Positions 1 through 64,000 of a DNA stretch of 64,000 nucleotides are shown piece by piece (positions within the stretch are counted from its first letter, which is position 1; every line of letters starts with the position of its first letter). The DNA is from Thuidium tamariscinum (Eukaryota > Streptophyta > Bryopsida > Hypnales > Thuidiaceae), in contig OX344754.2 of assembly GCA_947034885.2 (NCBI GenBank), positions 6,145,001 through 6,209,000 of the forward strand, in the 5' to 3' direction. The notes under the pieces were generated by a model. The model was not told the DNA's origin and did not search any database. It worked only from the letters and a program-made list of their open reading frames with translations. The translations under genes were made by a program, and so were the position numbers.

Positions 1-541
1 TATAAACCTTTCTTCAAATCCACACCTTATAAAATCTAATATAAATCTTCACTCTCTAATGTATATAATCTTCAAATCCTGATATTTTTACATTCACTTC
101 CTAACCATTGAAATTATCACTTTTCCCTTTGAGTTGTAGAAAGAAATTGAAAATGGTGGGCCACATAATATGTGAGAAGTTGTCTCAAGCTTAGCCATAT
201 GTGCCGACTTGGACCAAAATATTGCATGGCTCTAAACTTCTAAAAGTATTGCCTAAATTCTAAGTTATTGTTGAGCAAATATTCGTAGCATATACAAAAA
301 ATTAGGAGTCTTTCTAAAGATTCCCTTTAATTTTTAGTTGGCTCAAATAGAATGTTATAGAATGAAATGTATTGATATCAAGATATTTTGGCCACTTTTA
401 CATCAAATCATGCCTCTTATGTAGTAGTAATAATTTGATGTTTATTTTGTTAAGGGATTGTTTTTATTTTTTAGGTTTTTAAATTTGGTTTGGAACTCTT
501 TGATTCAATTTTAGGAGGCTCTTATGTTTGTATATAAATGC

Positions 542-1280
542 AGGTGATTGCAAGAAAGGCCTCCCTTTTTTGTCTTGTTTTGTTGTAGTATTCATTTTTT
601 TCCAGGAGTACTTTAAAAATTGGAAAACAATTTTTTTTTAAATGAAAAATATGTCCAATGTATATTTCTTTAGGAAGAAGCTACCTTGTGAAGGAAAACT
701 GTAGAAAAAGTTTCTAAGTAGGTGAACTAAAAAAGTGCAAAATCTCATGAAAATGAGTACTTTTACATTTTAATTTGTAAAAAATAGGAAAAGACATTTA
801 AAAATAAATAAAAATTGGAAATCTTGGAAGGATTGATGATGATGAGATTTCACTAAAAGAATGATTTAAAAACCATTTTCAATGTTCAGAATTGCTTATG
901 CAAGTGGTCCCCATTTGCATAAATGTATTATTTTTTTTAAATAATAAAATAATAAAATAATGTTTTTTTATTCTTTTTGGTGGACATATGAATCTCTAGT
1001 GTGGGAGTAGACCACATAAATTTCAATTCTACATTACTAATTTTGGATACTCCACAGTACTAAAATCCCTAAATTGCAAAGTGTGACAAATTAGCTAAAT
1101 TTAAATAGAAAATGTTTTTTGAATTTTTTTGAAAAATAAGAAATCTTATTACTGTCAATTTGGTCATCTTCAATAAAAATTTCAAATGAATTGGTTTCAT
1201 GCCCCCAAAGTTATTACCAATGGAATGAAAGTCACTTCAATTGTGACACCAAAAAGAACAACCCTTTCTTGCAATCACCC
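542..1280. mobile_element. Family A miniature element, copy A1 (TSD ATGC)
   Basis: The left end reads AGGTGATTGCAAGAAA and the right end TTTCTTGCAATCACCC, which are inverted copies. The flanks are ATGC at 538-541 and ATGC at 1281-1284. The 739-bp body has no coding frame. It is nested in the long-TIR element of 1-3030. Its interior resembles copy A2, including a shared GGAGTACTTTAAAA-like stretch near the left end and a CAATAAAAATTTCAA stretch near the right end. Confidence 0.85.
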
Positions 1281-1790
1281 ATGCATGTGTGTTATTAATT
1301 TATTTGTGAGATGTGCAGTTTTTGATGTTATGAGGCTTTAACTTTTCTTGAATTTTTATAGTCTTAATTTATTTGTCACTTAATGGGTTGGATTTTTTTA
1401 ATTCGATTTTGGTAGAAATTTTCTTATTTTAGTTTATTACTAAACAAACATTTTATGCACCTTGTAAGGAGATGGAAGTCATTCAATAAGTGAACTATCA
1501 TTTCAAGAAGTCTTTATCTCTAACCGATAAAGGCCTTTATTGGCCTTTCATGGATGATGATTTTAACTAAACAAAATTCACAACTTTGATAAAACTCAAC
1601 AAAGTGACCCAAATTATAATGATAGAAACTTTGATAAGATGTATTTTGAATTTTAAAGACCTTTATAAATAAGAAATCTGAATTGAAAAATTGTAACTTT
1701 CTTTGTAATAAAGACTAGTATACCCAGTTTGCCATTGCCAAAGCCAAAATACTACTAAAAATATTTTGTTATTTTTTTATTTCAAAAACT

Positions 1791-2060
1791 TTGAAATTTA
1801 ATACCTTTTATGTGTCAGAGAGTGAAAGGGCTTTGTTGCGGTACAAGAGGTTGCATTTTGGTATGAATAGAAAGTACTATGCACAAAGGAGTGCAAGGGC
1901 TTTGTTTTGTGATGTTTGGAGTTTGGACATGCAATGTGAAAGTTATGATTTTCCAAAATTAAAGATAATTTAATTTAATAACTTTCACATAGTAGGTCCA
2001 AACATGACAAAACAAAGTTTGAGCACCCTTCTTTGCATGAACTTTTGAATGCTTTCAAGA
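1791..2060. repeat. Back-to-back copies of the family K ~150-bp unit
   Basis: The core TGTGAAAGTTAT preceded by GGGCTTTGTTTTGTG is present forward at about 1890-1950 and inverted at about 1975-2045, so two units meet head to head near 1973. The same core recurs many times at 51.6-55.4 kb and once inverted at 58.7 kb. An incidental 60-codon open frame here is not considered coding. Confidence 0.55.
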
Positions 2061-3030
2061 ACATTGTTAGACACCTTGCGGTTTCTTAGAAATCAACATA
2101 ACAAAACAGAACAAAATAAGCTAATTTAAAGTATAGATAATATATGATAATCAAAAGAATAAGTTGTTAAGATTTTTTGGATTTTCAAACTTTTATTGGT
2201 ATAGAAATGAAGTACCTTCAAATGATGTGAATGTTTACTAGGGCCTTCACTTGAGATTTGTTGGTAGATCAATTTAATGTTTATCTTCTTCAAAGACAAT
2301 AGACTAAATAAATAATACAAAGCAAGATGATATATTTAACATCTCTATTGATAAATCTATCCCAAAGATAATTAATGAAGCAATTAGTATAGTTCCTTTA
2401 TTTTCCAAATACATAATTTTTTATGTTTAGAATGTACTCTCTGAAGTAAAGACCCTACTATATGTTTTACACTAAAGTTTGTCTTGCTATTGAAGGTTAA
2501 ATCTTGAAATCCAATGGTTTTAAACATTTGCAATTCTACTTACTACTCAAACCTTCCTTCTAATTTTTTTCTCTCTTGTTACGTTATTCTACTATATCCA
2601 AAATAAAATAGTGTAGTATGAATGTTTGTCACAACAAGCTTTTGTTCAAGCAATGAAGCATAATTTTATTCATGTTTGGTTTAATGAAAGTGATCAAGCA
2701 TGGTTTTTGCAAATAAAACTTCATTAATGCATTTTTCGTTGGCTTGAGACCAAAAGGTAGGATGTTTTGCATTGACACTCTAAACACAAGTAAAAATCTA
2801 AAGAGGGTGACCTTATTTAAAAGTATGACATTGGTACCACACTAGAAGATTCCACCTTTAAGAAGTTAAAAACCACTTCAAAAAAACAATGTTGATTCTA
2901 TTAACAAAAACAAGGTAACATTCGAAATCCAATCATTTATACACAAGACGCTATAAAACACATTTTTCTATATAGAGAGTGAAGATTTGAATTAGATTTT
3001 ATAAGGTGTGGATTTGAAGAAAGGTTTATA

Positions 3031-4900
3031 GTATGAGGTTTTTTATGCAAGGATGAGAGGGTCAAACTTAGGAGGTGAGGGTTCACTAGCTAAAGACCAT
3101 AAGGCAAGGGCTAAAAAAATGTTATCATGAGTTTGTTAAAGTACCGATGTTTGTAGAAAAATTCTAGAATAGTAGAATGAAAAAGTTTGTTACATATAAA
3201 TATATGATTTTTTAATTCTTGATTGATAATTAATCAAGTTGGAAATTATCATTTTTAATTTTACTGAAAAGTGTGTATTGCAATAGTGTTTGTGCTTGAT
3301 TCTTTCTTTTGAGCTACAATGACAAGATGTAAAGTCATTTCTTCTCAATTCTAATGGATAACTATCTTTGATTCAACCTTGAAGTTATTTTTTATATTTT
3401 TTTGGCGTTTTTGTAGTACAAGATGTATTTTCTTTGATAGTTTCTTCAAGAGGGAAGAAAAGGTTGATCACAATACTACCCCATACAATAGAAAATATAT
3501 GTATTAGCCAACTTCATCACAACTTCAACTTATTCAAAGGCACCTTTAAGGTAACCGGTCATTCAAACTAGTGATGGATTTAATATTTTATGGAGATTTA
3601 GGGATTGACATATTCAAGGAGAAGTTGCTCAATTAAAATGTATGTCAAATCCCAATGAAGTAAATATTTATATAAAACTACACTTGAAATATTTGGCTTC
3701 AATTTTCTTGTAGGCCTTCTACTATTGTTGTCGATCTTCAAGTTATTTGAAGTTACATAAATTGTAGGATGTTAAAAAAACATACAAATTCCTTGTTTGG
3801 ATAGTTGTTTAGCTAAATGTCTCTTCTTCTCTCTATGAATTAGTAATTTATAGTCAAGAAGATTCATTGTGGCATACTACTTTTCTTTTCTTTTTTAGGA
3901 GGAGGGGGGGTATTTCTTATAATGCATCTATAATAACAAAAAATAAAGCATGTAAATATAGAAAATTAGATTTTCATCCATTTGTACTAAGGCATGAGCA
4001 AGTTGTCTATGAATTAAGAAATACATGAGATGAAGTTTTGTCTCCGAGTGTTATAAAAATCATATTTAAGATTCATGTAAAAAATAATCAACTAGTTTAG
4101 GAATGGCTTTGAAAACATTCTCAAATTCAACTTACCTCTTAAGTAACCAAGTCAAGCAATAAGATCAACAAAAGCCAATTTATTTTCCTTCAAGTTCATT
4201 GCTTTGGTTTCTTTAAAAACTAATATCCAATATAAGAAATGTGACAATTTGACCCCCAAAAAATTAATCATATTTCCTTTTTATCACCCCAATTTTTACA
4301 CTCTATTTTGGTAGGTAGGTATTTCTATCAAGGAAATTGTCAAAAATTAAAAGACCCTTGGTAAATCCTTTACCTTGCCACTACAAGTCTACAAAGAATT
4401 TAAATTATGAAATTTCAAAAACAATTGAATTTGTAAGAACTAATAGTTATGTAGCTCATCTAACAAAAAACCCAAGGCATTCTATAATATACAATCCATA
4501 AGAATTCAAAATTCAAAATTTTAATGTACATCTATTACATGCTACAAATAAGTCTAGATAATGACCTTTTGGTCTTTGTAAATGATTTCAAAGGTGGTAC
4601 ATCACAAAGTTCCACACTTTAGTCTCAACTTTTCTTTTTGAATCCCTTCTCCATGAGTTTTCAAATGAATACCTTTCATCTTCAATACTTTAACTTTGAC
4701 TTCTATTTTTAGAGGATACACACATATGTATATATATATATGCTAATTCTTTTGTTATTGAAATTTATTCTTATCAAAATAGGAACAAAATCATGACAAT
4801 GCAAAACTATTGTCATGAATACCAACGATGCACATTTCTTGGATTGAAGTCTCGCAAGGAGGATGACCTACAAGTGAACATTTCTTTAGAGTCTCGCTAG
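3031..4900. other. Gene-free AT-rich spacer
   Basis: No open frame, RNA gene or bounded transposon was recognised. The stretch contains homopolymer runs and ordinary AT-rich intergenic sequence up to the promoter of the hexose transporter. Confidence 0.6.
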
Positions 4901-4925
4901 TAGGATCAAAGAAGTAGTATAAAAG
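4845..4925 (+). promoter_or_regulatory. Promoter of the hexose transporter: TATA box and duplicated upstream motif
   Basis: TATAAAAG lies at 4918-4925, about 160 bp before the ATG at 5087. This would leave a 5' leader of roughly 130 nt if transcription starts about 30 bp downstream. Upstream, two related copies of TCTCGCWAGKAGGATSA sit about 46 bp apart (near 4847 and 4893) and could be a repeated factor site. This is inferred from position and motif only. Confidence 0.5.
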
Positions 4926-5086
4926 GGTACTCCTCCCAACCCATCTTCACATCTTTGTGACGAGTTGGGCTACACTTGCACTTGAACTTGTTACTTTTGA
5001 AGGCAACATCCTATTGTTGTAGAGTTTTTTGTAGTGCCAATTGGGTAGACTTGCACATTAGTTTGTAGTGAGTGTTGTTCAACAAA

Positions 5087-7124
5087 ATGGCCCATGGGGC
5101 AACGATGTCCGTTGGGGAGATCAAACACTACCCCGGTCGAACCACATTCTTTTTGTGGTTGGTTTATGTCCTTGCTGCTTCGGGTGGTCTCATGTTTGGA
5201 TATGATGTTGGCATCTCAGGTACACACTTAAGACATTATATACTAGACTTCTTTTTGGCTATAGGTTACTTTTTGTCTTCTAATAGCTTGAATATCTCCA
5301 AGTCTTAGATTTTGCAAATGGACTTTAGTTTTTAGTTCCTTGAGTTACATAGGTTTGGTGACATGAATAGATGGATTTCTTTTCGAATTCTTCTTTTTTG
5401 TCCTTTCAATCTTAATTGCTCCTTTGTGGTTCTAATTTACATATCGGTTCACTCTTGCCTAAGTTTGTTGTTGTATTCTTGTTGTAGGTGGTGTAACATC
5501 TATGGACGAGTTTCTTTCCAAGTTCTTCCCTAATGTACTCGAAAAGAAACATGCACATGCCAATATCGACAATGCTTATTGCAAATACAACGACCAAAAG
5601 CTTCAAGCGTTCACTTCTTCTCTCTACATTACGGCCCTTCTTGCCTCTTTGGTTGGCTCCTACACGACACGACATTGGGGCCGCAAGGCCACCATGCTCA
5701 TTGCCGGTGTTGCCTTTTGTCTTGGAGTTGTATTCACATCCACCGCACAAAAGATTGCCATGCTCATCATTGGTAGGATTCTACTTGGATGGGGAGTGGG
5801 CTTTGCTAATCAAGTTGTGCCACTCTACCTTTCGGAGATGGCACCCCCGAAGTGGCGTGGGGCTCTCAACATCCTCTTCCAACTTGCGGTGACCATCGGG
5901 ATCCTCTTTGCCAATTTGGTCAACTATGGCACCCAAAAGATGCAATCCAATGGGTGGCGGGTTTCCCTTGCCATTGCGGGAATCCCCGCGGCCTTGATTA
6001 CCATTGGTGGACTTGTCTTACCCGACACACCCAACTCCTTGGTGTAGCGGGGGAAACTTGACAATGGGAGGAAGGTCCTACAACGCATCCGTGGCATAGA
6101 AGAGGTGGACCAAGAGTTCCAAGACATTGTTGCCGCAAGCCATGAAGCGGCGGCCTTGGAGCAAAGTGCGTTTCGCAATGTGATGAAGCATTGCAACCGG
6201 CCCCAACTTGTCATCTCCATGCTCTTGCAATTCTTCCAACAATTCACGGGGATCAATGCCATCATGTTCTACGCACCGGTGTTGTTCCAAACGGTGGGGT
6301 TTGGGAACTCCGCATCGTTGTATTCATCTGTGATTGTAGGCGCCGTAAATGTGTTGTCCACCTTGGTGGCCGTTTTCATGGTGGACCGCAAGGGCCGTCG
6401 TTGGCTCCTCCTTGAAGCTTGTGTTCAAATGTTTGTGGCTTAGGTATAAAACTCCCACCATTGTATGATTGTTTTCCTTTCCTATTCTTGCATGCGTGTC
6501 TTAATCATCCATTTAGCTTTTCAAAAAGACACAATGGACCCCTTCATTTGTTGTCCTACTTCTAAATTAGAATGAAGGTATGTACTCCATGATGTCTATG
6601 TTTTCCATTCCAAGCCTTCCAAGACATTCATGTGTGTAAGTTGTGCTCTTGTGTAGGTGGCGGTTGGTCTCATTCTTGCTCTTGGATTGAAGGGCACCAC
6701 CATGGCCTCCTACTTGGGGTGGATTGCCGTGGTGTTGATTTGCGTGTACGTTTCGTCTTTTGCATGGTTGTGGGGGCCTTTGGGGTGGTTGATTCCAAGT
6801 GAGATCTATCCTTTGGATGTGCGATCCGCGGGTCAAGCCATCACCGTGTCCACCAACATGTTCTTCACCTTTGTCATTGGGCAAGTGTTCTTGTCCATGT
6901 TGTGTGCGTTGAAGTGGGGTGTGTTCCTTTTCTTTGTGGCGTGGGTGTTGGTGATGATGGCCTTCACGTATTGGTTTATTCCGGAGACCAAGGGCATTCC
7001 CATTGAAGAAATGGACTCGGTGTGGACGGGGCATTGGTTTTGGAAGCATTTTGTTCCTACTTCCACATGTCCTCCCCCCTTGAGTGAAGTGGAGGCCAAC
7101 AATATGGAAATGGGTGCAATGTAG
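5087..7124 (+). pseudogene. STP-type monosaccharide/H+ symporter (MFS), two in-frame TAG codons
   Basis: This is a plasma-membrane sugar transport protein of the plant STP clade of the major facilitator superfamily, which imports hexoses with protons. There are three exons: 5087-5219, 5488-6443 and 6657-7124. Introns are GT-AG (263 and 213 bp) and the joined frame is 519 codons, the usual STP size. Visible features are GYDVGISGG at residues 38-46 with the TM1 aspartate D40, the RHWGRK loop, [14 protein letters not shown] and [40 protein letters not shown], and PETKG near 472-476. The ATG was chosen because MAHGATMSVG aligns with STP N termini. Codon 231 (6045-6047, where the family has Glu or Gln) and codon 363 (6441-6443, last codon of exon 2, normally Gln) are TAG. 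There are no frameshifts, and splice sites and motifs are intact, so this is a very young pseudogene, a null allele, or an assembly error. Every other Gln codon is CAA. A weak donor (GTGGCT) a few bases upstream could skip the second stop but not the first. Confidence 0.85.
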
Positions 7125-7794
7125 ACTATTTCCTAGCTAGTTGGTACCCAAAGTGTTTAGAGGGTTTCAAAATAGCTCTTGTTGATTTTTCTAGAGAGCA
7201 AGATGTACTTGCATGAAGATGTGCATTTTGGAGGAAACATGGACAAGTGTTGAGGTTTATATTTTTGAAATATTAATATGAGCATTCAAGAACTTGAAAC
7301 ACAACTTAGCCATGGTAAAAGTAATGGAAGAAAACCACTTAGTTTGCAAGTGTTAGGGGATGTGTGTTTTTTTGTTTTCAATTTTCCTTCAAGATGATTA
7401 TTTTTTTTGAGAGAAAAAACTATGATAAAGAAAACTACATCATAGTCTACAAAAAGGAGTTCTACAATTTCTAAAGCCCTTCAATAATAGAAGTGGGTGC
7501 ACCTAATTGTAGACCACGGTAACAGTAAGTGATTTTTGAACACATGTTTCTAATTGTTTTATTGAATTGTTGCATTTGTGAAATGCTAATATTGATTTTG
7601 TTTTTTGATATATCTCAAATTTTAGAGGCTTAGGTTATGCACTTGTCTTCATTGGGTAGCATTGTAGGATACTTCTAGTTGTCTAGGAGTAGCTTTTGTG
7701 GTTGGTAGCAAGTGCATGGGCAAGTCTCATACAAGATTAGTTTCATTTGAAGGTGTTTCACCAAATTATTATATAGTTTTATTAATTATCCATA
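7125..7794 (+). other. 3' flank of the hexose transporter
   Basis: AT-rich sequence. The frame stays free of TAA and TGA until 7251 but contains three more TAG codons. No further gene is seen, and no clear polyadenylation signal was chosen. Confidence 0.4.
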
Positions 7795-8536
7795 GGGTCA
7801 TTGCAAGAAAGACCTGCGGGAAAGCGTAGCGTTTTGCACAGTATTGATTTTTTTCTTTGGGAGTACTGTATAAATAGTAACTCAATTTTAAAAATAAAAA
7901 AAAATGTTTGATGTATATACCTTTAAGAAGAAGATTCCCTAGGAAGGAAAAGCATAGAAAAATTCTCTAAGTAGGAGAACTAGAAAAGTACTGAATTTCG
8001 TGAAAATTGTAACTTTCACTATAGTTTTACATTTTAATTTGTAAAATATAGGGAAAGTAATTTTTCTTAAAACTAAAAATTTTCCATTTGGGAAGAATTT
8101 ATGGTAAAGGCATTTCACCAAAATAATGATCCGAAAACTATCTTGATTGTTCAAAAATGTGCATGCAAGGGAGGCTTGTAAGCACACATGTAGAGGAAAG
8201 AGAATAATGTTTTTTTAAATTTCCTTTGGTGCAAACATGCCTACTTAGTGTAGGAATAGACCCTAGAAATCTCAGATCTAAATTATTAATTTAAAGTACT
8301 CCCCAGTAATAAAAACCCCTAAACCGCAAAGTGTGACAAATTAGAGAAATTATAATTTAAATATAAAATGATTTTTGAAAATTTATGAAAAATAAGGGTT
8401 TTGATAACTATCAAATCAGTCATCTTCAATAAAAATTTCAAGTTCAAAGAGTTAATGCTTCAAAAGTTATAGCTCATGACAACTCCGTCACTCAAAGTGT
8501 GACGTCAAATAGTACAAGTCTTTCTTGCATTCACCC
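7795..8536. mobile_element. Family A miniature element, copy A2 (TSD CATA)
   Basis: Ends are GGGTCATTGCAAGAAA and TTTCTTGCATTCACCC. CATA flanks both sides (7791-7794 and 8537-8540). It is 742 bp, non-coding, and clearly related along its length to A1. Confidence 0.85.
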
Positions 8537-8914
8537 CATAACACCTCTACTAAGAGAGCATTTTTTTTCCTTTAGACGATATCACGGAGGCCTCAAGGAT
8601 GGGAAAAATCATTTGTGTATTCACATGTTTAGGTCAGTCATTTCAATGAAAAATGTGTAATCTTCTAACCTCATGACATTTTTTGCTGATGAATTGTTGT
8701 AAAGATAAGACAATGAAGACAATTTTTTGGGTGCTCTAGAGGTGAGAATATGTTTAATATTGAGTTTGCTGAGCGATGTGCTATTTGATTTTCCTGGCGC
8801 AACAAAGTGTGAGGTTTTTTTATGTGATTTTTGTGTAATTGCAACCAGTGTTAATCCTGTCCGTTTGGAAAAATATGCTCGATCTTCTACCTATTGTAAT
8901 TGATTTAGTCTTTG
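8537..8914. other. Gene-free spacer
   Basis: Nothing recognised between A2 and element F; no coding frame. Confidence 0.5.
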
Positions 8915-9290
8915 CATTACAGAAAATATGGACTCTCTAGAGGGCTGCCAAGGTTTGACAATCCAGTCTATATACACAGCCCTACGGAGCTACAGAAAGG
9001 GCAGAATCTTTGACAGAGTTGTGTGACAGAGGTGTGTCAGCTTGTGTGAATATCTTAGGTATGTATGAGTGTCTTGCCTTTTTTAATTCCTGGTCTGTTA
9101 GTGAAGGGTAACTATTGCATGCTCCTCTGTTTAACTAATGGTTCTTTGTAATGCAATGCATTGACAATTGCAAAACTGACATGAGCGACAATAGGGGAAA
9201 AAAATTTGTGAAGGGGAAAAAAATGTTATCTAAAGGGTCCCCTCCGGCACTTCTTAGCGGCCCTCCAAAGAGTCCATATTTTCTCTAATG
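8915..9290. mobile_element. Family F miniature element (CATTA ends)
   Basis: The two ends are inverted copies for about 30 bp: CATTACAGAAAATATGGACT on the left, and on the right the reverse complement of CATTAGAGAAAATATGGACT. The repeat then continues imperfectly into GAGGGC. The 376-bp body is non-coding. Flanks (TTG before, AAA after) give no target duplication, as in family B, whose ends also start CATTA. Confidence 0.75.
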
Positions 9291-12200
9291 AAAAAGGTTG
9301 TTGAGCTTTACATGTAGTTTGCACGCCATTCGTCTTTCATCTGAAGCATTCTCCTCTTTTCATTTCGGTTCCTGATTCTCGTGTTTTGTGTTATTTCTTC
9401 CGACCCAAGTCAGCTCTACAGATAGTTTGCGAATGCTTGACTGTAACTTTCTTTTAGGGTTTGGGTTCTGCTGCATTTACGTTGATATCAGCTTCAGGAG
9501 CTCCGTAACGAAGTTGCGACAAGTCTGTGAAACCTCAAAGGCTCGGAGTAGTTGCAGATGAGTAGTGGGAAAGTCTTTGCACAATTAATGATCTCTTTTT
9601 AAATTTTCACATGGATATAAACGTCCTCTCTCTCGACAGTGTCTCACTTCCTAATCAACTAATATGAACTAAGAGTAGAAGGCAGCTCACTTCGAGGGCA
9701 GTACGTCGGACATTGTTTAGGAGAAGGCTAGGTTTGGGATGGCTTCTTTTAATACTGTTTGCGAGTGAAGGTTATGCAAATTGGAAGCAGATGTTGGAAG
9801 GGGTGCACCTTCCTCGGATCCTAGTTGCCATTCTTCTGAGAATGAGGTTGAAAAGGATTTCATGAGTTGGGTTTGGTCTATCAATTCTCCGAGCATAGTT
9901 TTTTTCTCTCTCTATATATATACAATCACGTTATCATCTTCAGGACTGAGCGTCTTTAATTAGGTTTAATTAAAGACCATTCTTTTATCTTGAAATCTTT
10001 AATATAAGTAAGTATTAAACCGGAAGCAAGTTATTTGTGATTCTGCAATCCATTGGCACTTTTCTGTAATGCTAAGTAGAATTGTAGACGGAGCGTTTGT
10101 AGTGATCACATGGTTGGACTTCGAATGAGAGCATGGTCAATGTCATCTATATGAAGGTTTGATTTGTCTTATGGATGATGCAAGTGAGACGGAAGGATTT
10201 GGGGATGCTTTCTTGCACGGTCACTTAGATATTACATAGATTTATTCCTCAGCTTTGTCATGAGGCAGATGGACTTAATTATTTTGCAGGTTCTTTCCTC
10301 CTTCCTATTTTGATTTCTTTCCTCTCTGCTTAAGATCTACCTTTTATTTGGGGGACTTACGCAATGCAATTGTAGGTGACAGGTCCAATTTGTTTTAATT
10401 TTGCAGGTTCTATGCTCTATATTTTGAGTTTTCTCTCTACTGAAGATTTGCCACGTTCTGTGTTTTGAACTAATGCAACGCGACTATCAGTTCGTAGAGC
10501 TCTTTTCTCATTAGGCTATTTAAGTTTGTTCTTATGAAGTTGCGCATGTGCTAATTGTGTGCCTTATTACTTGAGTACTCGTTGTAATTGGCCATTTGTT
10601 TTCCTCGTGTAAAGTTCTTTATCATACAGTTGAAGGCTGGTTGTTTTTCTGTACAGAGAGTGAAATGGTGAGTTTCATTAAAATGGCAGTGTTTTTGGAA
10701 GGTCATGTTTCCAGGTATTGTAAGCTCCAAGTGCAAACGTTTCCATTTCCTTGGCAGTCGGAATCTGAAAATAGGCAAGCCTTGAGCAACACCTGGCCTC
10801 CTTTGTTAAGACACAATACACATCTAGACAACGCACTTTTGCATGCCATGCCTGCAAAAGATAAACCGTGCGTAGCCGTCTTGTAACACGAAGAGTATGC
10901 CCAAGAGGTCCTCTTCGCCAGCCTACATGCCAAAAATAATATCAGGCTTCCGGGCTTTCCTGGGCAATTCGATCTCAGGAATTGACCTGGTGGCAGAAAC
11001 TTGGGAAGCTAGAAAAGCCCAAGAGAGCCTTACCAATCGGTGGAGAGTCTTCATTCCCCTGTTGTTGCAACTTCTTGATCTTTACTGCTGGTCTGTGCGC
11101 AACAAGAGCTCCGAACCCATCCATACTCCAAATCCCCAAACCCGCATCGACTACAACATCGAGGGACTAAAACTCATGATAATGAAACACATCGAGGCCG
11201 GCAAACATCTCATCTGCCCAACGTCACTGCGGGACCCTGTGACTGGTCTTCGGAGTAGCTCACTAGTTACCGCAGCAAGAGCATTCGTCACACCGTCCCC
11301 GACACCGTCCAACAATACTCGAGCACTAATCACTTCGTGCAGCATGTCTGAGAGCGGTTCAAAATGAAAAATGTGCCTAGAGCAGGAGGCAATGGGTTGA
11401 CCTTAACTTCACGGGTCGGGGTTGATTCGCTCACCACGTCGCGCTTCCAGCTCCAGATCGGGGCAGTGTCACACAAGTTCGAGATCGCACCCATGCCAGC
11501 ATCAGGAAGAAGCCGCAACGTTCGTGTCGACTTTGCTGGGGGGAGCTCATCAAGCACCTGAACTTCAGTAAGACGTCTTCTCTGTCGATCTGCAATTGAC
11601 AACCAGCGCCCACCACCTCAGCTTCACTTTCAATCCGCTGTCTTCCTTCACAGAAGCAAAGAAGGCCAAAATTAAGGTGCTGCAGTGGCTGGGCGAGGCT
11701 GAACATACGACTGATTCCTACCTGATTTCTTTGGAATTACGCTCTGCAAAGGGCATATGCTGCTCGCCAAGTCGCCATGGTCCTCTCTGCAGTATCTTAG
11801 TGCACTGGCACATCCCACGGGAGACAATAAAATTCCCCACCATTAGTCAGGGAACTAACCAAGCGTCCTGGGCACTGTGCAGTGTATGCATTTGACAGAG
11901 GACTCAGATGGATAGAAAGCCATGTACGGGGATTCTGGAATAATCGCATTACGCCAGTACGTCTGTTTCAATTCACCAATTCTAGATCGCAAACTCAATT
12001 ACTCCATGAAGGAGATCCGCTTCAACAGGAAACCAGCCGGAGATTTTGAATCACTCGCCAATGCCCCAACGCACTGGACTTGTAATGTTCCTTAAATGTT
12101 GTTTGTCCACTGACTTTTCCAATGTCTGGTTGCGAGTCTTTGGTAAGGGTATGTTTCCAAACTAAACTTTGCTAACTCCAAGTTTATGAAAAGAAATACC

Positions 12201-13620
12201 CTAATCATCTCGAAAAGGTGCGGTTTCTGGGGGGAAAGACTTTGTTAACTAGGTTTGATTAAGTTGAAAAGGGGTCGTAGTCATCTATTGTTCACATCTG
12301 CAGAATAACACGAACAGTCCTATTGAAAATATTCACACCCTCAGACCTCCAATACGCACATTCAACTCTATCAATTGTGCGATCAACAAGCCAAATGACA
12401 CTGAATGCGATTAGAACACATTATCCCAAGCCCAGGCAGCTCCATCGCAAGGGAATTAGAATCTACAATTTGGGTCTGAGAGCTGTCAATCTCATTGCTA
12501 TATCGATCCTTAAATTCAACACTATTTCAAATTCACGAATGAAACACTGAAAAAGGCTGAAAAACTTCCTATGCAAGCCAATACTCATGAAATTCACCCC
12601 TACTTGTTCACAGAAGCAAGGTCAGCACCTTCACTTGCAAAGATTTTCAGGACAGCTCTACTATGTTTGATATTGAGGTTAGACTGTAGTATCAGCGACC
12701 CCCCCAACAGTATGCTCGTATTCAAGATGTCCCAAACATGATGCGGAGATCGCCGATGCTAAATCTAGCTGTCCCGATATTGATTCCGTAACGATCTACA
12801 GTTTACTGTTCCACTTGAAATCCGAAACCTGTGAGAGTATCACCTTATCGAAGGAACCACACTTTTGTAAAAATCGGTGTAACAATCTCAACGGAATCAC
12901 GGTCTTCTATAAGATCACCCGGGTAGAGGCTAGCCGCAAAACATTTTGGCAGGGCACTGTACGTACAATCTAGCATTCCAGCTAGGTTCGAGAATTAGTG
13001 GAACGATCAGAATACGAAGTTTTTCTCTCAATTTGCATTTGGCCACGATCACCACCCTTGCATTGAGAATGAAGAGAACTTGGGAAGCAGGTGATCTCAG
13101 ACAGGTAGCCTAACAATTTCCGACAAGAGGATGAGAGCTCACTTGCATGGAAAGCTAGCGCTGCAGCTCCGATCCGACGCAACCCAAAGCACATTGCGCT
13201 CTCCATACGTGCACTACTGCGGCGACACTGCTTGCGGCTCTCCGTTGCCTCAAGCTAGCGCCGCAACCTCGAAATTCAACCTCTAGCTGCAGCACATCTG
13301 AACGCACACCTTTGCATTTTGCAATGTCGACCTAACTTGCATTCCCCCAAGCCCGGGACTCCAAGACGGACCCCAGTGGAAGCGCAATCGGAGCCATGAC
13401 CGCTCGCAAGTTCATCATGATCCCCAAACTCACACCGATAACGCGCATCTCAACATCCTCGCAACCACAATCTACACGAATTCCAAAATCCCAAGAGTCT
13501 CACTGCTGACAATCACAGCACTAAACCTCGTCTAGAGGTTTGGAGATTAGCAGGTGTCCATCCACCTGCTCTCCCCAACGCCATCCCCAAACCGGCATTT
13601 ATACAATCCGGTTTGAAAAA
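9291..13620. other. GC-elevated segment of unknown nature
   Basis: Base composition is clearly less AT-rich than the surroundings, especially 10.6-13.6 kb, with abrupt edges near 9290 and 13620. Open frames reach 156 codons (10897-11367, plus) and 74 codons (12982-13206, minus), but none shows a recognisable domain, and stops interrupt every frame. It may be a decayed gene or element, a non-coding transcript, or exons of an unrecognised gene. No function is proposed. Confidence 0.35.
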
Positions 13621-13954
13621 ATCTGATTTTGAAAAAAATTATTCATGATTTTTCTAGTGATGATTTTGTGCAAGGGGTGTCCATTGAGAATTGAAAATTC
13701 ATTAAAAAAATATGTAGAGTAGATTTTGGAGAATTGTATATCAATTTATGGATATGCATATAATATTCTTGAACTCTTGTAATTTTTTCATGACCTCAAT
13801 CTAAGATTTGACATGTAAAATAGATTGAAAGATATCAAATTACTTTCGTAGTTTTAACACCCTCTTATCAAACATTGTAATCCTTTCAATCTATACTTTA
13901 TATTGATTTTTTTAACTCGTAAAGGTTCTTTACTATATTTTCATCAAAAACACT

Positions 13955-14236
13955 CATTAGGAGGGATTTGAAGCCTCTACAAGACTATGGGTTTTTGCAG
14001 TCTAGGAACACCGAAACTGCCGTGAGAACCCCAAAATGCAGGAATCCAAAGTGGCCAAAACTATGCTAGGTCAACCAAAAAGAAAAAAAATTGGACTTTT
14101 TTTCATATTTTAGGACCCCCAATTTTTTTTTTTTTTTTTTGGGTAATTGCTGGCTGACAACAACCAGCAGTTCCCTACACTATTTTGGGAACAGACCCTG
14201 AAATGGCCCTGTAGAGGCCTCCAATCCCTCCTAATG
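13955..14236. mobile_element. Family B miniature element, copy B1, nested in C2
   Basis: It begins CATTAGGAGGGATTTGA and ends with the inverted CCAATCCCTCCTAATG. It is 282 bp and non-coding, with a T-run in the right half. Copy B3 at 44501-44780 is the same element in the opposite orientation. Compared with the uninterrupted site in C1, the flanks ACT and CTT join without extra bases, so no target duplication is evident. Confidence 0.85.
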
Positions 14237-14839
14237 CTTAAATTGTCACTTTTGTTACAAGTACAAAATTTTAGAAAAAAAAAAGTTCTTGAAACATATA
14301 ACATTAGGATTTTGTAGTTATTTAGTATAAGAAGATAAAGAAAAATTTCAAAAATTTCCTCTCTGTAGATTGCAAGATACTAGCATTTGAATTGACAAAA
14401 TTTCTTTTTTTGGTCCTATAAAAAATTAGACAATTGCATTTCACAAGCTCACATTTGTATGAAAAAATGTCCAAAATAGTTGTAACCCATTGGGTTCATT
14501 CTTCAAAATAAGTTGGCGACATGCTTGAAAATTTCAAATCAATTGAAATTATACAACATATAGGGGAAAAAACAACTCAAAGAAGTAGAAAATGATTCAA
14601 AATATTAAATTCATAATAATTTATTTATGGAATTGAAAAATGCCAATTCCAATGGTTGTAATGTTATAATAAACAATCTACATCCAATATTTTTATTTTT
14701 CTAAAAATATCAAAAATTGAATTAATAAACAAACGACTTCAAAGTTTATTTTAGAGTAGTGAATCTATAACTACCCCCAAACTAAAACTACTTATAACTT
14801 TTGTTACATTGATCAAAATGGAATAATTCAAAGTTTTCC

Positions 14840-14887
14840 ACATATATATATATATATATACATACATATATATACATATACATACAT

Positions 14888-14928
<41 letters not shown>

Positions 14929-15016
14929 TACATTTACATACATATATATACATATATACATTTACATACATATATATACATATATACATTTACATACATA
15001 TATATACATATATAGA
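14840..15016. repeat. TA-rich microsatellite with 28-bp secondary unit
   Basis: Runs of TA and CATA repeats. The last part is organised as about three copies of a roughly 28-bp unit containing ACATTTACATACATATATAT. It sits inside C2 at the point where C1 has only CCATGTTTGTATAAACC, so it expanded after the element inserted. Confidence 0.9.
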
Positions 15017-15298
15017 GAGACCAAACCAACTTCAAATTTTTATTTCTCAGAAAAGTGATTTTTTAGAATTTATTTGAAGTGCCCAGATTGCACGGTGAAC
15101 ATTGAAAATTACATATCATATAATAAATTTTTAACCATGTAGTCAAAAGTTATAAAAATTGTTGGGCCTCAAAGCTATTTCATCCCTAGGAAAATGTTGT
15201 CTCAAAATTTCAGAGAAAATAATAAAACCTCTAGTCACAAGTATCTACCGAAAATTTCTATATTGCCAAAAAATATAGTTTGGTCCTTCAAGAGTTAA

Positions 15299-15892
15299 GT
15301 TCTCATATGTAATCTATAATACATCTAGTTTGAATTCATGCAGTTATAATTTGTTTTAAATTAATAAACTAGAACTTGGGCTTTTTGTTTAGTTTTCAAC
15401 CCTAAAGGCAAACTATCATGGTTCAATAAAACATAGAATAATTTTAATTTTTTAAGAATAATGGAAAAATTATAGGAAATAACTAAAAATATAAAATTAA
15501 CATTATTTTTATTTACTTATTTTGCAAAACCAAATATTTTTCTATAAAATGAATATAGAATTTTTTTAAAAACAACATTATATACTCAATTTAACCCTAT
15601 GAAGCTCAAAAAATGTCTTGGTCATTTAGGAATTGAAGATTCAATAATCATTTGAGATGAATAAGAAGGCATTATTTTGAATTGAATCTCTATTTAAATC
15701 TTATAAAGATCAATGGATAGTCCAAATTTCTAAAATTGTGAAAATGTATTGCAATTTCCTCTTAATAATTTAATAATGATTCTCAAAAAATAATTGTAAA
15801 ATATGATTCATAAATCATATCCATACAATTAGGTTAACTACTAAATCTACTACAGTAACCAATACTACTTCTTTTCCAAAACGATCTTCTTG
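15299..15892. other. Gene-free AT-rich spacer
   Basis: No gene or bounded repeat recognised. Confidence 0.5.
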
Positions 15893-15903
15893 TTGGACAA
15901 AAT

Positions 15904-16197
15904 CAGGGGGGTTTTTTCTGGCGATTTTGTACAAAATTGCACCAAATTTTTTGGCTTGGCACCAAGCCTATAGGAAAAAAACAGTGAAATTTTGGATGAA
16001 ATCGCCAATAAACTTCAATTTTTTTTAATTAGTGGATGAAATCGCCAAATAATGGATGACAATAGAATGATAGATATGTATTATGTGCTAATATGATACT
16101 TTCTATGTAATATATGGATGAATGTTGAGATTTGGAGCTCCACAATAAAATGAAATATCGCCACTTTGACACTTCACAAGAAATGAAAAAAAAAACC
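15904..16197. mobile_element. Family D miniature element, copy D1 (11-bp TSD)
   Basis: TTGGACAAAAT is repeated exactly at 15893-15903 and 16198-16208. The 294-bp element starts CAGGGGGGTTTTTTCTGG and ends in a long A-run, giving short G/T-rich inverted ends. Internal phrases such as TGGATGAAATCGCC, GATGAATGTT and GCCACT..GGCACTTC-like sequence are shared with D2. A 9-11 bp duplication is typical of Mutator-like transposition, so a Mutator-derived MITE is the likely class. Confidence 0.75.
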
Positions 16198-16208
16198 TTG
16201 GACAAAAT

Positions 16209-16951
16209 GCTTTAAATTAAGGTTTAAAATAATATTTTTAAGATTAATTTTGGACTATAAATAAAATTCACTACATTCTAAGTGTCTTGGAAACTTTGAG
16301 ATTTAGAACACATTTCAAAAAGTAATTTGAAGTTATTGAAAAGTAGAATTTGGGGGGCATTTTCAAAGAACAACACTAGAAATTTAATTGTTGAGTGTGA
16401 AGTTGTCATTCTATAGGAATTTAGTATGTACCAAAGACTATGTGCTCATATCTATTTCACCTCTCAAAGCTTCATCTCCCTCAATTGGACAATACTCATA
16501 GAGATGTAGAAAATTAAAATAAACAATATTGATGGACCCCTCCATTCATTTCGTTTGTTTTTTGATTGATGATTGGATGGATGGAGGAACTAGTGTTAAA
16601 AGTTGTTTTTTTGCTTCTAGGTAGTAATTGAAAGTTGAATCTGACCAATTTAAAATGTCACAAGTGTAAGAATATCATTTTGAACAATTTGAAGACAAAA
16701 ATCAAGTCCAACAAGAAGATCACTATATGAGAGAGGAAGTATTTTTCAATTGAATTTTAAACCAATAATTAGAAATTTCTTCTTAAGCCAATTGTAGGTT
16801 AAATATTTATGAAGTCTACAAAAAAATTCTAAGAAAAATACTAATAAAAATAAGTTCTAATCACATTAATTCTTAATTTAAGATTTTTAAAGTATCAATT
16901 TTTGAACTAAAAAATTAATTTTTTAAGGTCTAAAACACCAACACCCTTTGA
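16209..16951. other. Gene-free AT-rich spacer
   Basis: No gene or bounded repeat recognised. Confidence 0.5.
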
Positions 16952-16955
16952 ATAA

Positions 16956-17668
16956 GGGTGATTGCAAGAAACATTTGTCCTATTTGTTGTCACACATTGC
17001 ATGCTGATCTGTTTTTTGGCCATAACTTTTGTGTTTTATCTCCGATCGACTCAAGATTTGTAGGGAAGGTACTCATAACTATTATAAAACTTCCATAATT
17101 TTTTCATGATTTTCAAAAATATTTTACTATCCAAAAACAGACCTCGATTGGATGTCATACTTGGTAGTTTAGGGATTTTTAGTACCTTTTTTTAAAATTA
17201 TTTTAGCATGAAAGTGGGATGAGATGGTCTACTAGTAGACTCATAGATTTCCTAGGAAGGATTTTTAAAAATAGTTAATTTTATGTGGTGTAGAGGTCTA
17301 CAAAGTGAACTCCTTTCTACTTGTATTTTGAAATATATAAAATATTATTTTAGTTTTTCTTTTGATGAATGACCATTTCCATAAAATTGTTGCAAATGGC
17401 CACTTTTTTTTTTTTTAAATACTTATTTTTACTATCTTTCCCTAATTAAAACGTAAAGATATGTATTTTCTTGAGGTTTGGCACTTTTCAAGTTCTCCTA
17501 TTTTGAGAATTTTTCTATCCATTTCCTTTGGTGAAGACCTTTGTCTTAGAGGTGTATACATTATTCATATTTTTCAAATTTTTTTCAAATTAATTTTCTA
17601 ATTTTAAAGTACTCTCAAAAAAATCAGCCAAACGCAACAAATAGGACAGGTGTTTCTTGCAATCACCC
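16956..17668. mobile_element. Family A miniature element, copy A3 (TSD ATAA)
   Basis: Ends are GGGTGATTGCAAGAAA and TTTCTTGCAATCACCC. ATAA flanks both sides (16952-16955 and 17669-17672). It is 713 bp and non-coding. Its left half resembles A4, including TGTTTTTTGGCCA and an ACTCAWRATTTRTAGGGAAG stretch. Confidence 0.9.
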
Positions 17669-17827
17669 ATAATAGAATATTTGCAAAATAAAGTACAAAT
17701 GTAAAGGAACTAACCTAAGAATCTTCATTAAAAAATTGATGGATAAAAATTATATTTTTGTAAGCTTGAGATGTGCTTGCATTCATCCATTGTTCAAAAT
17801 TTGAAAGTATTATCTTTAAGTGGTTAA

Positions 17828-20017
17828 CTCTTAAAGGACCATTGTTTCTATGAGGGGCACATGAAATTTCAAGTAGGTACCTATGATTTCAATTTTTTGC
17901 ATGATTCTTTGAATTCTTTTAAAATAGGAAGATATATTAGTTATACAAAAGTATAATTTTTATGTCATTGAGGTTCAAGGCCAAAAGTTATGCCACTCAA
18001 AGTGAAAGTTGTTGACTCCAAACTACAAAATAAGGAGCAAAATAAATCCAAAATAATCATTCTAGGATAGTTTATTACAGCATATATATTTGTCTAATTG
18101 AAATTTTTTGATTCATTCCATTTTAATTATTGATGTAGAAGTTATAAAGAGACTTCTTTTGCAAGCAATCAAAGCATTGTCCAAACAAAACAATACAAAG
18201 AATTTGTTTTCAAATCCAATTTTAGTACAAAAAATGTTTTATATAGTCTAGGTTTCTTTATAAATTAATTTCATTATTGTTTGGATTGAAGTGTTGTAAT
18301 TGTGCTAAGAACTATGAACAAAGCATGATTTCTTTTCATTTTATATCTACTTCTACTTAATATTCTTCTCAAGAGAGAAAATCAAATTTGTTTTTAAGAA
18401 AAAATCTACTTTCAAATTCCAATATATATTTTCAATACAAACAAAATGGAAATCAAATTCTATAGTGCAAAAATTAAGATTCAAAACCCAACAAGTGATA
18501 ACATAGAATGAAAAGGTGGATTTAAAAAAAATTCATGTCAAATTCTTGTTAATGTAACTAATGCAATTAATTTTTGTTCTTATATAGTTAATACTTTACT
18601 TAACACTATAATTATGCTTTTGACTAATGTAGCTAATACTTAATGTAATCAATGCTTCACTGATGTAGTTAATTAGTCAACTACATTAGTTAATTAGGTC
18701 TCTATATTTGGAAGTTTAGACTACATGTACATCATATTTTCATCATTCAACTATAAATGTGATATCAATTCTTGATTGTCAATTTGTCCATGATTAGTTA
18801 AATAAAATTTATTAATAGATAAACAAAAATGATTTCTATGCAATATATGGTGTCATCACTAAAGAGATATTCTAAAACACTAAGAGAATCATTAGTCCAA
18901 GTTGTATATTTGCCTTCCTTGATTTGTTTCTAACTTTTAACTAATATAAAATTAGAGCTTAAAGTTGCTATCATTGGATGTGCATCAAGGCTTTTTTTTT
19001 TGGCTTTCTAGTGCCAAATTGCACCCCAAAAAATATTTTGACTAAAAAACACTTCAAAAAATGCCAAAAAACTTGGATGAAATTGCCAAAAAACTTTGAA
19101 ATAAAAAAAAATTGATAAAATCACCTAATTGTGGATGAAAACTTTACTATACATCCAATAAGTGGATGAATGTTGCAATTTGGAGTACCATTATAACAAT
19201 TTATATTGCCACTATGGCACTTCTTCAAATATGAAAAAAACAACGTGATGTGCATCTATAAGAACTTTGAATGAAGGTAAGAAAATTTAAATTTAGACAC
19301 TGGACCATCAACATAGACATGGTTGAAAGTAAGTTCAAAGATAAAATTTAGAAAGGTCTTTTCAAAAAAATTCTAAGAAAGAAAAATCAAGAAAATGGTT
19401 TTTTAGATTTAAGAAATTTAAGATTCCACTTGTTTGATTTTCCTTTCTTAACATTTTGAAGGACCAAGGCCATTTTCTATCAAAACCACTCAAAAACTAC
19501 CAATTATTTTGTATTCACCTTAGAAAACAAAAAATTGTAATTTTTTTCAAATTCAACTATAGGATATAGTACTTCACTTGTTTGAGATAATGTAAAAATA
19601 ATTTTATCACATTTAACTGTATAGATTGGAAGACATTAGCATTCAAAATTGAACAAAAATGATTTTTTCAAGAAGTTGTTTAGGTTGCTTGAAAAACAAG
19701 ATTGTCCTTAACTAGTTCAAATAGAATAGATCAAAGCTTCACATGTAGACAAAAATAATGATATTTAAAAAAATATATTTAAAAACTATTTTGACTTTTT
19801 GTATTTGTTTTGTTTTGTCCATCAACCTCTATCATTGGCTTATAGTACTATAACTCTTGCTATCAAGCACAAATTAAAATAAAAATTATATATCCATGAA
19901 GCTCTTGTAAAAATCCCACATCTTCAAAAGTTTCAAATACATTCATTACAAATTGAGACAATAAGAACCTATTGGGCCCGAAATTGTTCCCAAAGAGTAT
20001 AAGTGGTCTATTAGGGG
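17828..20017. mobile_element. Family E piggyBac-like element, TTAA-flanked
   Basis: TTAA is at 17824-17827 and 20018-20021. The left end CTCTTAAAGGACCATT and the right end, read inward as CCCCTAATAGACCACTT, are imperfect inverted repeats resembling the CCCCTWAG ends of the other TTAA elements. The 2.19 kb body has no coding frame and contains D2. The interior does not match C1 or C2, so this is a separate family. The class assignment rests on TTAA plus end similarity. Confidence 0.5.
18987..19246. mobile_element. Family D miniature element, copy D2 (10-bp TSD)
   Basis: GATGTGCATC is repeated exactly at 18977-18986 and 19247-19256. The 260-bp element begins AAGGCTTTTTTTTTTGGC and ends ATGAAAAAAACAACGT. 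It shares with D1 the TGGATGAAATTGCC, GATGAATGTTG and ATTGCCACTATGGCACTTC-like phrases. It is nested in element E. Confidence 0.8.
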
Positions 20018-20021
20018 TTAA

Positions 20022-20819
20022 AGTATGATTTCAAGCAACTCTCCATCCCTTCTCATCCTTTAGTTAGTTTTCAATGAGCTATAATTTGGTTCTCTAATTC
20101 CAAGTGAAATTTACATTGATTGTGTCTATTTTTCAAAAAAAAATTGATGTGTACTTCCAATGAGAGAAATCACAAAGTTTTAATTCTAGCCCAAACAAAA
20201 GATAGAAGACAATTTGAATGCCAATATACTAGTTGGACTCAAGATGTTCTAAACAAGTATATTCTCATTTTAGTGTTTATAAAGTATTGTGACTGAGAAT
20301 CTTAAGAATGAATTTAGACCTACTTCTAGACCGGATTCACATTGCAAACATCAGCCCTAACAGGCAAAATAAAAATTAATGAACCGCTTGAACGATGAAT
20401 GGCCGGCCCGCCACGAATGAATGCATGGCGCTGGATCAAAAAGCGCCAATGGAAAACTCGATATCGATATCTAGGCACGTGAAGGCACCCGTATACCCGC
20501 AGGAACTGTTCCCCGAGCCCTAAACCCGACCCCGGTCAGGCGGGCACCAATCCCGCCCCTCAGCATGGGCGCGTGGTGGATAACCTTTCCCCCCATCGAC
20601 GGCCCAGATCGGAACATAATCCACTTTTGCCAAACGACATCAACCACGTGGACTTCCCGATCAAATCCGAGTTGGCACGGGTACCCGTGGCGGACCCGTG
20701 GAAACGGGTACAAAGCTGCCCATGCACAGTCCTCAAGAACCCGAGCACAACAATTGACTCGCCGCTTGCAGTCTCATCAAGCTTTGCATTGTAAGTTAGC
20801 ATCCCCGATTTTGGCAGCT
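20022..20819 (+). promoter_or_regulatory. psbR upstream region with G-boxes and a GATAAC box
   Basis: Composition shifts from AT-rich to GC-rich at about 20330. Within it lie a palindromic G-box CCACGTGG at 20644-20651, a second CACGTG at 20476-20481, and a GATAAC (I-box) at 20579-20584. These are elements known in light-regulated photosynthesis promoters. No convincing TATA box is seen near the start, which is common for photosynthesis genes. The exact transcription start is not determined. Light control is inferred from the motifs and the gene product. Confidence 0.5.
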
Positions 20820-22086
20820 ATGGCCGCGACCTCCGCTTGCTCGATTATTATGGCTCTCCCCACGGTGGCTCCGTCTTCCAAGCTGGAGAGGACGTCGTTC
20901 GCCGGGTCTGGTTTGGTCCAAGGGTTGCCTTCTTTGAGGACGATTTCCAAGGAGCGAAGCGTGCTCCGTGTGGAGGCGAGCTCCAACAGGAATAGGAAGA
21001 TCAACACCAAGGAGCCTTACGGTAATTAGCCGATCGATCGGACGTGTTTAAATGCGATCGGGATCATGCACTCGATTGACTGCGTATTGTGATGGTATTT
21101 TCTTTGCTTTGATTCTGCCATGGCTAGCTAGTTTTGAGTTCTCGACTGATGTTGTACGTCCTCGACTTTCTTTGGAACCGCAGGTCCTTCCGGCGGAACG
21201 AAGTTCGCGAAGGGAGTCGACGCCAGCGGCAGAAAGGCGACGGTGAGGAAGTAACGAAAACACGAGCGGCTTTCTCGCTGTATGCATTGGAGAAGGCGCC
21301 GTTGACAGTATCTGTGCCTTCTCTCATGATCTCAGGAGTATATGCATCGGAGAGAAGTTGTAGTAGCCCTAAATTTTGCCTTCTCTTGTACAGAGTGTGT
21401 GCACTGGAGAAGTCGTGACTGGCTTAAAAGTTCGTGTTCATTTCTTTTAAGAGTGGAAGGCAGAGTTGGAGAAGTCTTGGTTGACTTTGTTGTCTCTTAG
21501 ATCTTTGGATGGTGCACTGAGCTTCTATCTAATTCCTGCAGGGGAAGGGAGTTTACCAATTTGGGAAGAAGTATGGAGCAAATGTCGATGGTTACAGGTA
21601 AATCTTGTTCTAAGCGTGATTATTGATCTTCTTGGAAGTCGATCGTAACTTGCACTTGTACGGGCGTGTACTCAAGGCAATCGTGGGCTGAGATATGTGT
21701 TCATCCTATTTTTCGTGCAGTCCGATTTATGACACAGGCGAGTGGACCAAGTCCGGAGATACCTATGCTGGAGGTAGGCAACTTGCTACTTTTCCCTTCG
21801 AGTGTAGTATGATACAAAATTATCGACGGTGAAAAGATAAGCAAGAGTCTTCACGTATTGCTCGTATATAATAGCTGTGTACCTCAATATCTCAGTTACG
21901 ATGAATTCAGAATTTTTCGGAGGGGATTATGTATCTGTTTGCTGTTAGTGAAATCCCTGTTGACATCTTGATTTGCTCTCTGAATTGGCAGGGCAATCCG
22001 GGCTAGCCCTGTGGGCCGCACTATTGGGAGCGCTTTTAATTGGCGGCGCAATATTAGTGTACAATACTAGCGCTTTGGCTCCGTAA
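20820..22086 (+). CDS. psbR: Photosystem II 10 kDa polypeptide PsbR, chloroplast precursor (5 exons)
   Basis: PsbR is a nuclear-encoded thylakoid protein of photosystem II that supports stable docking of the oxygen-evolving complex proteins on the lumenal side. Exons are 20820-21021, 21184-21242, 21542-21597, 21721-21773 and 21992-22086. All introns are GT-AG and the joined frame is 154 codons plus TAA. Residues about 1-50 are a Ser/Arg-rich transit peptide. Next come KINTKEPYGPSGG (58-70), DASGRKATGKGVYQFGKKYG, ANVDGYSPIYDTGEW, a Gly-rich turn, a hydrophobic segment at about 128-147 (LALWAALLGALLIGGAILVY), and the conserved tail NTSALAP. The family is usually about 140 residues, so this copy looks complete. 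The start at 20820 gives a normal transit peptide; an internal ATG ten codons later is a less likely alternative. No internal stop or frameshift is present, and the gene is expected to be functional. Confidence 0.96.
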
Positions 22087-23706
22087 GATGGGAGGCTAGC
22101 TCTACCTGTACATTTGTGCTCATTGTCGTCACGATTTGCCATGCTTGTAAAATTCGGAAAGTTCTGCATGCGTAAATTCATCCTAAATTAATGACTAGTT
22201 GCAATTATTTGAAGTCTTGCCCAGTGTATGCAATGGCACCTGTATGGTGACTTTCGATTGTTTGGAATTCTTTGTTACCCATGGTTTTGAAATAACGGCA
22301 GCCAATATACGAGAGAATCAAGACTCCCCTGCTTGCATACACTGAAATGGCTGTGTAATAAGGCATGACTTCTCTCGTGTACTAGGCTTAATAATAAGTA
22401 TTTGCACTGTGTTCCTAATCGCCACTCTACAGTCATTTTCATCACACTCGGAGCATGTGCACAATTTTTCCGCACAGAATTTCTTTTTTAACAATTTATA
22501 GATCACCAACTTGCATGAGATACTGGTGATGCATACATCTTGCGTGCAATATGCGCAATTGTTCCCCAGCTTACGTTGCTTCCACTCAAATGGAGACCCA
22601 ATAGGATTTATTAAACATATTACTGGCTATCTGAAAGTAACCAATTATTGCACAAAAGTATCTCATGAGTGTCCCTTCAATATATACAAGTATTCACCAT
22701 TTTCATTCAATTTTATACTCCGTAGTAGATTTAAAGAAATGAGATATTTTCAATTCCTCTAGAAAATTCTTTTGGAAAACAAAATTAAGACAGGGGTGTG
22801 TGCAATTAAAACTGGAATTGAAAATGAAAATTTGCAGTGCATTTAACCCTAGGAAAATGCCATGGATTATACTGGATTGATGGTGGAGAGTAGATCACAT
22901 TAGTGAAAATATAAATCCTAATGTTCACCAACTAGGATTTTAATAGGTTGGAAAATGATTTATTGAAGATTGACATGTATTTCTATATGAAAAGATGCCA
23001 ATAAAGTGGTACATGACTTTTCCAATGCGGTTGTAGGGCAATTGCGACTAGCAACAAATTTATTTTAATGAGCAAAGCTACCTTTTTGACCTCATTTTGT
23101 TTTAATCGATAAAATAAATGATGGGCTAGCAGCCACTATAGAGAATGTTGTAGTTGGGTACTTTTTTGTGGATGAAATAACCGCTTGGCAATTATTTCTT
23201 CCATCACATGACACTTCAAAATCTCTCTTCCTCTACTAGCATTTTCCAACAAAGTTTGGACTACACTACTACCTAAATTTTATACAACCCCTCTCAACAA
23301 TTAAGGTAGGTGCACCTAAAAGTGCCAAGAATTGAGCTCTGGATATCTTCAAGATATAATGGTGAAGATTGAATTGAAGAGGTGGAAGAAAGTTGCAAAT
23401 AGGGAACGGAATCGTAGTCAATTTTTTTATTTTCCAAAATATGACACAACAATAGGGGTACAAAGTTTTGGCAGTAGAGTGTTTCAAAGCATTTGTAGGA
23501 TGCACTGAAATGGAGCTATAGCATTGAAGAAGTTGGATGCCCAAGTTGATAGAAGTGACAAAGAAAAAGTTGGAAACTACTCCAAAATGTGAAGAAAGTT
23601 GTGCCATTTCTATTTAATATTTAGTATCAACTATTAGGATGGTTCTCTATGACACATGTTCATTTTAGCTCTTTTCCTATAATAATTTCATTGTCATTTT
23701 AACAAT
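22087..23706. other. Gene-free spacer 3' of psbR
   Basis: The 3' untranslated region and intergenic DNA. The first ~400 bp are less AT-rich. Open frames of up to 112 codons on the minus strand (23269-23607) show no recognisable features. Confidence 0.5.
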
Positions 23707-23979
23707 CATTAGATGTTTTTTGGGAGATTAGAAGACTGTTTCAGGCCTGTTCCCATGCTGTGAACAGTCAGAATAAAATATAATAAAATAATAAAAAATC
23801 AATTAATTAATTTTTAAATATTTTTTTTCGGAAAAAAAATTAATTTTTTAATTTTTTTAATATTATTGTTTGACGTGGCAGTCTCTCGACCACGTCAGAT
23901 CGCAGATGTGGCAGTTCCCGACAGCGTTCCCACAATTGGGAACTCGCAGTCTTCTAAACTGCTGAAAAAACATCTAATG
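23707..23979. mobile_element. Family B miniature element, copy B2
   Basis: Left end CATTAGATGTTTTTTGGGAG, right end AAAAAACATCTAATG inverted. It is 273 bp. It shares AGACTGTTTCAGGCCTGTTC near one end, and GGGAAC and CCACGTCAG-type motifs inside, with copies B3 and B4. Flanks (AAT and CTT) show no target duplication. Confidence 0.75.
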
Positions 23980-24288
23980 CTTCATTAAGTACATCATTGA
24001 CAATTGCCTTGAACTTGTAAACATTGTATTGTAATCACTAACCGCCATGAACTAGTCACTAACAACTTCTACCCCAACTGAAAACCATTTCACAGCTTTT
24101 TTTAGGTGGTAGATTAAGACACTGAACGATTTTGGGTGTATCCACTATACAGAAAAGCATGTCTGAATAAAGTTCATTCTTTGTTGTCAACTTGTTATCT
24201 TTTATACATCTTCCTAATGCAATGGGCCACAACTCTAAAGAACCTATCTAAATCTTTCCCCTCTTTACTACATACCATAATGGTGCAT

Positions 24289-24880
24289 GGGTGAATGCAA
24301 GAAACACTTAAAGCCAATTGTCACACCTTAGTTTTTGATTTGTTTTTTGGCCAAAATTTTTGTGTTCTAGCTCCAAATGACTCAAAATTTATAGGGAAGC
24401 TATTCATAACCATTATATACCTTTTCTTATTTTTGAGAATTTTTCAAAAATAATTTAATATTTTTAAACAGACCCAAAAATTTCTCACAATGGATGATTT
24501 TGGGGTTCTTAGCACCATTTATCTCCAAAAAAATGAGTTTTGAGTTGAATTTTGGAGAAGATTGTCTCTTAGTAGACTTATAACTACTATCTAAAAGAAT
24601 TTCAAAAATACTTATTTTTATGTGGTATAGAAGTCTATAAAGAAAGCTTCTTTTTGAATTTTCTTCCAAAGGTATGAAACATTATTTTGGTGAGTTTTTT
24701 TGTTCAAATATCATCACCAAAAAGTCTTCTCAAGCGCCCAATTTTTTGATATTTTTTAAAAACAATATCCTATTTTATACAAATTAAAATATCAAAAGTT
24801 GTATTTTCTTCATCCGAATTCTATGTCCAAAGTTCTGGTGAAGAAAATACAACTTTTGACATAGTTTCAATTCATGCTAG
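24289..24880. mobile_element. Family A miniature element, copy A4, right end missing
   Basis: The left end GGGTGAATGCAAGAAACACT is clear and is preceded by GCAT. The interior follows A3 closely for about 400 bp, then diverges. No matching right end or GCAT was found downstream, so the copy is truncated or rearranged. Near 24800-24870 an imperfect palindrome around AAAGTTGTATTTTCTTC marks the probable breakpoint; the right border given is approximate. Confidence 0.65.
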
Positions 24881-25807
24881 TTCAACATCTCTTCCTATTG
24901 AAAAATCAACAATGTAGAGGAAAGTGAAAGGAGTGCTAGTCCTTTTAAAGAAACAAATCCTATAGATTTTCAATAACAAAGAAATATGTATAGGATAGAT
25001 AGCACAAGTCAACTATAGGGGAATTATTTATCATTGACACAAAGCTGAAACTAGTGGCATTGTCTATTTTATTTCCTTTTTGCTAAATGTATTGCTAATT
25101 TATGGATTGCGCACTCAAATCTTAGTTTCAAATTCCTTACCAATTCTAAATCACATATTCACATCTTGCATTTCATATGTATCTAGCAAAGAAGTTAGAA
25201 ATTTATAGTTAGGTAGAACAAGTTGCTATTCAATTTTTTCTCCAAGATTATGACACATTCATGGAGTGTGGCCTATAGGAAGGATTAGGAGGTTGTGCAA
25301 AATATATAATCCCAAGTGTTGTTATATGTGTCATTGATGCAATTCACAAATGTAGAATTCCTTGTTACTAGTCATGTTAGTGGAATTAGTATTTCATGCG
25401 TTGTTAAAAAGGATGTTTAAATATATATGAGTTTTGAAGTTCTTGTTTGACTTTGTAGGTGTCAATGTTGGATTCTTGTATGTTCTAACTTTGTCAAGTT
25501 CTTGTTTGCTATGAAAAATGGGAATTTAAGACTCAAAGGAAAGCCAAAATTCCTTTTCTCTTGTTTACAATTTTAGTTCAAGTAGCCCTAGAGCAAGGAG
25601 ATAGTTACTAAGAAGTCAAGGTGAATAGTGCAACAATATGGTAGCAAAAATAGGTTGGTCAATTCTAGTGGTTGTTAGAAATAGACAACACTTAGTTTAT
25701 ACCTTCTATCCAATTTGTACCTTCTTTATTTGAAAAAAGCTTATTCTTAGCCCAAGAGTGACAATTACAAGGCATTATTGTTGCCTCCTTTCATTTAAGA
25801 GGAGTTT
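24881..25807. other. Gene-free AT-rich spacer
   Basis: No gene or bounded repeat recognised. Confidence 0.5.
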
Positions 25808-25811
25808 TATT

Positions 25812-26513
25812 GGGTGATTGCATAAAACACCAAGCAATTTTGTTGCATTTTTATAGTATTCATGCCTTTTTTTCTAGAGTACTTTAAAATTAGAAAAATA
25901 ATTTTTAATTATTTTTAATAAATATGGCCAACGTATACACCTATAATTGAAGGTAACCATTGAAGGAAAATCATAGAAAAATTCTTTAAGTAGGAGAACT
26001 AGAAAAGTGTCAAATCTCAAGAAAATATATATTTTGATGTTTCAATTAATAAAAAATAGGATTTAAAAAGAATTGTCCATTTACAAGAACTTTATTAAGA
26101 TGGTAATCCACCAAAAAAACCACCATATTTCAAAATGCAAGTAGAAAGAGGCTCAGTTTATAAACTTCTAAACAACATATTATTATTTATTTCTAGAAAT
26201 TCTTCATAGGACGTCTATAAGTCTACTAGAAAACCATCTCCTCTAAATTTTAGCTTTAAATTCACTAATTTGAGTACTCATTAGTACTAAAAAATCCAAA
26301 ATTGGCAAGTGTGATATATAATTGGGGGCTATTTTTGGATAATAAAACATTTTAAGAAGATTCCAAAAGATCAGATTAGTTGTATATTAGTTAGAAGTAC
26401 CTTGTCTATAAATTTTAAGTCATTTGAAGACAAAATGCAAAATTTATGGCCAGAAAGGTAATTAGTTAGAGGTGTGTGATAAAAAACAGTACAAGTATTT
26501 CATACAATCATTC
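25812..26513. mobile_element. Family A miniature element, copy A5 (TSD TATT)
   Basis: Ends are GGGTGATTGCATAAAACA and TTTCATACAATCATTC. TATT flanks both sides (25808-25811 and 26514-26517). It is 702 bp, non-coding, with more diverged ends than the other copies. Confidence 0.8.
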
Positions 26514-26517
26514 TATT

Positions 26518-27162
26518 ATGTGATTCTAAGATCATGTGTACATGAACTTAGAAGACTATTTACATATGCTACAAGTGTCTATAATTCTATATTATAGAAA
26601 CCATTCATGACTATAGAATACTTACGTTATAGGTGTTTATGTTATAAGTATCTTCCACTGTTGTAGGATATTTACTTGTATATAGTTATGCTCAAGACTT
26701 ACATGTTCACATTCCACACTCACATGCTAGCATCGTTGTTTCAAGTGACTACAATGACATTGAACTAAGCTCTTTAGTTCCCAACTAAAGGTACAATTTC
26801 TTTTAAGGCCACTTTGCACTTAGAGGTTGGGCTAATGCCTTTCCAAGTCAATTGTACAAAATTTCAATCCCTTTTTGGGCTAGAGGCCAACCTCAACTAG
26901 TCATTATAATAAGATTATAAATAGGGCCAATTTTTTCATAATCAATTGTGTAAAGGCCTTGAGGCCAAGAAACTGGGCTGATTCTAGAAAAACTTCCAAA
27001 AAAATAAGAGAAGGGTTGAAATTTCAGGGCAACTTTACACCTAGAGGCTAGGCCAATCTACCTTGAGGCCGATTGTATAAAATCCAATAAATTTGATTTG
27101 CTGAAAAAAAATAATGTTTTATGAGATAAATTTTTTAATTGAAATTTGACTTTGGCCCCTAG
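26518..27162. other. Gene-free spacer
   Basis: No gene is seen. Short phrases of the type TTGAGGCC and CTAGAGGCCAA recur through 26.8-28.1 kb without forming a clear tandem array. Confidence 0.4.
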
Positions 27163-27166
27163 GCCA

Positions 27167-27914
27167 CAGTCATTGCAAGAAACACTTCACGTTTTTGTCT
27201 CAAAAAAACAACTTTTGGATGTAGGACTGGCAGTCTTGTGCGATCCTACTATAACTGCGCATCTACACTGCGCTTGTCAATGTCAACCATTGATTTCAGG
27301 CGCCTATAAATCTCGGCCATCGATTTAGTACTATGTAATACTACAAAGTACTATAAAGTACTACTCATGCCACTGAGAGTAGAAAATAGCAGAAAAGAGG
27401 TCTATGGACCTTTGCATTTTTAGTAATTCAAAAAAAATTCAAAATTTTATTTAAAAAAAATCCATGTTTCTAAACAAAATTGTGCTTACATTGCAACAAA
27501 AATTCCTTTAGGAAATTTTTTCCCTCTTCATAGCCATTGTACCTAGGAAGGTCATTTTGACCCCATGTGTGCAATAGACATGTTGCTAATTTCATAAAAA
27601 CTCATCATCATCCCTTGTAATGTTAGTAGACCTCCAACTTGTCCAATTTGTGACTTCAAATTCGGATTTTTGGGTCAAAAATAGGACTAGAAACCTCCAA
27701 AATGGCCAAAGTTGACATCCAATTGGGGGCAATTTAAAAATAGTAAAATAATTTTGAAAATATTGAAAAATTTAATCAACATCTAAAACTTTAGTGTGCA
27801 CCTTCGTTTCAAATTTTAAGACCATAAGATAAAAGATGAAAAAGTTATGAGCAAAAAACTACTTGTTGGAGGTCAAGGGGACAAAAAAAGGACAAGTGTT
27901 TCTTGTAATCACCC
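27167..27914. mobile_element. Family A miniature element, copy A6 (TSD GCCA)
   Basis: Left end CAGTCATTGCAAGAAACACT, right end GTGTTTCTTGTAATCACCC. GCCA flanks both sides (27163-27166 and 27915-27918). It is 748 bp and non-coding. Confidence 0.85.
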
Positions 27915-28173
27915 GCCAAGAATTGGCCTCCCATTTTCAATGCACCCAATTCAATGAGCTTGGGCCTTGCTTGGACCATGTCAAATCATCTCTTTTTAAA
28001 ATACAAAATTCTAACCACCAAATTAGCTTGGCCTCTTGATGTAAAGGGTTTGGGTCTAATTTCAGCCTTTTAACCAATTACAAATGAGGATTCTTGACCT
28101 TTGACATTGCAAATTGGCCTAGCCTTTTAGTGTAAAGCAGCCCTTCATGCATGGTGTGGAGACTATGCACTAA

Positions 28174-28303
28174 GAGCAACCCTATGCTTGCACTTCAAAG
28201 CAACACTTTAAACATTTTGGACCACTGATCTTCCTTTGAGAAGGAAGATCACTGATCCATAATGTTTAAAATGTTGCTTCAAAGTACAAGCATGGGGATG
28301 CTT
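28174..28303. mobile_element. 130-bp snap-back hairpin element (Tourist-like MITE, TSD TAA)
   Basis: The whole sequence folds on itself: the half starting GAGCAACCCTATGCTTGCAC pairs with the other half, whose reverse complement starts AAGCATCCCCATGCTTGTAC. Pairing is over about 62 bp with few mismatches and a very small loop near 28236. TAA flanks it at 28171-28173 and 28304-28306, the duplication type used by PIF/Harbinger elements. It could also produce a hairpin small-RNA precursor if transcribed. Confidence 0.7.
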
Positions 28304-28467
28304 TAAAAGAGGTTTTTGCATGTCCGAGAAGTGCAATGAATGGCCATTTTCAGATGTCAACTTCCAACACTATTTTTCAAAGAATGTTCTTCAAATCAGC
28401 CCCACCTACAAACTCCACCATTGCAAGTTCTGTACAAAGAGGAGTTGCAGTATGAGAGGTTCTAAGA

Positions 28468-29877
28468 GTTGTACAGTGGGGTACCAATCAAAATGTCGTT
28501 TTCAAATTAGCAGTGAAAAAAATTTCAGTATTGCCAACTTTGAAAGCCTCTCAAGAGCTCAAAAATTGGTATTTTACTCCGAAATTTTTACCACAATACT
28601 ATAGTTAAGTTAATTATATGTATGCCAAATTTCAAGGCCAAAAGATTTACCAAAAAAAAATTTATTCAAAATCTCCCAACAAGGATAGTAGTGAGAAACT
28701 TTTCATTACTTTCAACTTTGACACCTTCCTAAGGATTGAGTTTTTTTTCTTTTGCCATGAAATTTTTGTCACAAAACAATCTCTATGTTTTTAATAAGTG
28801 TAAGAAATTTCAAGGTAAAAAAATGTTTTTTTAAGAAGATATTTGAAATCTCCCAAGAGGTGTAGTTTTCAGAAAATTTTCACAATTTCCAACTTTGACA
28901 CCCTCCCAATGGCTGTAAAATTGGTTTCTTACCATGAATGTTTTTTTTTGAAGTCATCTCTATATTGATAATATGTGCTACAAATTTCAAGTTCAAATGA
29001 ATTACCAAAAAAAAGATATATAGAATCTCCCAACATGTGTAGTTGTGAGAAAATTTTCACTATTGCCGACTTTGACACCCTCCCAAGGGCTGAAAATTTG
29101 TTTATTTAACATGAATTTTTTTGAATAAGATCAAATTTATGTTGATAATATATATTCCAAATTTCAAGTTCAAAACACTTACCCAAAAAAAGATATTCAA
29201 AATCTCTCAAGATGTGTAGTTGTGAGGTTGAGTTCTTACATTCGTGTCAAACTTTACTCCACAAAATAACACTATACTAAGGGCTCAAAAACTCCTCCTC
29301 TCAACTACACATGTTGGGAGATTTTGTATATCTTTTTTTTGGTAATTCATTTGAACTTGAAATTTGTAGCACATATTATCAACATAGAGATGACTTCACG
29401 AAAACAAATTCATGGTAAGAAACCAATTTTTCAGCCATTGGGAGGGTGTCAAAGTTGGAAATTGTGAAATTTTTTTGAAAACTACACCTCTTGGGAGATT
29501 TCAAATATCTTCTTAAAAAAACATTTTTTTACCTTGAAATTTTTTACACATATTAAAAACATAGAGATTGTTTTGCAACAAAAATTTCATGGCAAAAGAA
29601 AAAAAACTCAATCCTTAGGAAGGTGTCAAAGTTGAAAGTAATGAAAAGTTTCTCACCACTACCCATGTTGGGAGATTTTGAATAACTTTTTTTTGGTGAA
29701 TCTCTGGGCCTTGATATTTTGCATACATATAATTAATTTAACTATGGTGCTGTGGTAAAAATTTCGTGGTAAAATACCAATTTTTGAGCTCTCAAGAGGC
29801 TTTCAAAGATTGAAGTACTGCAATTTTTTTCACTGCGAATTCGAAAACAACATTTCGATTGGTACCCCACTGTACAA
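28468..29877. repeat. Long inverted repeat built from ~180-bp tandem units
   Basis: About 28468-29050 is repeated as a reverse complement at about 29301-29877, including matching outer ends at TTGTACAGTGGGGTACC. The arms are roughly 580 bp with high identity; the spacer is about 250 bp. Within the left arm and spacer, the phrase AATCTCCCAA or AATCTCTCAA recurs at about 28667, 28848, 29027 and 29209, a period near 180 bp, each time followed by GTGTAGTT and AACTTTGACACC-like sequence. The unit is thus a satellite-like monomer, and the array was later duplicated in inverted orientation. No coding frame is credible here. Confidence 0.8.
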
Positions 29878-29879
29878 CC

Positions 29880-30396
29880 CAGGGAAGGACGATTCAGTTT
29901 ACTTTCAGGTGTCCGATTGGAGTGCAAGCCTTGTGCTGTACAACTGCTGGAAGGTGCTCCATGCCTATGTTTCCGAGGCTGGATTGTTCAAACTCCAGTT
30001 ACGTTTTGGGTTATCAATTTATACCTCACTGTGTTGGTGAGCAATGGAAAGCAGGAGATTGCAGGGACCATGGAATCTTGGAAGTTCAGCATCCCTGCAA
30101 TGCAAGCTCACTTCCTTCCATTTTCGGTAAATATCCATCCATCCTCAAGTTGGGATCAATGATCTCAGAACAGATTCAAGGTTTTTAGCCAAATGTTCAT
30201 TTTTGGAAGATTTTTTAAAATTTATACAAAGGGCATGAAAAAATTAAGTAGAAAATGAGTGAAATGTAGTCAGTTTTGGGATCACTAGTTGGGATGCCGG
30301 CATAGATCCTGAAGAGTGTGCGTAGCTTGGAGTCCCAATTCATCCAAGCCGTTTGAGCTTCTCACGAGCTAGCAATGTACTGGCAGCAATTGATCC
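29880..30396. other. Gene-free spacer
   Basis: Moderately GC-containing sequence. Three overlapping open frames of 76-109 codons on the plus strand (29810-30188) have no recognisable features and start inside the inverted repeat, so they are not called as genes. Confidence 0.4.
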
Positions 30397-30905
30397 ACTA
30401 ACCGAGTTTCTCATCATCTGATCAAGAATCGATCTTCTAGAGTTTTGCTTGCTTCTTAGATAGCTGACCGAGTTTTTCATCATCTGATCAAGAATCGATC
30501 TCCTAGAGGTTCTGCTTGCTTCTATAGCTGACCGAGTTTTTCATCATCTGATCAAGAATCGATCTCTTAGAGGTTCTGCTTGCTTCTATAGCTGACCGAA
30601 TTTCTCATCATCTGATCAAGGATCGATCTCCTAGAGGTTCTGCTTGCTTCTATAGCTGACCGAGTTTTTCATCATCTGATCAAGAATCGATCTCCTAGAG
30701 GTTCTGCTTGCTTCTATAGCTGACCGAGTTTTTCATCATCTGATCAAGAATCGATCTCTTAGAGGTTCTGCTTGCTTCTATAGCTGACCGAATTTCTCAT
30801 CATCTGATCAAGGATCGATCTCCTAGAGGTTCTGCTTGCTTCTATAGCTGACCGAGTTTCTCATGATTTGATCAAGATTCGATCTCCTAGAGGTTTTGCT
30901 TGTAC
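30397..30905. repeat. 64-bp minisatellite, 8 copies, with a 192-bp higher-order duplication
   Basis: Units begin GACCGAGTTTYTCATCATCT and carry two ATCGAT-containing sites. Unit starts are at 30466, 30530, 30594, 30658, 30722, 30786 and 30850, with a more diverged first copy at about 30397. Units 2-4 (30466-30657) and units 5-7 (30658-30849) are identical, so a three-unit block was duplicated recently. There is no open frame across the array. Confidence 0.93.
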
Positions 30906-30913
30906 TAGAGAAT

Positions 30914-31015
30914 GGGTAGCTCCCTGCACATTCAGCCATGCAAGTGGATGTAGGGCAAGCCCAATAGGGTGAGACCTATAGCTACGTGCGTGGCAAAGTG
31001 TGCAGGGAGCTCTCC
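30914..31015. ncRNA. 102-nt gapless hairpin, candidate small-RNA precursor
   Basis: The sequence folds as two 51-nt arms meeting at CCCAATAGGG with no bulge. About 42 of 51 positions pair, counting G-U. The outer stem AGCTCCCTGCACA / TGTGCAGGGAGCT is perfect over 13 bp. The size and shape fit a plant microRNA precursor. No target duplication flanks it (AAT before, GCT after), which argues mildly against a MITE. It does not match the well-known families recalled (miR156, 159/319, 160, 164, 166, 167, 390, 408). It lies directly after the 64-bp minisatellite. Expression is unknown. Confidence 0.45.
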
Positions 31016-31089
31016 GCTCTCAAGCGTTAAAAGCAAGCCTCACCACCTCCACCAAAATGAACACAACAATTGACAGAATCAACAAATAT

Positions 31090-31304
31090 GGCAAATTTTG
31101 TCAAAATGGCGTTATTTTATGTGACATTTTTTAGATAGCAGAATTTGAATTGAAAGATGACATCTAGGATAGGTATAGATTTTGAGACATCTAAGACTCA
31201 TATAGATTTCAAAAGTCTACGACACATTCTGATTTCAAATCGTGCAATTTGAACAATAAAAAGTGGCAAAGTAATGAAATTTTTGCCATTTTGATGAAAT
31301 TTGC
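31090..31304. mobile_element. Family H element, copy H1, just left of the piggyBac
   Basis: The ends GGCAAATTTTGTCAAAATGG and, inverted, GCAAATTTCATCAAAATGGC are terminal repeats of about 20 bp. The 215-bp interior shares ATAGATTT, AAATCTAYGACA and TTTCARATYGTGC phrases with H2 at 37893-38200, in the same order and orientation. No coding frame. Confidence 0.6.
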
Positions 31305-31373
31305 ATTAGGCTCGACAAACTCGACAAAATCGGCCTCTCACCATCTAGACGCAAATTCTGCACCCTAACTTAA

Positions 31374-32641
31374 CCCCTTAGTGACGCCATTCAGAAACAA
31401 GGGTCCGGAAAGCAGGTTTAGAGGCGAATCTTGTCGATGCTTTTTCATGAAAATGAAGAGTGCGGCAAACAATTTAGCCGTTTGATCTTCAATGGTTGCA
31501 TCATTGCTCCCCCTGGAAGCAACGATTTCTACAATTGCTGTCCTAGATCTTAATATTATGAGGTTTGACTGCACTTTTGAGCTAGTTGACTTTGCCGGGT
31601 AGAGTCTGCCCCTTCAATTTGCCTCCGATTACATGGTCTTCCTTTGCTCTCTAAAATTAGCAAAAATGTAGAGCATGTACCCCAGAAATTGAGGAAGCTA
31701 CAACAATTGATCAATCATAGAAAGCTCTGTTATCATTTCAGCAATACACCTTGCATTGAGGAGTCCCTTTTGTTGTTTGCAAAAAACAATGAGTCGGGCA
31801 CGCTTCACATAAAGAGTGCTGACATACAGGTCAGCGGAAACGGAACGCCGGTTAGATTGAACGTCTCGCTCGGTCACCTTTCAATCGCTACCCGATATCA
31901 TTGTAGGCTTCTAGCTTACATCAGCTAATTCGGCTCTTGCTCCTATTTAATTAATTGTTTTATCGACTGGATCTCAGTCGGGAATGAGCCCGGACATGGG
32001 GAATGTCAAACGACATTTGAGGTTCTCATTTCCTAAAATTCTCTCTTTCTATCTATCGCACCTCCTCACGCACAAACCTTGATTGAACTCAAATTCCGGC
32101 ATTCCCTACCACCCTTCCCTCGAATCAGTGATTTCAGACTCGATCGAACTGGACTCTAATCGAATTGGACTCCGCTCCACAAGGCCTGCAGTCTGGTCGA
32201 ACTGATCTCTGCTCGCCTTCAAGTCTAGTCGGCCTGCTCCGCCCTCCCTAAGCTCCTCCCGAACTAGACTCCGCCCTACTCCTCCCGTGTTGCACCTCTC
32301 CGACCTGCCTCCGCCCGTCGATTGCTTCAGGGGGGGCTTATACTCGATTTCGACGAACACCATGGTCGCGACGGTAATCAGTGTGGGACAATTGCTGATT
32401 CATTCAAGACGGAATGCACATGAGAGCTAACAGATGCTTTTTATTCCACATTCAAAACTCTGCGCTCTATATTTTTTTTTGGTTTTTCTATAAGTTGCAT
32501 ATTCTCCGACTCTATCAATTCTGTACTCAAAAACTAAAAACATTTCTCTTGAAGTCCATGTCCGGACTTGTACACTATTTACATGATCCCAAGTCGCCTA
32601 CTCACCACTATAATCCGCAATCACTGTACAAATGGTTCTTC
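31374..32641. other. piggyBac non-coding segment 3' of the transposase
   Basis: Contains short frames on both strands (31644-31928 plus, 32106-32363 minus) without recognisable features. It is treated as the untranslated and terminal region of the transposon. Confidence 0.5.
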
Positions 32642-35600
32642 TTAACGTCGTAGCACATAATGACTTCGTTGAAAGCAGTCGCCTGGATGCAGATACACAC
32701 CACCGCATTGAGGACATACCAGATTAGTTCTCTTTGCGCCTCGGCAAAAGCGGCACTTCTTCCGCCTGTCACTGCGAACCAGCCCATGGACTCTAGGAAC
32801 CGCCAGGCGAAACTGCGAAATCGCTCCACGCTGAGCTCTCCAAAGACGGCTCAATTCGTCCGCTAAGGCCAACCGAAATTGCAAATGCGTAACCGGATCT
32901 TTGCCAAGTTGTTGTAACGTTGATTTGTGCAAAATGTAGCAATTCACAAGAGCCGTATCAAGTAGATAGAAAAAAAATTTATGCCACCACTTGTGGCTGC
33001 GCATTTGACAGGTATAACTGCCTCGTAGGTGATTAGCGACATCCACACCTCTTATGAAATCGCAATATCCTTTGTGTACTAGAGAGGTTGCCAAATCTAT
33101 CACAAGACCTCGCACTCGACGAGGCACCGTCGGCCACTCTTGTCCGGTCTCTGGAATGGGTGGATAAAAAGACGACAAAAGTAGAATTGCTTTCCTATCT
33201 ACGAATACTACAGCTGCTATGCCACTTTCACGATGCATTCTCCAGAGGAGGGAACCCTACGGCAACTATGAGAAGGTTTTCAGATCTAACAAAGGCGACG
33301 GTAGTCCTAGTTTGTTGCGTCGCACTGTGCCTACGCCAAATGTACCTTGTTTGCGCAGATCAACAAGCAGTTTGACAGATGTGAAATAATTGTCAGTGCA
33401 AACAACATGGGCCAATCCCTGCAATCCATTCATAAGGTGCATGACGACCTCATGAGGCATTTTCGCATCGCCACTAATAACTGCAGACGCTGCGTCACAG
33501 GAAGTGTCAGCTCTTGAACCTGCATTTGCATTAGAACTAGGAACTCTTGCACCAGCGCTCGTGTTCGAATTGTTAACTGGAGGACCTGATGACGCTCTGG
33601 TACTTGTAACTCTAGCCGCCGCTGCCGCACTGGATCAAGAAGCTCTGGCTACTGTCTCTCTCGAAGTCGAACCCCTATAAATTTGGAAATCGTAAAGGTA
33701 CTTATGACGAGCATCAGCCAAGTACCAAACCTTCACTCCCCATCGAGTTGGCTTCCTAGGAAGATATTGTCTAACAGGACAATACTTTCCTTTATAGGGT
33801 ATGATAGTCTCGTCAACAGTGACTTTCTAGTGTAGGTGCCAGTTCAATTTAAATCTCTCTTGCATCTCTGCTATCAACCAGCGCATTTTCCGCAAGCGGT
33901 CAAGCTCCCCGTCCTCTCCGGCTACACTAGCTATGGAATCATCGGCAATATGCAGACATTGAGTAATGTCTTCATATCGTCTATTCGTCAAGATGCTTGA
34001 AATACTTGGGCAGTACAGAAACTCATTACCTCGATTCCAATAGCTGCGGTGGTTCGGTAAGTGCTTGATGCCCATCAACATGTTCACAGCAAAAAACGCT
34101 TTCAACTCCGCTTTTGTGAGTGGCCACCACTGCGGTCCACCCTGTAGAACGTGTCTTCAAGGATGCATCTCACTGGCGTACCGGTTAGTATCAAAACAAA
34201 TTCTCTCCAAGGTTTGCTCGCTCCAGAAACGAGCAAACAAAGCAGCTTTCTGAGGCATTCTGTGTATTGGGAAACTTGGACCTCCAGTCGGACCACTGAA
34301 CGGTGGGACAGGCATGTCAAAAGAAGACCGTTCCATAGTCCAAGTATTTTCAGCAAAACGTACCAAAAAAGCTCGACGTTCAGCAGCTGCTGATAGTCGA
34401 CCGTTCTGTCCCGTTGATCTCTGACGTCGTCGTTGTCTGCTTCCCTCTGCATGGGATCTAGAGGGATCCGGTGGAATGCCTCTGCTGTCTCCATCACGTG
34501 CAGTGGGAGATGACGAGTTCAGTCCTTGAAGACGTGTAGTGTCTGTATCAAATTCACTGCCAATCGTTTCTGCAGCAGCGATTGAATTCTCCAGTGATGT
34601 TGAATTCAATGTTCTCACAGCCGTCGCTTGCAAATGTACTGGTGGCCCCGCCTCCGGCTGTTGAAGTATCCAACGTTCATCTTAGCAACTTTCATGAACC
34701 GCCGGCAAATAGCAATTGTTAAGCGCTGCAGTGCTGACATAACAGGTGTTGGCAGGGATTTGATGACTGATGTCGTGCAACGGTCTTTGACGTTCTTGAA
34801 CTGCGACATTGATTTAATTAGACTCCGCCAACATTGTTAGTGTCAAAGCTGGCAATGGCACGATCTCATGCTGAGTTCCGAGAGAGAGCGCTATCGATGT
34901 GTCCAGATCGGTTGCATGTTCATCTGCCATGGAAGATGCAAAGGACGTGACACAAGGCGGACAGGGCAGGAGTGCATCATCTTCACAATCAGAGGCATCG
35001 GGAGAACGAAGCAGACTTGAGTAAAAACTACTGGAAGGTGAGTCGTTCCCAGCATCGATCTCTTCAGAAGAAGCATGACCTCCTCGTAGCTCGGAGACTG
35101 AGTTCCATGAGTGGAGAAGCGACAAGTTGTCGGAGTGACATTGTTGTACCAGCCGGATATGTTCAGTCGCTCCGCAAGGGAGGTGAACTTCACTGCCGTC
35201 ATCTAGTAATATGACATACATCAGTTCGGATGTTGTGCTCTGCATGTAGGAATGAATCACAAGTCCCATAAGCCAATGCAGCTCATTAGGTGTCTGAATA
35301 CTTGGGTCAATCGACGAAGCATTTGTAGAAAGGAAGCGAACTGGAATAGGAGTAGAGATGGGTGTTGCATGTTCTTCATCTTGTAAATGATCGACCATCC
35401 ATAGATCGCCTTGCCAACGCATGAGCAAGTCTCGTGGGCTGATCTAAAAGTGCAATTCAGTTTCTTGATCGACGCATGTCGCAGTAGTTTCAGCATGCGT
35501 TGAGAACGTGGAGCACAAAGCAGGTTCGTCCTCTTCAAGAATAGGTTGCTTTCCTCTCTTGACCTCCTACCTGTCGAATCCGCTACTAGATGTATCGTTC

Positions 35601-35743
35601 TCTCTTTTGCGACTGCAATGGGCTCCACCACCTAATGACGTCGTTGGCATGTCTTGGCTTGTAGCAAGTTGAAGCCCGTCTTGGGAAGTCGAGGGTAACT
35701 CTGCGTCACTAGGAGCAGGTGATGAAAAACTCTCCAACGCCAT
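32642..35743 (-). pseudogene. piggyBac transposase (DDE_Tnp_1_7), full-length frame with nine in-frame stops
   Basis: It would cut and paste the surrounding element at TTAA. From ATG 35743 to TAA 32642 one frame runs 1,033 codons with no apparent indel. The N-terminal ~480 residues are Ser/Thr-rich and acidic. Next come DTNRYASE (about 520), the region with MGIKHLPNHRSYW, VDETIIPYKGKY (catalytic D about 644), RQYLPRKPTRWGVKVWYLAD, CTDNYFTS (D about 784) and FIRGVDVANH (D about 901). A Cys/His-rich C-terminal domain, CRFC...CPQC...HPGDCF, follows at about 995-1025. All three catalytic aspartates are present. Typical piggyBac transposases are about 600 residues, so the N-terminal extension is long. 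In-frame stops are TAG at 35567, 35444, 33827, 33266 and 33257, TAA at 34814 and 34682, and TGA at 34157 and 33635. Each is one C-to-T step from CAG, CAA or CGA. Confidence 0.88.
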
Positions 35744-35799
35744 GCGGCCTGGGCGTGCAGTTTGGAAAGAGTGCAGTCGTCTTCAATAGGATAAAAATT

Positions 35800-36177
35800 C
35801 TATCGCGGCAACGTAGAGTGCAGGCAGAGTTGGCAAACACAAGGAGGACTGGAGGCGTCCGGCCACAATATGAAACGTAGGGTGTGATTCAAATCATCAC
35901 TGAAGCCGTCCCGATGGCCTTCGAGAAGTCTCTCAGTCCACCGAAGAATGCGAACACAATGATGTCGAAACAAGAATCTGAGGCCGCATGGGGTGTCTCT
36001 CCTCTTGATGCCTCGCTTCACTGGTTTTCTCAGAAGGTACTGTCGGTCCAAGAGTGCAAGAATTTGTTGTGTCTGGGTATGTGTTGCGCCCACGAAGGAA
36101 GTCCACTGCCGAATGGTTTCACGAATCACTGGCAGCCTCGGATGATGCTGCTGAGAGGATGTCGATTCGTCGGCCAT
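35800..36177 (-). CDS. Hypothetical 125-residue protein inside the piggyBac
   Basis: The frame starts ATG (MADESTSSQQHHPR) and ends TAG. It is on the transposase strand, 57 bp upstream of its ATG and in another frame. It is Arg/His-rich with a basic middle (RKPVKRGIKRRDTP) and a CVCQLCLH motif near the end. No family is recognised. It could be an accessory protein or an upstream exon of the transposase, or chance: the element is GC-richer than its surroundings, which makes long frames more likely. Confidence 0.3.
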   Translation of the reverse strand: MADESTSSQQHHPRLPVIRETIRQWTSFVGATHTQTQQILALLDRQYLLRKPVKRGIKRRDTPCGLRFLFRHHCVRILRWTERLLEGHRDGFSDDLNHTLRFILWPDASSPPCVCQLCLHSTLPR

Positions 36178-37635
36178 GAAACGGTACAAACATACTTGTG
36201 TTTCTTCGATGTCGTTTTCAATGCAAGCCGTCCGTGCAGTATGAATTAGGCTATTGTTGTTGTCAAGAAGGACACAAACATATAAAACATAAGATAGGTG
36301 AAGTAGAAAGGAAAACTTAAAAGAATAAATCAAGTTTAGAGAAGAGTTTCACAATGTGAGCTACAATTGAAAGTGAAGGCGTTTAATTCAAAAGCTATGA
36401 AAAGAAAATGCAAACCTTCTGAGTATTGCCCTTGTTGTAAAAGTGTTTGCAGCTAGCTAGCAACTGAATGTCGTGAAATTCTCTTTGAAGTCCTAAAGTG
36501 CTAAGAAAACGCTTAGTGCATAGTACTCCCGAACACTATGGTAGCATTAGACAAAAGTTCATGAAACTATTGCTCTGTAATTTCAGATGGTGCACGACAC
36601 AAGGAGATTTGACAGAGATGATGGACTGAAGTATAAAACTGTGACAGTGTCCACTAAGAAAGAAGTCTAGATTGAACTTTCAACAAAACTGATGTGAGAA
36701 ATGAAGCTAAATCGTCATAGGGAAGCATAGTAAAAACAGTAGTTTGACTGCAATCGAAGAGCGCATTTGGGAACTCTAGCTCATGTCGATTTGTATTGTC
36801 AGAATGAGTGCTGATCAAATTCCGCCTCACGTCCTCAATGACTACATGTAGCGATGTCAAGGAAGCGCTGTCGTAAATCATGATTGGATAGGGAGACTGA
36901 GTGCTTCGCAAGTTTTATTTTCAATTTCAAACCTTTATTTTCTACTTCTACCTAAATTTCAATAGGTGGAAGGGATAATAGAATTCCAAAAAACAAGTAG
37001 CATTCAATGTACAGAGCAGTGCAAGATGGCCTTCTAGAATGTACTACAATGTGTGCAACTTTCTTTCATAGTTTTATATTACTCAACATCTACCTCATGC
37101 CTTCAGCAAGGAAGAAAATTCAAAAAAATCAAAGAACAAGCATTCATGGTTTAGGCGGTGCTTTGTTTGAAAAAGAATTTCAATAGCTGAGCATGAACTG
37201 AAGGAATGACAGCTACCACTCTGGTTTTTGATTTTAGCATTATAAAATTCTTTTCAGTAGAACTATGGGTACGGTAGCTGCCGTTCACGAGGCACGTTGG
37301 GCAGCTCATTATAGTTTTGTACGACATAGTGACATCATCAAGTTCAGCACTGGCAGAGTGCCCAACATAAAAAAAAATTGGCAAAATTTCTCTCTGCTTC
37401 TTGTCCAGTCTTCAATGGGCAAGGCAAAATTACTTGATTCTAAGACACTACATCACCTTCTCATTTTTCAAAAAAAGTGGAAGACATTTCAAAGCAATTG
37501 ATTCTTCACTGAGAGTACTAAACAATTGCAGCTTCCACTAGAAAAAAATTTGGATGAAAAACTGATGTTTTCTAGACATAATAGAACTTCTTGTCTGTGC
37601 GTCGTCCAAAAAATGGACGCTCCCACGCTTAGGGG
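36178..37635. other. piggyBac non-coding segment 5' of its genes
   Basis: AT-richer than the coding part. It would contain the promoter of the minus-strand genes. No clear TATA box was selected, and an 85-codon minus frame (36654-36911) has no recognisable features. Confidence 0.4.
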
Positions 37636-37892
37636 TTAAACAAGAAAATGGCCAAATAAGCCTGGCCTGCTTGTAACCCTTTTATAGCTGCCCCGCATCG
37701 ACCCTCGACAATGAAGCCAAGCTAACGTACAAACGGAACAATACTCCCCTTGAAGGTGAAGAAAACGTATTGTAACATATCCGGCCTTTGATCAAGTCTT
37801 CGATTGCTACTCCGGAATCGAGATCTTGGTTCTTTGAGTTGGCACAGTCAAAGCCCAAATGAGGTAAGATTCTTGTGAAAGTTTGCCAATAT

Positions 37893-38200
37893 GGCAAATT
37901 TCGTTAAAATGGCAGTATTCCAAATGCCATTTTTCAAACCGCGCGGTCTGAATTGAAAATTGACATATACGACAGGTATAGAATTTTAGAAATCTAGGTT
38001 TCATTTAGATTTACAAAATCTATGACAGTTTTACATTTCAGATTGTGCGGTTTGAAACATCTTGGACAGATATAGATTTCAGATATCTACAACATATGTA
38101 AATTTCAAAAATCTATGACAGATGTAGATTTCAGATTGCGCAGTCTGAACTGTCAAAAGTGTCAAACTAATGGAATACCACCAATTTAACAAAATTCACC
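37893..38200. mobile_element. Family H element, copy H2, just right of the piggyBac
   Basis: The left end GGCAAATTTCGTTAAAATGG and, inverted, GGTGAATTTTGTTAAATTGG form terminal repeats continuing into GTATTCCA. The 308-bp body has internal duplications of an ATAGATTTCAGAT-like phrase and of a TCAGATTGYGC phrase. It has the same orientation as H1. Confidence 0.6.
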
Positions 38201-40622
38201 ACCAATTCTTTCAAGGACTAGTTTCAAGGCAACGCTAAGGACAAGACAAATCTTACCTGCCACACACAAGCTTCAATATTTGAATTGCATAGCATTGAAT
38301 GTGCAGTGGTCATCCATCTTTCCTTCAAATGTAAATTTGTTGCCTGTTTTCCATTATATATTGATATCATTCAATTCGGTTATATTGCCCTCTGCATTTG
38401 AAGCTTGATAATTTGGAAGTTGGTGTCAATGCTTCGGATTTCATAATGTAATTCAAGGAGCATTGATAATTGATGTAGCTATGATGCTTAGAATACAGAC
38501 AATGCTAGATGATGGTCTCTGCATTCAGGTGTGGAAGTTTAGTAGGTTAAGCAAGTCCCAACAAATCGCAGTATGAACTTCAACAAATCCCAACAATGTT
38601 GTGAACTTATTGTGTTGCATCTTAGTTGCTTAGTTGAGTTAAACAACACATAAATTTTAGTATTTTATTTTTTTCTTAGGATGTGTGTCACTGTTGAAAT
38701 CATCTTCAAGAGAACACCAACACATAGCTGCACAAATCTTAAGTCAAATTTGGGTACATCTGTAATCAATCAATGGTCTTAATCTATCCATACAAGTGTC
38801 CTAAATTCCTCTCTACAAACAATTAGAATCTTTGTCCAACTACTAAAAAACACCCATTCAACAAAAACTAAGTTAGAATTTTAATAATCGCGTGCTTATT
38901 TGCTTATTTGGACGATTCTAACTTCGATGCAATCACCAAACTCACTTGAGATTCTCTTCACAATTTATCAAATATTATGAAGCTTGGAAGACTTCCAATA
39001 TTATGCACACTCTCAATGCCTTGATTGTAGGAAATAACTACCTGTTGGCACCTATTTCTCTTCAAGTCCAATACTCCAAGTTGATGGAATTAGATCTCAT
39101 ATTCATTGTCCACCTTGCTCTAACACCATTAAGCATTGGATGAGGGTGTTACCCATCTTTCAAAATTGCAAGATTCATTGGCCTCTTCGATTTGGAAGGT
39201 TGCCATGTGTGGACTCTTAAAATCTTCTCAATAGTACAGTAAAAGCATTTGTCCATTTCTCTGTTGCTCTACGGCTATTCTCACTACCAATCAATATAGT
39301 TAGTTTTTGTGAATCTTGTTTTTAATGATAGTTTGATTGGAATGAATGCAAGAGGGTCTAGATTTTGGTAAACATAAGCTAGGCGCTCAACGGTTAAGAT
39401 AAAAGTTCATGCCAATTTGAAAGTAGAAGGCAATGCCCTGCAAATTGGGCATCATTTATCAACACTTGCATCCTTCACTATCCACCGAAAAGACGGCACC
39501 CACCTCCCATTGAGTATCAGCTGTTGATTTGAGGAGAAAATAAATGAAGCCCCTCCCCCAATGTTGATCTGCTTAGGAGGGTAAAAACAGAAGCCATCAA
39601 TGTGTGAATGTTGATTGATGGTAATAGATGTGGGACAAATATGGAAATTGTCCCATATTGTTTGTATTAACATTGGTTTCTGAAAAGTAGAAGAGGAGGG
39701 GGAGGGGTGGGGCAAGGATATGAAAATTTTTAAATTTTTAAAATTAATTTTTTTGAGAGGCGGGAGGGGGCTGAATTTATAAAAAAAATTTAATAATCAT
39801 TTGAGTGGATGGTGAGGCGGAACCTCACCTCCCTACCCACTTGCATCCTTCACATCTTTATAATTTACTTGGAGGGGCATTTGCTTTGCTTTGCAATGCA
39901 GATTATTTACTCAATTCTGTCCTTGATTATCACTATATTGGTATCAGGAATATAAAGAAGTCATCATAAGTATTGGCTTCAAGCTTGCTCTTGAAAATTT
40001 TCATAGGAAGGAAAATGAAATTGGCATCCAACACAAATCATTTCATATTTTTTGAACTTTATCGCAATTAATTATGAATTTCTAAAGTTGAAACGCAGTG
40101 GTATCTAAAAGCAGTCCCCTCCTAAAATGTACACTTTCAATACATTGAAGAAAGAAAAATTTACCTCTGCATTAGAGGTCTCTTTTAAAGCACCCTCCCT
40201 TAGGTTTAGGTGAGAATTCAATGAGCTACTGCTACCAGAGCCCTTGCTATTCACACATAAATCAGGTTCATAATTCATAAGTAATTGAACAAATTAAGAT
40301 GGTCTTCAATGTAGATGCCGGAACCTTTCTCTACACTGATTTTACTGGACCTGAATGTTTAAATAGCTCTAATAAGCTCTATACTGTTCTCTCTCTTGGA
40401 GCACATGTACATGAACTGTTCACAAAATCAATAGTGATGAGACTTGAATGAATGATGTGCAACAAGTATTGAAATATTAAAATCATTGTAGATCAAAAAA
40501 GAGACGTAGGCAATCTTTGCAGCGCTTATGAAAACCAGTGAAAAAATTCAATCCGTAGGTGATTAGCTTTGGAATTCATGGTAAGTTTTTTGGTTTTTGC
40601 TCATTTGGATATTCACTCATTT
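38201..40622. other. Gene-free AT-rich spacer
   Basis: Nothing recognised. Open frames of 65 codons (38946-39143) and 87 codons (39452-39715, minus) lack features. Confidence 0.45.
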
Positions 40623-41245
40623 TCAACACATGGGACAGGTAGTGAAATTGAACAAAACATAGAGTCTATTCGTGAAATCACTGTAGCCATCTTTTATTTT
40701 GTAGCCACCTATCACTGTGACTCTCACTTCAGTGAGCTGGGTGTTTAGGTTAGGACTTAGGACTGCCTGCCTAATTCTCTTCCCACTCCCTGTCGACACA
40801 CAAGCTAAAAGAAAACGTACGGTGAAACCGGCACACAAAAAGCTAAAACAGAATGTAACAGCCGAAACCAATAGCGCAACAAAAACAAAGCTGATACCGT
40901 AGTGTACGATGCACTCAATGAGTTCACATGAAAAACTTTTGAACATCCGCTCTTTCAAGGAACGTTCACTTGCAATCAACACGCCAAATTCTCCTTGAAA
41001 TATGAAACTGTACTTCACAACAGGGACCCGCACCTTTGAGTGCAACTTCCGTTCTACTCATTGCACCGAACCAGCTCTGTAAAGTACGCATAATTATAAA
41101 CAGTGTCACTGATCTGCCTTCTCTGGCTCCAGTTGCTTCCACACTGCGAATCCTCAGTTCCTTCAGATTGTATAATGTCATTCTCCCAGCAACACCCATC
41201 TCATGTTACCAGCGTGCTCCAAGTTCCCCACGAATCCTCGGCCTG
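40623..41245 (-). other. Possible exons of an unrecognised gene
   Basis: Composition rises above background. A minus-strand frame at 40623-41045 (140 codons) contains a hydrophobic stretch of about 45 residues, including GISFVFVALLVSAVTFCFSF. An upstream frame starts ATG at 41199 with MGVAGRMTLYNLKELRIRSV. A plausible acceptor (TTTTGTGCAG) precedes it at about 41245. The frames do not join cleanly by eye and no family is recognised. Confidence 0.2.
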
Positions 41246-41966
41246 CACAAAACATTTACGTTAACCACAACTGATTGTCACACTTAAATAAATGCAACAC
41301 TTCAAGTCTTGCACAATGAGCACATATTAAAAAGTAAGATTATGTCATAATTTGCTTGAAACCTCTATCTATTTTTATATGCCTCTAATGCTTCATTTGA
41401 TTGAAAAATTGGGTCTGAAGGTGTGCAAGTAGGCTGGAATGGTAGACTGTACTTCATTGATTATTAATTACACTTATTTATTGAAGGTCAAAGAAAAAAC
41501 ACAACACACATCGTTGAGTTGGACTTACAAGGATAACTCCTGTGGATTTCAAGAACATACGCCACTTCAAAGTCAAAACTTATGAAGGTTTTAGATCATC
41601 TACCAAAAAGACTTCAAACTCTCCTAACCTTCGCATGTGGTACACTAATCACGCATTCAAACCCTTATGACTTTTGCATGTTGGTAGAAGAGTCACACAT
41701 TCAAACCCTCACAACTTTTGCATATGGTAGATGGATCATGCGTTAAAAGCCTTACAACTTCTGCATATGGTGGAAGAGTCACACATTAAAACCCTTATAA
41801 CTTTGGCAAACCTTTATAACTGAACTTTTGCATAAGTTAGACAGATAACGCATTCTTTGGTGCATTGGAATTCTCTTTCAATTGCTACCATAAATATTAA
41901 AATTCTGAACCATTTTAGTAATAGAAAATATGAAAAGCGAGAAATTAGGGGAAGTTACCCCGTGAT
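41246..41966. other. Gene-free spacer with a short internal repeat
   Basis: Between about 41590 and 41830 the phrase ACTTTTGCATATGGTAGA recurs loosely four or five times, with CACATTCAAACCCT-like sequence, at spacings near 55 bp. This looks like a degenerate tandem array. No gene. Confidence 0.5.
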
Positions 41967-42326
41967 TTAAGAAGCTGGATGTGCAGCTCCAGCACCCGTA
42001 GCGGCCACTTTGGCGACCTCTACCGTAGGAATCTCCGCGTCCTTGTCCGCCTGTTCATCCTCCGGATCGACGAAGTTCGGGTCACGCTCATCCAGTGCTG
42101 CGGGAATGTGCTCCGAGTAATCAGCGTCGGTGTACGGCCCATCGATGGTGAACTTCCCGCCATGGCCGTGCTTCTTGACCGCATTCTTGTCTGGATGATT
42201 GGAACGGCGATCCAGACGCTCTGTTCCTGCCTTGAGATTCTTCTGATGCTCGTAGTCGTCCCATCCCTTTCCTTCCTTCGGAAACAACTCGGGATTCTCC
42301 TCTCTCACTGTGTTAGTGTCCGCCAT
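41967..42326 (-). CDS. Small charged protein, possibly HABP4/PAI-RBP1-like mRNA-binding
   Basis: An intact 119-codon frame on the minus strand, ATG 42326 to TAA, sits in a GC-rich island. The sequence starts MADTNTVREENPELFPKEGK, continues GWDDYEHQKN, has a basic RLDRRSNHPDKNAVKKHGHGG patch at about residues 38-58, then an acidic IPAALDERDPNFVDPEDEQ segment and an Ala-rich tail. It has no membrane segment or signal peptide and is probably disordered. The RRS...KK.GHGG patch recalls the HABP4/PAI-RBP1 RNA-binding signature, but the match is by memory and weak; a stress-related hydrophilic protein is an alternative. In-frame ATG 42398 would add 24 residues, but it lies upstream of the proposed splice acceptor at 42383, so 42326 is preferred. 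Confidence 0.7.
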   Translation of the reverse strand: MADTNTVREENPELFPKEGKGWDDYEHQKNLKAGTERLDRRSNHPDKNAVKKHGHGGKFTIDGPYTDADYSEHIPAALDERDPNFVDPEDEQADKDAEIPTVEVAKVAATGAGAAHPAS

Positions 42327-42382
42327 TGTGTAATCGTCTCGGTAATAGCACAAACTTCGTAATACAGAAAACTCAACAAAGC

Positions 42383-43099
42383 CTGGAAATGCAGACACAT
42401 GAAATTAGCACGTCACGTAAAACACATGAGCACCGCTACACCTGATTACAATACCCACACAACTGCAACACTCCAAAATCTCGCACAGTAAGAACACATC
42501 AGCTTTAAAAACATAAACTTCCTCAGTTACTTTAAATCCTTGTAACTTTAGCATACGATATCCAAATTGATATCGAAGAAACTATCCAAATCCTGCATCC
42601 CTTGAAGGATTGAAATCCTCTTTACATATTCAAACAGGAATCTATTTAAAAAACGACAATTCTAATTGTAAAAAATACGACCAGGGCTGAAAGTGTCACA
42701 GTAATATGCGGTCACCTTTATCGCACCCAAACCTAATACACAAAACATGAATAGCAACAATGTCGTAACCTAAATAATGCACAAAGCATGCACACCAAGT
42801 TCAACCAAACCCTAAAAATTTCAGATTCAGAAGAAACAACCATCTTCACTACCATACCAGAGACTCTATCCAATTAGCATTGACCCGCTATTCAAGTACG
42901 TAAGGTAGCTACTCAAACTTCAATCTACAAATTCAGGGTAGCTTCTGACATTGCAATGCTTACTCCCCGCTTTGCTCCAGAGCTAATAAAATTAGGGTAC
43001 AGTGAAAAAACTCCAAACCCTGAATCAAACCCTTAATCAGAAACTCTGCAACAAACTTGCTGCGAAAAAGAATGATTGAAAGATAGAAGCTCAACTTAC
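42383..43099 (-). other. Probable 5'UTR intron of the small charged protein gene
   Basis: Reading the minus strand, a consensus donor CCG|GTAAGTT begins at 43099 and an acceptor TTTCCAG|GC ends at 42383. This gives a 717-bp AT-rich intron between a GC-rich leader exon (about 43100-43300) and the coding exon. Leader introns of this size are common in highly expressed plant genes. Inferred from splice motifs and composition only. Confidence 0.5.
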
Positions 43100-43391
43100 C
43101 GGGAATCGATTGACGAAGCACTAGCGAATTCTGTAAATCTCGTGATTCTTGAGAACAGTGACGACTTTGGAAGGTTACGGAGGTGTAAAACAAATTTGTG
43201 GACGCAGAATCTCTTGGGGAAGGGCCACCGAGACAGCGAGGACAGGAGAGGGGGCTGGGCATTGGAAGGGGGAGCGGGGGTGGAGACTGGACACTTGGCT
43301 CTATGGGGTTTTGACACTTGGCTTGCATGCTGGTGGAGGTTCCAAAATCCTATCCATGTGTCATTGGGAAGAGTATTTTGGGGGTTTTTTC
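43100..43391 (-). promoter_or_regulatory. Leader exon and promoter region of the small charged protein gene
   Basis: A GC-rich block upstream of the donor at 43099; the plus-strand text has G-rich runs (GGGGGAGCGGGGGTGG at about 43270). Transcription start and core elements were not resolved. Overlapping open frames on both strands here are attributed to composition. Confidence 0.4.
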
Positions 43392-44000
43392 AAGTTTAAC
43401 TTGTTAGTTCACTGTCATCTGTTGGGGTTATAATTGAAGGGCACTAGGAGCTTAAAAAAACAAGGCCCCTATGACCAAGGTAGTCACCAAACTATTTCAA
43501 TTATTGAACTAGGAGGTATATTCTTTGTTTTGAGAGTGAACAATGAAGTCATTTATAGATCACTTTTCGGCCTCACTATCCTTTTAGAATTAAGGTAAAG
43601 AGACCCATCATGTACTGAACCCCAAATTTGAAGTTCTATTTTTGAATCCAAATAGTTACACTACAGTCTAATATAGGTCTTATTGTATTCATTATATATT
43701 TTTTAAAGTTTAACTTGTTAGTTCACTGTCATCTGTTGGTGTTATAATTGACGAGCACTAAATGCTTAAAAAACAAGGCCCCTATGACCAAGGTAGTCAC
43801 CAAACTATTCCAATTATTGGAATAGTATTATAAGCGTGTTCTTTGTTTCAAGAGTGAACAATGAAGTCATCCATAGATCACTTTTCAACTTCACTGTCCT
43901 TTTAGAGTTAAGGTAAGGAGACCTTGAAGCTCTATTTTTGAATCCAAATAGTTATACTATAGTATAATGTAGTTTTTATTGAATTCAATATATAATTTGA
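43392..44000. repeat. Direct tandem duplication of ~310 bp
   Basis: Sequence beginning AAGTTTAACTTGTTAGTTCA at about 43391 recurs at about 43706. Matching continues through CAAGGCCCCTATGACCAAGG, GTGAACAATGAAGTCAT and TTTTTGAATCCAAATAGTTA. The second copy has lost about 20 bp in the segment corresponding to 43600. Divergence is modest, roughly one difference per ten bases, so the duplication is not very recent. No coding frame. Confidence 0.85.
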
Positions 44001-44500
44001 AATTGGAGATGAAAAAGTTGGATTTGGCTTCGAAAATCACTATTTTTTTAATTCAATGAATTCACCTATCTAACATATGAGTTGATTAGATTGCTTGACA
44101 TGTGAAATAAGCCCTATTTTTGGTTGGTTTGCAAAATAAAATTGTATTAGTATATTTTGAGAAGATTGTGACAAACCCACTCATTTGTAAAATGAAATAA
44201 TCAATAACCTACCTCCTATATATATTAATAATTTTTTAAGATGTTCTACTTACAATTAGTATGGGATATTAATGTAGTACATGTATCTATAGATTGTTAA
44301 TATTTCATATACATATCCAAACATTGCATATCCTATAAAAATACCCATATCCATATATTTTACTATATTAATATTTTATATAAAATGTCCTTTTCTATTT
44401 GGTATACAAAATTCCATATCATTATTAGATCACTATATAAATATAGATATCTTTATTAACATTTGATTTTTTGTTTTTGAAAATCACTAGAAGAAGAAGG

Positions 44501-44780
44501 CATTAGGAGGGATTTGAGGGCTTCCAAGGGCCGTTTCAGAGTCTGTTCACAAAACTATTCAAAGAACTGTTGGCTGCTATCAATCAACATTTACCAAAAA
44601 AAATAAAAATTTGGGTCCTGAAATATGAAAAAAAGTTCAATTTTTTTTAAAAGAATTTAATGACCTAGCATGGTCTTGACCTCACTAGAATCCTATGTTT
44701 TGGGGTTCTTGTGGCAGTTTTTGTGTTCCTAGATTACAAGAACTCATAGTCTTCCAAGAGCCCTCAAATCCCTCCTAATG
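44501..44780. mobile_element. Family B miniature element, copy B3
   Basis: Left end CATTAGGAGGGATTTGAGGG, right end CCCTCAAATCCCTCCTAATG: a perfect 20-bp inverted repeat. It is 280 bp, the same element as B1 in the opposite orientation. Flanks (AGG and AAT) show no target duplication. Confidence 0.9.
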
Positions 44781-47700
44781 AATCTTGAATTTGTCACCTT
44801 TTCAATCAATGGTTAAGGTTCAAAGTTGTAGAGGTTTTAAAAAAAATCAATAATTGAAGTTTTTTTATGGAGAGTTTTTTCCTCCCAAATTGATGGTTGT
44901 AGATTTTTAATGAGCAAGAGGACCAAACACATAGCTATAAGGACTTCCTACCTTGTCTATACACAGTGACCAACAATCCATAATGGACTTCCTACCTTGA
45001 ATAAAGTCCAATCCAAAAGTTTGGCATTTCTAAGGTCAAAAACATTCCCAAAATTTGTTCTTCAAAATTTCTATCAAATATAAATAAGTTGATAGTATTG
45101 TCATATGTAAAGTATAACTTGAATATCATGACATTCAATTCAATATTTGAAACTTCATTTTGGACTTCATTCCACTCTCTACAAGATAATAAGGTAGCCA
45201 ACCCATTTCCGATCACCCCCCCATTTCCAATCTATATGTTGCTTCCTTTCCATGAAGTTGTGGTGCAACTCCTATAGCAATTGTGGTACACTAGCATTGG
45301 TTGTAAGGCTCTCATAAATGCAATCATCCCTTGGTCAATTTTGCAATCAGCCTATGGTCAGAAATACTAAAGTCTATATTACCATTATAGGTCAAAAAAG
45401 AATCTTCTACTAAAAAATTCATAATAATTACACTTTGTGTAATAAAATTCTAAAAAATATGGTATCCTTGTAAATTCTATTTCTGTACATAGGAAAAAAT
45501 TTGCAATAAAAAAAATTGCTTTCTAACTATGCATAATTGCTTAAGTGATTGAAAATAGGTCATCTACCTTAGAGGGAAAAGTATACTTTTGCTCTATGAT
45601 TCTATTATCACTAAATTCTTAGCCAAACATATTAAAACTTTGACCATCAAGATTTTGAAAAATCATATATTCTCTATCATCCTTTATATCCTTTCGAATA
45701 CAAATGTTTAGTTTGAATATAAGTCTAGAACATCTACACCTTTCAAAAGAATTACAACACTATTGATGGTGCACTTATTTGTCCTTAACCCAATTTTTTA
45801 ATTATGCACTTGACAGACTTGGAAATCCTTCAACTATTTGACTTTGGACAAAAAACAAAAAATGGCAAAAAATGAAAGGACCATCATATATTTTAGCAAC
45901 CATTGAAAGTCTTCTTGGCCCTTTTTTGGCCTTGGATTTGCAAGGGTGGGATTAATATTCCAATTTTGAGAAAGCAATAACTAAATTTAAGCCACAATCA
46001 GACAATGAGTTGATGTCATTCCAAAATTATAGCACAAAGTTGAACAAAAATTCAAATGCACGCTAAAATGAATTGGAATACTTTCAAAGTAGGGCCAAAA
46101 AAGGATTACAAACTTGAATACAATATGACTTTCTAGATACCTTAGCAAACCTTGCCTTTAATGCAATGAATATTGAAGAAACATTTGTCCTGGTCAATTG
46201 TTTTTTCTTCAAACTCAAAATAAAAGAAATTTACCCCTAAAATCCCAACGATGTGTTTTAAAGAGAAATTGACGAAAGTTGCCATTTTTTAGTGTATAGC
46301 CAAAAATTGAGAATATAAATTTCTTTTGAACTTCAACAATATTAAAAATAGTACAAACTATAAAATTATATTGAAAAATTGCAACCCATATGAATGCATG
46401 GATTAAAAGATTACAACGTTTCAAGTGACATGAAAAATACTTTTGTTTATTCCTACAAAACAAGATCAATTGACTTTGATCTTCTTAGAGCAAATTTTTT
46501 ATTCTTAATGAATTTGCATCTCTCTGCCATTGAATTATAAATCTTGTTATTTAAATTTAGAAGCAATTGTAGACTCTAGCTAACTCTAAAGCACCATTCA
46601 ATGCAAAGTAGTTAAGAGGATTAGTAATACACTAGTCAGTTCATGAGCAATGAGTAAATTCTTTATTTTAAGATTCCAACAATTAAGATCTAGAAACAAA
46701 AATCCAAAATATATAGAAATTTTTTCAAGAAATTTGATTTCACATATTGCAAAATGATAGGGCTTTAAGTTAAAAAAAATGCTCGAAAAAATGTTTTATT
46801 TCAAAAAGACTCTAAGATAGCTAACAAAGTTTGCCTCTCTTATAGTTACGATTTGATTTAAGAACTAATTTCTTTTTAAATTTTATGCCAAAATTTATTG
46901 GTTATATGCATGCAAAATTCCAAAAGTTAATGAGATTTTTACCAAAAGATGTCCCCCAAATGCCCAAATTCCTCCAATTTTTGTAGACAACATACTAAAG
47001 GGAGTGTATAATCTCACCTTGTATCAAAATTTCATGTAACCAAAATCGACTTCGTAGAATTCTACTCAAGTTTTCAAGTATTTGTTGAATAGACATATGG
47101 TCCTTTATAGTTTAAAAAATCACTTTATGCAATGTAGAGTTAGATCCATCATTTGGATATTAGCAGTAGTTATGTATTATGTATGATAGACATTTACCTT
47201 GTAGCACTAGAAGTAATTAGCATAGAATGACAAGAAAAGAATAATAGCCTTTCTTGAGGGGGATTGATTTATGTTTTTTTAATGTCTCAATTTTCAAATA
47301 AAATAGTGCTCCTACTTTCCTACAATAGCTTCTATCGAGGCAAAGCTTCCTCTCTTTCATTTAGAATCAACAAAAACAAATTGTCTAGTATATTAAAGTA
47401 TATTTCACAATGTTGAAGTTGTATTGGTAGTCAAATATCAAATTCTTCTATTCTAAACGCTTCATTTTTCCATCAAAAAATTAAAGTATTTATACTTTTT
47501 ATCTTTCAAAAATAAAATAATATGTCTGATATAAGACTTAAGAAAGTAACCTAGATTTCTTTGTAAAGGTATGAAATTACTGTGAATTTTTGAATAAGAG
47601 TGAAAAAAATCATACCAAATACAATATAAAAAATTTGGATTTTTTTCTATATGTATAAATTATAGTTTAGAACATTATGATGCAAATTTTTTACCATATC

Positions 47701-49181
47701 ATTCTAATATTAGTAAATTAGTGTTCCATAGTCATAAATTCAAAGTTCAAATTTTAATGAAACTTTGAATTATAAAATAGGAACTATTCAAAATTTGACA
47801 TTGCAATAAAAACTAGATTAGATAAACTTCATCTCAAATGTTGGTCTCAAATTCAAAAAGATCATTTTATGGCCTAAACTTAAATCCAAAAGAAATGCCA
47901 AAAATTGCCAAAATATCATACTCAATTATCCATATTTTGGAAGTCAACAATTTTCTTAAAACATTTCTCTATCATCATTCACTAAGTTTTTGGTGAACAC
48001 AACAAAACATATCACTCCTTCCAATATGCACCACAAATTTTGGATGAGAAATTGTCCCCTATAAAGCTTGTGATTCCTCAAAACTTAAAGTGTTTTCATC
48101 TTTGTTAGCAATACTCAGTGAATCCTTAAAGGATATTCTATGTTTTTAATTTGGTCAAAATTTGAGTTTTTCTTAAAGTAATTTCTTTGTAAAAATCATA
48201 GTAATTATGAACATGCTTAAAACAATACAAATTTTCAGAAAAATTGGAGATGATAGTAATAAACATCATGTTGTAATTGGTGTCTACTTGAACTCATACA
48301 AAGAGAAATCCAACTCAGAAGTCCAAAAGCATTGTTAGTATTTAAGCTTCAAATATGCTACGTTCTAAACATCACAAAACTAATAATTTCAAGAACTTTT
48401 AAAAAAAATTTAAGAAAAGAATAAAAAATATATGATTAGAACTTTTTTTAAGTCAAGCTCCAAGAAATTTAAAACCAAAAACTAATAAGTGAAAATCAAG
48501 TTTGACCGTAAAACTATACAATTGAAGGTGGGGTGAATTGATCCCTTGCTTGGCCCTTCCAAATAATTCTAGGGGTGCAAATAAAAGAAAATTATCCTAT
48601 TTTGTACTTGATACATTTACCTTCTACACCCCTCCTAGCTAAGTTGGGACCTTTCATTGCAAATATGGATTCAAAATTCGCAAATTTTATTTTGGGTGAA
48701 AAACTAAAAAATTCAATGTTTTTCCAAAGGGCCAATTCTCCTTAGCCACCACTGGAGCAAGTTTGTTCTTTTTAAGACTTAACCCTTAAACGCCTAGGAG
48801 CCGGAAAGTGTTCACACAGTCTAGTAGTCCAATTCAAAGTGTTGTAACTTTTGCCTCCAATGTTGGAATTCAATAAAACCTCTTTAGAAAACTTGTGCTC
48901 TTTCTTCTAGTTTGTGTGATAAAATTTTCAAATTGATCAAATGTATACTGATTTTTGAGAGTCAATCAGAGTTCATAGATTCAATTTAGGTTCAACAAAT
49001 TGCATTTGATGGCTGCAACTTCACGGGCTTGTTTTTCCTTTGTCCAATGATTATTTTAACAAATATTTATTAGGTTATGTTTCCCTTGAAGTCTACTCGT
49101 TGTAGTAAAATTTTCATGTCAATCTAAATTGTTTTGAATGTGTGGGAGCATTTCAAAATTCGTAAACTATATATTTTTTGT
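44781..49181. other. Gene-free AT-rich spacer
   Basis: A 4.4 kb stretch with only short open frames (longest 84 codons, 46215-46469 minus) and no recognised gene. A TTAACCCTTAAACGCCTAGG sequence near 48779 resembles a piggyBac-type end, but no partner end was found. Confidence 0.5.
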
Positions 49182-49185
49182 TTAA

Positions 49186-50129
49186 CCCCTAAAGCCCTGA
49201 CTATGTTTTCACCAAAAAATGCTCCAAAACTGCCATTTCTAATACAAGTGCAATTTTTTTTTTAAAACACATTTTTGACTCATGTAACCATAGGATCTTG
49301 TAGTAAGGTGGTTTGTAAACATATGGAAAAAATTTCAGAAATTTCCACCGTGTAGATTGCAAGATATAAGCATTTGAATTGACAAAAATTATTTTTTTAT
49401 CCCTGCGAAAATCCGGGCAGCTGCACTTCACGAGGTCACATTTGTGTGAAAAAAACTTCAAAATGGTGGTTACTCTTTGAATTCATACTTCAATGCAAGT
49501 TGGCTACATTCTCAAAAAATTTCAAACCATTTGGAATTGTACAACATATAGGAAAAAATAAGTAAGTAGAAAGAAGTAAAAAATGAGCCAAAATACTAAA
49601 TTGAGAACATTTTATTCATGGAATTGAAAATTTTCAATCCCAATGGTTAAGATGTTGTAATAAACAATCTACACCTTATATTTTTATTTTTTTCCAAAAA
49701 TATGAAAAATTGAATTAAATGAAGAATTTCAAACTTTTTTTGGACTATAGAGATTCTGTAACTGGCCACAAACCACCCCAAACTCAAAATCTTCATAACT
49801 TTTGACTCATTGATCGGAATGGATTGATTTGAAGCTTCCCATGTTTGTATAAACCTAAAGAACCAATTTGAAATTTCACTTTTAAGAAAAAAGTTTTTTT
49901 GAAGAAGTTTTCTCAGCTGCCCGTGTTGCCCGCCGAGTAAAGGAAACAACATATCCTGCTATAACTTTTTAACCGGGAAGTCAAAAGTTATGAAAATTGT
50001 CAGGCCTTAAAGCTACTCCTCGGGCACACATTGTATCAAAATTTCAAAGAAAAAAAATAAAAACTCCATCCGTAGTGAGCTGCCCAAAAAATTTATAATC
50101 TCAAAAAACAGGGTTCAGGGCTTTAGGGG
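49186..50129. mobile_element. piggyBac-like non-autonomous element C1, perfect 15-bp TIR, TTAA-flanked
   Basis: TTAA lies at 49182-49185 and 50130-50133. The ends CCCCTAAAGCCCTGA and TCAGGGCTTTAGGGG are exact inverted copies of 15 bp, and weaker similarity continues inward. The body is 944 bp, non-coding, and homologous to C2. The terminal CCCCTWAG resembles the full piggyBac at 31374-37635, but the interior does not, so the autonomous parent is probably a related family not seen here. Confidence 0.88.
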
Positions 50130-50133
50130 TTAA

Positions 50134-51411
50134 AGTGAACTTTGGTGGCTTATTTCTTCTTCATTTGGAACCCATTTATGGTAAAAGAAAATTGAAAAAG
50201 TTGCACATACTAGTCTAGTTTGTGTATTTAAAAATTCATATCAATTCAAGAATTTTTGAATGATTGAGAAGCAATTTAGTAGAAGGAGGTGCAACAATGG
50301 ATGTATTTTTTGCAACTCTATTTTTTGACATTTCAAATCCATTTTGCAGACAAAGTGATTCTATTGAATGATATTTCTTTCACCAAGGTGTTTGTATGCT
50401 ACTTTTGAAGCACTTCATAGTTCGCAATTTTTCATTTGAGAATAGGTCTAGTATTCTAATTTGATCTCCAAATGGATTTCTACGAAAATTTGAGCATCCT
50501 TTTCTATGCTACAACATTAAAATCTTATAATCTTTGTGGCCAAATGACTCCAGTTTTAATCACATCATCTACATCACATACACTCCAAAATTGTACCGTT
50601 GAGATTTCTATACCCTAGCAACATTATGACAAATAACACTTCAAAAGCAACAATGTTTTTAAACCCAAAAAGGCCTTGAGCCTGGAGTCTAGACCAATTC
50701 AACATGATCATCTTTCTTGCACTCATTTGAAAACAAAACTGCCTCCCAAATGAATTTCCTTTTTTCGAAAAGATAAAGATAGCTGCTTCAGAAATGCCTG
50801 AATTCCCTGCAACATCAAAAAGAAAAAGAAAAAGAAAGGTGCTTATTGGATGGGGTCTTCCTAAATGCATGAGTTTCTTGTGGTTCAAGCTTTTATGGGA
50901 GGTCGGTTCAAATTGTGTGCCCCACAGATTTCTTGTGCTGCACACTCTCACACATGGTTTCAACAGTTTGTGCAGAGATGACTTTGTACACTACAGTGGA
51001 AACACCCAAAACCGTCCAAATAAGGAATTCAGCATAGTTGGAGGCATATTTTTTTAATGATATTTTTCTAGTATTAAAGAGTGAAAATTATAAATATTTT
51101 TTAAAAAATCAAAATTTTTGGAATCAGTATGTAATTTCTATAAATTTTTAAAGTATTGGCTCCCTAGATCACTGGAATTGTCCTATAGTTGTACCCTAAA
51201 CTGAACTCTGCTGAAATCAGTTGTCAGTGACTGAAAATTATACATGTGTCTTACAATTGCGTCATCAAATTAGAATTAAACATTTGTCAAACACTTTAAT
51301 GATCGCTTATGGACAGATTTAGTGATACTCTAGGACCCAGGAATAGGTATAGGGACAGAAGTGGGTGTTTCTCCCTTAATAAATAGTGAAACTAGATTGC
51401 CCTGCACCAAT
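50134..51411. other. Gene-free spacer
   Basis: Frames at 50574-50963 (minus, 129 codons) and 50794-51057 (plus, 87 codons) overlap each other and show no recognisable features. No gene is called. Confidence 0.4.
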
Positions 51412-52340
51412 GGGGTCTTTTTTTCTTCATTATAGTGGTATTGCACTAAGGAAAAAATAATTTGTCTTATAAAAAATGCCAACAAATCATAAAGTTCTGT
51501 GGTAGAAAAATTTGGATGAAATCGTTAGATGTGGATAAAAACACAATTATGGACATGTAATGTGCACTAGTGTGATATTCTTTATCCAATATCCATACCT
51601 TAAGACAAGTAGTTTGTTTTGTTTTGTTTGTTTGTCACGTTGAGATCTCTTGGACTACACATTCTCCGGTCATGTGTTTGGTACCATCGGAAAGCTCTCA
51701 GCGAAGAGGGGTGCATGGGCTTGCTTTCATGGCATTCCAACTTTTGTAGAGAAAGTTATGGATTTTTGAATTATTTTTTGTTCAAAAATATTTTTAAAAT
51801 ATTTTTACTCATAACTTGGTCGCAATCTTGGTACCGTCAAAAAGCCCTTGGCAAGGAAGGGTGCACAGGCTTTGTTTCATGGCATTTGGACCTATAGTGT
51901 GAGAATTATTGAATTTCAAAGTTATTATGCATTCAAAAATTTCTTCTATTTGACTTTGACGGTGGCAACAGCACTTGGCACACTAGGTAGATTTTGATTG
52001 TAGCATTCCAACCTACAGTGTAAAAGTTATAGATTTTTGAGTTATTTTTGGTTCTAAACAATTACAATAATACTTCTACTTTGATTTTGGTCGCAATCTT
52101 AGTACCATCAGAAAGCTCTCAACGAGGAGGGATACATGGGCTTTGTTTTGTGGTGTTTGGACCTATAGTGTAAGAGTTATTGAATTTCAAAGTTTTGTAT
52201 GCATTCAAAAATTAGATTTGACTGTGGCAACAACATAAGGCACACTAGTTTAGATGAATGTTCAAATTTGAAGCACAACTATCAATACATGTTTTATATT
52301 TTCCATTTTGGCACTTTGTAAAAAGTGAAAACAAAAGCCT
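51412..52340. mobile_element. Family D-like element (D3) carrying an internal block of family K repeats
   Basis: The left part has GGGGTCTTTTTTTCTTC, AATTTGGATGAAATCG and a TATGGACATGTAATGTGC phrase. The right part has GATGAATGTT, CATTTTGGCACTTTG and ends GTGAAAACAAAAGCC. Both match the halves of D1 and D2. Between them (about 51598-52245) lies a block of ~150-bp family K units. Borders are approximate and no clear target duplication was found. Confidence 0.45.
51598..52245. repeat. Family K repeat block 1
   Basis: It begins CCTTAAGACAAGTAGTTTG, then repeats a ~150-bp unit about three times. Unit markers are GGTACCATCGGAAAGCTCTC (51680 and variants at 51829 and 52103), GGGGTGCATGGGCTT and GAAAGTTATGGATTTTTGA. 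It ends GGCACACTAG. No coding frame; the 92-codon frame at 51619-51897 reads through the repeats and is not credible. Confidence 0.7.
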
Positions 52341-52805
52341 TGTTCCACTTTAATTTCTTGACATTTGGCACTATACAAATATTAATCATTGTATAAGAAT
52401 GGACTACTTTGAATTAGATATTGTTGTAATTGGGACTCACGAGACTCTATGAGTACAAATCAAAATACATGTAGAAATATCTATTGACTTTGATGGCTTG
52501 TAAGGTATCATAATTTTCTTGAAGTAAGTTAACTTGATCATGTAATCTAATTTCACTATCCAAGTGTCAAAGACACATAAATTCATCTCTGAAAATCATA
52601 TAAAAGTTTTCATTTATATGTAGTTGCAATCTAACCAACAAATAAAGTGATGTGATGGATAGGGAGGGCTTGAAATTAGTTGGCATGGGCCTCCTTCTAG
52701 AGTTAACATTGCAATTTAGATTCACCACCTATGGGTCCTTTAATAGGCTTACTCAGAGGGTGTTCTTTAAATTTACATTACTACATTTTCACTAGAGAAA
52801 TAAAG

Positions 52806-52995
52806 GGGGTTTTTTTGGGGTTTTTTTTTACACAAGCGTGTTGAGGAAACACACTGCGAGGGGTCCGTCAGGAGGAGAGGCTGATTTCACGCTAGGTAGA
52901 GATCCTGCTGCCACCAGGAATCGAACCCGCAACCACGGCATTCGCTTTGGATACCTCACGACCATCATCCGGTAGTTTGGGGTCATTGCGGACAA
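52806..52995 (-). mobile_element. tRNA-derived SINE with 10-bp target duplication
   Basis: AGAAATAAAG is repeated exactly at 52796-52805 and 52996-53005. Read on the minus strand, the head has a polymerase III A-box-like TGGTCGTGAGG (52954-52964) and a perfect B box GGTTCGATTCC (52917-52927), 26 bp apart. A body of about 110 bp follows, then an A-rich/C-run 3' tail (GTGTAAAAAAAAAACCCC). Structure and length (190 bp) fit plant SINEs, which are moved by LINE reverse transcriptase. No cloverleaf is preserved, so it is not a working tRNA gene. The exact duplication suggests a fairly recent insertion. Confidence 0.85.
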
Positions 52996-53005
52996 AGAAA
53001 TAAAG

Positions 53006-54369
53006 TTTCAATTGGTATTGCATGGATATTGGTGAAGGATAATTTATTAAATCTACATTTGATAGATTATAGAATAGGATTCTAACAATTCAAATTTTAT
53101 AGGCACCTATATTAAATTCTAAAATGTAGCCCCCGTGCATGGTATACAATTCTAGTATTATATGGCCTTGATTATAATCATTTTAACAAGGAATCTATAG
53201 ATGAACTTGTATATATGAAATGAATATTCTTCAAGGACAATAATTGCATTAGGAACCTAATTATATGAATTTTTGAATACATGTATTGTAGGGCAAGTTA
53301 CCCAACTTTGAGGGCTTTCTTATATAAATTTTAAAAAATTAAATTAAAAATTGAAATATTAATTTCATTTTAAATAGAGGAAACTTTTTGTATGGATTTT
53401 TGAAAACTATGTATCAATGTTTTAGTTCTTTTTATGTATTGTAAGTTTTTACCTTTAAAAGGTATATATACAATCCAACATTTTATACATCTCAATTTTA
53501 TTTTATTTGATAATCACCTAACAAAGTGCCTTCCAAATTGAAGAGCCTTCTAATTGAAGGCACCATTTTATAGTGCTCTTCAAATTGAAGCCCATTTTAT
53601 TGAATTTGATCTTCACTTAATATTATTGCTAATAGAATTAATTATAGAATGTAAACAATGAAAGATTGTCAGGAGTTGGGGTTTGAAAAAAATACAAGAT
53701 AAAACTCCACTTGAAGCTTCCAAACTAAGGTCTGATGGAGTTTGGTGTTGTATTTCTTTTATACTGTTCATAGTTAAAACCTTCCTCTGATACACCTTCT
53801 ACCCAAAACTAAGGTTTACCTTACAAATGATTCCTATAATCACTTGCAATCTTAACTTTAATTTGTACTTAAGGGAGGAGGTCCAAAAAGTGCCCATCTA
53901 AGAGTTGAAACTAAATTTTGGGGAGGTGAAACTTCTAAAATTATTTTCAATAAATATTCATTGAAAGACAAGTGGAATTGGCATCTAACCCAAATTGTTT
54001 CATATTTTTGGAGCTTTGAAGAATTAGTGATGAAATTTTGAAGTCAAAATGGCATAGGGCTCTAAAACTACCCACCCCCTTATATAAACATTGTTTGTAT
54101 ATTCATGTAAAGATGAAAAAGGAGCATGTACAAACAATGTACATTTGAGAAGGTCGAAGAGTTTTTGAGCCACCTCCTCCTTTATATATCCTACCATATA
54201 TGAAGGTTTGATTCAACACCTTTAGTGTTGAAATTGAGTTTCTACATGAGATTTTCATAGGTCCACATTACATCAAAACATTCAAAAGGTGTCTCTCTTT
54301 TTCAAAATTTATTTATCTTTTTTGCCAAACTTGACCTTTGCATAGAGTATTCCATACATTAAGGAAGCT
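53006..54369. other. Gene-free AT-rich spacer
   Basis: No gene is seen. Near 53520-53600 short repeats of CTTCMAATTGAAG and TTCAAATTGAAG occur (small palindromic motifs). Confidence 0.45.
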
Positions 54370-55445
54370 TGATATATTTTCTTTTGCTCTATTTTGTTTG
54401 CCATATGGGGATCTCTTGGACCATGCGTCCTCCAGTGGCATACTTGATACTATTAAAAAGCTCTCAGCGAGGAGGGGTGCATGGGCTTTGTTTTGTGGCA
54501 TTCCAACCTATGATGTGAAAGTTATGAGTTTTTGAGTTATTTTTTGTGTGAAAAAATTGTTTTGTTTTGTTTGTTTGTCATCTTGAGATCTCTTGGATTG
54601 TGCATCTTGGCAAGGAGGGGTGCACGGGCTTTGTTGTGTGGCATTCCAACCTACGATGTGATAGTCATAGATTTTTGGGTTATTTTTGGACCTAAAAAAC
54701 TAAAAAATTACTTCTACTTTGACCATGGTTGCAGTCTTCGTACCATCGGAAAGCCCTCGATGAAGAGAGGTGCACAGGCTTCATTTTCAAGACATTTTGA
54801 CCTATAGTGTGAGAATTATTGAATTTCAAAGTTTTTATGCATTCAAAAACTAGGAAATTACTTCACTTTGATTTTGGATGTGGCAAAAACAAAGGGCACA
54901 CTAGTCTATACCTTAAGACAGGTAGTTTGTTTTGTTTTGTTTTGTTTGTCACATTGAGATCTCCCAGCTTATAGGTCCCTTGGTTGCATGCTTGGTACCG
55001 TTGGAAAGGTCTAGGCAAGGAGGGGTACACAAGCTTTTTTTTCATGGCGTTTCAACTTATGATGTGAAAGTTAAAGATTTTTGAGTTATTTTTGGTTCTA
55101 AATTTTTTTTTAAAACTTCTACTTTGATTTTGGTGACAATTTTGGTACCATCGGAAAGCTCTCGGCAAGCAGGGGGTACACAAGCTTTTTTCTCATAGTG
55201 TTCCAACCTACAATGTGAAAGTTAAAGATTTTTGAGTTATTTTTGGTTCTAAATTAATTTTTTTTAAACTTCTACTTTGATTTTGGTGACAATCTTGGTA
55301 CCATCGGAAAGCTCTCGACAAAGAGGAGTGCACATGCTTTGTTTCATAACATTTAAACCTATGGTGTGAGAATTATTGAATTTCAAAGTTTTGATACATT
55401 CAAAACTTACATTTGACTGTGGCAACGGCACAGGGCACACTCTAC
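54370..55445. repeat. Family K repeat blocks 2 and 3
   Basis: About six further ~150-bp units. Markers near 54450, 54739, 54993, 55145 and 55296 carry TACCATCGGAAAGCTCTC or a variant; GAGATCTCTTGGA or GAGATCTCCCAG opens some units. Block 2 ends GGGCACACTAG at about 54904. Block 3 opens ACCTTAAGACAGGTAGTTTG and ends CAGGGCACACT at 55441. Neighbouring units are about 80% alike by eye. No coding frame is credible. Confidence 0.75.
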
Positions 55446-55719
55446 CTCCACCTGATTACTACGTGCCCGTGGTCGGCACGGGTTCAAACTAGTCTAATAC
55501 ATGAACCTGCCCAATCGGACAATTCTAACTTACTAGTGAGAAGAATGATGCATCTTTATCCGGTAGCACTTCATAAGAAATTTCAAAATTTCAAAAATAA
55601 ATAAATAAAATTTTACTAGCACCCCACTTGCTTTTTCTTTTCTTTTAAAATTTTATAATAAATTTTACAAAACACGACAAAAGAATTCCTTGCTGTTGTT
55701 TCTTAGTTCTTTTATTTTT

Positions 55720-56070
55720 ATTTTGCCAGGGCTCACCTACACCCCTTGCAGGGCCCGTCACTTGAGAGAACCCAGGACGGGAATTTCGTGGAAGATTCCT
55801 CGTCCCTAGATCCCTGGGCCAGGCTCTGATTGGATGATCTTTAGCTTGGAGCTCACTGGATGAAACTGGGGAGACCGACGATGACGGACGGAAGGACTGC
55901 CGTACGGCAACGGCAACGTCTACAGTACAGCGCCATCGCTGGGCTGTGTACGGTAGGTGAGGAGGGGCCTGAATATGCTCCAGGCTTCTCGTCGGATATA
56001 CCGGCGCCTGCAATTTGGATATACCTGCGGCCTCTACCCCTTTCAGGGCCAAATGGGCCAAAAGTTGCCC
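55720..56070. other. Orphan GC-rich patch
   Basis: A sharply bounded GC-rich block in AT-rich DNA. It contains an inverted CCAAT motif (GATTGGATGATC at 55829) and dense CpG. Overlapping frames of 79-159 codons on both strands have no recognisable domain. It resembles a promoter or CpG-rich gene start with no gene attached, or a fragment of a GC-rich element. Confidence 0.4.
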
Positions 56071-56079
56071 CACTCTTCT

Positions 56080-56960
56080 TTGGGCTCTCCATAAGGGGAG
56101 TTGGTAGAAATCACCATAAGACAATTGGAAGGGGTTGGTATGGAGTATAAATCAATAAGGAAGTTTCAAGGAATTTGTGTAAAACGGCAAGGGAGTTGTT
56201 GGGAATTTGGATAAAATCATCAAGGAAGATTTGAAGGAGTTGGTATGAATCGTTCAAAAGATTTTAGAGTAGTTGGTATAAATCATCTGGGAAATTTCTA
56301 GGAATTTGTATAAAATCATCAGGGTAGATTTTAAGGGGTTGGTATAAATCATCAAGGAAGTTTTTAAGTTTCTAAAGGGTTGGTATAAATCATTAAGAAA
56401 ATTTTAGAGTGGTTGGTGTAAATCATCAAGGAAATTTTTAGGAATTTGTATGAAAATCATCAAAATAGATTTTAAGGGGTTGGTATAAATCATCAATGAA
56501 GTTTTTAAGTTTCTAAGGAGTTGGTATAAATAATTAAGAAAATTTTTAGGGGGTCGGTATAAATCATTAAGAAAATTTTAGAGTGGTTGGTGTAAATCAT
56601 CAAGGAATTTTTTAGGAATTTGAATGAAAATCATCAAAATAGATTTTAAGGGGTTGGTATAAATCATCAATGAAGTTTTTAAGTTTCTAAGGAGTTGGTA
56701 TAAATAATTAAGAAAAAATTTAGGTGGTTGGTGTAAATCATCAAGGAAATTTCTAGGATTTTGTAAAAAATCATCAATTGAAGGTAGATTTTAAGGGATT
56801 AGTATAAATCATCAAGGAAGTTTTTAAGTTTCTAAAAGGTTGGTGTAAATCATCAAGGAAATTTATAGGAATTTATATTAAATCATCAAGGTAGATTTTT
56901 AAGGATTGGTATAAATAATCAAGGAAGTTTCTAAGTTTCTAAGGAGTTGGTATAAATGAC
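56080..56960. repeat. Compound tandem repeat with ~174-bp higher-order unit
   Basis: The short phrase GGTTGGTATAAATCATCAAG recurs over 15 times at spacings of roughly 35-65 bp, alternating with GGAATTTGTATAAAATCAT and TTTTTAAGTTTCTAAGG. A higher-order block of about 174 bp (about 56395-56568) is nearly identical to the next (about 56569-56742). No coding frame. It follows the orphan GC-rich patch directly. Confidence 0.88.
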
Positions 56961-58660
56961 CAATTGCAAAAGTTTGAAGGGAGAGAATGCATTATGTTTA
57001 ATACTTAGATGAAGGTATGAATAAAAAGATATTGAAATGTAATTGTTTTTTCCATCCCTAGTTTGCATCTATTTTAGATTGTATTTGAATGTTTAATTAT
57101 TTTGTAATATTTTTGAAATGACAAAAATTAATGATTATATGTGTATGAACAAAAAACAAACTTGGGACGAAATAGATGGTAAATATTATAACTTTTAGGA
57201 TATTATTTTTATATAATTGACTTTTAAGCAAATATTATGTTTCTTATTTAGCTTGTCAAGATTAAAAGACACCTTACAACACTTTGAATAAGAGTTCAAG
57301 GTGTAAATTCATAAATTTCTTTCCGTCTAAGAAGATGGGATAAGTTTCTAGCCAAAATTGTCAATTTTAGGCCATTAAGCAAAATATGAGAAATATGAAC
57401 AAAGTCTTGAAATATAGGTGTAGAAAATTATACAAGATCATACATAAAAAAAATTTGGAAATTTTTGTCACATCGATTGTAAGATTATTGTCAAAAATTT
57501 TAATAAAAGAGAAGGTAAGCACGAGCTACTTACCATGCTTGTAACTAGAGAAGATCACTTTTAATCTAACTTTTGACAAGGAATAAAAGCTATTTAATCT
57601 TTAGGAGAAAAATGTCCATGGCTAGCCAAAAATTTGAAAATGTTCTTTCCAAATTGATTTTTGAGGAATTTGAATTTTGTTAGACCATTTATGAGCCAAA
57701 AATAATTTTAAGTTGTTAACTTCATCCAAGATTTAACCATATTTTTAGAAAAACTGTAAAAACTAAAATAAATTTTTTAAAAATAATACAATGTAAATTT
57801 AGATAAATGGAATTTATCTTATTTGATTGTGAGCCCATGAGCTAGGTATGCAAGTTTCAATTTTTGGGATGTTTAGAATAGTAGAAATAGATTTCCTGAT
57901 GATTACATGTCAAATCTATAGTAGCCATATATAAATCACACCCATGTGATGTTAACATCTAAATGACCAAAATTAATGTCTACTCAAGAGTCATTTGGAA
58001 TTTCAACAGTTGATGATGAAATAAAAAATAAACTAACATTTCTAAATGTTTGATGCAAGATGGAGACATTCATCTCCTTTGTGGGAATGAAAGCTTTTTT
58101 TTTGATGGGATGCCTAATGAAAAAATGATGTTGCTCAATAAAATTTAGGCAATATTGACATCTTTTGCTAAATTCCTCATTTACATCTAAAATTTGACAT
58201 GTATGTAACTAAAATGAAGTAATTTTTAATTTTCAATTTTCAATAAAATATTCTTTTAGAGTACAAATCTCATAAAAAGATAAGTTTTCACCATTTGGAT
58301 TTTAGAAAGGAAATTCCCTCATTTCTTGAGAAATCATTCAAAAAGGACTAAAATATTGCTAGTTCATTTCACTTCCTTACATCGCATGGTGATTTAAAGC
58401 AAGGGTCAAGACCCCTTGTTTGCTCTTAAAATTTTCTATATATGTTTTTTACAAGATGTAGTACTCAATGGTGTAAAGGAACAATTTTGTATAGAACATA
58501 AATTTTAGTCAAAGAAGACTCAAAGTTTACTAACTTAGTTTTATATGAATGAATTTTTTTACTTGCTTTAAATATTACTAGTGTGCCTTGTACCATTGTT
58601 ACAATATAAAATTAAATTAAAATAAAAGATTTTTTTTAATCACAAAAACATCAAAATTCT
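56961..58660. other. Gene-free AT-rich spacer
   Basis: No gene, no open frame of note, no bounded repeat recognised. Confidence 0.5.
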
Positions 58661-58770
58661 ATTAATTCTATTGTAAATTAGAATGCCATAAAACAAAGTC
58701 CTTGCACCCCTCTACATTGAGGGCTTTCCAATAGTACCATAAACATAATTGAACAATACATTGTTCAAAT
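58661..58770 (-). repeat. Isolated inverted copy of the family K unit
   Basis: Read on the minus strand it gives TGGTACTATTGGAAAGCCCT, GAGGGGTGCAAGGACTTTG and TTTTATGGCATTCTAA, matching the unit at 51.6-55.4 kb. It is a single unit. Confidence 0.65.
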
Positions 58771-61700
58771 TTAATCGCAAGTTACAAAGAAATGAAAACC
58801 AATAAATAACCTAATTTAAGGTATAAATAATCTTTCATTCTATATAGTCAAGTAGGCTAGAAGTATTTTCATAGGTTTTTATACTAGTCTAATATACTTT
58901 AGTATAGTTGAAGTCCACAAAAATTGTTTTATTTTCAATTTTGACCAATGCTCCAAAAAATTGACAATTTTTGACAATTTTTCCTAGAAGACATCCAATT
59001 CTTTAAGTGTTAGCTTCAACTATTGGATGCAAGGTACTATCAACTAGAATATATGATAACTTCCAAACATCATAATCAATAAACTATCATTCTACAAAAC
59101 TTCCAAACACTTATAAAACATTTTCGAAAACATGTTCATTAAATAATGCTTATATATTAAATTCAAAAAGTCAATAAATATAATAATATAATAATTAAAT
59201 GTCATTTTTGACATCATATGATATCTACATGTGTATTTAAAAACACCTAAAATTATCTACCTCAATATAAATCTATTAATTCTTATCAATTCGAGTAGTA
59301 AATATATACATCAAGAATGATGTAATTTGAACATGGAATTTTCTAGGAAGGTAATGATCAACACACATCAAAATTTATTAGATACCCAAATTTTGTATCA
59401 TTTTGGGTCTTTATAATTTTAGGCCTTCACCAAAGAGGTTAATTATGTGATATTGCTTTCTACAATCATTTGTGATTGTTGAATGGTTTTAAGGGAATGT
59501 TTCATTGAAAATAAGTGTATGAAAGAAAGAATCTGTAGAAAACAAAAGTCATGTGATTTCAACTCATGAAGCAAAAGACATAAAATAATTTTCAATGTTT
59601 AAAATTTTTAAGAAACAAAACAAATTAAAAAAATATCTATAAATTTTTTCTAGAAGTTTTCAATAAAAATTGTATATTTCTCAAATAACAATGGAAGAAA
59701 GCAATGAAGTTTTTATAAATTAATTGATAATCAAACCCTTTTGTAGAATTTCACTACTTAAACAAAATTCATAAGTTAAAATAAAATTCTATACAAAAAC
59801 TATAAGAGAAGTTATTTTCAATAATTTAGAGAAGCCTAGATGAAGATTGATCTAGGAGGTCTATGATATGAAGATATTCAAGTAGAAAACATTCTATATA
59901 AGTGTGTTTGAATGTTGAAAGACTTGAAAGAGCTTTTCATTCTTTCTTTAGCAAAAAATGTTGTTTGAAATTCTTTTACAAGACCAAATATAAATATAAA
60001 ATTTAATTCTATAGAAAATCCTAAATGATGGTTAGATATTGAAACATAAAATGAATAAAATGAGTATGTAAAAATATTTTCATCTATACAAAAATTGTTT
60101 GTACAAAAATATTTTTAGAAAAATATAATAAAATTCACCAATGCAATAGGCTTTACATCAATAATTTGTTCACTTTTCATTTACATTATTGTGAATGAAG
60201 GGACTTTATAATGTTTCTTTCCACTTTTCATTCATGACTCTAATATAGAAATACATAAGGTTGATAGTTATAATAAATAAACTCATATCTATTCAAATAT
60301 ATTAAGGTGTAAATAATCTTGTAAAAATTGCAATATTCAATCTACAATAAATTTAAGAATAAATTATCAATTTTTGGTTAAATTCAGTATATACATATTA
60401 AGGCTTTGTTACTCTCCATCCTATTAGTGACGACCAACTAAATTTTTGGATTTTTTCAGTTTGACTATAGAGGATTTGATAATGGAAATTCAAACTTTTA
60501 AATGGATATCAAATCCTCCAAAAGAAATGGTTATCATAGATTGACTTCAAAGAATTGTATAATTGTTTCATCATTAATGCATTCCAAAGTCTATTATAGT
60601 ATAGGTACCCATGACCAATAAAATAAGCACATTTACACATGATTTAAGACAATGTAAGGCAAAACAAATATTTTCATAGGTACATTGATAGAAATGTTGG
60701 GAATTGCAAAATTATGGTAATTTTATCTTTTGAATTGAAATAACTATGAATTTTGAAAGGTAGAAGTCAGACTTGACCCCTGACCAACACCTAAAGTTAT
60801 CCAATTTTAATCATTCAAGAACTATTTCCTGCTCATTGTTTCCTGCTTTCTTTCCCATTTATGTATTAATAACTTATAGATCCAAACCTCAAAAAATACA
60901 AAAACATGCATTCCAAGGAGAAAATGAAAATTTGTTCTATTCTTGGTTGGAAATAGAGTACCCTATTGTTTGTTGATGGGGCAATGGTTAGTAATGGCTA
61001 GTTCTACTATATAGTCAAAAGGGAAATATTTCAGAGTAGTCACACTAGTAAGTTGAACCACATTGAGGATGAAAGGACACGTATAAAGGGCAACAAAAGT
61101 CTTCAAAAGTCAAAGCCTCAAATGTACATGGCTTTAGTCATTTGGCTTTCTAAATTGCACCTTATGTTTGTCAATACCAAAATACATACATTCTTCAATC
61201 ACTAAATACTAGTTAAATGAAATTCAATCCTAAGGTTGTTATTGGAATCTATACATTGTATACAATTAAAAGAAGTAATTGTTTGTTTGTTTGTTTGTTT
61301 ATAATTATGATGTTAGGATTTCAACAATTATTGTGTTGATTAACTCTTGTTTAGTGCCATTGAAAGCCCTTGTCAACTGTATATGAACAAAAATTATTTT
61401 TATGCATTTTGAAAAATGGTGTGAAAGTATATTTAATTATTAAATTATAATTTCATTAGAAATTTAAAAATTAGGCAAAAATTAGAAAATTGGATAGAAA
61501 TTAGAGAAGTGGTTGTAGAGAGCCATTGGATTATAGAATACTTTAGCCATCACAACATTGAGCTAATATCTTTACAAATATTTAAAGAAAATTATATACC
61601 AAGTTTTTACCTATACTTTTTAAATGTGAGGTACAATTTCATTTGAATGATCCAAATATTTAGTCTTGGTGCAAAACAAGCCCTACATTCAACAACTCCT

Positions 61701-63193
61701 ATCAAATTTTTTTCCAATTATATTCATGTCTACTTTTAGAAAAAATTGAAATAAAATATAAATTATTCTACTTCATTCTTTATCTTTGCATCTTTTTTTG
61801 AATATTTTTATGATAATTATAGAAAATTGCCTAAGCAATATATGCATGTAAATTGACAAAGATGGAAAAAAATCATATTTAATTTTAGAATATTTTTGAA
61901 GCAAAAGTACAAATCTACTTTGCTAAATAAATAAGGAAATTTTAGTTCAAATTAAAAGGAAGAAGCTTGGAAAAGTAAACTCTTCAAAGCAATTTCTAAC
62001 TAAATTAATAATCTTTGTATGGCATCTTTGAACTTCCTTGAAGGACCCTTAGCTTTTCATAAATTATTATTCCTATTACTTTGAAATTCTTGAATTTAAT
62101 CTTACTCATGAATTCTTGATCACTACATTTAGAAGATTTCATTCCATATAAAGTGATACTTTAAAAATGTCTTCAACTTTCATATTCAAAAATATTATAT
62201 ATAATTATTTATAATAATGTTGTAATTACACCATAATATATGAAAAACAAACTTGAAATGATATGCAAAAAAGTTGAGTATCACTTGGATAAGAGCACAA
62301 TTGGGCTTAATTAGGGTCTTCTTTACCATATGAAGATTATTTGTAGAAGTTAATTTTTAATTTTTTAATTTTTTTAATTTGTCAAAAAAGATTATGGATT
62401 TTTATAGATTCCATATGAATAGACTATAAATTCAATTTTCAAAGGCCAAATACTAGGTGTGCTTGAAATGAATCTATATCATAAGGGGAGATATGAAGGT
62501 ATTAGAAGAGCCAGGGTTATCTTGAATTTCCAGATTGTGGAAACATGTAACATCAATAGTCTAATGTGTCCGAGGTACTACCATGTTAGAAAATAGTTAT
62601 TATTATTATTATTAAATATTATTTTTCAAAATTTTCAAAATTTCAAAAATTCAGCCATTATGGGCTGATTTAGTGTTTCAAGACAACATAAGGAATAGGC
62701 AAGGGAACAACCCTAAAATGGCCATCCTTTACTCTCAGATGTTGCCTAATGTCTTAGGAATAAGAAGCTATATTTTTCAGAGAAGACACCATAGAAGTTT
62801 GTTTCTAAGAAATATGTCACAATTCACTACTTCTATATACCTAGAGTTAGCTAAACTTTGCACTTATCTTCTAAAGGACCATTGTCTATTTGGTGGGCAA
62901 ATGGGATTTGGAGTATGTGTTTTTTTTTCCAAATTGATGGTTAAAAACAAAAGTCATGTCCAAATAAGTTCAAAAAGCTGGAAGCCATAGAGCAAAAAAA
63001 AATTCAAAATTTTGAATATTTTCAAGAAAATATTTTTTCTCATTGATTATATTTTGTCTACATAAAAATATTTGATTAATTTCATTTGAATAAGTTATGT
63101 GAAAGTTATGGACAACCTTGTTTTTTGGGCAAACTAAGCATCTACTTGAAAAATAACTTGTTGAATTCATTTATAAATGTAATTTTTACTATT
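58771..63193. other. Gene-free AT-rich spacer
   Basis: A 4.4 kb stretch of AT-rich sequence with small simple repeats (TTGT tetranucleotides at about 61279, ATT repeats at about 62600). A 105-codon frame at 62673-62990 has no recognisable domain and is not called. Confidence 0.45.
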
Positions 63194-63550
63194 CATAAGA
63201 GGATTTTCAACTGCAGTAAGAGACTGCGAGTTCCCAGACGCTGGGAACGCATTGGGAACGCTGGGAACGCGATGCTGATGTGGTCGAGCGACTGCCACAT
63301 CAGAAAAAAATATTTTTTAATTAATTTTTATTAAATATTAAATATTTTTTTTTAAAAAATTTGAATTTTTTTTTTAAATCGTTTTTTCTCTCTTTAATAC
63401 ATTCTGAAGTTTTTTGGGAAAAAAAAATTTTAATTTTTTTTTTTCAAAATTCAAAAATTCAGACCAGCAGGGTGCTGGTCTGTAGCAGTGGGAACAATTT
63501 CGGGGAACACCCCTGAAACGGTCTCTTGGGGGCCCAGAAATCCTCTTATG
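63194..63550. mobile_element. Family B miniature element, copy B4
   Basis: Left end CATAAGAGGATTTTCAAC, right end GAAATCCTCTTATG inverted. It is 357 bp. It contains repeated TGGGAACGC motifs, GTGGTCGAGCGACTGCCACA and, near the right end, CCCTGAAACGGTCTC, related to B2 in the opposite orientation. Flanks (ATT and CTT) show no target duplication. Confidence 0.75.
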
Positions 63551-64000
63551 CTTAAAAAAAGAAGTTCCACATAATTAAGTTTTGTTGCTAGAACAATTTC
63601 ACCATTAGAATAAATGCATTTTAACTTCATCTTGGAGATATTAATAATCTAGAATTTCCTTCAATCTCATACTTAAGTCTATTCAACAATTTTTGTAAGA
63701 ATGAAAATTAAATTTTTTTAATTCATTTTTTTCCTAAATTCTCAACTAAATTGTCTACTATAAAAAATTTAAGCCCAAAATTCTATAATGGAAAAATTTT
63801 AATTTAAGAAAATTCAAAGTCAAAAAATCCAATCTTGTAATGTCCTAATTAAAAACACTTGTTTTTTTCATTTTAAACATGAATATCTTGCAATTTGTGT
63901 AGTCAAAAAATTTGAAATTTATTCAACACAGTTTCATGCTAATTAATTGTAAGATCCGAAGGTAAGATGTCCCAAAATAATCATTTTCAAATTTTTTTAC
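63551..64000. other. Gene-free AT-rich end of window
   Basis: Nothing recognised. Confidence 0.5.

What the first reader, a model, noticed from the sequence alone, without database searches (positions are those of the whole stretch)
542..27914. Family A: a MITE family with variable but exact 4-bp target duplications
Five complete copies (542-1280, 7795-8536, 16956-17668, 25812-26513, 27167-27914) share GGGTGATTGCAAGAAA-type inverted ends and lengths of 702-748 bp. Each has a perfect 4-bp flanking repeat of different sequence: ATGC, CATA, ATAA, TATT, GCCA. Few transposon superfamilies make 4-bp duplications without a fixed target; piggyBac and Kolobok use TTAA. The flanks do not fit hAT (8 bp), Mutator (9-11), PIF/Harbinger (3) or mariner (TA). 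The driving transposase is not in this window.
Basis: partly seen in the sequence, partly recalled or inferred. Interest (0 to 1): 0.72.

Follow-up and report, generated by a model that had tools for sequence, protein, structure and literature searches.

The report
Abundant 4-bp-TSD MITE family
A plant genome, probably a moss, carries thousands of copies of a small "hitch-hiker" jumping element that duplicates exactly four, nearly freely chosen, bases where it lands; the enzyme that moves it was not found, but another abundant transposon type in the same genome leaves the same kind of scar.

Summary
All five copies lie at the stated coordinates with the stated 4-bp repeats; a sixth, truncated copy (24289-24810) was missed. 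The window lies in a 363-Mb genome, by inference a moss. The 16-base end occurs 16,436 times there with at most one mismatch (reversed control: 4). Of 60 fetched end pairs 650-800 bp apart, 52 have an exact 4-bp duplication and none match at 5-10 bp. The TSDs are of 38 kinds, weakly AT-rich. Uninterrupted relatives of several insertion sites carry the 4-mer once. So this is a real, high-copy MITE family (three subfamilies in the sample) moved with a 4-bp stagger and no fixed target. That scar is known from Sola, reported from the moss Physcomitrella. No autonomous copy with these ends was found. piggyBac, also in the window, has CCCTAG ends next to TTAA in the one lineage read. DUF7869, the most frequent of three transposase-like families searched, sits in 17.5-22.8 kb TIR elements; the two copies tested have unrelated 4-bp TSDs (TGTC, GACT). 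A Sola-like or DUF7869 enzyme is the likeliest driver, but no such element with family A ends was seen.

The parts
542..1280 (+). Family A copy 1 (beta subfamily), 739 bp; TSD ATGC at 538-541 and 1281-1284
7795..8536 (+). Family A copy 2 (beta subfamily), 742 bp; TSD CATA at 7791-7794 and 8537-8540
16956..17668 (-). Family A copy 3 (gamma subfamily), 713 bp, perfect 16-base ends; TSD ATAA at 16952-16955 and 17669-17672
25812..26513 (+). Family A copy 4 (beta/gamma-like interior, not in the clustering), 702 bp, right end degenerate; TSD TATT at 25808-25811 and 26514-26517
27167..27914 (-). Family A copy 5 (alpha subfamily, different interior), 748 bp; TSD GCCA at 27163-27166 and 27915-27918
24289..24810 (+).
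32642..33238 (-). Context only, not part of family A: C-terminal part of a piggyBac-like transposase gene (PF13843, E 9.3e-7)

Best explanation
Family A is a large family of non-autonomous TIR DNA transposons (MITEs, mostly about 700-760 bp, ends GGGT[G/C]ATTGCAAGAAA within an imperfect inverted repeat of about 30 bp), moved in trans by a cut-and-paste transposase that joins the element to target strands staggered by 4 bp with almost no sequence preference. Shown: the ends, the exact 4-bp TSD in most sampled copies, the diversity of TSDs, single-copy 4-mers in related empty sites, thousands of ends in the genome, and subfamily members up to 97% alike. Inferred: the driver is a transposase of the 4-bp-TSD kind to which Sola belongs. 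The best candidate class in this genome is the very abundant DUF7869 protein family; one of its lineages forms 17.5-22.8 kb TIR elements with 4-bp TSDs of no fixed sequence, and its lineages have different ends. Not shown: a DUF7869 (or any) element with family A ends, and whether DUF7869 is the Sola transposase.
For: Copies, ends and TSDs. Genome-wide ends: 16,436 against 4. TSD diversity: 38 kinds in 52 insertions, GC 25% against 35% in the window. Related empty sites with the 4-mer once and in register: L019 TATT (27 spanning hits), L043 TTTT (42), L055 CTTA (23), L056 CTAA (16), L004 TCAA (9). Subfamilies and pairs up to 97% identical. DUF7869: 855 first-look candidates, 150 scored; 374 exact matches to a GHTHxD[IVM]D-type codon pattern against 0 reversed; 18 opposite pairs of AAGGCCTTATTCG... 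ends 17.5-22.8 kb apart among the first 100 of 143 ends listed, 17 of the 18 with a listed DUF7869 hit about 1.4 kb inside one end (by hand); TSD TGTC and GACT in the 2 of 2 copies read. Sola: 4-bp TSDs, variable ends, some over 15 kb, Physcomitrella (passages of PMC10741241, PMC9033089); a Sola1 element of 3,270 bp with 32-bp ITR and 4-bp TSD (passage of PMC6875170).
Against: No long copy with family A ends was found: 30 listed end loci, five orphan ends extended to 8 kb and one 1.1-kb pair gave only MITEs, truncations, nested insertions or neighbours. The two DUF7869 lineages whose 3' ends were read end in AAGGCCTTATTCG... and CACTATCC..., not in family A ends. DUF7869 hits pile up on C11 (47 of the 150 scored, counted by eye) while no row of the best-hit lists for the beta query (41 rows) and the alpha query (47 rows) lies there. 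Of three DUF7869 motifs listed in C1:0-9 Mb, none has a listed exact family A end (capped at 100 places) about 1.7 kb downstream. CACTA-like terminal letters in one DUF7869 lineage could mean that DUF7869 belongs to the CACTA group rather than to Sola. The 4-bp TSD of DUF7869 elements rests on two copies of one lineage.
Confidence: 0.55

Rival explanations
1. Family A is driven by an ordinary Sola1 element, unrelated to DUF7869, that is rare, decayed or not recognised by Pfam. (This overlaps with the broad form of the best explanation, so the odds do not add to exactly 1.)
For: 4-bp TSD, TIR of about 30 bp and a plant host with a moss-like assembly fit published Sola descriptions. No Sola model or sequence was at hand, so Sola proteins could not have been seen.
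Against: No direct evidence; DUF7869 already supplies an abundant 4-bp-TSD transposon type in this genome.
Confidence: 0.25
2. A piggyBac-like transposase with relaxed target choice drives family A: piggyBac also makes 4-bp TSDs, lies in the window and is abundant.
For: PF13843 in the window and 116 scored of 658 candidates genome-wide.
Against: A recently duplicated piggyBac pair shares its 3' end ...CTTCTAGGG and the following TTAA and diverges just after it, i.e. looks canonical; only this one end was read. None of 12 piggyBac loci has a family A end with fewer than 4 mismatches within 1.5 kb of the domain. Family A ends start with GGG, not CCC.
Confidence: 0.05
3. A PIF/Harbinger-type (IS5-like) enzyme with an unusual 4-bp stagger drives family A; the GGG ends look Harbinger-like (recalled).
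For: DDE_Tnp_4 is abundant (150 scored of 331 candidates).
Against: PIF/Harbinger (Tourist) makes 3-bp TAA/TTA TSDs (passage); 2 of 60 pairs match at 3 bp, against 52 at 4 bp. One Harbinger locus (5.6 kb, L076) shows no family A end with fewer than 4 mismatches.
Confidence: 0.08
4. The driver belongs to a superfamily not described before.
For: Unassigned ends; no autonomous copy found; a 2025 survey of 207 plant genomes (four of them bryophytes) sorts plant MITEs into five superfamilies plus Micron (passages of PMC12550479).
Against: Known 4-bp-TSD superfamilies suffice; absence of the driver reflects the small share of the genome that could be read (about 300 kb plus the window).
Confidence: 0.1

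Closest known systems
Sola transposons (Sola1, Sola2, Sola3), as in Physcomitrella
   Same: 4-bp TSD; variable terminal sequences; TIRs (11-1,124 bp reported, 32 bp in one described Sola1); present in a moss
   Different: Sola2 elements described with AT-rich AWWT TSDs, family A with almost any 4-mer; no Sola transposase has been tied to family A ends; family A copies are short and non-coding
[quoted passage not shown]
   Same: Short, AT-rich, non-coding, TIRs, thousands of copies, subfamilies
   Different: TSD of 4 bp, rather than 2 (TA), 3 (TAA/TTA), 7-12, 3 and 8 bp (the last recalled); longer than most. A second review also lists Novosib, P and piggyBac MITEs in angiosperms
DUF7869 giant TIR elements of the same genome
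   Same: 4-bp TSDs with no fixed sequence in the 2 of 2 copies read; very abundant
   Different: 17.5-22.8 kb, coding, and the two lineages read have other end sequences
piggyBac
   Same: 4-bp TSD; present in window and genome
   Different: TTAA target and CCC... ends in the lineage read
Kolobok
   Same: 5'-RR...YY-3' ends fit GGG...CCC; TSD of 4 bp
   Different: TTAA-specific in the standard description; the KolobokP lineage, described from animals, has TSDs of 3-5 bp (passages)

Membership tests
MITE (non-autonomous TIR transposon) | Short, no coding capacity, inverted ends, TSD, many copies | tested here: met
   Ends and TSDs; no frame over about 75 residues in the alpha or beta consensus, judged by eye, gamma not made; 16,436 ends
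Sola | 4-bp target site duplication | tested here: met
   52 of 60 pairs; criterion from passages of PMC10741241
Sola | DDD transposase of the Sola type encoded by a copy with these ends | tested here: inconclusive
   No long copy found; no Sola sequence available to search with
Sola2 | AT-rich AWWT-type TSD | tested here: not met
   38 kinds of TSD, incl. CCTC, TGGG, GCCA; criterion from passages of PMC3627910
piggyBac | TTAA target | tested here: not met
   TTAA in 1 of 52
piggyBac | CCC... ends next to a PF13843 gene | tested here: not met
   Family A ends GGG; piggyBac 3' end here reads CCCTAGAAGG inwards, next to TTAA (one lineage, one end); 12 of 12 loci without a family A end under 4 mismatches
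Kolobok | TTAA-specific 4-bp TSD | tested here: not met
   criterion from passages of PMC9587614
PIF/Harbinger | 3-bp TAA/TTA TSD | tested here: not met
   3-bp match in 2 of 60 pairs
hAT / Mutator | 8-bp (recalled) / 7-12-bp TSD | tested here: not met
   0 of 60 pairs match at 7, 8, 9 or 10 bp; 11 and 12 bp were not in that table
Ginger | 5'-TG...CA-3' ends, TSD 4-6 bp | tested here: not met
   Ends GGG...CCC; criterion from passages of PMC10741241
Chapaev / Academ | 3-4-bp TSD (recalled) with own transposase | not testable with these tools
   No model or sequence at hand; criterion recalled, from no call
DUF7869 elements | 4-bp TSD of free sequence | tested here: met
   Family A: 52 of 60 pairs. 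DUF7869: TGTC and GACT in 2 of 2 copies of one lineage
DUF7869 elements | A DUF7869 gene between family A ends | tested here: inconclusive
   Two lineages read at the 3' end have AAGGCCTT... and CACTATCC..., not family A ends; other lineages not read

The most novel reading that the evidence does not exclude
DUF7869 is the transposase of a major, so far unnamed group of giant (about 17.5-23 kb) TIR transposons that insert with a 4-bp stagger at nearly any sequence, and a further lineage of this group mobilises the thousands of family A MITEs, making it a dominant force in the architecture of this genome.
Probability: 0.3. Interest if true: 0.68.

Novelty: new member of a known kind. Interest (0 to 1): 0.46.

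Why it matters
Standard plant MITE annotation sorts MITEs into superfamilies whose TSDs are not 4 bp with a free sequence, so a large 4-bp family could be misfiled or missed. With more than eight thousand ends per strand in a 363-Mb genome, this family is a sizeable component. If its driver is a DUF7869 or Sola-type enzyme, it would tie an unnamed protein domain to a transposition reaction with a near-random 4-bp target, which is directly testable.

Tried and rejected
Autonomous partner. (1) piggyBac, present in the window and abundant: rejected for the lineage read, with a CCCTAGAAGG end next to TTAA. (2) Harbinger: one 5.6-kb locus of a multiplied 458-aa type (L076) has no family A end with fewer than 4 mismatches. 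(3) Long copies: seven of the first 30 exact-end loci lacked a partner at 650-800 bp; five were extended to 8 kb. One is a MITE with an insertion of about 1.7 kb, one is interrupted by about 0.9 kb, and three match MITEs only over 195-500 bp from the end. The other two (L016, L028) were not extended; both are covered by MITE sequence within their loci. A 1,130-bp end pair was a gamma MITE beside a truncated beta MITE. (4) Coding remnants in the alpha and beta consensus: none seen. (5) DUF7869: the two lineages read have other ends; an attempt to get both ends of the CACTATCC lineage by pattern gave 9 hits and no opposite pair at element distance; cross-checking motif and end positions on C1:0-9 Mb had little power. 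(6) A 25-base form of the end in viral contigs: none. A DUF7869 relative in viral contigs: 22 pattern matches, none confirmed. No match of the L048 piece in PDB sequences up to E 1 or in NCBIfam up to E 1.

Literature: searches. One search searched four 10-base forms of the end: 166 papers, 20 listed; by title none is on DNA transposons (one is on endogenous retroviruses), and none was opened. The held library has no paper that names DUF7869 or PF25273. Papers were seen as search listings, abstract openings or passages only; none was read whole. The founding Sola paper and a transposase review were not held, so what they say is recalled.
Full report
Observation. None of the five also matches at 3, 5, 8 or 9 bp. 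Three of the ten ends have more than one mismatch. A sixth copy with only its left end lies at 24289-24810. Copies 1-4 share interior blocks; copy 5 shares little beyond the ends.

Genome. The window is G000:C6:6145001-6209000 of a 363-Mb assembly with 19 contigs, 11 of them seen to reach 17 Mb or more. A sugar-transporter frame at 5502-6047 is closest to sugar transport protein 10 among solved structures (that this is an Arabidopsis protein is recalled). Eleven large contigs and a few hundred Mb match several moss assemblies (abstracts listed: 275, 326 and 413 Mb with 11 pseudomolecules each). The host is therefore probably a moss; this is inference.

Abundance. The end GGGTGATTGCAAGAAA occurs 8,170 + 8,266 times with at most one mismatch, against 1 + 3 for the pattern read backwards. 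In the window only 8 of 11 family A ends meet that criterion, so 16,436 ends is a lower bound, corresponding to roughly 8,000 copies or more.

TSD. Pairing ends (at most 4 mismatches each, sum at most 5) in loci L001-L058 and the window gave 82 raw pairs 300-1500 bp apart, chance pairs included, of which 53 have an exact 4-bp duplication as the longest match. Restricted to 650-800 bp there are 60 pairs; equal flanks of length 2 to 10 occur in 6, 2, 52, 0, 0, 0, 0, 0 and 0 of them. The chance of a 4-mer match is about 0.006 by composition, and 12 in about 1,000 draws when flanks of different pairs are matched. The eight misses are listed; at least one of them is a pairing with a neighbouring chance end. 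L047 is counted twice among the 52. L001-L008 and L039-L058 are best BLAST hits and so biased to well-kept copies; in the first 30 exact ends by position, 23 of 30 have a partner and 20 of those 23 have the TSD.

Target. The 52 insertions show 38 kinds of TSD, TTAA once, with 25% GC against 35% in the window, and a weak symmetric T...A preference at the edges. Seventeen insertions had a related sequence that spans the join of their two flanks. In L019 (TATT), L043 (TTTT), L055 (CTTA), L056 (CTAA) and L004 (TCAA) a relative carries the 4-mer once and in register; in L015 and L042 it does so with one substitution. Several others are gapped or poorly matched at the join and say less. This shows that the 4 bp are duplicated target and not element.

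Subfamilies and age. The 52 copies (51 independent) fall into three groups of 30, 13 and 9, called alpha, beta and gamma here (single linkage above 70% over 450 bp). The best pairs reach 97% identity in alpha, apart from the self-match of the double-counted L047. Divergence from the subfamily consensus has medians of 4.3% (29 alpha, range 2.3-41.1%), 10.5% (13 beta, 5.5-26.2%) and 9.7% (9 gamma, 5.4-18.5%). The alpha sample is dominated by best hits, so its median is too low for the whole subfamily, and its far outliers are poorly aligned members. Neither the alpha nor the beta consensus has a frame over about 75 residues, judged by eye. The shared end extends to about 30 bp, with TTT at positions 28-30 in 94-97% of 104 ends per position.

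Looking for the driver. No copy longer than a MITE was found that was not explained by a nested insertion: L071 holds an insertion of about 1.7 kb, L019 holds a second MITE, and a 1,130-bp pair is two neighbouring copies. Over the window and the 75 loci then held, these two (L019, L071) were the only pairs of ends 0.8-12 kb apart with equal TSDs at the cut-offs used. The search covered about 300 kb plus the window, because whole-genome letters are capped; a rare autonomous element could easily be missed.

piggyBac. The genome has 116 scored of 658 first-look candidates. None of 12 fetched loci has a family A end with fewer than 4 mismatches. Two 99.9% identical copies share ...CTTCTAGGG and the next TTAA and diverge after it. 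Only that end was read, but it is a canonical piggyBac end and not a family A end.

DUF7869. An alpha MITE (L048, TSD GTCA) sits in the 3' part of a gene with a DUF7869 domain (PF25273, E 7e-29). Of the three families searched in this genome it has the most first-look candidates: 855, against 658 for PF13843 and 331 for PF13359. There are 374 exact matches to a degenerate GHTHxD[IVM]D codon pattern (control 0). Two near-identical copies share a 3' end ...AATAAGGCCTT. The inward 25-mer occurs 143 times, and the first 100 listed include 18 opposite pairs 17.5-22.8 kb apart (counted by hand). In 17 of the 18 a listed DUF7869 hit lies about 1.4 kb inside one end; for C11:1276368-1294491 no hit is in the capped lists. 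The flanks of the C4 copy are TGTC/TGTC and those of the C10 copy GACT/GACT. So this lineage makes 4-bp TSDs of free sequence in both copies tested. The L048 lineage ends ...GGATAGTG, read inwards CACTATCC; its TSD could not be read. Neither end is a family A end. Six of the 26 motif loci listed on C1 have a listed exact AAGGCCTT... end about 1.6-2 kb downstream; the other 20 do not (compared by hand), so many lineages or decayed copies remain unread.

Interpretation. The scar needs a transposase with a 4-bp stagger and little target choice. Among superfamilies described with 4-bp TSDs, Sola fits best: variable ends, sizes to over 15 kb, and members in the moss Physcomitrella (passages). DUF7869 elements of this genome share the scar and are very common. 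Whether DUF7869 is a Sola transposase, a CACTA-group enzyme (one lineage has CACTA-like terminal letters) or something unnamed could not be settled. No paper in the held library mentions DUF7869.

Against the reading: no DUF7869 element with family A ends was seen. DUF7869 hits are concentrated on C11 (47 of 150 scored, counted by eye), where none of the 41 listed beta and 47 listed alpha MITE matches lie (best-hit lists only). Repbase files non-autonomous elements by TSD length and the first 11 bases (passage of PMC4455052); no Repbase was at hand to compare those bases.

Verdict. A real, very abundant MITE family with strict 4-bp, target-free duplications, outside the five superfamilies that a 207-genome survey used for plant MITEs (passages of PMC12550479), most probably powered by a Sola-like or DUF7869-type transposase. 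It is ordinary in kind and uncommon in superfamily, and its driver is testable.

Noticed in passing
G000 C4:2002246-2021096, C10:13611634-13630111 and 16 further end pairs (L080-L083): Giant TIR elements of 17.5-22.8 kb with AAGGCCTTATTCGTTAAAATGAGAC ends, 17 of the 18 pairs with a listed DUF7869 hit about 1.4 kb inside one end; 4-bp TSDs TGTC and GACT in the two read. Possibly an unnamed transposon group.
   Followed up: partly
G000 contig C11: 47 of the 150 scored DUF7869 hits lie on C11, a contig of at least 17.4 Mb, while none of the listed best alpha and beta MITE matches do; possibly a sex chromosome or another TE-rich chromosome.
   Followed up: no
G000, PF13843 hits, L059-L070, L077, L078: Very many piggyBac elements in a plant genome: 658 first-look candidates, some copies 99.7-99.9% identical over more than 4 kb, open frames of about 1,000 aa.
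   Followed up: partly
window 32642-36333: Probably degraded piggyBac-like gene region on the minus strand; a recognisable transposase domain was tested only at 32642-33238.
   Followed up: partly
window 28468-29878: Tandem repeats of a 177-bp unit whose two halves form long inverted arms (397 bp, 95% complementary, 248 bp apart): a satellite array with an internal inversion.
   Followed up: no
L048:1-2871: DUF7869 gene remnant whose element ends CACTATCC..., i.e. CACTA-like terminal letters, with a family A alpha MITE (TSD GTCA) in its 3' part.
   Followed up: partly
L076 (G000 C2:10727000-10732600): Multiplied Harbinger-type element: 458-aa DDE_Tnp_4 frame with an upstream frame that looks like its companion protein; several hits of equal score.
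   Followed up: no
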